Shown in pieces: positions 1 to 64,000 of a stretch of 64,000 bases of DNA; within the stretch, counting starts at the first letter, position 1, and each line of letters opens with the position of its first letter. The notes under the pieces are model-generated. The model saw only the letters and a list, made by a program, of their open reading frames with translations. It did not search any database and was not told the origin of the DNA. The DNA is from Cristatella mucedo (lineage: Eukaryota > Bryozoa > Phylactolaemata > Cristatellidae): assembly GCA_009760855.2 (NCBI GenBank), contig WPIO01000032.1:4324001-4388000 (forward strand), read 5' to 3'. A program made the translations under genes and the position numbers.

Positions 1-1640
1 CGTCGCTGCGTCGCCCCCTTGCGGCGCAGCGCGGCGACCGGACGTCTGCTGGGGCGCCGCAAACGGCGGCGCGGACGGGTCCGAGCTGACGGATGCGTGT
101 CCGCTAGGGTGCGCGCGCGCGCCAGCGGCGAGGGACCGGAGCTCGCTGGTCGCTTGTCGGGGGCATCCGCGGCGGCGAAGCGTCGCGGCTGCACAGCTAG
201 CGCCGCTGTCTCGCTGGCTGGCGCTCCGGCGGTCGTCTGGCGGCACCTGTAGGCTCGACCTCGTCTCGCGCGTTGAGCATACGCGCACGTTAATATCAAT
301 GTGCCTCGCTTGCGCGGAGCTGTAAGAGAACCTTCATACGGGCGCTTCGAGTTTGCCTCAGGGCTCGAGCCCACGACCTCGATTGCCAAAGGCGACGAGC
401 ACCTTGACCGCCGGGCGGCCGCTACGCTCGAAGGAGCTTGGTGATGCGACGACGCGAGACTTTCGCGAGGTCGCAGGAGGCGAGGCGGAAGCTCTCTTGC
501 CCGCGTGACGCCGCCGCCGCCGCCGGGGCTCGGCGAATTCCTCTGCGCGCGCGCTCTCGAGCGGCTATTTCGGTCGCGCCCGCGGATGCCGGCGATGTAG
601 GATTATGGCGCCCGCGAGGTCATTTGTTTCGCGCGCGCGCGCGATGCCTGTCAGGCGCCAGTCGAGCGTATCGCACCGCACCTCGCGCTCTCGAGCGAAG
701 GGTGAGCGCGCCAGTGCGCGGCGCCGCCGAGCGGCCTCCCTCCGGCGAAGTCGTCGGCCGCAGCACGGGGGCAGTGGGCGGGGGGGGGGCGGCAGGGTGC
801 GAGCGAAAGACGAAGCGCGCTCGGCTCGGTGTCGGGAGCGGGTGGTGGGGGGAGGAGGCGCGGGTCGTCGCGGTCGCCGCAGCAAGCGGTCGCCTTAGAC
901 CGCCTGCTTATTATTATATAACGCGTCGGACGACGCGTTCGCAGGCGAGCCGCTGAGCGCAACGCGACGGAAGCCCGAAAGACGAGCGTCCTGCGGCGTC
1001 TCTGTGACTATGCGCGAGGGCTGCGAGGGGAGGTGGGTAGTTAGCCAAAGCGAGGTCGTCGCCGGCTGCTCGTCCGACCCGCCGACGAAGAAAGGAAGCG
1101 CCGAGGCGCAGGGCGGACGGAGCGGCAGAAAGGTCGCGACCCCGAACCACCCGGCAGCATCCGCCGCGGCCGGTGGGCTTGCGAGCGCCGCAGGCGCTCA
1201 ATCTATGTCGCCGATGGCCTCCGAGTGGAGAAGGAACGCGCGCAGATAGATAGGTTATTTATTTCCCATTCGAGGGCAGCTAGCGCGCGCGCGCTGGCAG
1301 TCATTGCACGGGAAACTAATTAGCGCCAGGTAGCGGAGCCGGATCGACGCGCCACCGGCGCTCCGACGATCGGGCCGGCCATGCCGGCGAGCCGGCGCGC
1401 GTATCGGTCGGAGCTGCGGCGGCGAGCGAGCGCCGGCGGTGCTGAGAGGCCTGCACTGGTCGCCTGCGCTGGGCAGCGCCGGCGGCGCATTGTTCGCTGC
1501 GCTGCTGGGAGTGGCTGCTCAGATTGGACTACCGTCGCCCGGGTACAGCGGCCCGAACGAGCTCGCGGCGAAAGAAGAAGCGATTCGCTCCTGTAGCTGC
1601 GGCGCGTGCGCCATACGACTATGCCGCCGTGCCGCCTCAA
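1..1640. promoter_or_regulatory. GC/CpG-rich island, probable promoter of an unseen gene
   Basis: Very high G+C with dense CG dinucleotides, ending abruptly near 1640 where the sequence becomes A/T-rich. A GC-box-like run (gggcgg flanked by poly-G) is at 776-792 and a TATA-like ttattatata at 911-920. Open frames here are long on both strands only because stop codons are scarce in such DNA; their products are Arg/Ala-rich and overlap each other. Inference: a CpG island serving a gene that lies mainly to the left. Orientation unknown. Confidence 0.6.
317..425 (-). mobile_element. Old tRNA-headed SINE (LINE-tailed type) inside the CpG island
   Basis: On the minus strand it has the ggtcgtgggctcgagccc box B region and a gcccggcggtcaaggtgc-like box A. 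It ends in the tail that in better copies reads cgcctgaat...agattaagttctctt. It is a diverged match to 45880-46009. Confidence 0.7.
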
Positions 1641-2320
1641 TAAACTATAATTAACTGTAACTTCAATAAACTATCATACACGCACGAGGTCAGACAACCG
1701 TCCGAGTTCTCGGAGAGCGCTATATCGAACGTATTATTAATTTTAGGCGTGCTGTAAACTCGAGTCTCTACCTACCAAGTAATAATAGTAAATTTTTTTA
1801 GACAGTGCCCCAGTAGAACCAACTCTCTCTATTGGCGCTTTTAAAAATCCTGAAGAGGAAGCACGCCACTTGGTTTGTAACGACGCGCACAGTGTTAGAA
1901 CAGGCACAGAAAGAACAACTCAATAGGACGTAGCATAGTGAGGAGCAGATAGATTTTTCAATTGCTCTTGAAAGTCGCCAAATCAGGAGACGGTTCTATG
2001 TTTATCGATGATGCGGCGTTCCCACCTTTGCAAGGATAGCACTTGAAAGACAGGTTCTCCGAGAAAGTTAGTCAGGTATGTTGACCACAGCATGAGAATG
2101 AAGGGACCTCAAAGGTGAATAAAAAAAATCCTAAAGTTGAAACACTACTCAATATAATACGCATGCGATGGTTTACATCTCGTCAGTCCAGGACTTTTTA
2201 AGAAAGAAAGAGAGGTAGAGAGGGGAAGTGACAAAGGGATAGAGGGAGAAAGAGAGGAGAGTTGCTAGGGATATATAGTTTGAGAAGGAGAGAGGAGGAA
2301 AGGAGGTGAGTTTGACACCA
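1641..2320. other. Intergenic, no recognised feature
   Basis: A/T-rich sequence. Two AATAAA motifs occur at once (near 1640 and 1665, plus strand), then a GA-rich stretch at 2200-2300. No coding frame of note. Confidence 0.6.
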
Positions 2321-2324
2321 TATT

Positions 2325-2900
2325 AATAACAATAACAAAATAATGTGTAGCAAGCGTAATGTATGCAAGCGAACTTAATTCCTTTCAAGGCAAACTGCCG
2401 GGAAGGAAGCGAAAGCTTAATTGAATAGCGGTAACACCGAAAATGTCAGAATGCATGAGTGCATAAATGACAACTCCTGTGAATGTAGCAAATGATGTGA
2501 TGAATAGGTAGACTCTTAGCTTCTGTTTATATGTCGCGTCAAGTACGGGGATGTCGCGACATCCGCCGGAAGTGAGTTCCAGGCTTGGGAGCATGTGAAC
2601 GCAAAAGCATGGCATTCAAAGGATTTGGGGCTGGCTAAAGGCAAACAACCAAACGACCAGAGTCAGAAGAGCATCGGTGGCAAGACGGGAATCGTGATTA
2701 TCAAGCATTTCAGATCTGCAGGCCGCCGCGGCGAGAAAATGAATGGACCTTTAAGTGAGTGACCGAACTTTAAAGTATGATACACTCCTCCTTGTTCGGG
2801 AAGGAGGAGGTCACTGAGAATGAGTTTAATATGGCAAAAGGCTGTACACGTGGAGGTATAATCTAAGTTAATTGAGTCCGATGCGACTAGGCTGATAAAG
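2325..2900 (-). mobile_element. Diverged LINE 3' fragment
   Basis: Minus-strand 3' end of the L2/CR1-like LINE. It shows the tcttagcttctgtttatatgtcg region, the gagttccaggcttgggagca region and the degraded ttcaaaggatttggggc signature seen in better copies such as 51540-51600. Confidence 0.7.
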
Positions 2901-3109
2901 CAAAAATGGTGCGTCGTAGAGGGATAAGGCTTCAACAGAGCCGCGTACTGACACGAGAGGGGGCTAAAAATCGATAACAACACTCGGCTTTGGCTGCATT
3001 TTGCTAGTCAACTTCCTTCCGCAATTTAGACTCTGCCTCTGCCCGATGCAATTGCCAAGCGCAATATATGCGTTCCATTTTCGTGCAGATGACGTCACAA
3101 TCAAGCTGT

Positions 3110-3278
3110 AGCCGTGATGGCACACTAGGTAAGGCGGTTGCTTTCACGACCTCGGGACCGAGGTCGTGGGTTCGATTCCTGCGGTGGGCGATCCTTTATC
3201 ACCACTGCAAGCGGTGGTGAAAGCCGTAAAGGCTCTTCTGTCGCTATACAAAGAGAAGCTGTTCGATCAGCTAGGATT
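3110..3278 (+). mobile_element. tRNA-derived SINE, type 2
   Basis: Head starts gccgtgatggcacactagg; box B is GGTTCGATTCC at about 3169-3179, followed by tgcggtgggcgatccttta and a conserved body (aaggctcttctgtcgctatacaaa). Close sister of 50700-50862. Read in its own direction it ends ctatacaaagagaagctg. Confidence 0.8.
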
Positions 3279-3523
3279 ATTCTTATTTTTATTACAACAG
3301 TGCTGTGCTCCCTCCCTGCTTTCCAGCACGCCACACCCTTCAATACCCTAGCGGCCTATATTACTGGCATTCGGACTTCGATGCCAACTTATTTTCTCAA
3401 GTTAATAAAAACAGATTGGTAGTAATGGACAAACCTAGAGCTACTCAGAAATGAGAAAACCTGTCCTCAAAAAGGGCTCGGCAAGCCTGTCTCTTGTGGC
3501 ATCCAGTAACGTAAGTAAGTAAC

Positions 3524-4014
3524 CTGGGCGTCCTGCTCCAAAGAGAGTAATTTTGCTAGACGACGATATCAGCTTCACAGTCAAATCAGTCTACTTTAAG
3601 CAATGTAGCATTACGAAAATCTGGGTCTGCTTAGATAGATACACGCGTTTATGACATTCTGTCTCGATTTCTATTAATCCCTGCTTGCAGTTCTACTAGC
3701 CCTACGCCTTCAGGCGCTTACAGTCAGTATAGAGCTCTACAGCTAGGCTTGTTTGTCACAAACGCCAAAGCTGCCACATTACACCACTTCTCAGGATCTC
3801 CTCACTACACTACTTTCCCTATAACAAGATTGAAGGCAGAGCTTTGGTTGTCTGCGGGTCAGCCAACATGAACTAGCCTGTAGTAAAATTGTTTACGATC
3901 TCCCTTCCGAAGTTGCAAGGTTTTCCCTTTGCAGCAAATGTAAAACGCCTAGGAAGAGATTGAGTTGTCTGAGGGCGTTTTATCAAGTACATTTTATCAT
4001 CATTATTATTATTA
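3524..4014 (+). mobile_element. LINE 3' fragment
   Basis: Starts at a decayed NLGVLLQRE segment, continues through an LQLGLFVTNAKAATLHHFS segment of the reverse transcriptase C-terminal region, and ends with gtaaaacgcctaggaagag...gggcgttttatcaagtac and an (ATT)n tail. Multiple stops. Confidence 0.8.
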
Positions 4015-4354
4015 AGGTAGAAGGTTGCAAGAAGTAAATGCCGTTATTGAATTTCTAGCTGTCTTTTTAGCCGGCAGGTCATCAGAAATCAGTGGAAATG
4101 CAAACTTTGATGCAGATGTTCAAGTTATCGAAAAACTACGGACAAGTAAGCTAAATTATGGCGTGGTCAATTGTATAGACAGTGAATTGTTGACCAATTA
4201 ACTGACGTTACCTTGATTGATGTAGAGATATCTCGGATTCAAAATGCTTTGCAAGCACCGATGAACGAGAGTACTCTTCGCTCTCAGCAAGAGCATGACG
4301 AGCAGCTACATGATGACGGTTGGTCGTCGTTGAGGATTGTTATATTTGCAGAAG

Positions 4355-4775
4355 CTTTAATAATAATAATGCATTCGATATAGCGCTCTCGGAGAACTCA
4401 ATCTCCTTCTAGGCACTTTAAATTTGCTGCAAAGGAAGCACGATCGAATGGTTAGTGATGGCGTGCTTAATGACACCAAACATAACATGGTTAGAGGTGA
4501 CATGCACAGGGTCAGCATGCAAACATGGTTAGTAGCAGCATGTACAATGTCAGCGTGCATAAGCATAAGCGTAAGCATGTAAAGGACGAGTCACACCCAC
4601 CCGCCCACTAAATGCTGTGATAAATAGATACATTTTAGATTCTTGTTAAAAGTGCACAAGTGAGGAGATGTCGTGACGCAAGTCGGGAGTGAGCTCCAGG
4701 CTTTGGAAGCATACGAACTAAAAGCACGGCGGTCTCCAGAGGATTTTAGATTTATACAAGGATTGGGTAAACAGA
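4355..4775 (-). mobile_element. LINE 3' fragment
   Basis: (ATT)n tail, gcgctctcggagaactcaat hairpin region, 3' UTR with atggttagtg repeats, and the end of the ORF (gagctccaggctttggaagc). Confidence 0.8.
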
Positions 4776-4776
4776 T

Positions 4777-5028
4777 TTGAAGGGCGTTGCCGGCGTTAAC
4801 TTGCCGGAGGGCTTTAGCTGCCGTGCCAAGTCTGATGCCTGGTGTGTATCATGTGGCACCCTTTGCACAAACTGCGATAAGAGAATCCACCACAAGTCAC
4901 TCCTCGTGCACGACCGAATAGACACCTACGGAGAGTACTTTCCCGCCAAATGTTTTGTATATGGTAGTGGAGATGCATTAAAAAGACCAAATCTTGATGG
5001 GGTACTAGCATGTGCCTGCAATGTGTGA
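4777..5028 (+). pseudogene. Isolated B-box-type zinc-finger ORF
   Basis: Open frame without an ATG. Residues 15-49 contain C..(x8)CVSCGTLCTNCDKRIH followed by HKSLLVHDRID. The spacing CxxC-x3-CxxC with CD...H and a final HDR is that of a B-box, a zinc-binding module found in TRIM proteins. No RING, coiled coil or splice signals were recognised near it, and the frame closes soon after. It directly abuts a LINE end at 4775. It may be an exon of a gene not otherwise seen, or a relic. I judge the motif real and the gene status uncertain. Confidence 0.4.
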
Positions 5029-5029
5029 C

Positions 5030-5925
5030 GTTTTCGAGTAGAAAGCTATGGCTTGAACATTAAGAGGGGTTATATTTGAAGGTAAATGATTTCCTGCAGG
5101 TAGCTATGGAGACGTATGCGACTTCGGAAGTAGCAGATATGAAAGTGTCGATAGCAGTTCAACGGTGTCTATGAACACCATGCAAGATAGCTCCTTTTTG
5201 TTTTAGCAATTGCCAATATTGAATTATCAGAGTTGTATTTGTGAGGAATAAGTGAATGCCCCATGTTTTAGGACGCTTTTACACGACAATTAGAGTCCTT
5301 GAATAATCCCGGCCTGTTGTAAGAGTAACGTTGATAGCTTCAACAGGGTGTGCAATAACTAAATTTGGTTAAAACTTAGTGTCCGTTGTGCAATGATGCC
5401 CGGAAAAAATATCCGTTTTGATACCGCTGCTCTTACTTAGGATGACTCTAAAAACGAGTGCGATTCGTTCTCTTGGTATTTCCTTTGTGGGCATTTTTAC
5501 ACCGCACTCTTCCGGTTGCAGTGGCAGAGAAGGTCGTGTGCAATGCTGACGTTTTCTTCACCTGCCGCTCCAAGCCTTGACCCTTTATTAAAGCTGGGCG
5601 CGATTCATTAGTCAACTACTGGCGCTCCTTATGGCTAGATTTAGTGCCTTTTGGTCTGAATCGTCTGGCATCGCACGAGCTCAAGAGCACTCGCTGTAAG
5701 CCCTGCTTACAAGCCACAAATGAACGTTTGGACGAAATTTCCTACCTTCTAGAGGTCAACCGAGGGGCTCCCCAGTCCCTTGCGTTATGCACCTCGCTGT
5801 GCAGACCACGGGTGTAATCGGACTCAAATAGTGCGAAGCGGCTGTCACAAGTCGACGGGTTCAACGTTGACACCGGAGTCTCCGTATCGAAGCAACGGAT
5901 TATTCCCGATATAAAGAAAACATGT
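5030..5925. other. No recognised feature
   Basis: Unique-looking sequence with no long frame. Translation of the plus strand after the B-box shows a short GDVCDFGSSRYESVDSSST-like stretch, then frequent stops. Confidence 0.5.
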
Positions 5926-5927
5926 AA

Positions 5928-6056
5928 TTCATTTGTACAGCGTCCAAGCGAACTTAATCTCTATTCAGGCGCTTCACATGCGCCACGGGGCTCGAGCCCA
6001 ATGCCTCGGCCAGACCTTGCTTGGGCGAGCACCTTAACCGCTGGGCCACACCCAGC
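5928..6056 (-). mobile_element. tRNA-headed SINE, LINE-tailed type
   Basis: Box A tggcccagcggttaaggtgc and box B region gggctcgagccccgtggc on the minus strand, then the cgcctgaatagagattaag tail. It matches 45880-46009 closely. Confidence 0.85.
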
Positions 6057-6410
6057 ACGGCAATTAGCCCTCAGCTTGACCGAGAATAAAAGCCCTCAGC
6101 TGACGCAGCTACACAGGCATAAGAGACGTAATAGCAACCGGTGATGATACTTTGCTTTGTCTTCTTCATGAGGAACACCCGAAGACAACGGAATGGGGGT
6201 GAAGGCAAGGAAGGAAGGAATCTCAGCGAAGATGGTGGGGAGTAGGGAGTGTGAGACTAGCTGAACGGTTTGTACATAAATCGAGGGTAAGAGACCGAGA
6301 CAGGACGGCAAATAGATACGTGGCAGATTAAGTTTGAGATAGAGAGCAGGAGACTGAGATTTAGGAGAAGGAGCCGCGGGAAAAGTATGGGGGAGACCGA
6401 GAGGGAGAGA

Positions 6411-6680
<270 letters not shown>

Positions 6681-6689
6681 GAGGGAGAG

Positions 6690-7610
6690 AAAAAAAGAGA
6701 GAGATAGGGAGACAAAGGGAGGGAGAGACAGGGTCAGTGGGAACCACTTAATAAGCTCAGGCAATCAGCCTGGCGAGGTGGGAAGATGGTACGACGCCAA
6801 AGTCTGAAAGCGAGGCATGGGAAGTAAACCTGTTTACGGCCAGTGCAATACAGTGACAGGGAGTGAATAGCGAACTTGTGAGTGACCCTGGAGGCTGGCT
6901 TAGGGTGACCTAGTATTGTTATGCCATTTGGCCAGCTGCGTTTTACCGGATTTACCGCATTTTGCAACGCATGTCAACGAGATGCTTGGGAAACCGGCGA
7001 CAGCAGCTTTGCGCCAGAAGTTTGGCTACGGGACTGGCGGCTATGCCACAGGGACTCGAGCGGTCTCGAGCTGCGGCGCGGATGGTGAAAGGATGCCGTG
7101 CGAAAGGGGGCAAGTGAGATACGAGCGATCGCAGAAGAAAATTAAAAGAATGCCGACTCGGACAACCTGAGTGGCTGCACACGCCGTTCAAGAGCCGAGG
7201 CGCTGGACCAGCGCATTTCTTAAATTTTTTCAGGACCCGACGGCCAGCAGCTGGAAGGGATCAAGGTGGAAGTAATTTGATGTCCAGCAGCAGTGAGAGC
7301 ATTCGGAAGCGTGCAGCTACTCAAACTGACGCCGCTTCAACTAGCAAGCTACAAAGGCTACTAATTATACCGCTCTCTTCAGTAGGCTTCTAAGAAGCTT
7401 TGCACTGCTACTGATGAGGAGGGCGTCTGTGCCTCAGTTCTTCGGATCGCAGTAAACTAGCGTGCCGCGTTTACTGGTATTCGCATGGCTGGCGACAGCT
7501 GCGGTTCGGCAAGTTCCAGGCTGTGTAACGCATTTCATCGACATTGGAGCCACGTGGCCGAGATTGCTCCTGCAACTTGCTCCGAGTTGCTTCCTGGAAT
7601 ACATTCTTCT
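6690..7610. other. Intergenic, no recognised feature
   Basis: Mixed-composition sequence with only short frames on either strand. No repeat family recognised. Confidence 0.5.
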
Positions 7611-7619
7611 TCAATGCGT

Positions 7620-7724
7620 GACAGTACTTCCTTTGCAGGAAATATAAAGTGCCTACAAAGAGAGTGAGTTCTCTGACGACGCTACATCAAATATATTTTT
7701 ATTAGTATTATTATTATTATTCCC
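7620..7724 (+). mobile_element. LINE 3' tail
   Basis: ttgcaggaaatataaagtgc followed by the hairpin remnant agagagtgagttctctgacg and (ATT)n. Confidence 0.75.
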
Positions 7725-7879
7725 TTGACACCCATTTCTTCGACATTGAATTCATCGATCTTCTTTGGCTACTCTTATACTTCCAACCAGGCATCTGTGC
7801 TTTGAGTACGAGCGCGAGATGTTCACTGCTGTTCGCTGGTCACTCTCCAAAAGCTGCTAAGGCTATTAGCAGCAAATGT

Positions 7880-8395
7880 GGGTGGGTGCAGGACTCTAGC
7901 TAAGCGTATCAGTTGCGAACGTCACAACTGTCACGTCAACCCGCTTCTAACCGACCTGCACGGTCTCCGCATCAAGCAGCTTATCCAGGTTACGTCACTC
8001 ACCTTTAGGTCTCTTCATTCTCTTGCACCTATGCAAAGTCCTTCCTAATAGGGCTCGGCATCGTACCGCGAGCTCTTTTAATTCAAAATCGTTTCTCTGC
8101 GCCTCTACCTAACCTCAAATCCTTCGGAGACCGTGCCTTCAGTTGCTATGCTCTCGAAGCCTCGAATTCGCTTAAGATAAACAGTCACACATTATCCTTA
8201 CTTGGCGATATTTAAAAGGACGCTAGAAACCCACTTACATTTGCTGTCCATATGCATTGCCCGCGTCTCTTACGTTCACTCAAATTGTGCATTATATCAC
8301 TAATCAGTTGACATGCTCCCTTTCCGGTATATTTGAAGTACATGCAAAGAGAGTTCGTTCCCTTAAGGCGTCATACAAACGTTGTACTGCTGTTT
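7880..8395 (+). mobile_element. LINE 3' fragment
   Basis: Decayed reverse transcriptase C-terminus: cacaactgtcacgtcaaccc, cttctaaccgacctgcacgg and ctttaggtctcttcattctc match the conserved core of other copies. It ends in gcaaagagagttcgttccct. Confidence 0.75.
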
Positions 8396-8828
8396 TTAAC
8401 AACTTGAGCATTAGAGCAAACATTCTTACTTATTCAACCGGGCTCATGAACATTGGAGAGCGATCTGAAATATACCCAAGAAGGAGGCTCCGAACATCAG
8501 TGAAAATTCGCAGTAATTAAGTTAAATCTTTATTACCAGACATCACACCTTTTGTGCTTAAACCCCATCAAGCTTCCTCCATGGTTCACCCATCAATGGT
8601 CCGGACGTGTGCACTTGATATGCCAGTTATAACTGACTAGCTATCAACGAGACAATGTAGCCTAGGCCCACACGTCAGCTGCACGGTACACCGAAGCACA
8701 GTGGTGGCAGCTAGTGTACAATTAAAGTATAATAATTCTCGGCTGGTCCAACAGCTCATTTAGATAACGGTGCCTCTATTGCCTTCGGTCCCACTCGGCA
8801 GCACGAGCTAAAGAGTTTCCTGTTTCAG

Positions 8829-8876
8829 GTTTCGAATCCACGACCTGAGGTTAGTTTTGAAGTTCGATTAAATTAC
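8829..8876 (-). mobile_element. Possible SINE head fragment
   Basis: ttcgaatccacgacctgagg resembles the box B region of SINE type 2 in reverse. Too short to be sure. Confidence 0.35.
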
Positions 8877-9338
8877 CGCGAGAAGACCCTGGTGCTAAAA
8901 GCGGGAAGGCAATAGGATCGCTGCAAAGTGGAGTACCGAAGGGGGCAGGGGGCATTTTGTCCCTGGGCGCCGGATCTCGGGGGGGGGGGGAGGTTCCAAA
9001 ATGGTGCCTAATAGTAGGGGGGAGCCATATGTGTAATCCGTCCCCGGGCGTACAGTATATCCTAGGACAACGCCACTGTCACTGCATGCATGATTTATAT
9101 CCACGAACTGTCATACATTGTAATCACCTTTATCCGATCTCACGGCACTCAAACTCGAAATCAGCATTCTCAGCAGTTTTCCTGCTGACCCTACCAGACA
9201 TGAACAGCACGTCTGTAAATTGATTTAAAAAGGCTGATAATAAAATCTGTTGCAAACGGCTTCGTGAACCGTTTAGCAGACGTTGGCAGCCGCTAGGATC
9301 CAGTCCTGACTTCTGAAACTCACAGCTTTCGGGTCAAC

Positions 9339-9784
9339 CGGCCTGTGCAATCAGGTGCTTAGTTGGTGCAGAACTTTGCAGCTAGGCTTGTCTGTCGTGA
9401 GCATCGCAGTTGCCACATCCAACCACTTCTAGCCGACCTGCACTGGCTGCCAACTAAGGAGCACATAAAATTCGAGGCTTTGTCGTCGACTTTTAAGTCC
9501 CTTTATCTTCTGGCTCCAGCCTACCTATCAGAACTACAACCCCCACTACTCCCATCAAGCCAAGCATTGTACCATCCAAATTTCTGACTCCAATCGTTTA
9601 GCGATATCTAGTACGAACATTAAGTCCTTTGGAGACCGTGCCTTCAGTTCGTAGGCTCTCAAGGCCTGAAAGTCACACCCGACAGACGTCACATCCCCTG
9701 ACATTGAAAAAAAGGAAAAAATGCACCTGTTTTGCACATCATTTGGTAAGTGCTTGTGATTTAATAATGATGTTATTAGCGGAT
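9339..9784 (+). mobile_element. LINE, 5' part of a SINE-interrupted copy
   Basis: Plus-strand ORF C-terminus: [18 protein letters not shown], then [20 protein letters not shown] and more, decaying after the SELQPPLLPS segment. The same LINE resumes at 9937 after a minus-strand SINE. Confidence 0.82.
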
Positions 9785-9936
9785 TCAACAGCCTCATCTG
9801 TATAGCGACAGAAGAGCCTTAACGGCTATCAAGGATCATATAATCAATATCTATAATCAAGGATCACCCACTGAAGGACTCGAACCCATAACCTGGGTCG
9901 TGAAGTTCGAGCACCTTAGCTTCTGGGCTAAGACGC
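9785..9936 (-). mobile_element. tRNA-derived SINE, type 2, inserted in a LINE
   Basis: Minus strand: box A near gcccagaagctaaggtgctc and box B region gggttcgagtccttcagtgg, then the body and the (reverse) agaagagccttaacggc signature shared with 46010-46158 and 62755-62870. Confidence 0.8.
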
Positions 9937-10168
9937 AGGGACAGTTTATCCTTTGTTTGCGTATGCATGCTGACACTTCGCATGCTACAACTAACCATAT
10001 TATAAATGTTGCAGTGCATGTCACCTCTAACCATGCCATACTTGTTGACATCGTGCATGCTACCATAACTGTTTGATCATACTTTCTGTATAGCATATGT
10101 AAAATGCCTAGAAATGGATCAAGTAATTTGAGGGTGCTACATAATAATTATTATTAATATTATTAGGA
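9937..10168 (+). mobile_element. LINE 3' UTR, continuation after SINE insertion
   Basis: tatcctttgtttgcgtatgc, tandem gcatgctgacact/gcatgtcacctctaaccatg units, hairpin remnant gtaaaatgcctagaaatgg...ttgagggtgc, and an (ATT)n tail. Confidence 0.8.
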
Positions 10169-10169
10169 A

Positions 10170-13100
10170 GGATCAACTGCAGACAAGGCAGCCAACAGAA
10201 ACTATGCGAGTTGAAAAAGATTTAGTATTTGTATTTCTTGATTTCAAGGCAACGTCCCAATATTCACAGCACCGATTCTTGGCATTGACACATCAGCGAA
10301 TTCTCCTGATGTTTTCGGCACTAACTGTCTGCCCCTCGGAAGTAGTATCATGGACGGTTCCTCTGAAATGCTGTTCGGATATCCACATTTTTGAGGAAGT
10401 TGGGCGATGCAGACAGCCGCTCCGTGGCAAACGGTGGGGTCGTAGAGAGACAATGGCTGTGTAGACGACTAGATCGACTAATTCGCTGCAGCAGATGCTC
10501 CAGACAAGCTTGGCCGTAATGATGATAGCATCTACAATGTGCAAAGGTTTCATTTCAGAGCCAGAAGTCGATTCTTCTCTAGGCTCTGTTGAAAGAATGA
10601 TGGCATGCACATCGGGCCGGGCCCAGCTGAGCCTCGAGCGATATCCGATAGCCTCGAGCGACTGTCAAACCAGCTGCCGCCAGCCGAAGAGCATGCAGGG
10701 GCAGGATACGAGAGACAGGCTGGGCACCCAGCCCGAGAGTGTATTTCCTGGTTTTCAGGGTGCGAAGTGGCCAATAATTCCACAGTCCCGGTTGCCCCGC
10801 TGGCATGATGGACTCGAGGGAGTTAATCGATGGCACAACTCAAGTCGCACGAACTGATTAGTGCCCACCTGACCATACTGCCGGCTGGCTCGGGCACACG
10901 TGCAGGCACCTGTGCAAGCGTCTGCATCCCACGGCCCTTCGCCCAGGTGGGGCTGTTGCCTCATGCTGCCTTACACGCTGGGCTTGGTCTTTTCATTGGC
11001 CTTATTCGTTGCACAAAAGAGCGACTCAGCTGCCAGCGACGCCAGTTTGAAGACTGCCGGCCGTGTTTTCAACGTCCACTTTGCCATTTAGCCTTACGGC
11101 TTTAGTGCACGAAATGGTCGAATGGCACCTGATTGGCTACTGTTACACGTGAACGACTTTTAGAATAGACCTCCATAAGTCCTGCCGATATCCTTTACCG
11201 CAGCAGATCGGCAAACCAGACGAGCATGCTTTTGCACGTGCTAAAGCTGTTGGGCAGGTATCGCTGCTTTAGAAAAGTGTACATGAGTTCGAGTGTGCTC
11301 TTTCGTGCCTAGGCTTGCACGTGCAAGCGCTCGAGCTTGCGTATGCACTTACTGCGAAATAGTATGCTAGCCTCAATGCGACGAGGAAGCATGAACGTCA
11401 GGGGGCCACCATGATGTAGCATGGGCACCGGTGACCTCAGGTGACAGCAGCCGAAAACTGCATTTCCAAAAGGAAATCCAGTTGCGGCCGGCAAAGTCTC
11501 GACTGCTGAGACAGGCGTATACTCCGGGGTGTGAGCAGTAAACTTACTGCTTAAACGATAGATGAGGCCACCGTAACACGAGAGCAAAAACAAACACACA
11601 GAAGTTGTGGTGCTAGCACTGCAGGCAATTCTCAGCAAAACGGTGGTAGCAGGACGCTCCTCGAAACGCCAGATTTAAAAGAGCTGATACATGCCAACAG
11701 CTGGCCGAGAAAATAGGCTGCGATAAAATGTAGGTGTGGGAGACCGAACGGGTGAGAACTTAAATTTGACACCGGTGAATGTATGTCATGGTCATTCCAA
11801 CCCGAGATCAACTCACGAAGAAAATTTATTTGAGCAACTGAAAACCGTCCTAGACACTAAAGATAGATCGAGTAAGACGACGATGACGTCGCTAGCGTGA
11901 GGCAAAGAGGCATCTTTTTCTGCATTGTTTCACCTTTGCTTCTTCCTATTTCTTGGCGGTGCAGCTCTTCAACTCTTCACTGGCAGATTTCCTGTTGGCC
12001 ACTGCCATCATCTTTCAAAAGGGAATAGCAAGGTCGGCAGATATCTGGTGTGACGATAAAGATACCCTATTTGCATACCTCCGAGCTGGCGATGGTTGGT
12101 GCAAAGCAAACTCGGAAGGAAGCCACCGTGGTACGCCTACTGGAACTGTGGGCTTTGTAGAGCTGCTGCTGCATGCTTGTCGCACTCAGAATTCAAGACA
12201 CTCGACCGGCACAGTTAGGCAAGGACTCGGAGGCACTTGAGCTGGCACGTTGCCTTTATTCTAAGGCAAAAGGTAGCTAATAACTAATCAAGCTGCTAAA
12301 CATGCACCAGCTTGGTGATTCACGTGAAGGAACAATTATCGCAAGTTTCAAGAGAGTTGAATCAGGTCTCCGTCGAAGAAACGCAAACGTACTAATCAAT
12401 ATCCGATGCTGTTAGGGCGACACTGACAGCAGTACTCGTACGATGATGCCAGAGAGCGCCAAGATTCCATTCTAATAGGCTGATTTAGTAGCTTCGAAGC
12501 AGAAGCTGCAGAATCGGGTATTCCGGCGCAGCAAGCTAACTCGGTCGAGGCTCACACAGGCTTGCTCAGGCAGACACAAACTGCCTGGGGGGGGGGGTAG
12601 GAGGAGCGCATCGGCTGAGGCCCATGCATTATGCATGAGCAGAGGCTTCGAGAGGTCAGCTCTGCGACAATAGTCATGCAAGAACAGCCAGTCACGCTCG
12701 GCTTGCTATACTCGGGCAGTAGCCTTCGATGCCTGGTGCAATGCAACAATGCCCAGCCAATATCTTACTGCATGTCACTGCAACTCGCTCACCGGCCAAA
12801 ACTGGGTCAGTGCAGCCCAGTGTGAAGCCGAACCTCAACTACACGGCACCTAGCTGAATAGCTTCAGTACTAAGCAGTTTTCATGCATCCTTACGTCCCC
12901 GGGGAATAAACAAATGAGCTTTCTCTGGTTCTTTTGCTTTACGACTCTAGGTGAAAAAAACAATTCTGCTCGGCGTGTCCTGAGCTGTGTGGAACTCGCG
13001 TCTGTAACTCAAGACGAAGCTATCTTTTCTGCAGAAGCCGACCTGCTACTTATTTACCAGTTGTCCCTGGCTTCAAATCCCAGGCAGACTATAGCGATTC

Positions 13101-13250
13101 ATTGAACGTCCTAATTCTCATATCCTCTCCAAATTTTCTTTGACACCTTTCTGAAAAAAAGGCTGCCGGTCATGCATGAGCATGAGCAGTTTTAAAACGT
13201 ATAAGTACACACCGGCTTTAAGGAGTTGCACATGAAGATACCCATGCACA
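10170..13250. other. Intergenic, no recognised gene
   Basis: Frames here are short and overlap on both strands. No domain recognised in the longest (10495-10857, 11309-11638, 11953-12240). A poly-G run lies at 12588-12598. No repeat family recognised. Confidence 0.5.
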
Positions 13251-13254
13251 AAGA

Positions 13255-13290
13255 CACATACATACATACATACATACATACACACACATA
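13255..13290. repeat. (CATA)n microsatellite
   Basis: About seven CATA units followed by cacacacata. Confidence 0.95.
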
Positions 13291-13305
13291 CCTGTAACCA
13301 GTAGC

Positions 13306-13339
13306 GGAGCCAAAGGTGGCAAATGCCACCTTTGGCTCC
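13306..13339. repeat. Perfect 16-bp palindrome with 2-base loop
   Basis: Arms GGAGCCAAAGGTGGCA (13306-13321) and TGCCACCTTTGGCTCC (13324-13339) are exact reverse complements. It could fold as a strong hairpin on either strand. Confidence 0.97.
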
Positions 13340-13419
13340 ATACCAGGGCAGCAACTTGGGCCACTCCCTATTTTAGGCTCACCGCCCATCGCCAAGGATG
13401 AAATGGTCTTACTTCCTTC

Positions 13420-13578
13420 TTTCCACTTTATAAGCAACTTAATTCCACTTTATAAGCATTAATTCCTTAATTCCACTTTTTTCCTTTATTCCCTAATTCT
13501 ACTTTTTATTCCTTAATTCCACTTTTAAGCATTTATTCCTTAATTCCTTTATTCCTTAATTCCACTTTATAAGCAACG
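13420..13578. repeat. A/T-rich minisatellite (ttccttaattccacttt)
   Basis: Irregular tandem copies of attccttaattccactttat with aagcaactt/aagcattta variants, about eight partial units. Confidence 0.85.
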
Positions 13579-13855
13579 TCAAGTTCATGTCGAATAAACA
13601 CGGTGATTTCACCCTATATTTTTCATTACGTGCGGATCCCACTTAAAAAAATTAAATAAAAATCCTTGCCCCTGCATTCAATTTTTGCAGGTTTTCCCCT
13701 TAGATGAAAATCCTTGCTCAGACACTGTAACTGAAAAAAAGAGATACAGTGCACCTACACATGTACATAAATAAACAATTTAAGTGTAGATGCACATACA
13801 CAGTAAATATTATACGTATATGGTATGCAGATATACGTATAACATGTGAATGTGC

Positions 13856-13862
<7 letters not shown>

Positions 13863-13886
<24 letters not shown>

Positions 13887-13895
13887 CGTGCGTGC

Positions 13896-13929
<34 letters not shown>
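13863..13929. repeat. (TG)n with internal (CGTG)n
   Basis: Dinucleotide run of about 65 bases broken by four cgtg units. Confidence 0.97.
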
Positions 13930-13932
<3 letters not shown>

Positions 13933-13999
13933 TTAGTATAGATGTCTATTTTTCTTCTTTCAAACATGGTATGCATGTTGTACAACCTCGCCTGGGCAG

Positions 14000-16245
14000 A
14001 CGAAAATACTGACTGACCACAGTCTTCCAGACCAGCATCTGATTAGTGATACAGTTTATGGTTAAGAACCAAATACCAGTGATTCAGGCAGGAAGTTTAC
14101 ACCATGGACCAGCAGCCGGTGTTATCAATGCACAGGACTGCTACGCAAAAAGCTTGGATTTGGAGTGCTACCAAGTACTAGAACCAAGTACTAGCGGGCC
14201 ACCAAGTCATGGCTGCATTGGCTGCCACGCAAGCCATTCAAGCTATATAAGGGCAGGGTAGAGTCTCCTTTTTCCTAATTTATTTCCCTCCTAATCTGAA
14301 GGCAAGCAGTCGCAAGCCTAAACTAGCAGCGCTGCTGCTGCTGCTGCTGAAGCTCGCTCGCTCGACGCGCCCCATGCAACTCGCTGGGACCGTCACAGCA
14401 GGATGCAGGTTACAGTTATTGTCAGCAAAAGCCGGTCGACCGATTAGCGAATGGCGCTTGGAGCTGCTGCTTCGGCAGTACCGTCCTGCCATCTCTCTTT
14501 CACGAACGTATGCACAGACAGGTTGGCAGCTGGTGCCATCGCAGAGTAGCTCCAGGGATAGGGCTTCTACGTCGAACAGGATGAGCTGGCACGACTTTTG
14601 CCACCAGCAGGGTATCGGAAGTCGTAGATTCAACTACAGCAGACGACAGCACATTCTTTCCTTCTGGCGATGGAATTTGCGACAACACATGCTTTCCTTC
14701 TGTGGCTGGAATTTACGGTTGTTCCGCAGCACAGTTCAACTACACAGAGCCAGTAGTATCTGCAGGTTCTGCATACAAGGCTCGGGTCACTCTCAACATG
14801 TCCAGCTGCTGATTAGTTTACCTGTACATAACAGTAGCTCTCACGATGCACACACACCCAGTGCCGAGTCGAGCAACAATCCTTGAACGGTGGCTTCTCA
14901 TCGGGAGCTAGACGCCACAGCGTCCTCCACTCCACCCCCCTCCCGACTACTCCAATCTTTGATTAGTCGGCAGTCCATGCCCTCTCAGCAGAGACCGATG
15001 GCTCGGAACTGGAAGCCGCGAGCCTCACCCAGCTTGCAGCTATATAGTTGACCTTTGTTTACCAGCCAGTCGGCAAAGGTCACGGTGTGCCAAATATTTC
15101 GGTCGAACCACAGCAGCCGACGACAGGTTGATTAATGCTTTAGCATGCAGAAGCATGTAGCCCCCCCCCAACTAGATCGATTCTCGAATGAAACCGGCTG
15201 CCTCAAATTTCTCTCCAGCTACGCAAACAGGGCAGCAGCAGTAGCAGTAGCTGCAGCAGCAGGCAGCCGACCATCGGCATTCTTCGGCGGTCAGTTGGAC
15301 TCCACTGTGATATAGAAATCTTGCCGTAACGTTTGCCTAGCAACTGACAAGTTCGGTCCAAAAGATATGTCAATCGAACGTTAAATACAAGCGCAGTGCC
15401 AAGTATACGCAAAATCGCAACCGTGCTGCCCAAGTGTGAAGGAAGCTGACATTAAACCACTGTTCTAAAGACTGGTCTAAGCCGTGCAGCCCATAGGTGA
15501 AGGAAGCTGCCATTAAAACATGGTTCTAAATGATAGTGGCAGCTGGCGCAGTGATTGCCGGCAGCCCATGCCGACTCAAAGTTGCTTAGGCCTTGCAGAA
15601 GCAGCAGCAGGTAAATGGTAATGATCAGCCCTACATTATTTTGAATATGAATCCGTGAGCGACTGGGCATACAGGCATGACGTGTGTCCACCAAAATGAA
15701 GAACATAATAACAAGGGAGATCATTTACCGATTTGCAAAAGCAGCTACAACGTGCACTTTCATATTTAAAATCAAATACTGAATGAGCATTGAACTGTGA
15801 AATAGTGATGAGCAGGCTTTTGATAAGAGCGTAATTTAATTATGTATTTAAACAACGAGGCAGCTATCTCACAAATGAACGAATACAATGAATACCCTGA
15901 CTGGGACAGTCAGTCGTAGCAACAGTCTGCCAGTCAGTAAGTCATTTCAGCTGAGCGTTTGAACAGCTATATGCTTTTAGGCATAGAATCAGTCTTCAAT
16001 TTTCAAATTGAATATTGCATCCACAATGGCAAGAAGAATAATTTAAATTATATCATATTAGCTCGTAGCCACGAAAAATAATGGGTACATGCTACTATGA
16101 TAAAATCTTTCTCATTAGTCTGCACATTATGTTGTATCTGGATAAACAAGTGGTGAATTGACAGAATCATCCACATACAACCCAATTTAAAACTACAGAG
16201 CAACCGGAGGCGATCTGCCGTGGGTCTAAACACGGACATATAATT
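14000..16245. other. Intergenic/3' flank, no recognised gene
   Basis: A TATA-like box (ctatataagggca, 14243-14255) and CAG/CTG-rich patches (14325-14349, 15228-15265). The 14374-14886 open frame has no recognisable domain; it contains a near-duplicate pair ttccttctggcgatggaatt and ttccttctgtggctggaatt (near 14658 and 14695). Confidence 0.5.
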
Positions 16246-16249
16246 TTGC

Positions 16250-16316
16250 CACGATAGAGAATTAATCCCAAATCATCCGAGATACGAGCCTAGTACTCCA
16301 CCGACTGAACTATCGA
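16250..16316 (-). mobile_element. tRNA-like SINE head, third kind
   Basis: Minus strand reads agttcagtcggtggagtact, then aggctcgtatctcggatg, then a weak TTGGGATTAATTC box B. cgatag before and ctatcg after form a 6-bp stem like an acceptor stem. D-arm and anticodon-arm order is tRNA-like, but box B is decayed, so this is a relic and not a working tRNA. Confidence 0.5.
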
Positions 16317-16791
16317 TACTGCTCCCATGGCATTCAACACAGGGCTATACAGTCTCGGCTTTAAATCACCACTTATGCACTCGCCCCGAGTCCCAGAATA
16401 CTGCATGCGCGAATGTGTATATTTATACCGGTTATAAGAATTTTGGCTAAATGTAACATATTCTAGTTCAGTACTAGGTTCATTTTCATTTTCAGGCATA
16501 AGTGTAGAGCTAGTAAATCTTGCACCCAGACCCGACTGAATAGGTGTTCCAGGTCACTAACCTTCGAACATAGTTTAGCCTTCTTATCGGTGGATGCCCC
16601 AGGCCAGGTCAGGGTTTGGCAGCTTCCTTAGCACAATCATGACTCGGCCCTGTCTAAAACTTGAAGCCTTATTTGCAGAACAGACAAACCGCATCGTTCG
16701 TGGATAGCCGTGCCACGGTAAACTTCCAACAAAAGTACAGAATACCTAGCTGCCGGAGGGGAAGGGCTATCCAACCTTGCACTTTAGCTTT

Positions 16792-16792
<1 letters not shown>

Positions 16793-16869
<77 letters not shown>

Positions 16870-16893
16870 TGAGAGAGAAAGAGAAAGAGAGAG
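16793..16893. repeat. (GA)n microsatellite
   Basis: About 60 bases of pure GA followed by interrupted gagaaa units. It lies in the stx8 3' flank. Confidence 0.97.
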
Positions 16894-17090
16894 TCAACCG
16901 ACCAGTAGGCATCACTTTTGTCAGCAGAATTTGCAACCGAGACCCCAGCTTCATAAGTGGGAGCCAGCTGTGCTAGAGTGCAGACACTGCAGTCGTCAAT
17001 GGCAGCTGCACGTCTCAATCATCAGCAGAATATTGGCTGATCCAAAGTAATTGGCACAAAGGCTGCTGCTTTGACCGACGTACGTAGCGT

Positions 17091-17124
17091 ACCGGAAGAT
17101 GTAGCATACCGGAAGATGTAGCAT
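17091..17124 (-). repeat. 17-bp tandem duplication just after stx8 stop
   Basis: The unit accggaagatgtagcat occurs twice head to tail on the plus strand with no mismatch. It is flanked by partial copies (agcgt before, acctac after). It lies 17 bases past the stop codon of stx8, so it would be in the 3' UTR. Confidence 0.9.
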
Positions 17125-17140
17125 ACCTACCGAGCCCGCA

Positions 17141-17217
17141 CTACGGCTTGCCCTGGTAGGGGATAGCGGCGACGACGACGATGGCCACGAAGAGCAGTGC
17201 AGCGGTGATCCACAGCG
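17141..17217 (-). CDS. stx8: stx8 exon g (membrane anchor and stop)
   Basis: 77 nt of coding sequence ending in TAG at 17143-17141. The acceptor is a pyrimidine-rich tract ending ctcgttgtag before CGCTGTGG. The first two bases complete an Ala codon begun in exon f. It encodes [18 protein letters not shown] and IPYQGKP: a single hydrophobic tail anchor with six lumenal residues. VAIVVVA is shared with human syntaxin 8 at the same place. The open frame runs further upstream into the intron, so a first-ATG ORF caller would report a misleading 86-residue protein here. Confidence 0.95.
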
Positions 17218-17748
17218 CTACAACGAGGCAGAAAGCAAACGTGCAGAGGAAGAGGCGACGAATCAGCACGAGAGAGACACGTCCTCTCTTGCCGGTCACA
17301 GCTGTGGTGAGGGGCAAGCTAGCGTGCCTCGCCTCCGGCCCCACCCGACCAGCAGAGTGCTGAATCAGGCACCTCTCGACGCCACTACCGCTGCCATCCA
17401 TCTATCGATATCAGCAGCAAGCTGTGGTCATCAACATAAGGGTCTTCAAGCTGACACGCTGAGCCAAATTGCGCTGAACTCAAGACCACGGTGGCACTGG
17501 CAGCACCTGGTGCTGCTGGGGCAACGGGATTACACACATGATGCAGAGGGTTGCTGGGATGGCCACCGTGGCAGCCCGACGGCCTCGTCGGCGCGGCGAG
17601 TGGCAAAGCACTTGTGAGGTGCAGGTTGGGCCAACGGCAGCCAGTGCTTCGGAGCGCTAGGCAAGCTACAGTGGTACACTAGCAGCTGCCTTATAAGAGC
17701 ACGTTGCACTTGCTGGCTCACATCTCTCTCTGTCTCTTTCTCTCTCTG

Positions 17749-17787
<39 letters not shown>

Positions 17788-20700
17788 TGGCAGCAACATC
17801 TCTCTGGCGAATGTAGCATTAGCCGAATCAGGCGAGAAAGGAAATGGAGAGTGCGTAATGGGGAGAGCAGGAGAGCTCACAGTGCTGGAGGTATGGAATG
17901 GCCCAGAGATAGCCCGAAGACCAGACCCTGGGTATCCAGCATCTGCTGCCATAATTCTTCAAGGCCAGAACCTCCCAGGCAGCGCGAGCAAACTTCGCTG
18001 TCAGCTTCGCACACTGCTGCACACCTCACAATGCTTGCCAAACATACTGGGCACGCCAGCCAGGGCAATACAGCCAACCAAATGAGATGTGAGCAGGCCC
18101 ACTCACACGCGAGTGTGTGCACTCTCACTTGCAAGTGAGCACGTGTGTATTGCCAGCCTTCAAGCCTATGCACGACAGCAACGCATACCGTGAGGCAACT
18201 GAGCCAACACACGAGCAGCATGCAAGCAAGTCAAACGTTTCGGCACTAACAAATTGTGCTGCAACTATAAACCCGTTTGAAATTGTTGTTGACGATAGGC
18301 CATGGATGCATTGCGATGCAGTTGGTACCCTGCAGACGTATAGCGTGGTGGCTGAGTGCACGAGTGCATGCCCACGAACGCCTGTCAGCGGCGCACGCAA
18401 GAAGTCACCCCCAACGTACAGCAGAGAGGCAAGCAAACTCTTCTGTGCCATGGAGGATCGCAGCTCGAGCGTGTCCGAGTGTTCGAACATCGAGCTGCAC
18501 ATGCCCTGTTCTTGTCCAGCAAGTCACACTTTCTGACAGTCTGCAGGAAGCGGTGCGTCTGAAAGCTGGCTGTAGCAAGTGGTCTCACGGAACTCACAGC
18601 CAGGGCAATAACTCAGAGACAGAGGCAGTGGCCTACACCCATGATAAGGGGACTGAGGGCTAATCCGGCAGTGGCGACAGCAGCAGTAGCAGTAGCAGCA
18701 TCAGCAGCAGCAGCTTGAGCTGTTCACTGATAGGGGGCGCTCAGTGTGAGCTACAACCGAGGTGCTGGTGCAGTGCACCGCCAAGGGCAAGGAGAAGGGG
18801 CCCACAGAATGTACCACTTAAATGTACAGTTGTTCACTACCAGCTCTGCAAGTGCCTGCGGCAGGGGAACACAGGGCTGGTGCAACACGTAAGCGCGCTC
18901 AGACGACGGCCTCTTTGCCGAGGCTCCGTGTTCACAAGTGTTCGAACCACACACTTCCCACGTTGCGACTCACAACGTTGCAATCTGCTGTCTCATCACT
19001 TAACACACTGATAAGTTCCAGTCGCACTTACTCCGAGACCTTTGCGATATTAGCTTAGCAAGTTGCACGTGCACCAGTGGACGTGGACGAGGCGGATGCG
19101 GCCGCATATTAGCTAGAGAAATGAGGCAGCTGCAGCTGTAGTAACCTCATGGCCGGCGCTCACGCCTGAGCGTCGGCCACGCGAGCACGTTTTAGACATC
19201 ACCTAGTGCACCGGAACCCGGCAACCGGATCCGGCTTTCTCGGTCGGAGGCTGCTAAGGTTGGCATTGGCAGTGCTTAGTCGACTACGATGGTGCAACGG
19301 GTAACAATGCAGGCTAGCAACGTTGCACTACCACGAATGGCCGCTTCAAGGAAGGAAGCCGGAAATTCGGATGCACTAACAAACTAAGCTGCAAAGGCGC
19401 TGTCAAGGCAAAGCTGCTCCACAAAGAATACATAATGGAGCGCCAGGCTTGGTGGTTGGAGGCGGGAGAATTCCACAGCAGTTGGTGAAAACTCAATAAC
19501 TAGACGCATGACGAGAACAGCACTCTTAGAAGGCACACAGCCATCAAGCAGGCGAGGAGCACATTAACCCAGCAGTATTAACCTCTCCAGAAGATACCCT
19601 CACCTCACACACTAATGGTAAGCAATTCAAATACCCGGTCCTTCCTTCGGAGGCATTTCTGCAAAAGCCCCAGCAACCGCATGATTTCCACCAGACCGCA
19701 AAGGTGCCGTGTGACACTGGAACCAGCAGGCAACGAGCCAAACTGCCCATGATTACCCGTCTTCCAAAGTCGATGCGCCTGCACTAAATGGTGGTAGTGA
19801 AAAGAAAAATGTTAAGTTACAATGTGCAAAGTCAGCATTGATGCGGCCGCACATCATCTTTCAACACTTATTGAGCTCGCCATTGCTGTTCCACCTATGC
19901 ATCTAATAGCCCCGCAAGTAAAAACGAATAAAGTGGTAGTAAAGCTTGAAGACTCACTTGGCCAGCTGGAAGCAGGAAGCAGCTGGGAAGAACGACTGGG
20001 CATTGCTTTGGGCAGCTGCTGCAAGCAATTAGCACATGTAAACCTGCTAGGAATTAGTGCCCGATCGAGCCCACCGAAGCCACAAATGGAGGCCACAGGA
20101 AAGAAATGAGCAGTCATTTCTCGGAGGCCGGCATGCAGCAATGGCCAGGCGAGATGCAGTGGCTGCGCTCAGCCGAGCCGTTGGTATTTCGACTCCCAGA
20201 TGCTCTGCCATTAACTCAGTCAACAAGAAAGCATTCACAGCATCAAACCAAGCAAACAAGATGCCTACACGTGGCGCTACAAGCAAAAGAGCCGGCTCGA
20301 TCATTGTCATAATCATCATCGGCATAATCGGGGCCTGGGAGAAGCAGCTGCATCTGCTTTTGGAAAGGGGGGATCGTGGCACAAGCAAGTGATGGACTGC
20401 GTCTCTGTCTGCCACTCCACGAAACCATGAAAACTATGTGGGTGCTATGATGGAATTTCTTTACAGCCCACACAGAGCCTAGGCAGGCTGCACGTGGTAG
20501 CCAACAGACTTAATTTCAAGCAAAAAAGAGAACGTGAAAGGCATAGACAAGTCAAAAGGTCAGCGGAGGAAGTGACTAGCATGGATGCAGCAGCTCAGAA
20601 CAGCTAGATTGGGTGGCCAGCCCCCAACCGGATGGGAAAGAGACCCCACATCGGCAGCTATCGGATTTGGGATCGAACTGGGTTATACATGTCTGGCGGC

Positions 20701-23700
20701 TGAGGCGATTTTGAGATCCAAAGAATTTTGTCCCGAGTTTGCAAATTCCCTATCAAAAGTATAATTTTATTTTCATTTCTTGGGTCACAACCTGACGGAG
20801 TCAGTAAAAACTCGAGACCTATTTTTAATAATAATAAGAATAATGATAATACACTAGATAAAGCACTCTAAGAGAATTCAATCTCTTTCTAGGCGCTTTA
20901 CATTTGCTGCAAGGGAAACACGATCGAATGGTGAGTGGTATCATGCTTGATAAACAATATGAATAAAGTGGTTAGGGGTGACATGCATAGGGTCAGCATT
21001 CAAGTGTGGTTAGAGGCAGCATGCATAATATCAGCACGCATAAAGCACATAAAGGACGAATCACAGGGAACCACGAAATGCTGCGATAAATAGGTGCGTG
21101 TTTAGTTTCTTTTTAAATGTGGTTAAGTGAAGAGACGTCGTGACGAAAGTTGGGAGTGAGTTCCAGGCATTGTGAGCATACGAACTAAAGGCACTGTCTC
21201 CAAAGGATTTGAGGTTTGTACTAGGTATAAGTAAACAGTTCGATTCCGAAAAGCTGGTGGTACGATGCTTGACCTGGTGGGGGTAGATCTGACAGGTAGG
21301 CTGGAGCCAAAGAATGAAGGGACATAAAAGTGAGAGACAAAACCTTGTGAGATGTATTTCGTGTGAGAAGTCGATGTGTTGCATGACTGGGAGGCAAAGC
21401 TGGTCAGCGAGAAGTGGTGAGATGTGGCGACTGCAACGCTCAAGACAGACAAGCCTTGCTGCAGTTTTGCACCAGCTATAAGCGCCTGATTGCACAGGCC
21501 GGTAGACCAGCAAGCAGTGAGTTACAGAAGTCAAGACAAGATGCAACAAATGCTTGGACCAATTTAGATGGGGTATCCCTGTCTAAATAAGCCAGAATTT
21601 TAGCAATGTTATGTAGCCGAAAGTAGGCAGACTTGACTGTGGAGCTGACGTGGTCGTCCAATAACATGTCATTTTTGAACATGACTTTTTTAGTGCAGCT
21701 TCAAAACAAGAGATATGCTGGCAGAGCTGTACTTGAGTGTCAGCCTTTCCAATTTCTGAATTGCCCATTGCTTGGTTTGCCCATAACTAGTAAGTTGGTT
21801 TTATTATCATTCAATTAAAGAAAATTTGCTGCCATTCATGTGCGGATGTCATCAATACATGCAGCAAGTGAGTTGAGAGAATTCGACGTGCTAGAGGGCT
21901 GGGAGGGATCAAACCAAATGTACAACTGAGTGTCATCTGTATAGAAGTGAAAGTTTAGATTGTGCTTGGCAATCACATCGGAAAGAGGGAGAGTATAAAC
22001 CATGAAAAGAACGGGAACGAGAAAGAAGCCCTGAGGTAACCCCTTATTTCAGAGGTTCCTCAGATGATCTTCGTCCATTCACATCAATAATCTGGAGTCT
22101 CCACTGAGATAGGACCGCCCACCTCAGAAAGCTTTCATGCGAATCCACCCATGAATAGCAAAGAGCGAGTTGGCATGGCAACATTGCCTTTGCAATGGGT
22201 GACATATCAGCTACTGAGTAAGCCACAGTGGGGGGGGGGGGGCACTGCCGGGCGTGTGCAGTAGTGCACGACCGAATTTCCCAAACCTGTTTAGCAGCAC
22301 AGGCACAACAATATTTGCCTTCTTACAAAGGTGAGTAAAAATAGCCTTTGAGCCACCTCAAAACAGCGCCGGCTTCACACGAACGATTCAGTTGACAGGC
22401 CATTGAAGGCCTACAGCACGGGCTTGCCCTGCAGCTGCCGGACCGAGTTTGCTAAGGTGAGGCAGCGATTTTGACATAATGATTTGATATTAGCTAAAGA
22501 GCACCTATACCCAAAGAACCAAACCAGGGTGCTGTACTAGGCATACACAGCACAGCCTTGAGCTACGCAAGTATGCACTAGCAGGTGCTAACGGCTGACG
22601 TCTGCCTGGCACTGCTCTTTGGCGTGGCACTGCTTTGGCGACGTCGGTACGATCCACGAGTCGCCTGCACACGGGATGCAGCTTTGAGCAGCTAGCGATC
22701 GATCGCACCGCTGACTCATCAGGGTCACGCTATCGATGGGAGAAGAGGAAATACCTAAACAATTCTGCAGGATGCAAAGTCACCGGCACACAGGTGCTCT
22801 ATTTCCTGCAGGCGAATAGCACGAGTAACTGCAATGGTGTGAGATCCATCAAGGTCCGTCTTCTCGAAGCTCAAAAAAAAACAACGACCACCTAGTAAAG
22901 AGGCACGGAGGGTAGGGCATATCTGTCACATTTCACAGCATGCCCACTGTATTTTCTCGAGAGAATGGACTGCAAATTTAGCTTCATCGCTGGGGGCCAT
23001 GCACTTGCAGCAAAACAAGAGCCTCTGCAGTCCATTTTTATCAGGAACGTCCAAGTGGAGAGCTGCAGAATTTTTTCGATACAACCAGCAACGCTGTTAA
23101 TATGTAGCCGACAGCTGACGTTCATGCTGCTTATCTGTGGCGGCTGAAGTTACTTAATGGAGAGACCAAGTTAAAACGAACGGGTTACCAGTCAAGAATT
23201 TTAGAGCAGGAATTAATGCTGGAGGTCGCCGATCCTCAGTGCTCCACAGTAAAGATGCTGACCAACACGGTGCAACAGAAAACACAAGTGATTCACTAGC
23301 TTTGAACGAGTGCTGCCGATGCACTGGATGCTATTCACCTCCTACATGCCGAGGCCATGAGCCAACAGATGTTAAGCATAATTACATACTCCAATGATTG
23401 ACTACAACCTCGTTGACAACTAGTTCTCAGAAAATAAAATGCCGATCAAACTGGGGAATATTCACATTGGTACAGCAAGCAAGGACATAAGCAGGCTCGG
23501 GGATCGTAAGTAAAGAGCAGAAAGGCACTATACTCATTGCAGAAGATGGCCAAGACAGTCTCAGCTCTAGGTACAATTTCTTTTTTCTCCAGCATTCAAG
23601 GCCACCACAGACAGGCTACGATTGCTCTGTATTCTGAAATATATTGCTTCAGGGTGTACTCGTCATATATTATATTTTGAGTGTATACGTGCTTACCTGT

Positions 23701-26700
23701 TGGCCGCTGGGTCTCAGCCCATGGGTAAGGCACACAAACTTCACAACTCAAGGCCTGGGTTTGAGACCTGCAGCAGGTAATCTTTTATTGGCCACTGCAA
23801 GGGTGGGATAGATGATAATAATAATAATACAATATTTGTATACAACACTCAGAGAACTTAATCCCATGCTATGCACTTTACATATAGCGTAAAGAAAGCA
23901 TGATAATATCCCACAAGGCTCTTTTACTTCAGTATGCAGTTAAATGATGCTGCTGAATCAACCAGCCTTGGCTTCTTATTGTACATGTGAATGTACTGCG
24001 AACCCATGACTATAAAACTCCCACCATTTTTCTGAAACGACATCTACTCTAATGTTGCCGACAGTGGCACATCCTTTCCAGTTGTCCTGAGCTGCTACTT
24101 CCATACTGCATACTTGCTCGACTGCCTTCTTAGCACTTTTCGGGGGGGGGGAAGGGGCATTTTGAGGGCAGTGAAGGCAGCTATCTTCAGCACAAGGCAA
24201 GCTGCTACTGCAGCCGGATCCTCTCTTGGTTGCATTGCCGCTTGGCAATATTTATTAAAAGTGGCATGCTATCGCACGAAGCCACACTTCCCACAAGAAA
24301 ACAATCAAGACACTGGGTTGCACACTTGCTTGCGGCATACATACACCGAGAAGCCGTTGCCTAAGGGGCGACATACCCACCAGATGCTAAACAGCAGGGT
24401 AAGAGCCCTGTGCAACAGTGGAAGGCCATTAGGTTGCGAAAGTATAAGCACACTACTGGTGCCGGCGGTTCGTGGGCTTGCCGTGCAGCTTAACGACAGC
24501 ATTTGTCACCGGCTGGGTCCAGTGACACCAAGCTCCAGATGGGAGGACCCACTGAGCCATTGTGTGGTAACTGTGGGTGAGAACCCACAGTTAATGGGCA
24601 CCCGAAAAGATTCCTTCCACCAGTTTCCTGTTCAACATGGTGGCAAGGAAAGTAAAAGGCTATTGATTCAACAGCTTTATTTGTTTAGTGGCAGAACAGC
24701 CATACTGGCTATTTACCCTAATAAAGGATTGCTTGCTGCAGTACTCGAAACCACGACCCAGGTCGCGAAGTGCAAGCATACCTCTACTCGGCTTTTAGCA
24801 CCACCTCTAACCCCCCAATACGACACACAATATCAAACAGAACTTCCCCCCCCCCAGCTGCCAGAGGGGGTGGGTAAGGCCCAGTTCAACGTCCGTAACT
24901 CCATGCCAAAGCAGCTCAAAGATGAGAGGGCTTTGCAACAGTCACTGTACAGCCATGCCGTGAAATGCAACGACCAACAGTCTCATGTCTCCAGCCATCA
25001 CAAGTTTTACCACGGGGCCAGTTATGGCCAGTTCCTAAGTTAGCACGAATGGCAATTGGCAAACGAAAGTGATCAAAACACCTAGGTTTCGAGGGTTCCT
25101 CATGGAGTGCTCTCTCTACAAACTCAGTTTTGCTTTGATTAGTGTGCCCCTTATTTAATTAGTCATCCATTCATTCATGACATTATAGGATAAACAAAGT
25201 GCCTAGAAATAAATTTAGTTCTCCCAGAGGTTGAATAAAAATGTATTATACTTATTTTTAAGTGTCTTCCAGCCAGTGCACTAGAAAGCTTACATATGGT
25301 GCAAAGCTCGGAAATTAGGGTTGTCTTTCATAAAACTCCACTTCTCTCTGACCTACACAGGCTTCCCATAATAATAGTAGTAATAATATCAATAACATAA
25401 ATAAAAATAATAATAACAATAATAGATGAAACTGAAGAGCACCAAAAAGAACTAAATCTCTATCCAAGTGCTATGCAGCTTGCTGCAATACAGCTGCCTA
25501 GTGACAAGGACGGTATCATGCCTAGACAAGCATGCAGGAGAAAGCGAGCACCATGCTTAGGCCTGAACGATAAACCAGACAGGAAAGCACTCATACCCAC
25601 CGGTTAGCAGGACACCTGGCGAGAAACATGCACTGAATGCACATGCAAAGCACACCAGACCAAAAAAAGACAAATTCACAGGGGGCGAAGGGAAAGCGGA
25701 TCATTACGGATGCATCTTCAACTGACAAATGATGAAAAGTAAATGAAGGTAGTGACCATAGCTGGAAGCAAGTTCCAGACTTGCGGTGCATATGTGCTGA
25801 AGGCTTGATCATCAAAAGATTTCCATTTAGTGGGAGGAGAAGCAAGACCATCAAAAGCTGAGGGTGGTGTGACAACACACTATAGGAGCAAGGAAGTTGG
25901 ATAGGTAGGCTAGTGCATGCGAGTGAAGCGACCTATAAGCCATTTAGAGGATCTTGAAATCGATTCGATGCCTTATAAAGAGCCACTAAAGCCCAGACAG
26001 AAGTAGTGCAACGTTGCTGCAGCACCGTTGACGACAGGACAGACATTCTGCCCATTCTGAGTTTCGCCCCAGTTCAATACCACTATGGGCACTGGGCAGG
26101 AGCTATGAATAAAGGCGATTGCAGTGGTCTAGACGTGATGGCACAAATGTGTGAACAATTTGGCTCTATTATGACTGTCTATGCAGGCCCAGACTTCGGC
26201 CACGGTCCTCGTCTGAAAGAAGGCCGACTTGATAGTGGAGGCAGTGTACTCATCCAATGTTGAGCCGTTTTAGACGACCACATCCAAATTGTGGGAACAT
26301 ATCATTGGGGTGATGCTAGATGAACTAATCTTTAGGCTGCGATCTTCAAACTTGAGGGTGGCATGAGACTTTTTCTTGACTAATAGAGGGTCTCCTCACC
26401 ATTAAGCTTCGGGAAGTTAATGGCCACCCAAGTGCAAATGTCGTCGATGCAGGCTGCAAGGGAATTCAGACAACTAGATTAGAGCAAGAAATAGAAAGGT
26501 AAAGAAATTGGTAGAGCTGGGTATCATATGCATAGAAATGAAACCGAGATTGTGTTTGGCTATGGCATCGGCCAGAAGGAGAGTATAGATAGTGAACAGA
26601 CGCAAGAGGAGCCAAAGACCGAACCCTGAGGTACTGCATATTTTAGCAGCATTCCAGATGACCAAGAGCACTTGAGATCTACTTTATGATACCTCTCAAC

Positions 26701-29700
26701 GAGGTAGGACTTAGTCCAGTTAAGTACTGTGCCAGTGATACTTATGATTGTGGAAAAAGTGCTACAGAAGGATCTGTAGGTCAGTAGAGTCAATGCTGCT
26801 GATAGACCTGAGATTACCAGCAGAGAAGCTCTTGTCAGGCCCTGATAGATTATATGAATAAAAACAATTCATGTGTATAGCACCCTAAAATAATTAACCT
26901 CTATTCAGGTGCATCACATACGCCTAAGATTAGAACTTTCAGCCGACTTACAGTAGAATGCCCCCTGACTTGATGCATTTTTAACCAAAAGCAAACTGTG
27001 AATAGGTTCGTTAAGTTAGGTGAATAGGTGAATAGGTTTTGGGCTCAAGAGAAATGGCAAGAAAATATTCAACTTTTTTGTCCACAATTGAATGTTTGTT
27101 TGGGTACCTTTCAAAAGAAAACATGTTGGAAATGGGATCATAAGTTGGATGATTTCCAAATATCCAAATACATGTCATCAGACGTCCTGCTGCTTTATTT
27201 TCTGAAATCATGAATATGCATAGCAATACTTATTCAACCATACTACAGTGATGTGCGAACAGACCTAAACTCCTATTTCAAATTGCACGTTGGTCAGTGA
27301 AGTATTGGCCCATTTGTGGAATTTGCAAGGTAGAAAGCTACACTGTACAAAAAACTGTTTACAAGTTACGAGCATGCACTTCAACCAGCTGCAGACAGGT
27401 ACCTGGATGTGGCAAGGTTAAAAAAATCGGGACTTAAGTCACACATACTACAAAGATTGATACATTTGTTATTTGTAGATGTGTTGCTTCTGGTTTACTC
27501 CCGGGTTGGACAAGGTTTGCATAGTCATTTTTTCCTTTAATGTGGAAATAGTTCCAACACGTTTGTCTTTAAAAGGTACCCTAAGAAAAAAATATCTGAT
27601 TGCCAGACAAATGTTTTCAGTATTTTCTTGACACTTCCACTTCAGCATGTTACAATTGAGTGTCATATTAACATTAATCAGCTAGTATGCTTCCTATCCA
27701 GCCTGTGTGAAGTGCCTTGAAAGAGATCTTGCTATCTTAAGAGTGACATATATTTGTATAGTGTATATCACACATTCGCATCCTATTTTATCCCCTAAGG
27801 AAGAACAGTCTCGTTAGACACAGTAGTTGAACTCGTGCATCGGAATACTCAAGTGCCTAAGCCATTATGTCAAAATTCTATGCTGACTGACCCAATTTAG
27901 ACTAGTCTGGTAACTAGCACTCCATAATACAATATCAAGTGATGGCCATACAGCTTGGAAACTAACAGTGGACCCACAAAGTGCAGTCTCGCCGGCACAT
28001 AGCTGGGATTAAGATGGGGAGAAGGGGGTCACGTCTTGACCTTGCAAGATGCAGCCACACAAGGGAAGGTTAACGAGGCGAATCGAGCAGAAAGCCGCCC
28101 GACACGACCCTTCGAGTCGGTCCAAGGGGACCACACAACAATGGGTACAGCCACTGCAAAGCTGTAGACCATGGCAGATTACCCAGGCAGGCAGGTTGGA
28201 AAGGCAAGCAGAAACAGTGACAGGGCTCCGGATGAAGACGTCGGATGCAGCTGTAGCCTAGTTTCGTCTGAAGCACGAGCTTGCACGTGAGGCCTCAAAC
28301 CAAGGGGCCAAACCGTGCTAAATATTGGCCTGCCCTTAATGCTGACCACGTGTCACACATGTGCCAGCTGGTGCAAGCAGGTGGCAGCACACAGAGCCGA
28401 GCCAAATTACCACACCTGCGAGAGGATGCAATCGTGCTGCCACATATATTTTCAGCTTAAGGTCACCTATTTCATCGGTGATGCACAGGCCAGGTAAGTT
28501 TGCATGGAATCATAGAAAGCATCTCGAAGGCCGGTCACCGATCAGGCGCTGCAATGATCAGGCTCAACAAAATCCCCTCGAATTGCACTGCTGCTGTTTT
28601 TATCAGCTCCCTGTCTGTCCTTCGGCTGAGAAATAGGAGACAGGCAAGTTTCCTTGCTACACACGGCTCTGGCCACAGTCCTTCTACATGACGAAGAGAA
28701 TGCACGTCCTGTTCCTTTAGTTTGTTTGTGGTAGAACATGGAAATCCCTTACGACTGACGTCACGGCATCAAATTGACTTGTCATTTAAAAAGAAGCTAA
28801 AAACCCATCACTTCCTCACAGAGTTTGCTCCTTCCATGCGAATTGTGAAGCAAGTGCTAATGCGTGCTGATGCTGAGCATTTTATTACAAACCAATTGAC
28901 ATGTTTCCTTGCCAGCATATCTAAAGGGCCTAGAGAGATATACAGTACTCTTATCACAAACAACAAATGCATTATCATTATCCTTATTTTAACTTGCCAG
29001 CAATATCTTGCTGTTGGTACCTAATTTATTAGGTAAACAGCATTCCCATAATCGACTTGCTCTTGACAAGGACCAGCATCAAGTAGTCACGTGAGTTACA
29101 CCAGTCGCTGGGCGAAATGCAATTTTTGTCGAGCACAGGCTACACTTTGCCCCGACTTCAAATTTGGCAAGGATTTCTGATGGGCACCATGATTGCCCAA
29201 TACGAGACGACTGAGGAACCATCCAGACGAAAGTGGGTCTTTTCATGAGTCAGCATGCAACAGCAGGTTGATCAGCACGGCTGGACAACGATTAAGAAAC
29301 GAGCCATATGAGATTGCCTCAAAGATGCAGCTGCAGTTATTTACTTAGAGACACAAGTTCTACACATTTCTCCCAAAATACGTCCAAGGAATTATGCACA
29401 GTAATTTGAAATTTTACATATGTACTAGAGGTAAATTTAATAGTAAACTTAAGGATGGTAACCAAATCTACAGTCAGAGTACAGCCATCACGAATCATAC
29501 ATATTAGTCAGAAGGAACAGCTAATTAATCACAATTAAGTAGAGCTGTACCAAATAGCTGATTTTCACTATTCGGCCGAATAGGAATAGTTTACGGAGTA
29601 GGTCTACCAACCACATTCAAAGCAATTAAATGTTAAGCGAAAGTTGCCACTAATAAATTTAATACAGTAACTAAAACTAATCAGTTAACTGCATGTAATA

Positions 29701-32217
29701 TTTGCTTTGGTAATTGCCTGACAGCAAAAGCCACGGTAGCACAGCTTCGTGCACATCAACAAAAGCGAAATGGTCTCCACACATACTGCAGATTAAGTTA
29801 ATGAAAGAACTGCCACCGTTGTTGTACAACCGAATCGTTGTAGCAGCTGCAATTGCAGCAGCAACTGTCACGTGACCATCATCCTTATTTGGTCGTACCT
29901 CCATTCTACAGCCGAATACCGAATAGCTGTACCCAACATTCGGGCCCGAAGCAAATGTTTAGTACAGCCCTACAATTGACATCTATTTACTTTTAAGTCT
30001 TACAAAAACCCGTGTAAAGTGTTCAGGCATCCGTAGATGTTATAGACTTGCGGTCATACTGCAAACGGCTTTTTCGAAACCCCCAAAAATATTCCTCAAT
30101 TATGTTTTAGTTATACTGTCCTTCTTAGCAACGTTAAAAGTCTAGTATATCCTGGTGAAAGCCCTCGCCTTGCTCATCTGCGTAAACTGCCGGTAGGCTA
30201 CTTGCACTTTTAAGATGAGCAGCATGGGTATGGACCTTAAGGTACATTCTGTACCCCATTTTGGTATAGATCTTTATGAGAGCCTGAACCAGCAGCTCAT
30301 AGTATGCAGCCTTGCCATTGCCCAGAAAGCTGCGAACCACTGCAACGAAACTGCTCCAAGCTGCCTTTTCAGTCTTGTTGAATTCGTCACAACATTAGAT
30401 CGTCTTTATCGGTGGTCCGACGAAGATACCAGCTCTAACCTTTGGCTCCCACAGCTGTGAAGAGACATATTGGAGGTAATTAAAGACTGCTGACTCATTG
30501 TCTAGAGCCAAGAAAAAAATTGCTTGATGAGGACTATCTTGATGTCCAGTGGTGGCATCAGCACCTTCCGAGAGCCTACCAGCCTCTCACACTTAATGTT
30601 GCTTTTAACAACAGATAGCTCGAACTGCTGGGGTAAGACTTTGTGATAGTGTGCCTTGGTGTCCCGGCTGTTCCATAGGCAAAGTAAACAAGTAAACTTC
30701 GTGAAACCACCTTGGAGGTTCACCAGGAGTGACCTTATTTTGAAGTCTCTAATACCTTCCCAGCCATAGTTACCACACTTCAAGGCAGCCTGAAAAATTT
30801 TGACACTGGTGTAGTCTTCTTAGAGGTGCACATGGTTAGCCATACAGAGATGGTAGGCTACTGGATGAACTCTCTATGAATAGTAGCTATTACTTGGGTT
30901 ACAGGTGATTCCTATAGCTTCGAATAGATCAGCAGCACTGCTGCAGAAGCACCGCCCATCTTGCTGAAGAAGTTAAAAAAAAAATTGTGGCAATTTCTCA
31001 GACCTGTTACTTTCACGCTTTCATTCAACAAGTTCTACTTCTTGAGCATATCACTAGCTCAGCATCAAACTTTCTTGACCAAGGTCTCTGATCAGATCAT
31101 TGAGGTCTTCCTGGTTGGGAACTAAAGGCTTTCTCTCCTCAGCTGCACGTGTACAACTGGAATCTGGATATGGAATATCTTTCCCGTGATCTGACTTGCT
31201 GCTATCTCCTGAAGATGGCTGACCCCTCTGGATTTGGAAGGGTGGGCCAGAGAGCTCAGACCAGTGTGGTACTGAGGCTGTGGATAAAAGAATATGTTTG
31301 CAGGTGATGGGAGGCACACTCTTGCTAGTTTAACGTTTGCAATGGTCCACCATGTAGAAGTAGCAGTTGCTTAAGTGGTCAGTCTGTTCCTGCTAAATTT
31401 TTGGGATAGCCAACTTTATGTCTCTCTTTTCTCTGCTACACAAGACTATAAACATACACGAATTACATTAGTTGAAACAATGATATTTCACACACACTAC
31501 CCGATATTGTACAATAAAGTATATCTTAGAAGCAGCAACTGTTCACATAACCTTTAAGAGTTCTCTAACATTGTTTGCATGAGCATATTTTCGTGGTTAG
31601 AGCATAGAAAAAAATGTTCACGACCCTCTAAATATGGTTTTTAGCATTATTATAGCCCTCTGAACATGAAATAACATCATTTTAGTCAAAATTACACTCG
31701 TATTACCTATATATTAGACACAATAAAAAAATAGATGTATTAGATTTTACAATTTTCGTATTATTATTGTACTTTTAATTGTACATTTAGAAGATAAGAT
31801 AGGCAGGCAATCAGTGAACAGCATGCTCCGATTGGCTTGGTTTCACAACACCCAATTTTTTGGAAGGCAGTTCTTGCCCACACACAAGGAGTTGTCGAGA
31901 GGCTGCACCTGGCGTTTAAGAATTTGAGGGGCGCTCGAACACGTAGGTCTACAATCTATACATAACAGTATTTTTAATTTTAATACATGGGTGCATAACT
32001 GACTCGGCCAACCAAGACATAACCAGACATAACCGATTTTAATTTCACGATGGATAACCGCTGTATCCTTTTCACTACTATCTCAATTAACTGTTTAAAG
32101 GATATATTTGAAAAACCGCAATAGGATGAAGCCTCGAAAGTAGAAGCTAGAAGTGGCGAGGGACGACTGTATGTATGTATGTATGTATGTATGTATGTAT
32201 GTATGTATGTATGTATG

Positions 32218-32285
<68 letters not shown>

Positions 32286-34404
32286 TAATTCGTACTTGGG
32301 CAGGTATGCAATAATTAGCAGACAGTACCAACATCCCAGCTCCACTCCAGTGGGGGACGGGCTTTTTTGAGAGTAGTCAAAGTATTTGGATAATCCAGAT
32401 TCACTTGATTCCCATCTTTTTCTAAGCCCGCCACACGACTGCAGATGGGATGCTAGTTCTGTCTACTAATTGTTGCACGGCCAAGTATGAATTGCCATGA
32501 TAGTTGGGCAACTTATGGAAAATATGCTCAAACTTAGCCGAAAACCCTTTAAGCACCTTTAAAAATATCTGTTTTGGCTACACTAGAGCCTTCACGAAAT
32601 CATTCAGCTCTTCACCAATTCATTCTGGAACGGTAGGCTAAGCACGACCTGGAACTGTACATGCAGAGAGAGGCGAAGCCAGGATTGAAGCTCCAAGGTG
32701 GCACGAGGGTCTGGGGGCAGAGCCCCCTTCCCCCCCCCCCGTGTAAAGAGGGGGTCTGGGGGCATCCCCCAGGGCCTGCGGGTATCGTGCAGCCTGGCCA
32801 AGCACCAAGAGGCCAGCCACCGTGCAAGCGCAGCCGCTGACCGCCCGACTGTTTCAGAATCGGCTTCCACCCACTAGGCCAGGGGTATTAGCTGCCACCC
32901 CCTGGCTTGGCCTCTGTACAGTGAAGCTACAAAGGATTACCTTATTCACCGAAAAAAGCACACTAGTCATGTCGAAGATCGCCGAACTGTCGAGGTTCGT
33001 GAGGGGTAAAATCATGGCACTGTCCGAAGCTGGACACGGTCAAATTGCTGCTATTTTATCAATTCTGAAGAGTACGGTTTTATAATAAATAATATTTATA
33101 ATAATGCACTTGATAAAGAGCCCTCAGAGAACTCAATCTCTCTATAGGCGCTTTAAATTTGCTACAAAGGGAAAGGCAATTGAATGGTGAGTAATATCAT
33201 GCTTGATAAACAAACAAACAAACTGAATAACATGGTTAGGGGTGACATGCACAGGGTCAGCATGCAAATGTGGTTAGTGTCAGCACGCATAGGCACACGA
33301 AGGACGAATCACACGGACCCATTAAATGCTTTCCTAAATAGGTGTTTTTAAGTTCTTTTTAAATGTGGTCAAGTCAGGGGATGTTCTGACGCAAGTCGGG
33401 AGTGAGTTCCAGGCTTTGGGAGCATATGAACTAAATGCACGGTCTCCAAAGGATTTGAGGTTTATACGAGGTATTGGTAGACTGTTGGATTCCAAAAAGC
33501 AGGTAGTACGATGCTTGGCCTGGTGGGGGAGCAGATCTGAGATATAGGCTGGAGCCAAAGAATGAAGTGACCTAAAAGTGAGAGACAAAACCTTGAAGTC
33601 GATCCGTTGCTTGAATGGTAGCCAGGCCAGGTCGGCGAGAAGTGGTGTGATGCGGCAACTGCGATGCTCACGACAGACATGCCTAGCTGCGGAGTTTTGC
33701 ACCAGCTGTAATCACCTGATTGCACATGCCGGTAGGCCAGCAAGCAGTGAGTTACAGAAGTCAAGACGGGATGTCACAAATGCATGGACAAACTTAGACG
33801 TGGCATCTTATACAACGTTAGGAGGATAGAGAAGACCAGGAGCCCTGAAAATGCTACACGATCGGGCCAGCTCGCTACCACTAAGCAAAAGACACAATCC
33901 AAAGTTGGAGGCATTAAAGAACGGTTTTGCTTCCGAGAAAGCTCATGTTAACAGTCTGCATGAATCTTCTGGGAAGCGAGTTAGCAGTGACATAGTCAGA
34001 AGGCGATTAGATTAGGCTGGTCTGCATTCTGAGTTGCAAAGAGAAAACCTCTTCTGTCGGCAGAGAATATGGTAAGTCGCTTACAGTGGGCTAAGGCTCG
34101 AATCCACTGGACTGCTGACGATTGGGGCAGAGTTGTACTGAGTGATGAAAGCAAATTCAGGCTCTTTTCGAACTGCAAAAGAAGGCTTTACAGGCGTCGT
34201 CGGCAATCCAACGAAGCCCACTCACCCAATTGCCAGTAGCCGACAGTCGAATTAGGAGGAAAAGGTGACATGGTATGGGGTGCTTTTATAGGTCAGTGAG
34301 AGGTCGAAGCTGGTAGGCAGGCACAGGCAAGCACACAAGTACATATACACAAATGTAAAGCGCCTAGAAAGAGATTACGTTCTCTAAGGGCGCTTTATCA
34401 AGTA

Positions 34405-34440
<36 letters not shown>

Positions 34441-35890
34441 ATCGAGCATGAAGAGTGTGAACAGGCTAAAGGCATCGAAATCGGTACATCAGCCACAGGG
34501 TAGTAGAATTACCTGCACAAAGCCCTACATCCAAGGTGAAGGGCAGAAGATTTCAGCACAAAATAAACTACCAGGATACACCAGACAACCGGTTCCTACG
34601 TCAGACGGCCCCCCATGGTAAGGGGTCTCGGGAAGTCAAATAGTTTTAAAGGATTTCAGGGACATTTCCCTTCATACTACTTTTAATAGAATCTTGCCCT
34701 GAACAGGAAGTTTAGAAAAACCTTCAAACATGTGCTGGATACTCGGCTCGAGAAAAGCTCCAGCTGTTTAAGTATCGGACTAGACGGTGTCTCTACAATG
34801 CTGGCTACCGCAGACAGCTGCTCGTGCTTGTTTAAGCAACCTCAGCTCAGCTCAGCTCAGAAGCATAAGTTGCATGGTGTGAACATGGCTGGTCCTGGTT
34901 TTGGCTGGTTGTTCTTCCGGTTGCCTACATATAATGCTGTACTAGAGCACAATTCGTCGAGGACAACAAATGAGGGCACGAATGAACAGGAATGCAGCAA
35001 ACTTAATGAGGAATGTGTGGCTACGGCTGGTCGACCTGTCGTCAGAAGCAGCAGATCGGGGCTGGAGGCCATGCTAAGGAGATCATGTTTGCACTTAAGG
35101 GCTGCATTCCCGGAGCATGACCCATAAAAGACAGGCGCTAAACCAACAGACCGCGATCAAAGGCCTGTTCAAATGCACGGAGGCGGGAGCCAGCGCTCGA
35201 GAAAGGAGGCTTGAAATGACTAGTCCATGCTTTCGAGCTTACATGTTCAAAGTATCCTGCGACTTACAACAGGTAAGGCAGAGTCAGTCACCAGGCCACC
35301 CATGAGCGAAGCACCCACACGTCTCCCTGGCCCGTCTCCCGCCGCGCCGGGCTTTGCTGGGCACAGCTCAGGGGCAGCACCACTTGCGAGTGTGGCAGGC
35401 TCCTAGGAGACGCCGAAGCCGCGATGCCTGCGCTGGAGACGTGGCAACTCAGTCGAAGAGCCGCCACCGCCACCGGGCACTGAGTTTCAGACCGTCTGGG
35501 CAGCCGACTGTGTTTTCTCGGTCAACGAGCAGCAGCACTCTGGGTCTGCTGCCAGCAATAGGCCACACGATAATGCCGATAGACAGTGAACAGGATTTGA
35601 ATCGCAATCTCATAAAAAGTCACGGAGCCAAGATCGACTTATTGAGTAGCCTCATTTGAATGTGGCACTAACCTGCCTGAGATCAACACACGAATGGGCT
35701 TGCAAGTTCACATACCAATCCATACAATCACCGGCACACACACACACACACATGCACACACACACACACACACACACACACACCGGCACACACACACACA
35801 CACACACCTGCACACATTTACCAGCACACACGCACACACCGGCACACACACTGGCACACACACTGGCACACACATCGGCACACACACCGG

Positions 35891-35924
<34 letters not shown>

Positions 35925-38900
35925 CACACACAGGCACACATACATATACTTGCAAATTGATGCACACAAATAAACAAACATCGAGGCAGAGGCAGACCGA
36001 CACACACAAGCAAACTACTTGTTCTAGCCCATGTATCAATTGCCCACTCTTCAAGACCCAGATCGGGGTTTAGGGTCCAGCAGCAAGAAATCCTGCATTG
36101 CCTGCTACCGTTAGGGGGGGGAGGGCAACAGGCACTTTTCTGCCACTATACAAATGAGGCTGCTAACTCAGCCGAACTTTTGCTCTGCCCGCACGGGCAC
36201 AGGATGCGGCCAGAGCGGCAGGCACATGCGCTCAGAGCACAGAGCGGCACGAGCTGCACTAACTGACTGGTGCCGATGCCTGACACGAAGAGGTAGAAGA
36301 CAAGAGTGAAGCCACACGCAGGCCAAGGCTGTGAAAAACAGCTGGCGTATGCTGGGAAAAGCAATGGCAAATGGCAGCACCCCTATGTGATCTCCACCAA
36401 GGCACTGTGAGATTTTTTTTTAATCCATACGGTTAAAGCACATAAGAATAATTTGAGTGGGTAAGAGCAGGAAGTGTCAGAAGCAACGCATATACTCGAA
36501 CATCAGAGCAGGTCACATGCGCCGAAACCAAAGAGACGCCCGAACAGATAACAAATACCTGAGATGCGAGAGCTAGCTGCACGGTCTGTGAGATAGTGGC
36601 ATCAAGCAGAATACAGTCTGTCGGACAACGCATTTGCTTTAGGACTACGAGTGCAACTTCCAAAGCCTGGCCGATGATGCCAACAAAGTGAGCCGATCGA
36701 CATGTGGCTGGGGTTGGACAAGGTGCTAAATTTCTCGAGTTGACCAGCACCTTGGTCATGCAGATATTCTGAGGGACAATTATGGTAGGCGGCAAAAACG
36801 TAGCTGAGTTTGCACCTGTCATTTGCGATGGATGTGCTGCCAGATACAATCTAGTGCAAAGACAACGACCTTGACTTTTATGAAGATAACTAGTGCTAAA
36901 CGCTGTGCCCTAGTGCTCTTTCCTTCAGCATGCATGCATTGTGAATCTTATGAGGCGTCGAACCTGGGCCACAAGACACTGAAGACAAATATCTTAACAA
37001 CTTGCCCAGTCCAGCAGACAAGGCATGCTTGGCGACCAATACAATTCTGCCAAGATAGAGCCCCCAGCACAAGGTATCAGCACTGGTGGCTGCTCAGTGG
37101 CATCACGGCAGCCTCTCTCTAGCCATCGAAATCGTCGAATGCTCTCCAGTTGCAGCTAGCACGCCATTGCATGTCTTAATGCAGTACTCGTGGAATAGCG
37201 CCACACTGTGTGAGTAGGAATCACAGGGACAACCTGTACGATGACAACAGATTGTCAGAGAGGAACTGCTATGCCAGTGATGCTTTCACAAATATCGGCT
37301 TATGCGGAAGCCCAAGAGAAAAGGTGTATCCGACCTAGTAACCCAGTAAGAGATCAAATAGTGCAATTGCATAGCAGCTCCTAAGTTGTTTCCATTGCCC
37401 CCCCCCCCCCGCTTGGTACGGGACTGATGAGGCATATATGCTACGCACCGGTCAATGCAGTACCAGGTGATAGGTTCTAAAAGGTCTTAAGTACGCCTGG
37501 CGTTGTAAGAAACTCTCTAATTACCCGAACTAGTTTACAGTCACACTAGTTGTGGCTATACTGTTTTTTTACTGGATTGTTTTGATGCTGAGTCCTGCAG
37601 CAACTACATCGGTGTATCGGTCGCTGTAATTGGGAGAGACAGGTGGTACGGCCTGTCTGCAGCTAGGCACGAGGCTGTTGAATTGGCCTACCTGCAACTT
37701 TTCTTTATATCTATGGACTACTAACCTGGGGCATACCACAAACAACCGGAAAATAATGTCAGAGTGAAGAGCATTGAACCTAAACTATAAGAATAGGTAA
37801 GTGCTTGATACAACTCGAATGTTGTACTGAAACTACAGCTATGATGGTGGTTGACTTACCGCAATTTCCGGCGTTTTCGCGAATGGTGACCCTGCGAATA
37901 TGCTCTGTTTCTCTTCGAATGCCTTGGTCTGCTGTCTCTGTACGATAATGCAGGTCATCGATAATCTCTGTAACAAACATTCACATAAAATCTTTTGATA
38001 TTCATTTACCTAACTCACAAATATACAAACCACTAACCCACTAATATACACAACAAATAGGCTTTTTCTGTAATCTTGGCATATGCTATCTGCAAAAGTA
38101 ACATTAGCCTAGCGAAGGTCAAGCTGATCAGCAAAATATTTTGCCCATCACCACAGTTTGTTATCAGGGACAGTTCACACACAATAAAAAGTACGAAATA
38201 TGATTATCAAATGATTGCAGATGCCGCAAAAATCCACTTGACTGGGGTACCAAAAAAGCCATTAAGCCTCTGCAGCTGGTGATGAATATGGCTGCAAGGC
38301 TAGTCCAACAATCCAAGAGGTTCAGTTCAGCCATGCGTCTCCTTTGCAGAAGGAGCTGCGATGGGTCACTCAATCAATGGATACAGAGCATAATTCTCAC
38401 ATTGATCCACAAGGCCAGCCATGGCTTGGCTCCTTCATACCTAGCTGAGCTGCTGCACTAGGTTCAGCCTCTTCGTGCCCTCATATCCTCTATGGACATT
38501 AAATTAGCTGTTCCATTCCAAAACTTGGACTGTTGGCAAACGAAAGCTTTTGAGCTCTAGGTCCTCGACTGTGCAACTCACTTCACAATTCTTACAGAAA
38601 GACATCTACACTCATCCTACCGACTGTGTCACATCTTTTCCAGCCGTCCTGAACTGCTACTTCCATTCTATTCACTACCTCAACTGCTCTCCTGACTCAG
38701 CTACGGTTCTCAATTTCTCTTTGTTGCATGAAATAAAGGCAACCGGATACCCAATGCCTAACGAAAGCTGCTTAGGCTTTGAGTGGGCTATACAAATTCT
38801 CCTGCATGAACCTACTTAGTCTTTGTGGAGTTACAGATAGACATATTACACATTACATTACACCCGATTGGAGTTATTTTTCCACTTAAGCACTAACACA

Positions 38901-41900
38901 TCAATGCACGTGTTTTCAATAAGCATTTACTTTAAGGAGCAAACTCTAATATGTTACTATTTATAGAAAGGCAGATCCAAGTGTTCTCAGATTATACAGA
39001 AGTCTGACGACATAAGCAAAATGCAGTTTCAGTGATGGAAAAACGTATGCTATAAATGACATTAGCACTTGGGTGGCAACACACTTTCTTAAAGCTAATG
39101 ATTATAAATCCAACATAAATAACTATGGGAAAACGTAGGGTCACTCAAACAGCAATGGCTGGGTCTCGTGCATTGGCTTCGCCAGCATATACCATGCAGC
39201 CTCAGCTCGGAATCCGACTATTATGTTCCACAATAACCTTTTTGTTAGATCACCACACACCACCCTTTTCATGTCCACCTACTTTCAACTAAGTAATATT
39301 TCAAAAATTAGACCAGGCTTTGACAAAGACACCCCAGCAAATTGATCCATTCATTTTGGACATCCCTCATAGACTTACGTCAGTAATTCCTTTATGCAAC
39401 CATATCTAGCGTTAATCAGAACTTATAAAGCATAACTCTACAAAAACACTTAAACAGGATGGCTATTATAGACTTTGTAAAAAAGGATTCAATTGTGTGT
39501 TCTGTTTGAAGAATACCTTTCACTAGATTACATAATCAGTTGCTGCTTACTGTCAGCTATGTAGAATAGCACAAATTCGGGGTTTCTTTAATAAAATTCG
39601 GGCTTATTTAGAAAATAATGCCACATCTAAATTAGTCGACATATTTGTGACATCTCGGTCTTGTGTTCTGTAACTCACTGCTTGCTGACCTACTGCCCTG
39701 CACAATCAGGTGCTTACAGCTGGCGCAAAACTCCACAGCTAGGCTTGTCTGTCGTGAGCATTGCAGTTGCCCTATCTAACCACTTCTCGCCGACCTGCAC
39801 TGGCTACCAGTCAAGCAGCGGATCGACTTCAAGGTTTTGTCGCTCACTTTTAGGTCACTTCATTCTTTGGCTCCAGCCTATCCCTTAGATCTACTCCCCC
39901 ACCACGCCAAGCATCCTACCACCTGCTTTTCGGAATCTAATTGCTTACCTACACCTCCTATAAACCTCAAATCCTCTGGAGGCTGTGTTTAGTTCGTATG
40001 CTCCCAAAGCCTAGAACTCACTTCCTACTTGGGGCAAGAATCTCCTGACTTGACCAAATTTAAAAAGAAACTTAAAATGCATTTATTGATCACATCATTT
40101 AGTGGGTCCATTTGATTTGTCCTTTGTGTGCTTATGCATGCTGACACTGTGCATGCTGCCACTAACCATACTTGCATGCTGACCCAGTGCATGTCACCCA
40201 TAACCATGTTATTCTTGTTGTTTACTGAGCATGCTACCACTAACCATTCGATCGTGCTTCCCTTGCACCAAATGTAAAGCACCTATAGAGAGACTTGAGT
40301 TCTCTGATGGCAGCATATCAAATGTATTATTATTATTATTATAGAGATGTCATAGCCAAGCTGGTCTATGCATCTGTGACATCCAGTCCAGACTTCTGTA
40401 ACTCAATACTTGCAGGCTTCCTGTTTATACAATACAATGCTTACGGTTGATGCAAAACCCTGCAGCTAGGCTTGTCCGTCACGAACCTTGCATCTGCCAT
40501 ATTTCACCATTATCCACAGACCTGAACTGGCTCCCAATTAAGCAGCATATTGATTTCAAGGTTTTAGGTCATTTCATTTTCTTACTCTAGCCAACCTATA
40601 GGAAACACTTTCAGGTCATGATTTGCAGGATACCACTAGCTCTTCTGACTTCTTTAGCTGTGTCTCTTACCAACCTGAAATCCTTTGCAGACTGTACCTT
40701 AAGTTCGCATGCTCCCAAAGTCGGGAACTCACTACTGACTTAAATCACAACTTTCCTAAACAGGAGACATTTAAAAAAAAGCTAAAAATTCACATGTTTT
40801 TTCACGGCATTTGCTCGGTATGTGTACTTTGAATTTTGTGTACTAGGTGTGCTGCCTTTGTGCAAATTATCACTAACCTATTGACATGCTTAGCTTTAAA
40901 CACTCGTAAACTGGCTACACAGAGACAGGGTTCTCTTAGGATGCTATGTTTTATAACATTTGTTATACAAGCAATAAATAGACAATTAGACAATTACAGG
41001 AGACTGGTATGATTTAAACAAACCCCTATGGAGCCAGATTGAAGAGACCATTGAGCACATGTACTTTAACCCATTCAACGACAACTACTGCCCTACTGCC
41101 GACTATGGCTCATTCTTTTCAGCGGCCCTGAGCTGCTACTTCCATGCTACTCACTACCTCAACTTCTCTCCTGACTCTGCTGTGCTTCCCACTTTCTCTT
41201 TGTTGCGTGAGACGAAGTCTGTTGGCTATCGAATGCGTACCGAAAGCCGCTTATGCTGTGAGTGAACTATACAAAACTCTCCTGCGTAACACCCACACGG
41301 TCTTTATGACTTTGTGGAGTTACAGACGGAGATACATAACATTACATTACAAAGACACTCATACAGATGAACATAGAGATGAAGATACATGCTAGAACTT
41401 GAGCTTCACTCACTGAGAGTATTCATCAGTGCTGTTAGCTGACGTACTAATAAATAAAGTAGCTGTTTATTACTTTAGCCAACCTATAGTTTAACTGTTT
41501 GATTGCTAATAATATAATTTGAAATCGAGACATTTTAAAAATTTGGGTCGAAAAAAGGTAGATATTAAATTACTTTAGTAAATTTGACAAATCCCAAACA
41601 AGTTTGGGATACATTTAAAGGCTAAATTTTGTATAAGAAAAAGGTTTATATGTTGACATTACCACATGCCATGGTCAAGGCGCTAAAGAAGTGCTAAATA
41701 ACAATGAAGAAAAGCTCGGATTGATTACCTATTTGTCGAGCCTCTAAGCTTAAGATTTTAATTGTGTGCTTTGGGAAAGCTCTGTACCATTGCAGGGCAT
41801 TGGTATTTGATTTGGCATTGATGCTCGAACTTTAGGACCCGTGGGTTAAAGTCATGCAGTAGGCAATCCTACAGTGCCCACTACCTGACAAGCAGGCCTG

Positions 41901-44900
41901 GCAACTGCTAAGGCTCTTCTGGTGCTCTATAAATAAGGCTATTGGTAAAGCTGACCTTAATTTTACTTCAACAGAGAAGGTGACTCAGCATCATACTTAC
42001 AAAACTCAACGACAGAATCATTTTCATCAAATTGAACACCATCACATATGTTCTCACTTTCCTTTAATAAAGATTTTGCTACATTACGAAAGAGCTGCAA
42101 GATTGTCAGAATTATTAGGGCAGGCTGACCAGCTAGGTCAGCGGACACTCAGGCCCACCTCCTTCGACCTCTAAAATCGAAGGCTAATACTAGAGCACAG
42201 AAACGTCTCTTTGTGAATGCACACATTGATAGATCGGAACGGAAGTCATATTCTGTGGCTACTTTCCCGAGTCAGAGCCAGAGCATTTTAAATAGGCCAC
42301 ACAATAAAAGACGATCTGAAGCCAAGCTGGGCATGACCATAGTTGTATTCCTGCTGCCCGCATGGGTGCAGCTAGCTGCATGGACCAAAGCAACAAATCT
42401 TAAGTCCAAGTCCATTGTGTGCAGTAAAAAACTCAGACTGGTCACTATGAGAGATACATAATGATACTAAACAGGAAATAAATACTGAGACAGTTGATGT
42501 ACAATGACTGTTAACACGGAAACAGCACCAGCTTATAAGAACCGGCTGGGTCCGACAGCCAATTTTGTGTAATTTTTTGTCTATGCAAGCAGTCACACAT
42601 TTTATTATTTGATCTAAAAACTTCTGCTCAATGGCAATAGAAAGAATTAATATCAAGGACATAGTAAAGTCTTTCCATATTACTAACTGGGCACGTAACA
42701 ATTTTAAAGACCAACTAACAGGACAATTATGAACCAATATCACGATCATAGCAAGACGTGCTAGGTAGTTAAATATTATTTACAGGAAGCTATTTAAAGT
42801 TCGTCTGAATGCATGAATCAACAATACTTGCAACACAAACATACAGAGAAAGTGCAAAAAGGGCAAAATAATTTGCTAAGCTTATATGGAAATAACAAAA
42901 TATGTATAGGAATGAGCTAAAGAAGCAAAGAGCACTACAGGCAGACAAATGTTCTATCGAATACAGCTTCTTGAGTCAAGCAGTTCGCATGTCTTTTCAC
43001 CTGCAGCTGCAAGTCCCGGTTTTGATTGCCTGCTTTTCGTTACTAGCCCTGCTTGTATGGGGTTTAAAACACAGTTTCCAAGCAAAAGGATGCTCGATTC
43101 AACAGGGCGACATGATCTCATATAGTCATCAACTAGAAGCATTCTACAGCTTGCCATTGGCTATAAAAACGGCTGCCTGCAATTGATAAGGTGAACGCTT
43201 TGTTTACACAATCTGTTTACTACAAATACTGGTGGGTGTGAAGGCACATCATCTTTCAAAGAACCAAGCTGTTTCAGATGGTTGTTTACCCTCAGGCAAG
43301 TATACGTTCCATATCTGCAAATGGTTTGCTGATGCACTACTGCAAGAATATTCTCAGATACTCATGTAAGTTTTACTAGAGAGTGCATCCCAGCGAATTT
43401 AGGTATATAGTGACGATAGTTTACTATGCCAGCTACACATATCAGGTGCCGATGGGGGCCACAAATATGTCAGCTCCAAAATGCTTGCATACAAACGGCA
43501 GTGCTGCAGCCATGCCATGCAGGCCAACGAGTACCATATCGTAAAGACACCGAAGGCAACGAAGGAAGCAGCAGTCGCCAGGATGGCTAAATATTAGAGT
43601 AGGCACCCCCATTAGCACTGATTGGCTTTCACGGGAATGCAAGACCAACCGTTTGGGTAAGTGAGCATGTAAGCATGGATGTGGGGAGTTTCCATGCAGT
43701 GATCACCCCAGTTTTGAATTATTTACATGGATGCACTTTGAGCTTCATTTAGTGCAATGACCACATCTTTGGGCCTTTTTCAGTCTTTTACTAAAGCTAA
43801 ACAAGAGTCAGACTATGAAGTGAATGTTCCAAAATATACACTCTAAAATCCTAGGTTATTTCATCAAACAGATGCACGAGCTTTCTCTGAAAATAAATCC
43901 TATCAAGTCACACATTTGAGCCTCCACCGCAAAAAAAAAACATTCCATAAGCAGTGCAAGCTGGTCGTGCACTGTTACTTATATCGTATCGGCCAGTTGT
44001 TGCTTGGGCGATCAAGAAAATCGATGCACAATTGTAATGTTGGCCACATGCAGAAATAGTATTTTGCAATAGTAACTGTTAGTGCTAGCAGCCCTAGCCT
44101 TGGCCATGAGTAATATGAATGACAGGGCATTCCATAACATGTTCGTGGGCAGAACATACAGCATTAGAAAAATCAGCAAAAACACAAGTCTAGACGTCTG
44201 CTCTCATCAAGTTAGTCAGCAGCTGTGCAAGGATGCAAAGATATACCATCCTGTCGGTCGATTTCACGTCCTATATCAAGGCCCATCTGTTTCTGCCTTG
44301 CGACAGCCTCGGCCAGCATATCAAGGCCCTCATCTTGTTCTAAAATGAAAGATCAGCTGGTGAATACAAAGCCCACTGGTTAACATAAATATGCCATCTG
44401 CTGACTACCTTGCCCTTTTGAGGGTTCGGTATGGCACTGAAGCTACTCTATATAGCATGGAGTTGTGAGACGTAAGAACGATGACGAACACAAAAATGTA
44501 CTCATCTGCTGCATAACAGGATTTACATCGTCCAACACCTAAAATGACTGGCCCGTTTCTAGAATAAAACGCATCCGCATGGCCAGGAGTATTCAACTCA
44601 CGGGATACCATAGTCTGTTGATGTTTCCGCATGTCATCAATCGACATGTCAGCAGCTCTGGCTTCAGCATCATTATCGTCATCACCATGGAAATTCGTTC
44701 TGCGAGAGGTGCCCAGCAATATAGACCTACACATGCAGATGTATGGCCACATGTACCTGTACCAGAGGTTCTATACATAAATGTGACTGCTTAGCACAGC
44801 AATATCAAATAGTCCAGCCATCCGACTCACCGTCCAGCTGACGCCGTGTGATCACTGAACATTTCATCGATCTGCTTTTCTTTGCTGGCAAGCCCGTCAA

Positions 44901-47900
44901 GCAAACTTTGGCGACGCTCTGCTTCCCGCTGAGTCCTGCACGACAATCAACCCTGAGGAAGACTGATGCCTGCATCTTGGCAGATAGATCGCTGGAAGTC
45001 TGAAGGAGTGACAGAAAGAAAAAGCGCCAGAGCAACTAAATTTCACAACCACTCGGCAAACGTGGCCATAAGATTTAACTCTGATTACTGCACACAATTA
45101 TTTTTTAAATTTTGCAACAGTGGTCTCATCGTACGGAGCTACAGAGGAACTACGGTGGTCACGGGTATGTTATTGCCCGCTACTTCGTGTCTCTAGAAAT
45201 AATTATCAAGTACAAGTTAAATCTGTGCAGGGGGCTAGAGTAAAATCTTATAGAATAAGGACAGTTTTGAATCTGGAATAAATCGCTTACATGTGGCAAG
45301 GCATCAGCTGTACTTTTGGAGTGCGCAACTTCCTCCCCTCCAATCAGAATGGTATATTATCTGTGCTTTAAACCCAGTTGGTGACACTTTTGTGCTGCAA
45401 ATATGTAAAATGCTAAAATATCGCCTGAAACATATTTGTTCAGTCCCTCGCTGCAACATCTTTGCTACGTATTTACACTTAAGAATGGCCTCATACTTCA
45501 CGTATATATTTGAGTTCGTCTTTACTTCGTAAGATATATTTATGTTGCTATGTTGCTCAACATTGGCTTGTATACCAAAGGATACTACTACTAATAATAA
45601 TGCACTTGATGAAGTGCCCTCAGAGAACTCAATCTCTTTCTAGGCACTTTACATTTACTGCAAAGGGAAATACTAGCTTATTGATATCTACTAAAAAGTC
45701 TCTAGAGACGACAGTGGCAGCGCAGTGTTGGTTCTTTTTTCAGGAAAATCAAGGGGAATAAACGTTTATTGGGCTCAATTTTTTGAACTGGTTGCATGAC
45801 TGGCCTGTAAAATAATAAAAATATGTAAAATGCAGCAACTATGAAAGAAAGAAAAGTTAGCTGATTCAAATTAAATATAATTCATCTGTATAGCACCCTA
45901 AGAGAAAATAATCTCCATTCAGGCGTTTCACATATGCCACGGGGCTCGAGCCCACGACCTCGGCCAGACCTTAATCGGGGCGAGCACCTTAACCGCTGGG
46001 CCAAACCAGTCCAACAGCCTCATTTGCGTAGCAGTAGAAGAGCCTTAACGGCAATTACAACCAATTGCAGTGGGCAATACAAGATTGCCCATAGCAGGAC
46101 TCGAACCCACGTGAAGAGCTAGTGCCGGGTACCCCCCTCCAAGACTCAGGGGCTAAGTGATGGCAGCGCAGGCATTTCTAGTAAGGGCAATACGAGTTTT
46201 TTGCAATGTTCAACATGGTCGTATGAACTCTTTACAGCATTCTGAAAAGCCAACTGTACTTAAGCTGTACATTCTGCCAGCAGGGGGACCAGGTCAAAGC
46301 CTTTTGTCTAAGATGGCTACATTCAGCATCAGCTAGCAGTTAGTGTATCCAAGCACTTTAGGTATGCTGTTAACCAAATATTGTATTTATGGAGCCTCTT
46401 TTGCAGTGTTGAGTGCTTCCGTAAGAGGCAGATAGATCAAGTCCACTACTAAACTTAACACGGTTTTTCGAAGTGCCAGGTTTTGAGCACTTCTACCAAG
46501 GAGCCAAAAGTAAACTTAGACATCAATGCTAATGGCTGTCTAAGTCTCAGCTCATGCGCAATTCTCCTATGTCACAGCATTAAGGTAACATAGCCAATCC
46601 CAGGATGAAGGATAGCTCTGCATGGTCAGCTAGCATCCCAGCTGGTAGTGTGCTATTTAAAAAAGTACAAAGTTTTTTGACACACCACAAGGCAGATTAA
46701 TAATAACAATGATAGTAATAATAATAATTACACATTTGCATAGCACCCTCAGAAAACTTAATCTCTCCGTAGGCACTTCACATATGCTGTAAGGGAAGCA
46801 CGATCCAAATAACAAAAGTAGCATACACAATGTGAGCAAGCATAACATGGTTAGAGATGACATACAGTATTAACCTGTAAAATATGGTTAGTGGCAGCAC
46901 GCGCAACCCAGTGTCAGCACACATAAGCATTTAAAAGACGAATCACAAGGACCCACTAAATGCTGTGACAAACAGATGTTTTAAGCTTCTTTTAGAAATT
47001 TCAAGTCAGCAGATATCGTGACGTCGGCAGTCTTGAGTGAGTTCTAGGCTTTAAGAGCATACAAACTAAAGGCACGGTCTCCAAAGGATTTGAGGTTCGT
47101 ACGAGGTAAAGCTAAAAACGACAGTATTCAGAAAAGCAGATGGCCCGATGCCCAGCCTGGTGGGGGAGCAGTACTGATAGGTAGGCTGGAGCCAGAGAAT
47201 GATGGGACTTAAAAGTGAGTGACAGAACCTTGAAGTCGATGATCTGGTTGATTGAGAGCCAGCCAATGAAGGCCTCCGAGAAGTGGTGTGATGTGGCAAC
47301 AATGATTTAATTAGCAAACTGCCATGGTTATGTGATTGGTGATTGCAATAGGTCACCAAAACAAAACCTAAGAACTACAATTCTTTAAAGAAGCTGTAAG
47401 AATTGGCCGGGTTTTGGCCTCTCAACTAAAAACCCGGTTCCCAAGCGTTGCCAGTCAGTTATTACCACAAAGTTATTGTCACTAGTTATTACCACAAAGC
47501 ACATGCCATATTGAGCGCTTAGTAACTGCAAAATAAAAACAATGGCACGTTATAAGTCAATGTGATGCAAATGGTAGTAACTGAATGGCCTGTGTGGTTG
47601 CCTAAAAGTAAATGTTAACAAAAGAGTTCTTAGAAAGCTCTAAGGTGCATGTCTCAATACACAAGCTTGCAAGTTTGGATAGTGGCACGGACACTGTCCA
47701 AACTATGGCCAGATGTTCAAGTGCTTTTGTAGCGGAGGAGCTTGATTCTACTTCCATTCTCCTGTAAAGCTTGTCGGGAGATTCACGGGACACATCACGT
47801 TGTGCGAGAAAACCATGCCACGGAGGTTTATTGAGAAGTTTAGATGAATTTGGGTTTTTTGGATGCGGTGGACGACAATCACCATGGCTAGGTCTTTTGC

Positions 47901-50900
47901 ACATCAGCAGAAGTTGACCTAATTACTTAGTTCTCTCAGTTTGAAGAGTCACTGCATGGGAGAGACAGGCCTATAGCTGTTGAGAAGAACTAAACATTGG
48001 ATCAGAGCAGATTGTCTGAAAGTCGCCGTAACGAAGATGTAACTACCTAGTTTCTGTTGTTTAAAGCTTAGAGAGTCAAAAGGAGAAGTGCTACTTTCCA
48101 AATGTGCCCAATTTTCTTCAAAAGAAAAACAGTTGAGAGGCAATAGTCTAACATGTGCAGTTTCTTTAATTTTGCAAGGCTATGGCTAAATACGTGAACA
48201 CTATAATTAATTGGCTGTGCATGCAGTAGCCAGAAGTACTTTTTTAGTGAAAGGAGTCAATCTTCAACAGGAAGTGGTAGCTGCAACATGGGATTTCACA
48301 ACTCATTAAATAGATAATGTTTATTTGGCTACACTGTGATATAATTTATTTATATAGCACCCCAAGAGAACTTAATCTCTATTCAGGCGCTTCACTATGC
48401 CTCAAGACTCGAGCCCACGACCTCAGTTAGACCTTGGTCGGAGCAAGCACCTTAACCGCTAGACCAAACCAGCATGCTGGACTAGAGCAACAAGGAGTGA
48501 CACAGCTGAATATTAACATACTCGAGTGGCTTGCAGTGGTTAGAACTAGGGACCATGCCACGTTTTTAATGGTTTCAACAAGTAAACATGTGTGCCATTT
48601 CCGAGCCACAGGGACCCCTTTTGCTTTTCTGAAACAACTAGAAATTTGATGAGCCCATTATTGGCTTCACTACTCAGTCAGCCTACTACTACTACTACTA
48701 CTACTTTCACATGAGGAACATAGTCAAAACCTTGGCCTGCTCAGACATGGTAACGACAGCCAAACTGTTTACACATGTGTGCCTTCAGATCTAGATTACA
48801 ACTATTCCATGTGTTCAAAACTTCTAATTATATATAATTATATATAATCATTAATCGTACTTAACTGGTGCAAAACTAAGTAGCCTGACTGGCCTGTCAT
48901 CACCGGTGCAGCTACCATGCTGGATCACGTCTGTCTGAGCTTTACTTGCTCCCTATAAAGCATCGAATCGATTCCAAGGTCCTCTGCATGGCTTACAGGT
49001 GGTCACTTCACATGCTTGCCTCAGCCTACATATCCGACCTCCTAGCTCCTCAAAATTGCTCTCACACCATCTACTACTCAGCTTTCGATAGTCTTACTTC
49101 TCCTTCCACTAAATGAAAATCTTTCGGGGATCGGCCATCAGTAGGTATGCATCGAAAGTCTGGAACTCGCCTCCAGCTGCTGTCACCAACACCTACACAT
49201 TTTGCATGATCCAGTCACAGCTAAAGACACATTTGGCTCACGTAGCTTTCTCCAGGGACCCATTTAACTGTTTTCTATGTCCTTTGTACCTGTTAGTGTA
49301 CCTTTGTGTACCTATTAATGTTTGAGTGATATTACTGACCATTTGTCGAACTAATCGGTGGTCCTGGGTGTCTACTTGCGTGTTTCTCTATGCTTGCCAA
49401 TGCATGATACTAGTGCGCTTTTGCATGCTTGTCTAAGCATGAAAATTTGCTCGTGCTTACTACTTGGCTATTGTTTCTCTTGAACTGCAAAGCAAATTGA
49501 TAGAGATTGTATTTTCTTAGGGAGCTTAACAAATTACTTATCATTAATGCTTTAAATATTATTATTACTAAGTTCCCCACGGAAGGTTAAACAATTCTCA
49601 ACGAACTAAAGTCTTAAATATGGGGGCTAAAGCATCGCCTACCCATTCAACTATGGGTCTGAAGACACTGTAGCATTACTACATTTACGTGAGTAGCAAG
49701 GCTGCATTCAAGCGCTTGGCCGTAGCTGCTACAAGGATGCCTCACAGTTTCACCACGGTGAGCTAGCTTATGATTGCACAGGTATGTAAGGCTGGTAATC
49801 AAGGCGGTAATGGTAGTGAATACTACGCTATGCTCGTGGGTCAATCATCAACAAGGACATCACATCCCATCTAAGGCAAGCATAAGGGAAGAAGAAACGA
49901 AGAACATGCAGTGTTAGGGTTGTTAACAAACAATCAAGTTGCCGTTCAAAACAACAAGCATCAGTATTGCCTCTGCGTTTTAGCCCATGGGTAAGGTGCT
50001 CGCTTTTCTCACGACCCAGGTCGTGGGTTCGAGTCCTCCAGTGGGCTATCCTTTATTGAGCACTGTAAAATGGTGGTGACAGCCGGTATGGCTCTTGTGC
50101 TGCTATACAAAGGAGGCTGCTAAAACAGCGAAATTTTTTTCAGTGATGCATGGTACACAGTAAAGCACTACAAATAGTTCTGGTCACGTGCTAGGGGACG
50201 AAGCAGTAACAGCATTGCTGGGTAGCTAGTACTGCCGTGATGGCTCATTTGGGCAACATCAAACAGGGTAGCCTGAGTGCAGTTTCTTTGGACTACGAGC
50301 ACGCGAGAGTGGCAACATTGAGGGCTAGGTTTATCCATTGTAAATGAAAACACTGTGAGCCAGGGAACAAGCTTACACAGTGCTTTTGGCTTAAAGCTAT
50401 TGACATTACCCTCTATTCAACTAAGATGGATATATCGACACGAGAGACCAGGCAGCAACAGCTACAATAGCATACATGTAGTTAAATAAGGAGCAGTGAA
50501 AACTGAATCGGTAGATCACCCTCAGTTAAGTTCACAGGGTGGCCAACAGAAGGCTTCTAGTTGCTAGTCGTAGTGGAAAGCCACAGTGGTTGGCTGGTAG
50601 TCTGCCGTCTCATTAACAAACAGTTCAAGAGGATGAACAGCCGGCATATGAAAACAACCCAGCCGTCCTAGCTAACACCAGTATTCCTAGTATAATATGG
50701 ATCCGTGACGGCACACTAGGGAAGGCGGTTGCTTTTCACGACCCAGTCCCGAGGTCGTGGGTTCGAATCCTGCGGTGGGCGATCCTTTATTGCCATTGCA
50801 AACAGCTATGATATCAGTAAAGTCTCTTCTGCCGCTATACAAAAGAGTCTGTTAAATCTGCTACTATTTTTTATCTGTAAAATGAGGCACTCTTCCTTCG

Positions 50901-53900
50901 GAAATATTTCACAGGTAGCTATATAAGGTAATGAAAACTTCCCACACTATGAAAAGTAATGAAGACGTACAAGATTTGAACTCCAGAATAACTGCTCTAG
51001 CTTTGGAATGGTACTCCAGAACGCCAATTTCAAGTAGGAAACTGATAGCTTATGCAATTCCACTTACAGATGTGAACTAGCAGCAGTCCTAGCATGCAGC
51101 CTCTTCAGATGGATCAGCTGCGATGAGAGAAGTCGCATTCCTCCTTTAATATCAGCTGATAGCTGAAAATTATGACATGCAACAAGCTCTAAACAACAGC
51201 TATAAAATGAGCCGCAGAAACTTAATAATAAAAATAATAATAACACATTTGATAGAGCACCCTCTGAGAACTAAATCTCGTTCTAGGCACTTTACATTTG
51301 GTGCAAAGGAAGCACGATCGAATGGTTAGTGGAAGCATGCTTAATAAACAACAAGAATAACATGGCTAGGAGTAACATGCACAGGGTCAGCATGCAAGTA
51401 AGGTTAGTGGCAGCAGACACAGTGTCAGCATGCATAAGCACATACAGGACGAATCACAGGGACCCACTAAATGCTGTGATAAATAGGTGCGCTTTTAGTT
51501 TCTTTTTAAATGTGAACAAGTCAGGAGATGTCGTGACAAGTCGGGAGTGAGTTCCAGGCTTTGGGAGCGTACAAACTAAAGGTACATTCCCCAAAGGATT
51601 TGAGGTTTGTATGAGGTATGGGTTAACAGTTAGATTCCGAAAAGTGGGTGGTACGATGCTTAGCCTGGTGGGGCAGTAGACCTGATAAGTAGGCTGGAGC
51701 CAAAGAATGAAGGGACCTGAAAGTGAGTGACACAGCCTTGAAGTCGATGCATTGCTTGACTGGTAGCCAGTTCGGGTCGGCGAGAAGTGGCGTGATGTGG
51801 CAACTGCGACGCTCACGAAAGACAAGTCTAGCTACTGAGTTTTGCACCAGCTGTAAGCACCTGATTGCACAGGCCGGTAGATCAGCCACTTGCACAATTC
51901 AAAGTCAAGGATGTTGCAAGACCTCAGGCTGTGTGTAAACGATACAACTAAATCAGAGTTCGTGCTCAGGCGATGGGCGATGCAGAGCATGAGGATGCTA
52001 GAGGCTAGAAAGCTATTAGACTAAAAGAAGAAACTAAGAAATCATCTACAGATGCTACAGAAGCTAGAAATCCATCTATTAATCACAAACATCCTCAGTT
52101 GTTCTAGTCAATTAGTTAGAAGACAGGTAACTGACCCATTCTGCTCTAGTTTCTTAACGAGCGCACTGCCTTTGATGGCAAACCGGAAACCTCCATTCAG
52201 TTTACAGAGCAAACGAGAGAGCAGCTACAGGCCTAATAACAATAAGAATACATTTGTATAGCACCCTCAGCAAACTTAATTTCTTTCTAGGCACTTTACA
52301 TGTTGTAAAGGACTCACGACCGAATGGTTAGTGTAGCATGGTCAATGTCAGCAGGCATAATATGATTACGGGTGACATGCACAGAGTCAACATGCAAGCA
52401 TGGTTAGTGGCAGAATGCACAATGTCAGCATGCATAATCACACGAAAGATAAGATAACGACACACTAAATGCTGTGATAAAACAGGTGCATTATTGTTTC
52501 TTTTTAATGTCGTCAGGTCAGGGGATGTGGCGTCAGTCGGGAGCAAGTTCCAGGCTTTGGGAGCATACGAACTAAAGGCATAGACATACTTTTTTTTACC
52601 TGCTTTGTGTGTAGGTTTAAACGATTACCTCGTAAATCATCTGAGCAAGCATATATATGCATGTCATTTCAATTTATTGTGCAATTGATCTGCTGGGTTA
52701 CGTTAACAACACTTGGTTAAGCAGCACTCACGAACAATGGTTAAACAGACAAGGGTAATTGCACACACCCATACCACTACAAGTCGGGAGTGAGTTCAAG
52801 GCTTTGGGAGCACATAAACTAAAGGCACGGTCTCCAAATGATTTGAGGTTTGTAGGAGGTACATGTAAACAGTTAGATTCGAAAAAGCAGGTGGTACGAT
52901 GCTTAGCCTGGTGAGGGAGTAGATCTGGAAGGTAGGCAGGAGCCAAAGAATTAAGGGAACTAAAAGTGAGCGACAAAACCTTGAAGTCGATCTGTTGTTT
53001 GACTATGAGCCAGTGCAGGTCGGCTGTGTGCAAGTGCTGTGATGTGGCAACCTCGACGCTCACGACAGACAAGCCTAACTGCAGAGTTCTGCACCTGCTG
53101 TAAGCCCCTGATTGCACAGGCCGGTAGGCCAGCAAGCAGTGAGTTACAGAAGTTAAGACCGGATGTCACAAATGTATGGACCAACTTAGATGTGGTATCC
53201 CTATCAAAACAAGCCCGAATTTTAGCAACGTTATGTAGCTGAAAGTAGGCAGACATGATTGTGGAGCTGGTGGTCGCCCAATGAAAGGTCACTTTGGAAC
53301 ATGACACCTAGATTTCGTGCAGATTCAACAGGCAATATGCTGGCAGAGCCGATTTTGAGCGTTAGCCTTTCCAATTTCTGAATCACACTTGGTTTGCCCA
53401 TAACTAGTAAGCTAGTTTTATCATCATTCAATTTAAGAAAATTTGCTGCCATCCATGTGTGGATGTCATCAATACATGTAGCAAGGGAGTTAAGAGAATT
53501 CGACATGCTCGAGGGCTGGTTAGCGGAAACCTGGCCTTTGACTTAACTTAAGAGCACCCGGAGCACCCTGAACTGATTTCTGTGCTCTAGAAAGCCCTTT
53601 AGTAAGGGGCTCACAGATTAGAACTTGCTGTATCTGTAAAAGTATGATTGCCAAATTCAGAAAAGTCTGCAGGTGATTCAACGATTTCCTGGCATACTGC
53701 CCAGAAAAATCTATACTAATCTAGTGTCCAGGCTTAAAATGGCCAGCTGTCCCACAATGAAGCACTAAAGATAGTCTCGGCCAGATGGCTTACCATAAAG
53801 CTAGAGGGCCATGGAACAAACCAGGACTTGAAATTAAAAAAACAACGAAAGCCAATCAGCTCTTGCCAGATCAGCTCGATTTGTACGAATTGTCGAATTG

Positions 53901-56900
53901 TTGCATGCATCCTGATGGGTGCTGAAATTTTGCACATTATCACTAAGAACTATTTGGTAGGCATCTGTTCCAGCAAATGTAGAGTGCCTAGAAAGGGATG
54001 TAGTTCCCCTGGGCTGCTGTACAAGTTTTCTTATTATTAACATTATTATTAGCATTTAACTAAAACGCTCGAGATTGAAGTTGGAGTAAACACTTTTGAC
54101 TGGGTTGTGGGAAAATGCCGAAGGTGTAATTAGAAAGTCTCATGAGCAAGATCAAAATTCAGAGACCGTGGCTGTCAAGGTTAGCAGGTCTACCAACAAA
54201 AGATCGGTTCTGTCATTATTTAGTTTCAAGAGATTTGATGGCAGCTAGCAACGAGTCTCCGAGACACGAATTTAAGCATTGAATCACAGTATCAAAATTC
54301 CTGGGATAAAAGACAGAAAGTCACTTATCGTGATCATACAAAATATCGGAGGCTTCGAGACAAAGTATTCTTCCCAAAAAGTGAGCGTCCATAAAACCAG
54401 AATGAAGACAAAAAGCCTTCTGGACGTCAATAAGCTTTCTTGACGCAATCGGGATATGGATATAACCGTATGCTATATTTCAATCTATCGCTAAGGCTTT
54501 CAAAAATGCCTAATGCAGTTATCTTAGAATCACGTAAAACTTAAAATCACCCTGGAAGAAATCTAGCACACAGCTCAATACCAATTAGGAGCACAGTGGA
54601 TGCTGTCTTGTGACTAAAATCGTGACGTTACGGCGCTTAAGATGATCTTCTAGTACTCAGACTATCAGGTAGAACTACCTTGGAGACAGCCAACAACCTT
54701 GCATTGGAGGCAAGAGGGTTTGAAAATGTCACCATAGCAATACCAGTTAGGGGCCGTCCGTTTGCTGGGTAGCATAGAGAAGACTACCTGCAGAACCAGG
54801 ATTCAGCCTAAACAACGAATCTTTTCTCATAAAAGGTGTTCTTAATTTTCTATGGTATCGTGACAGTTTCAAGCACAAGGAACATGCCATTCGTTTACTG
54901 TTTTTCTTATATTCCTTCTAATAAGTTAATAGTTTTCATACTGCTCATTATGAGTAATTTTATTCATTAGAAGTTTCTCGAGCTTCACTGAATTGAATGT
55001 GAGTAGTTTTTTCTCATCAAGACACTTCACTCTTCCAAGCAAATACAGTGATTGATGCCACTGATCTTCAATTCGTTGGCTAACGATTTCACTTAGATAG
55101 TTAGATTAGTGTAAATGTCTGCTGGACTGTTGAGATCCTTAGGATATGATTGAAATAAATGAGACACGAACACTGCTATTTACTTTCCGCATAAAAAGAA
55201 GAAATAATTGAAGAAACAGCCATACTATGATACAAGATACTAAACTTGGAAATTTCTGTCAGGAAAAATTCTAAACAAAACAAAAAGTCCTGCCAAACGA
55301 ATGCATAAATGAATAACAACATTGGCTATAAGGCAGGTAAGTTGGTGAGTGCTATGAGCGCTTTAATGGCACATTGACTTCTTATTCGGAGTATGTACTA
55401 ACGTTATAAGAGAACACGTACATTCAGCACGAGTCTAATTCACACCATATTCTCCTGTTACAATCCCGGTCAATCATTCTGATGCTCTTTGCACCTAACC
55501 GCCTATCAGGCTGATGGCATCAATTAGATTCATCTCTCGAATCGGTGAGGAAACTTCAATTCAAGTCGACGTTCAGTACTGATGTTAATTAGTTTGTGGG
55601 CACCAAACTTACCGATGCTACGAGCCTGAATTACCGGTTGAAGAGACCTGCACATTAAGGCATCAACGGCTGCCCACCAAACACGAACTACTAGATAACA
55701 GGCCTGCTAGACCAGGCTGATCATTGCATGACATTGACTGCACTTGGTCGTCCTGAGACGATTCGAAGACAACAGAGAATGACCTACTATTTGCCAATAC
55801 CTCATCTCGTTGCTTCACAATGCTAGTTTGATATGCTACCGGTTAAACTCAACAGGTAAGTTAGCTTACAATCTAGCAAAGAGCCCTTCCTTGGTACATG
55901 GCTGGAAACGAGTATGCTGCCGCTGGGACTTAACCTATGGGTAAGATGCTTGTTCTTCACGAACCAGGTCGTGGGTTCGAGTCCTGCGTTGGGCGATCCT
56001 TTACTGCCCAATACAAGATGTGGTGCATGAAGAGAATGCATGCACACAAATGCACACAGTCACACAACCAACAACGATACACATACGCCCCCACAAATAC
56101 AAATAGATCACGCCGAATCCTGGCTGTTTGACCTAATAATAATAATAATAATATTGCACTTGATAAAGCGCCCTCAGAGAACTTAATCTCTTTCTAGGCG
56201 CTTTACATTTGCTGCAAAGTGATACGCAATAGAATAGTAAGTAAAATCATGCTTGAAAAACAAACAAAATGAATAACATGGTTAGGGGTTACATGCACTG
56301 GGTCAGCATGCAAATGTGGTTAGTGGCAGCATGAACAGTGTCAGCACCATAAGCACATCGAGGACGAATCACAAGGACCCACTAAATGCTGTCCTAAATA
56401 GGTATGTTTTTAAGTTTCTTTTAAATGTGGTCAGGTCAGGGGATGTTCTGATGCAGGTCGGGAGGGAGTTCCAGGCTGTGGGAGCATACGAGCTAAATGC
56501 ACGGTCTCCAAAGGATTTAAGGTTTGTACGAGGTATTTCTAGACTGTTGGATTCCGAAAAGCGAGTGGTACGATGCTTTGCGTGATGGGGTAGTATCTCT
56601 GAAAGATAGGCTGGAGCCATAGAATGAAGAGACCTAAAAGTGAGCGACAAAACCTTGAAGTCAATCCGTTGCTTGACTGGTAAGCAGTGCAGGTCGGCGA
56701 GAAGTGGAGTAATGTGGCAACTGCGACGCTCACGACAGACAAGCCTAGCTGCAGAGTTTTGCACCAGCTGCAATCGCCTGATCGTACATGCTGGTAGGCC
56801 AGTAAGCAGTGAGTTGCAGAAGTCGAGACGAGATGTCACGAATGCATGGACCAACTTGGACGTGGTATCCTTATCTAAACAAGCCCTAATTTTAGCAATG

Positions 56901-58095
56901 TTATGAAGCTGAAAATAGGCTGATTTGACTGTGGAGCTGATGTGGTCGTCTAACGAGAGGTCGCTTTGGAATATGACACCTAGATTTCGAGCTGATGCAA
57001 CTGGAGATATGCTGGCAGAGCCAATTTTGAAAGTCAGCCTTTCCAATTTCTGAATAACACTAGGTTTGCCCATAACTAGTAAGTTAGTTTTTATCATCGT
57101 TTAGTTTTAGAAAATTTGCTGCCATCCATGATCGGATGTCATCAACGCATGCAGCAAGTGAGTTGAGAGAATTTGAGGTGCTCGAAGGCTGGGAGGGATC
57201 AAAGCAAAGGTACAACTGAGTGTCATCCGCATAGAAGTGAAAGCCTAGATTGTGCTTGGCAATCACATCAGCAAGAGGGAGAGTATAAACGGTGAAAAGG
57301 ACCGGACCTAGCACAGAGCCCTGAGGTACTCCATATTTTAGAGGTACTTCAGATGATCTTTGTCCATTCACGTCAACACTCTGGAGTCTCCCACTGAGAT
57401 AGGACCTGAACCACTGCAGAGCAGTGCCAGTGATGCCCAGGCGAGATGAGAGGCGCTCTAGAAGTACTTTGTGATCGATGGTATCAAAAGCTGCCGAAAG
57501 ATCGAGCAAAACAAGAAGAGACACTCTACCCATGTCTGCATTCCTAAGTAGGTCGTTGTATACCCGAAGCAATGCTGACTCTGTGGAGTGATTAGCTCTA
57601 AAGCCAGACTGGAACTTACTAGCAAGGTGTGAGGTTTCGATATACGACCTCGTACGAACAACATATGCCTCTCGAAGTTACACTTGTACAGCCAATCAAG
57701 TACATGTTAAGTGATAATCCCCAACAAGATGGAAGCATAAGAGCCAGATGAATAATAAATGTTTTGAATGTGCTCCGAGATTCTAAACATTACACGGGAG
57801 CATGATGCGACTTTAGCTCTGAAGCAGAGATATTCATTTAAGATATTGATGTAAGAAGCTATAAGCCCTGCTAAATCCTTTCTTCTAAATTTTTCACAGG
57901 AGCAAGGGTCTCTTTCTCTCTATATCTACATATCTAAATTTATATATATCTATCGCCCTCATCATGTTCACGGGTGTGGGGTGCTGGCATTACTAAAGAA
58001 AAGCACAAGTTGTTTCGGTGTTTTTTCCTATATTTTGAGACAGATCCAGATGCATCGATCTAATAATAACACATGTGAATAACCCGCAAGAGAAC

Positions 58096-58132
<37 letters not shown>

Positions 58133-61100
58133 TTACATATACACAGGAATGCAAGCATGTTGTTGGTTAGTAATAACATGCACATTGTCTACTTGGGTAA
58201 GCATACACATGAAAATGTACATGAACTTAGCAAATGCTGTAAGAAGCTGGTGGGTTTTTTAGCTACTTTTTAAATTTCGTCGACTCAAGGGATGTCTTGA
58301 AGTCAGTCGGAAGTGATTTCCAGGCTTCTGGGAGCTAACCAACTGAAGGTCTCCATGAGGTTGGTTAGAGGCGCAGCTAGACGAGTCGAGTCAGAAGAGT
58401 GGTGGCATGCTGCCTGATTGGGAAGTAGTTTGCATAAATAGACTGGAGTAATAGAGTTAAGGGACCTAAAAGTGAGTGACAAAGCTTAGTAGTCAATGCT
58501 TGATGGGAAGCCTGTGAGGGTCGGAGAGAACTAGTGCAATGTGGCAGCTGTGGCATGAACGATAGAGCAGCCTAGTTGCACAATTTTGCACCAACTGTCC
58601 ACCTCTTATGGCACAGGCAGGAAGACCTGTGAGTAGTGACTAGGAGAAATGGCTGTGAAATCCTTATCGACGCAGGCCCGACCTTTTACGATGCATCAGT
58701 CAGTAATTCCTCAAAGCCACCAAGACTTATGAGGGTGTTATACTGGACAGTCTTTTAGAACTCAATAAAAGCCTAAGCAGCTTTTGGTATCCACCCGGTA
58801 GCCAATGGACTTCATCTCACTCAGCCAAGGGAAAGTCAGATGGATACCTGAGTCAGCAGGGCAGCCGATGAAGTGAGTAGCCTAGAAGCAGCTTAGGACG
58901 GCTGAATAGGATGTGCCACAGGCAGCAGCAGGATAGTAGACATCGTTGTGTAAACATTATGGACGTCATTTCTAGGACCTGCAAAGCAAAAGATTGTGTC
59001 ACCAATGGTCTTTAAAAGTAGGAGTCAAAGAACTAATATTTTGTTCACAGAGGACCTGAGGGCATGAGGAGACAGAAAGTCTTGCAGCAGTTGGCTAGGT
59101 GTGGAGCCAAGCCAGGACGGGACTTGCTGGTCAGGAAAGAATTTCTCTCTGCATCCGTGATCAATCGGAGGCCAACGAAGCTCCTTCAGTAAAGGAGACA
59201 CGTGTCTGAACTCTTGAGATTTGTCGACTAGCCTTTCAGCCATATTCATCACAATGTGCAGAGGCTAAATGAATTTTTTCGGTAGCCCAGCCAAATGGAA
59301 TTGCAGTAATCAGGCATAGATAGAATCACGGAAATAGCTGAATTTTTTGCAAGCCACTGTTATAGACGGTCCCGAATCTTAGAGATAGGAAGTGGTGGAT
59401 AGCTGCGAGGGCAAGTCATCTCAATGAAACTTTCAAAAAATAAGCAGTTATCAAAGTGGAAACCTAAAGTATGCACACACGATGAACATCACACACAGCA
59501 TCACCTATTAGAAGAGCAGAGTCTCCTAGTCCAGCCGTACACTTGGGGTGTCCAATGAGTAGGAGCTAGGTGTAATCATTACTCAGTTTAAGGAAATTGT
59601 GCGACATCCAGGATAGATGTCTGCAAGGTAAGCTCTCAGTATATCGATCACTGTAGCAGATTCCGATGGTTTACTATACAAATACAGCCGGGTATCGTGC
59701 ACATAGAAGTGATAGCTATCTCATGGGCCAGAATCACTTTTCCTGGAGGCTCGGTGTAAATGGGGAACAGCAATGGACAGAGAACGTACCTTACGGAACT
59801 CCAAATGCAACTGGTCTGCTGGATGAGACTCGACCCTAACACGATACTGATTGAACACGACCAGACAAGTAAGATTTGAACCCGTCCAGTGCCTCGTCTG
59901 CCAAAGTAATCGTTGTTCTCAGTCGTTCAAGGAGGACACTGTGATCAATAGTGCCGTACACAGCTGACAGATTAAGCAGGGCCAGGGCAGTAACATTATT
60001 TCTGCCGTTGCTGCTTAGGATGTCGTTTGTCACACGGAGGAGAGACGTTACAGTGGAGTGGACTCGCTTGAATCCAGACTATAACTTATCTGACAATTCA
60101 TTCGACTCAATGTGTTCTACAAGCTGCTTAGCAACAATCTTTTTTGTGAATATTTGAAAAAAAAGGAAGAAGGGAAACAGGGTGATAGTTTGCTAAGACC
60201 TCTGAATCCAACCCAGCCTTTTTAATTACACCCAGATCAACGTACAGCTATGCAATTTGTCCCTGAATGGATAGACAAAAGCGCTTGACAAATGCTACTA
60301 ATTACCAAGTACAAGACTCAAAACCCCAAAGCTAAAGTGATACTTATACACTCAAGTTAAAAGGGAAAGTCGAGTGTGCATACAACTTGTCCATCTGAAT
60401 ATCACTATACAATAACCAGAAAAAGGTTTACAATATAAACACAGGCTAACTCACATAATACAATTACCTGAGGGCATTTACTCAGTGAGTACAGTGACTC
60501 TGCTGATAGAGAAAAAAAGCTCTAATCAGCAGGCGAAATCCAGCAAAGTGTTTCTTACATAAAACACCTCTGGATCAATTTTGATTCAATCAGAATAGGC
60601 CCAGGTCTGCGATTCAGAACAGGCTACAATCAAACCAAGTCACCTCGATAGAAGTGTTGGCAATGAGACGGCGGCATCACTTTTAACAATTACATGCCAT
60701 TAACATGATTTGAATACTTTTATAGGCCCCAACTGCAACCACAGTTTTCCTTATTCCTGCTGTCTTCGTTGATGCGTAAGCAACATATGGAGTGCAGCAG
60801 GGAAGGATTATAGCTCAAGAGATAGAAGCAACAGGATCAGATGCAGTAGAAATAATGGTAGCAGGAGTAATTGGGTACATATATGCACAGTGAAGATTTG
60901 CTCCATAAATACATCAAAGCATGCCTCCCAAGCAGGTTGCTCTGCAGGCGTCTTCTTCGGCCAATCATATGAAGACATCCCCAGGTGTGCACTAGGTGGC
61001 CGACCGGCGGGAAAAGCTGGACCACCTGGAACTGGACCACCCAAGAAGACTAAGATGAAGACTAGACCGACAAGTAGTGGACAAGGCATTGAAGTCCTCC

Positions 61101-63929
61101 AACAGTCTACGGCTGCCAACATTTACACCTATTTGGATTCCAGTGGTGCTATCAACATGGCCACACAATCAAGCAATCAGCCAATGAACTCGACAGGTGC
61201 AGTAGTCAATGGCTGGCCATCAGTTATCAGCTTCTGGCTGAGGTTTCTGATTGTGACTTCAGGTCTGCTAGACCGGTTGAAGCCGGGCTGCAGAAGGCCA
61301 CACAGAAGACAGACTACGAACAATAATAAACTGAAAAAATATAGATAGTCATTGCACTACTACAAAGACATCTAGTAGCCATAAAGAAGCAGCCGTCTAA
61401 AAACACTCATCCCTCAGGGCCGCAGTAAGCTGCTCAAAAAGTGACTTGAACAGCTGCTCATTCTTTACTATGAGACAGGTTCAGGAAAGCCATAAGATAT
61501 GTATTTCAAGTTGCTCTAACATACAAAGCAAAATAAGAAATCCCAAAAGGCAGCCATAGAGAAGGTGGATCATCATAGTGCGGTGGCACCGAATAGGCAA
61601 AGACATGCATGCCCCTATTTGATGGTTCTTGCATCTTCTTGTTTCCCCCTTGCTTTTCCTTCCGATTCTGACGTCATGCTGACTCCGTTTATCACAACTA
61701 CCGATACTTAACAACCGGAGGTTAGCTGTTGGTTTGCTTTAGCAAGTTGTCCGGAATCAGCTTAAAATTAATGTAAACCACTTGCACAGACTAGTTGCTA
61801 TGATGTCCTTAATGCTTACAGCCACAAGCCACAAGGATGCTGCGAATAATGCTAAGCGGATCAAGATCCGTATCCGGCCAACAACCGAATTTGTGCAGCC
61901 TTATATAAACACCATACAGTTACATAGAGGTGTGCTAGCAAGGTAGAACACAATTCTCGCAGTCTGTGATAATACTACAATTAATAAGACATTTGAATAG
62001 TGCTCTCGGAGAACTAAAACGTTCTGGGCACTTTACCAATAATGTAAGGGAAGCATGTCAAAATGGTGAGTGACAACGTTCACGGTGTCAGCACGCATAA
62101 CCATTCAAAGGACACTTAAAAAAGAACCCAGCAATTGATGTGAGGAAAAAGTGAGTTTTTAGCTTCTGTTTAAATGTCGTCAAGTCAGGGTATGTCGTGA
62201 CATCAGTCAGGAGTGAGTTCCAGACTTTGAGAGCACATGAACTAGATAGATAAAGGCAAGGTCTCGAAAGAATTCAAGGTTGGTATGTGGTACAGCTAAA
62301 CGACTTGAGTACACAAATTGGCCTAATTGGGAAGCAGTTTTGAGAGGTTGGCTACAGCAAGAGAATGAAAGGACCTAAAAGTGTGCGATAAAAGCTTGTA
62401 GTCGATATGCTGCTTGATTAGAAGCCAGTGCAGGTCGACAAAAAGTGGTGCAATGTGGCAACTGCGACCCTCACGACAGAAAGGCCTAGCTGCAGAGTTT
62501 TTCACCAACTGGAAGCACCTGATTGCATACGCCGGTAGACCAGCAGAAGTCGAGATGAGATATGACAAATGCAAGGACCAACTTGGATGTGGTATCCATG
62601 TCTAGGCAGGTCAAATTTTCGCAAAGTTACATAGCTGAAAGTAGGCAGATTATACTATGGAGCTAATGCTGCCGTTTAGTGTCACCTCGGAACAGGACTC
62701 CCAGATTACATGCAGATGCTACAGGAGATATGCTGGTTATTAGCCTCTTCGGTAGCAGCCTCTTTTACATTGCAGCAGAAGAGCCTTAACGGCTATCCCC
62801 ACTACCTGCAGTGGGCAATAAGAGATTGCCCGCTTCAGGACTCAAACCCATGACATAGCAGGCAAAGGGCAAGGAGAGAGCTTGGGAGATAAAAAAAATG
62901 AACCATGGCTGTTGCTGTTCCTGTTTCGCACATTGGCTAGCAAGCACGAGGCCCAGAATTGCAAGGACACAACATGTAAAGAATGATCGTGCAGCCTTCG
63001 AGTATTAATCGGACTAGCTCATTATCATGTCGACAGTGACGATACCTGCTAGACCTGACACACCGGGAGTTGCAGGCCCAACAGGGAAGTCGTATCAGTG
63101 CCAACTGGAGCAAGCTGGCACTGCATACATCTCATTCACTGCTAGCTTGGGAGCAATACAGAGTGCACGAATCAATAGAAGGCTTGTAGCTGCTCGCCTT
63201 CAAACAAGTTTGACGGCTTCCACGATTGCCTCTTAGACTGTACCAGTGACGATACCTGCTAGACCTGACACACCGGGAGTTGCAGGCCAAACAGGGAAGT
63301 CGTATCAGTGCCAACTGGAGCAAGCTGGCACTGCATACATCTCATTCACTGCTAGCTTGGGAGCAATACAGAGTGCACGAATCAATAGAAGGCTTGTAGC
63401 TGCTCGCCTTCAAACAAGTTTGACGGCTTCCACGATTGCCTCTTAGACTCAGCAGTCCATCTGCACGGATCACAGTAGTCATACCAATAGGATTTTGGCC
63501 AAAATCCACGGAATCTCAGCCAATAATGCAAAACCTTACAAGTAGTTTGCACAATATTTAACTAATCGTGCAGACCTGACACCCACCGTGTACTTGCCAT
63601 GCTTCATGTTAAATCAATGCACATTGGTCATCAAGATTTTTAACGGCACTGTGTTTGCAGCAGCAATTCAAGTACAATGCTATGAGGATTTTTGAGTCCA
63701 GCGGTGGCGGTAGTAGTGGCAGAGGGGGAGGGGCGCCTGGGGTGGGGGAGAGAAGAGAAGTCTGGCTCCCAAAATGAAGCGATTCTACAATCGTATACAA
63801 AACACAATGCTTGCTATCTCACATACCCGAATGTAATTGCTGCTCGCATGGTCAGCATTCTTGTTCCTCTCATTGACTTTTTCTATCAAATCTTGCGCAA
63901 CTGCAGAACAAGCTTCGTAGTCTTTTTGC
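17141..63929 (-). CDS. stx8: Syntaxin-8 (endosomal Qc-SNARE), 7 exons, 5' end outside window
   Basis: Spliced gene join(63929-63827, 51162-51068, 44935-44831, 44726-44602, 44339-44247, 37967-37860, 17217-17141), read on the minus strand. The 706 nt encode 234 residues plus a TAG stop; human STX8 has 236 in all. Seen: every intron is GT-AG and all phases agree. The product has an N-terminal helical region, an acidic linker (HGDDDND), a SNARE motif beginning at [15 protein letters not shown] with zero-layer Q in DRQDEIIDDL, and a C-terminal anchor ending [18 protein letters not shown]. Known of the family: syntaxin 8 pairs with syntaxin 7, Vti1b and VAMP8 to fuse late endosomes. Inference: the start codon and first few residues lie in an exon right of the window. 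Identity rests on recognising motifs, not on a search, but phase agreement at six junctions makes it very secure. Confidence 0.95.
17723..17784. repeat. (CT)n microsatellite
   Basis: tctctgtctctttctc repeats leading into pure TC. Confidence 0.95.
20826..22125 (-). mobile_element. Long LINE copy with decayed reverse transcriptase
   Basis: From the (ATT)n tail through the hairpin (agcactctaagagaattcaatctc) to the reverse transcriptase core. The minus strand at about 21930-21955 encodes [11 protein letters not shown] in place of the usual FYADDTQLY. Upstream are [20 protein letters not shown]-like residues. Many stops and frameshifts; about 1.3 kb, 5'-truncated. Confidence 0.85.
23704..23812 (+). 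mobile_element. tRNA-derived SINE, type 2 fragment
   Basis: cagcccatgggtaaggcaca box A region and cctgggtttgagacctgcag (decayed box B), then aatcttttattggccactgc. Confidence 0.65.
23816..23925 (-). mobile_element. LINE 3' tail
   Basis: (ATA)n, acactcagagaacttaatcc and the tgcactttacat end. Confidence 0.7.
24045..24125 (+). repeat. Fragment of ATTAC-tailed retroelement family
   Basis: cctttccagttgtcctgagc and tgctacttccatactgcata match 38625-38670 and 41115-41160. Confidence 0.6.
24114..25043 (+). other. 309-codon open frame in stx8 intron, function unknown
   Basis: Longest open frame in the window, but the first ATG is at codon 91 (24384). The product has no recognisable domain, and a SINE fragment (24722-24781) is read through in frame, which argues against a conserved protein. 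Most likely a chance frame in G/C-biased, TA-poor DNA. A non-coding transcript cannot be excluded. Confidence 0.2.
24722..24781 (-). mobile_element. SINE type 2 head fragment
   Basis: aaaggattgcttgctgcagt then actcgaaaccacgacccagg: the box B half in reverse. Confidence 0.55.
25190..25365 (+). mobile_element. LINE 3' tail and a short upstream-type fragment
   Basis: aacaaagtgcctagaaataa...agttctcccagagg is the decayed hairpin. At 25290-25360 a separate piece encodes [21 protein letters not shown]-like residues of the reverse transcriptase C-terminal region. Confidence 0.6.
25375..26830 (-). mobile_element. LINE copy, diverged subfamily
   Basis: Minus strand from an A/T-rich tail through decayed ORF segments to reverse transcriptase pieces: [31 protein letters not shown] and [27 protein letters not shown] matches the [10 protein letters not shown] motif of the best copy. 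Frameshifted throughout. Confidence 0.8.
26865..26950 (-). mobile_element. LINE or SINE tail fragment
   Basis: tgtatagcaccctaaaataa and cctctattcaggtgcatcac: the tail shared by the LINE-tailed SINE and its LINE. No tRNA head. Confidence 0.6.
27050..27635. repeat. Long inverted repeat (fold-back element?)
   Basis: gggtacctttcaaaagaaaa at 27102-27121 continuing to catgttggaa is matched inverted by ttccaacacgtttgtcttta...ggtaccc at 27552-27581. Similarity extends outward to an agaaaatatt/agtattttct pair. Arms about 30-80 bases, spacer about 420. Confidence 0.55.
28735..29005 (+). mobile_element. LINE 3' fragment
   Basis: [20 protein letters not shown] is the end of the LINE ORF (compare [17 protein letters not shown]). 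Then the 3' UTR and tctaaagggcctagagagat. Confidence 0.7.
29540..29972. mobile_element. hAT-like MITE, 433 bp
   Basis: Imperfect terminal inverted repeats tagagctgtaccaaata / reverse of tttagtacagcccta, with internal attcggccgaat and gccgaataccgaatag motifs common in hAT elements of this sort. Flanks CAATTAAG and CAATTGAC (29532-29539, 29973-29980) match at 6 of 8, as expected for an 8-bp target-site duplication. It carries no intact transposase; a short minus-strand frame with an ICSMCGDHF motif may be a remnant. Confidence 0.75.
30130..31330 (-). pseudogene. Broken copy of an uncharacterised repetitive protein family
   Basis: Three collinear minus-strand pieces: [18 protein letters not shown] (about 31095-31150), [18 protein letters not shown] with [10 protein letters not shown] and [10 protein letters not shown] (30510-30730), and [18 protein letters not shown] with [10 protein letters not shown] and [13 protein letters not shown] (30134-30335). 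From memory this order resembles a multicopy uncharacterised protein seen in many arthropod and fish genomes (motifs such as FPCYLCLW and EQGERFHQDI). I do not know its function. Frames are interrupted by stops and shifts, so it is dead. Family name uncertain. Confidence 0.55.
31335..32160. other. A/T-rich intron sequence, no recognised feature
   Basis: Low G+C and no frames of note. Confidence 0.6.
32169..32281. repeat. Compound microsatellite (TATG)n-(TA)n
   Basis: About 14 TATG units followed by about 30 TA units. Open frames here are Tyr/Ile or Tyr/Val artefacts. Confidence 0.97.
32700..32790. repeat. G/C-rich segment with nested inverted repeats
   Basis: gggtctgggggcagagcccc, poly-C, then gggggtctgggggcatcccc: two versions of one palindromic unit separated by about 25 bases. 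Both strands have G runs that could form quadruplexes. Confidence 0.8.
33085..33807 (-). mobile_element. LINE inserted into the Tc1-like transposase
   Basis: 5'-truncated copy. On the minus strand: LVRKxx-type reverse transcriptase C-terminus ([54 protein letters not shown]), 3' UTR, hairpin and (ATT)n tail. Flanked by ttata on both sides (33080-33084, 33808-33812), a probable short target-site duplication. Confidence 0.88.
34340..34440 (+). mobile_element. LINE 3' tail
   Basis: gtaaagcgcctagaaagaga, ttacgttctctaagggcgct and (ATT)n, a well-preserved hairpin. Only the tail is present, inserted in the Tc1-like relic. Confidence 0.85.
34735..37850. other. Intron sequence, no recognised gene
   Basis: Includes ctcag pentamers (34837-34860), the (CA)n block at 35731-35940, and a poly-C run at 37399-37411. 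Frames at 34732-35127 and 36433-36849 have no recognisable domain. Confidence 0.5.
35731..35940. repeat. (CA)n with CCGG/CTGG-interrupted units
   Basis: Runs of CA separated by ccggcaca or ctggcaca units, with a minisatellite-like period of 12-14 bases in 35838-35895. Confidence 0.95.
37860..37967 (-). CDS. stx8: stx8 exon f (C-terminal half of SNARE motif)
   Basis: 108 nt, acceptor tgtttgttacag|AG, donor AATTGCG|gtaagtca, a near-consensus donor. The incoming AG completes a Glu codon. It encodes [18 protein letters not shown] and [25 protein letters not shown] followed by RNETRRV is the equivalent vertebrate pattern, and the final Cys just before the membrane anchor is also found there. The exon is isolated: 6.3 kb from exon e and 20.6 kb from the last coding exon. 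Confidence 0.95.
38285..38870 (+). mobile_element. L2-like LINE 3' end, second family (ATTAC tail)
   Basis: Decayed C-terminal region [18 protein letters not shown], then [18 protein letters not shown], then a 3' part with ggctttgagtgggctataca, an L2-like end signature, closing in tacacattacattac. Distinct from the (ATT)n family. The last 230 bases match 41090-41350. Confidence 0.7.
39560..40345 (+). mobile_element. LINE 3' fragment
   Basis: Begins in the [21 protein letters not shown] segment, continues through [19 protein letters not shown], then 3' UTR, gtaaagcacctatagagaga...gatggcagcat and (ATT)n. Confidence 0.8.
40346..40980 (+). mobile_element. LINE 3' fragment, second copy in tandem
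   Basis: [20 protein letters not shown] opens the fragment and [16 protein letters not shown] closes the ORF; 3' UTR to ctacacagagacagggttct. It sits directly after the (ATT)n of the previous copy. Confidence 0.75.
41065..41350 (+). mobile_element. ATTAC-tailed retroelement fragment
   Basis: cagcggccctgagctgctac, gctactcactacctcaactt, ctttgttgcgtgagac and a cattacattac end. About 80% like 38610-38870 by eye. Confidence 0.65.
41810..41940 (+). mobile_element. SINE type 2, decayed
   Basis: acccgtgggttaaagtcatg (box B relic), gtaggcaatcctacagtgcc, and the aaggctcttctggtgctcta body. Confidence 0.6.
41950..44246. other. Intron sequence, no recognised feature
   Basis: Only short frames, no repeat family recognised. 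Poly-A at 43930-43940. Confidence 0.5.
44247..44339 (-). CDS. stx8: stx8 exon e (N-terminal half of SNARE motif)
   Basis: 93 nt, acceptor ttcattttag|AACAAG, donor CAGGATG|gtatatc. It encodes [18 protein letters not shown] and [12 protein letters not shown]. This is the most conserved exon: RQKQMG is identical to the vertebrate protein. The Gln in DRQD, codon at 44251-44253, sits at the position of the Qc zero-layer glutamine that joins the ionic layer of the four-helix SNARE bundle. The codon lies only four bases from the donor, so the zero layer coincides almost exactly with an exon boundary. Confidence 0.96.
44602..44726 (-). CDS. stx8: stx8 exon d (linker)
   Basis: 125 nt, acceptor catgtgtag|G, donor ATCCC|gtgagttg. 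It encodes [18 protein letters not shown] followed by [23 protein letters not shown]. This is the variable acidic linker between the helical bundle and the SNARE motif. The end, with [15 protein letters not shown], aligns with the FDEIRQQQQKIIQ segment just before the SNARE helix. The last base C joins AA of exon e to give Gln. The linker is strongly diverged from vertebrates, which fits an invertebrate source. Confidence 0.92.
44831..44935 (-). CDS. stx8: stx8 exon c (third N-terminal helix)
   Basis: 105 nt, acceptor tcgtgcag|G, donor GGACG|gtgagtcgg. The incoming G completes the Leu codon of exon b, and the outgoing CG is completed by G of exon d as Arg. It encodes [18 protein letters not shown] and [16 protein letters not shown]. 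The [10 protein letters not shown] stretch corresponds closely to GDRRQNLLDDL of human syntaxin 8. It sits 104 bases from exon d, the shortest intron of the gene. Confidence 0.93.
45590..45672 (-). mobile_element. LINE 3' tail
   Basis: aataataatgcacttgatga, agtgccctcagagaactcaa and ctttctaggcactttacatt. Confidence 0.8.
45880..46009 (-). mobile_element. tRNA-headed SINE with LINE-like tail (best copy)
   Basis: Minus strand: ggtttggcccagcggttaag (box A TGGCCCAGCGG), ggtgctcgccccgattaagg, then gaggtcgtgggctcgagccc (box B region), then ccgtggcatatgtgaaacgc and ctgaatggagattattttct...agggtgctatacag. The last part is the same hairpin design as the LINE 3' end. Confidence 0.9.
46010..46158 (-). mobile_element. 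SINE type 2, abutting another SINE
   Basis: Minus strand: gggttcgagtcctgctatgg (box B), ttgcccactgcaattggttg body and aaggctcttctactgctacg. It ends at the head of the preceding SINE. Confidence 0.8.
46690..47335 (-). mobile_element. LINE 3' fragment
   Basis: (ATT)n tail, ccctcagaaaacttaatctc, 3' UTR, then ORF pieces [18 protein letters not shown] and [18 protein letters not shown] (frame-shifted relatives of the conserved [14 protein letters not shown] region). Confidence 0.8.
48340..48471 (-). mobile_element. tRNA-headed SINE, LINE-tailed type
   Basis: ttggtctagcggttaaggtg head, gaggtcgtgggctcgagtct box B region, cgcctgaatagagattaagt tail. Confidence 0.85.
48683..48705. repeat. (CTA)n microsatellite
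   Basis: Seven to eight CTA units. Confidence 0.95.
48855..49570 (+). mobile_element. Diverged LINE 3' fragment
   Basis: [17 protein letters not shown]-like start, then SFSGIGHQ-type region with [18 protein letters not shown] and [18 protein letters not shown], relatives of [19 protein letters not shown]. Ends before an (ATT)n run near 49557. Confidence 0.65.
49975..50130 (+). mobile_element. tRNA-derived SINE, type 2 (best copy)
   Basis: tRNA-like head 49983-50047: gcccat pairs with gtgggc to form most of an acceptor stem, box A region gcccatgggtaaggtgctcg, perfect box B GGTTCGAGTCC at 50026-50036. The body atcctttattgagcactgta and ggctcttgtgctgctataca follows. The anticodon arm is not canonical, so not a functional tRNA. 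Confidence 0.85.
50700..50862 (+). mobile_element. tRNA-derived SINE, type 2 (gacggcacacta head)
   Basis: atccgtgacggcacactagg head and box B GGTTCGAATCC, then tgcggtgggcgatcctttat and ttctgccgctatacaaaaga. Nearest relative is 3110-3278. Confidence 0.85.
51068..51162 (-). CDS. stx8: stx8 exon b (second N-terminal helix)
   Basis: 95 nt, entering in phase 0 after aattttcag and leaving after two bases of a Leu codon (CT|gtaagtgg, completed by G in the next exon). It encodes [19 protein letters not shown] and then [12 protein letters not shown]. The spacing of Leu and Ile, and the position just before the TQREAERRQ segment, match the IRALLQNLKEKI...LLLRAVSTHQ helix of vertebrate syntaxin 8. This is the least conserved exon by eye. 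Splice sites and phase on both sides support it. A cag|ctgat alternative acceptor seven bases downstream would break the phase. Confidence 0.85.
51225..51905 (-). mobile_element. LINE close upstream of stx8 exon b
   Basis: Tail (aataataaaaataataataa), accctctgagaactaaatct hairpin, 3' UTR, and the ORF C-terminus ([54 protein letters not shown]). On the stx8 strand it ends about 60 bases before the acceptor at 51163. Confidence 0.88.
52233..52580 (-). mobile_element. LINE 3' end fragment
   Basis: Tail, gcaccctcagcaaacttaat, 3' UTR with gcatggttagtggcagaatg repeats, up to gcatacgaactaaaggca. Confidence 0.8.
52778..53520 (-). mobile_element. LINE fragment with reverse transcriptase C-terminus
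   Basis: Residues [54 protein letters not shown] and [18 protein letters not shown]. It overlaps the consensus range of 52233-52580, so the two are separate insertions or a rearranged copy. Confidence 0.83.
53950..54055 (+). mobile_element. LINE 3' tail
   Basis: gcaaatgtagagtgcctaga, aagggatgtagttcccctgg and an (ATT)n tail. Confidence 0.75.
54060..55920. other. Intron sequence, no recognised feature
   Basis: A/T-rich, with no frames above 60 codons and no repeat family recognised. Confidence 0.6.
55929..56012 (+). mobile_element. tRNA-derived SINE, type 2 head
   Basis: acttaacctatgggtaagat box A region, box B GGTTCGAGTCC at about 55976-55986, tgcgttgggcgatcctttac. Body truncated after atacaagatg. 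Confidence 0.8.
56140..57690 (-). mobile_element. Best-preserved L2/CR1-like LINE, reverse transcriptase
   Basis: Non-LTR retrotransposon. Two overlapping minus-strand frames: 57572-57084 encodes [31 protein letters not shown] and FYADDTQLY, the catalytic reverse transcriptase block; 57097-56369 continues from [17 protein letters not shown] to [18 protein letters not shown] and [14 protein letters not shown]. One frameshift near 57090, in [16 protein letters not shown], separates them. 3' UTR carries AAAGCGCC (56165-56172) pairing with GGCGCTTT (56197-56204), inner AGAGA/TCTCT, then an (ATT)n tail. The endonuclease part is missing: 5'-truncated near 57690. Serves as the reference for the other copies. 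Confidence 0.93.
58060..60200 (-). mobile_element. Degraded LINE(s), diverged subfamily
   Basis: Tail-like aataacacatgtgaataacc then (AT)n (58099-58130). The ORF end region (agtcggaagtgatttccagg) is at 58300, [18 protein letters not shown] and [15 protein letters not shown] at 59150-59250, and reverse transcriptase [18 protein letters not shown] plus [13 protein letters not shown] at 59836-60000. A DDTQLY-equivalent is decayed (YVHDTRLY). Two or more insertions may be joined. Confidence 0.72.
58099..58130. repeat. (AT)n microsatellite
   Basis: About 16 AT units inside the LINE 3' UTR region. Confidence 0.95.
60200..61980. other. Intron sequence, no recognised gene
   Basis: The 60890-61348 plus-strand frame (152 codons) includes a Gly/Pro-rich [18 protein letters not shown] stretch but no domain I recognise; a complementary frame is equally open, so coding status is doubtful. 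Confidence 0.4.
61985..62745 (-). mobile_element. LINE 3' fragment
   Basis: Tail, gtgctctcggagaactaaaa, 3' UTR, then [36 protein letters not shown] and [18 protein letters not shown]. Confidence 0.83.
62755..62870 (-). mobile_element. SINE type 2
   Basis: Minus strand: gggtttgagtcctgaagcgg (box B), caatctcttattgcccactg and aaggctcttctgctgcaatg. Confidence 0.78.
63034..63449. repeat. 210-bp perfect-period tandem duplication
   Basis: Copies 63034-63243 and 63244-63449 differ at about one internal base (gcaggcccaac versus gcaggccaaac) and at the edges. Each holds one open frame of the same sequence: [13 protein letters not shown](P/Q)TGKS, then [18 protein letters not shown] and more, ending TIAS-stop. 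Only the first has an ATG (63027). No family recognised. It lies about 380 bases from stx8 exon a. Confidence 0.97.
63827..63929 (-). CDS. stx8: stx8 exon a (N-terminal helix)
   Basis: 103 nt. The acceptor tract is ttgatttgtag before GCAAAAAGAC; the donor is CGG|gtatgtgag. The exon begins with the third base of a codon and ends in phase 0. It encodes 34 residues, [18 protein letters not shown] followed by [16 protein letters not shown]. This aligns with the first helix of animal syntaxin 8, where an IAQEI...QRN pattern follows the N-terminal tyrosine. About ten residues, including the initiator Met, must lie upstream outside the window. It is the rightmost exon and is separated from the next by 12.7 kb. 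Confidence 0.9.
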
Positions 63930-64000
63930 CTACAAATCAAGAGGCTATAGAGACTACCCTCCAAAGATAGCAAGACAAAACAGACTATCTGCATATTCAT

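Follow-up and report, generated by a model that had tools for sequence, protein, structure and literature searches.

Syntaxin 8 has been described as a Qc-SNARE that takes part in endosomal trafficking, and a di-leucine-based motif is mentioned for STX8 (PMC4340400). In fission yeast, a second study describes Schizosaccharomyces pombe Fsv1/Stx8 as a syntaxin-8 homologue that acts at the prevacuolar endosome in the fusion of vesicles, with 18% identity to human syntaxin 8 (PMC8041195). We analysed a 64,000-nucleotide stretch of the genome of the bryozoan Cristatella mucedo, referred to here as the window (contig C255, 4324001-4388000; the assembly comprises 572 Mb in 688 contigs). Judged from its sequence, the window very probably holds a single-copy, apparently intact animal syntaxin-8 gene, an orthologue of the late-endosomal Qc-SNARE.

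On the minus strand, seven exons lying between 63929 and 17141 are separated by six GT-AG introns and keep the reading frame when spliced. With a candidate start exon beyond the window, counted here as exon 1, the full model has eight exons over about 49 kb and seven GT-AG introns of 131 to 20,642 bases, with phase continuous throughout; the joined coding sequence of 693 bases encodes 230 residues and a stop, with no internal stops. In order from the 63929 end, exon 2 (63929-63827; 103 bases, phase 2 in and phase 0 out, AG acceptor and GTATGT donor) would encode the first N-terminal helix, exon 3 (51162-51068; 95 bases, phase 0 to 2) the second and exon 4 (44935-44831; 105 bases) the third. 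Exon 5 (44699-44602; 98 bases) carries the acidic linker and the approach to the SNARE motif, the two halves of which are encoded by exon 6 (44339-44247; 93 bases) and exon 7 (37967-37860; 108 bases, GTAAGT donor), and exon 8 (17217-17141; 77 bases, phase-1 AG acceptor) provides the membrane anchor and the stop codon TAG. A single poly(A)-like signal occurs within 1.6 kb of the stop, at a distance of 1.3 kb, which counts against the gene model.

A first-pass annotation of this DNA had proposed the seven exons, their strand and outer coordinates, the six GT-AG introns and the phase, and joining the exons bears all of these out. Its range of exon sizes, 77-125 bases, is correct at the lower bound but too generous at the upper, the measured range being 77-108 bases (a longer version of exon 3, with its acceptor at 51186, would have 119 bases and has a poor acceptor score). 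The sequence features on which it had based the gene's identity are all present in the joined protein: RQKQMG (44281-44298), DRQDEIIDDL, which spans a phase-1 exon junction, an acidic linker (GDDDNDAEA) and the anchor stretch VAIVVVA (AIVVV at 17171-17185). It was also right that no exon is a long open reading frame, as the frames surrounding the seven in-window exons extend for only 39-121 aa. The implied surprise of a gene hidden among repeats is not supported, since small exons and long introns that hold repeats are normal for an animal and common among animals; this is an ordinary orthologue with a housekeeping role, and genes built in this way are what splice-aware annotation is designed for.

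Most of the exons were located by tblastn, using as the query a working version of the human syntaxin 8 sequence (hereafter the working human sequence). Amid many noise matches, the minus strand gave colinear matches at 63919 (E = 0.34), 44934 (E = 0.012), 44647 (16.9 bits, E = 38), 44346 (57% over 35 aa, E = 1e-7), 37968 (E = 0.007) and 17197 (E = 4.1). This protein-to-genome alignment, which the first-pass annotation had suggested as a check, recovered exon 2 and exons 4 to 8 in colinear order but gave no match for exon 3, the candidate second-helix exon and the most divergent of the gene. Taken singly, three of the six matches (63919, 17197 and 44647) are not significant, and we accepted them because order, phase and splice sites carry them; splice sites and phase likewise place exon 4. 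The best colinear one-strand chain, in which only matches of at least 19 bits were used and each was counted as its bits minus 15, scored 69.4 in the real window and a mean of 10.9 (maximum 22.7) in dinucleotide-preserving shuffles (n = 200). Five of the seven in-window exons enter this chain; the remaining two are too weak to do so.

Residues 3-225 of the 230-residue joined protein align with the working human sequence, with 76 of 237 columns identical, and this alignment takes in the region before the SNARE motif, where syntaxin 8 would have its N-terminal three-helix region. The C-terminal membrane anchor, delimited by eye, comes right after the SNARE motif and ends five residues from the C terminus. 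Within the motif, EIDRQDEIIDDL of the joined protein aligns with ELDEQNEIIDDL of syntaxin 8, and the glutamine taken to be that of the central layer in Q-SNAREs is present. The Pfam SNARE model (PF05739) had no match in the joined protein, which hit only two irrelevant families (E = 0.14 and 0.19), and in a genome search the model marked five places on other contigs, with the syntaxin-8 gene not among them. This miss says little and is not diagnostic, because the syntaxin-8 motif of solved structure itself falls below the PF05739 cut-off (12.2 versus 26.8 bits).

Comparison with solved structures bears on whether the gene could encode a different Q-SNARE, of the SNAP-29, SNAP-25 or syntaxin 6 type. 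All three of these match weakly (E from 0.005 to 0.3), with 20.1 bits (E = 0.0052) for SNAP-29 and 14.4 bits (E = 0.29) for syntaxin 6, but syntaxin 8 itself (1gl2_D) reaches 49.2 bits (E = 6.2e-12), 29 bits ahead of the next listed SNARE, in agreement with the identity given in the first-pass annotation. The second half of the SNARE motif, in exon 7, aligns with 1gl2_D, and the RQKQMG-bearing stretch of exon 6 matches that chain on its own (E = 4.3e-7). A single SNARE motif and a membrane anchor distinguish the joined protein from SNAP-25 and SNAP-29, in which two such motifs occur and an anchor is lacking; that it belongs to one of these other types is a reading to which we give almost no credence. 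We also consider it very improbable that the locus is a decayed syntaxin-8 pseudogene with a working copy elsewhere. Such a reading draws on the fact that the gene is known here from sequence alone, but its eight exons are open and its seven introns are all GT-AG, whereas a retrocopy would be intronless. A whole-genome search with the joined protein returned, among the best candidates scored, eight matches, namely the seven larger exons and one elsewhere (contig C66, 4527437-4527601; residues 143-197, 25% identity, E = 0.158), which probably belongs to the SNARE motif of a different Q-SNARE. When the three clustered exons were searched as DNA against the genome, they had no match but themselves among the best candidates scored, and protein and DNA searches of the 572-Mb assembly, again with the best candidates scored, found no second syntaxin-8 copy. 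Open exons and intact introns, with no second copy found, make both a pseudogene and a retrocopy appear unlikely.

A further alternative is that the gene is real but one or two junctions are wrong, either because a different exon, such as 45138-45089, encodes the second helix or because the start lies elsewhere. The phases of the neighbouring exons require the missing exon to start in phase 0 and to end in phase 2. In a phase and splice scan with candidates ordered by their splice scores, 51162-51068 stood fifth of 634 and was picked by eye. With this choice made, its end-anchored similarity to the helix of the working human sequence was set against that of 5138 phase-matched background candidates (GT donors, 50-150 bases), which came from the plus strand in full, from the minus strand below position 44000 and, on each strand, from three further stretches (L001, L002 and L012). 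None of the 5138 attained its similarity, and 40 attained its splice score. It also has a GTAAGT donor and the best combined score among 498 intron candidates, with an overlapping version that has a worse acceptor (51186) lying one point above it on similarity alone. In favour of 45138-45089, this segment gives the best local alignment, with ends free, to the helix of the working human sequence, scoring 38 compared with 29 for 51162-51068 and 30 for longer versions of the latter. We rejected it as the second helix: its donor is weak (1.2 bits), stops lie behind it, it is missing from the eight highest end-anchored scores, and the helix would lose more than ten residues. A different start is given some room by the little sequence that the start exon offers. 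Overall, we regard wrong junctions of this kind as unlikely, and retain 51162-51068 as exon 3.

Under the retained model, the likeliest candidate for the missing start is a 14-base exon, 66084-66071 (ATG GCC GAC ACA TG), which lies outside the window, 2.1 kb beyond exon 2, and splices in phase to 63929; this placement rests on position, phase and the letters MA-D-W. It gives MADTW before QKDYEACS, against MAPDPWFSTYDS in the working human sequence. The 20 kb past the window edge hold 25 start-exon candidates that pass the donor threshold, and one of these is an extended form of the 14-base exon that begins at an upstream in-frame ATG (MYRTHLPPPKMADTW). Preference for 66084-66071 was decided by eye, from its likeness to MAPDPW of the working human sequence and its nearness, and the start exon is the least certain part of the gene model. 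The earlier description of the gene as complete but for its start fits a likely start exon at this position outside the window.

The introns and flanks hold other features. An open frame on the minus strand at 57087-57677 matches reverse transcriptase (PF00078, E = 1.1e-23) and is a LINE-like retrotransposon fragment inside an intron of the syntaxin-8 gene. Similar-looking fragments were noted by eye at 56369-57100, 52728-53165 and 21061-21582; Pfam searches of the first and the last of these gave no match. The intron after exon 63929-63827 contains two 210-base tandem copies (63034-63449) that are 99% identical, which would stem either from duplication in the very recent past or from the assembly itself. 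On the plus strand, a 211-residue open frame at 14251-14883 has a match to the MIOS alpha-solenoid (E = 0.013; 15.5 bits versus a cut-off of 27) that is probably noise. Rfam and tRNA scans of the window returned nothing, and a search of the window and 20 kb upstream for CFAP52, which we take to be the head-to-head neighbour of human STX8, gave nothing above noise (best E = 1.5).

Elsewhere in the assembly, contig C688 is mitochondrial (21,008 bases, of which 20,000 were examined) and has genes on both strands, with COX1 called by Pfam and the others by eye. Its gene order (nad1-nad6-cob-nad4L-nad4-nad5) is suggestive of a lophotrochozoan, and perhaps of a mollusc. One stretch of this contig is present three times, in both orientations (joined coordinates 3139-3366 plus, 11631-11858 minus and 13746-13973 minus), and a tRNA scan of the examined sequence with the bacterial code found nothing. 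Five partial COX1-like stretches on contigs C166, C83, C549 and C299 all have internal TGA, and some also have TAA or TAG. Internal TGA is to be expected under the mitochondrial code, but these copies, which are partial and lie on contigs other than C688, resemble mitochondrial DNA inserted into the nuclear genome.

If it behaves as other members of its family do, the joined protein would be the Qc helix of the late-endosomal SNARE bundle, would contribute a single glutamine to the central layer and would help late endosomes and lysosomes to fuse with one another. The partners of syntaxin 8 are syntaxin 7, Vti1b and VAMP8. The value of the model lies in annotation, as it supplies exon bounds; among the exons so defined, one is divergent and another, the probable start exon, has 14 bases, and automated tools could overlook both. 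It also indicates that raw sequence allows a low-identity split gene to be read correctly.

Compared with syntaxin 8 as represented by 1gl2 chain D and the working human sequence, the bryozoan protein shares RQKQMG and EIIDDL in the SNARE motif, an alignable N-terminal region, an acidic linker and the VAIVVVA anchor, and it is of similar length (230 residues here versus 236 in the working human sequence). It differs in having 32% identity to the working human sequence and a shorter linker. At the place of human DRRQNLL it has ERRQSLL, so that a leucine-based stretch is kept, whereas KEKQIDEMF stands where the working human sequence has RERLLLASF, and this second leucine-rich stretch is not kept. 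Both human stretches presumably act as sorting signals. We suggest, tentatively and with considerable doubt, that syntaxin 8 in this animal may have kept one leucine-based sorting signal and lost the other, and that its endosomal route may differ from that in mammals. Like S. pombe Fsv1/Stx8, which acts at the prevacuolar endosome according to the study cited above (PMC8041195), it is very probably a member of the syntaxin-8 family.
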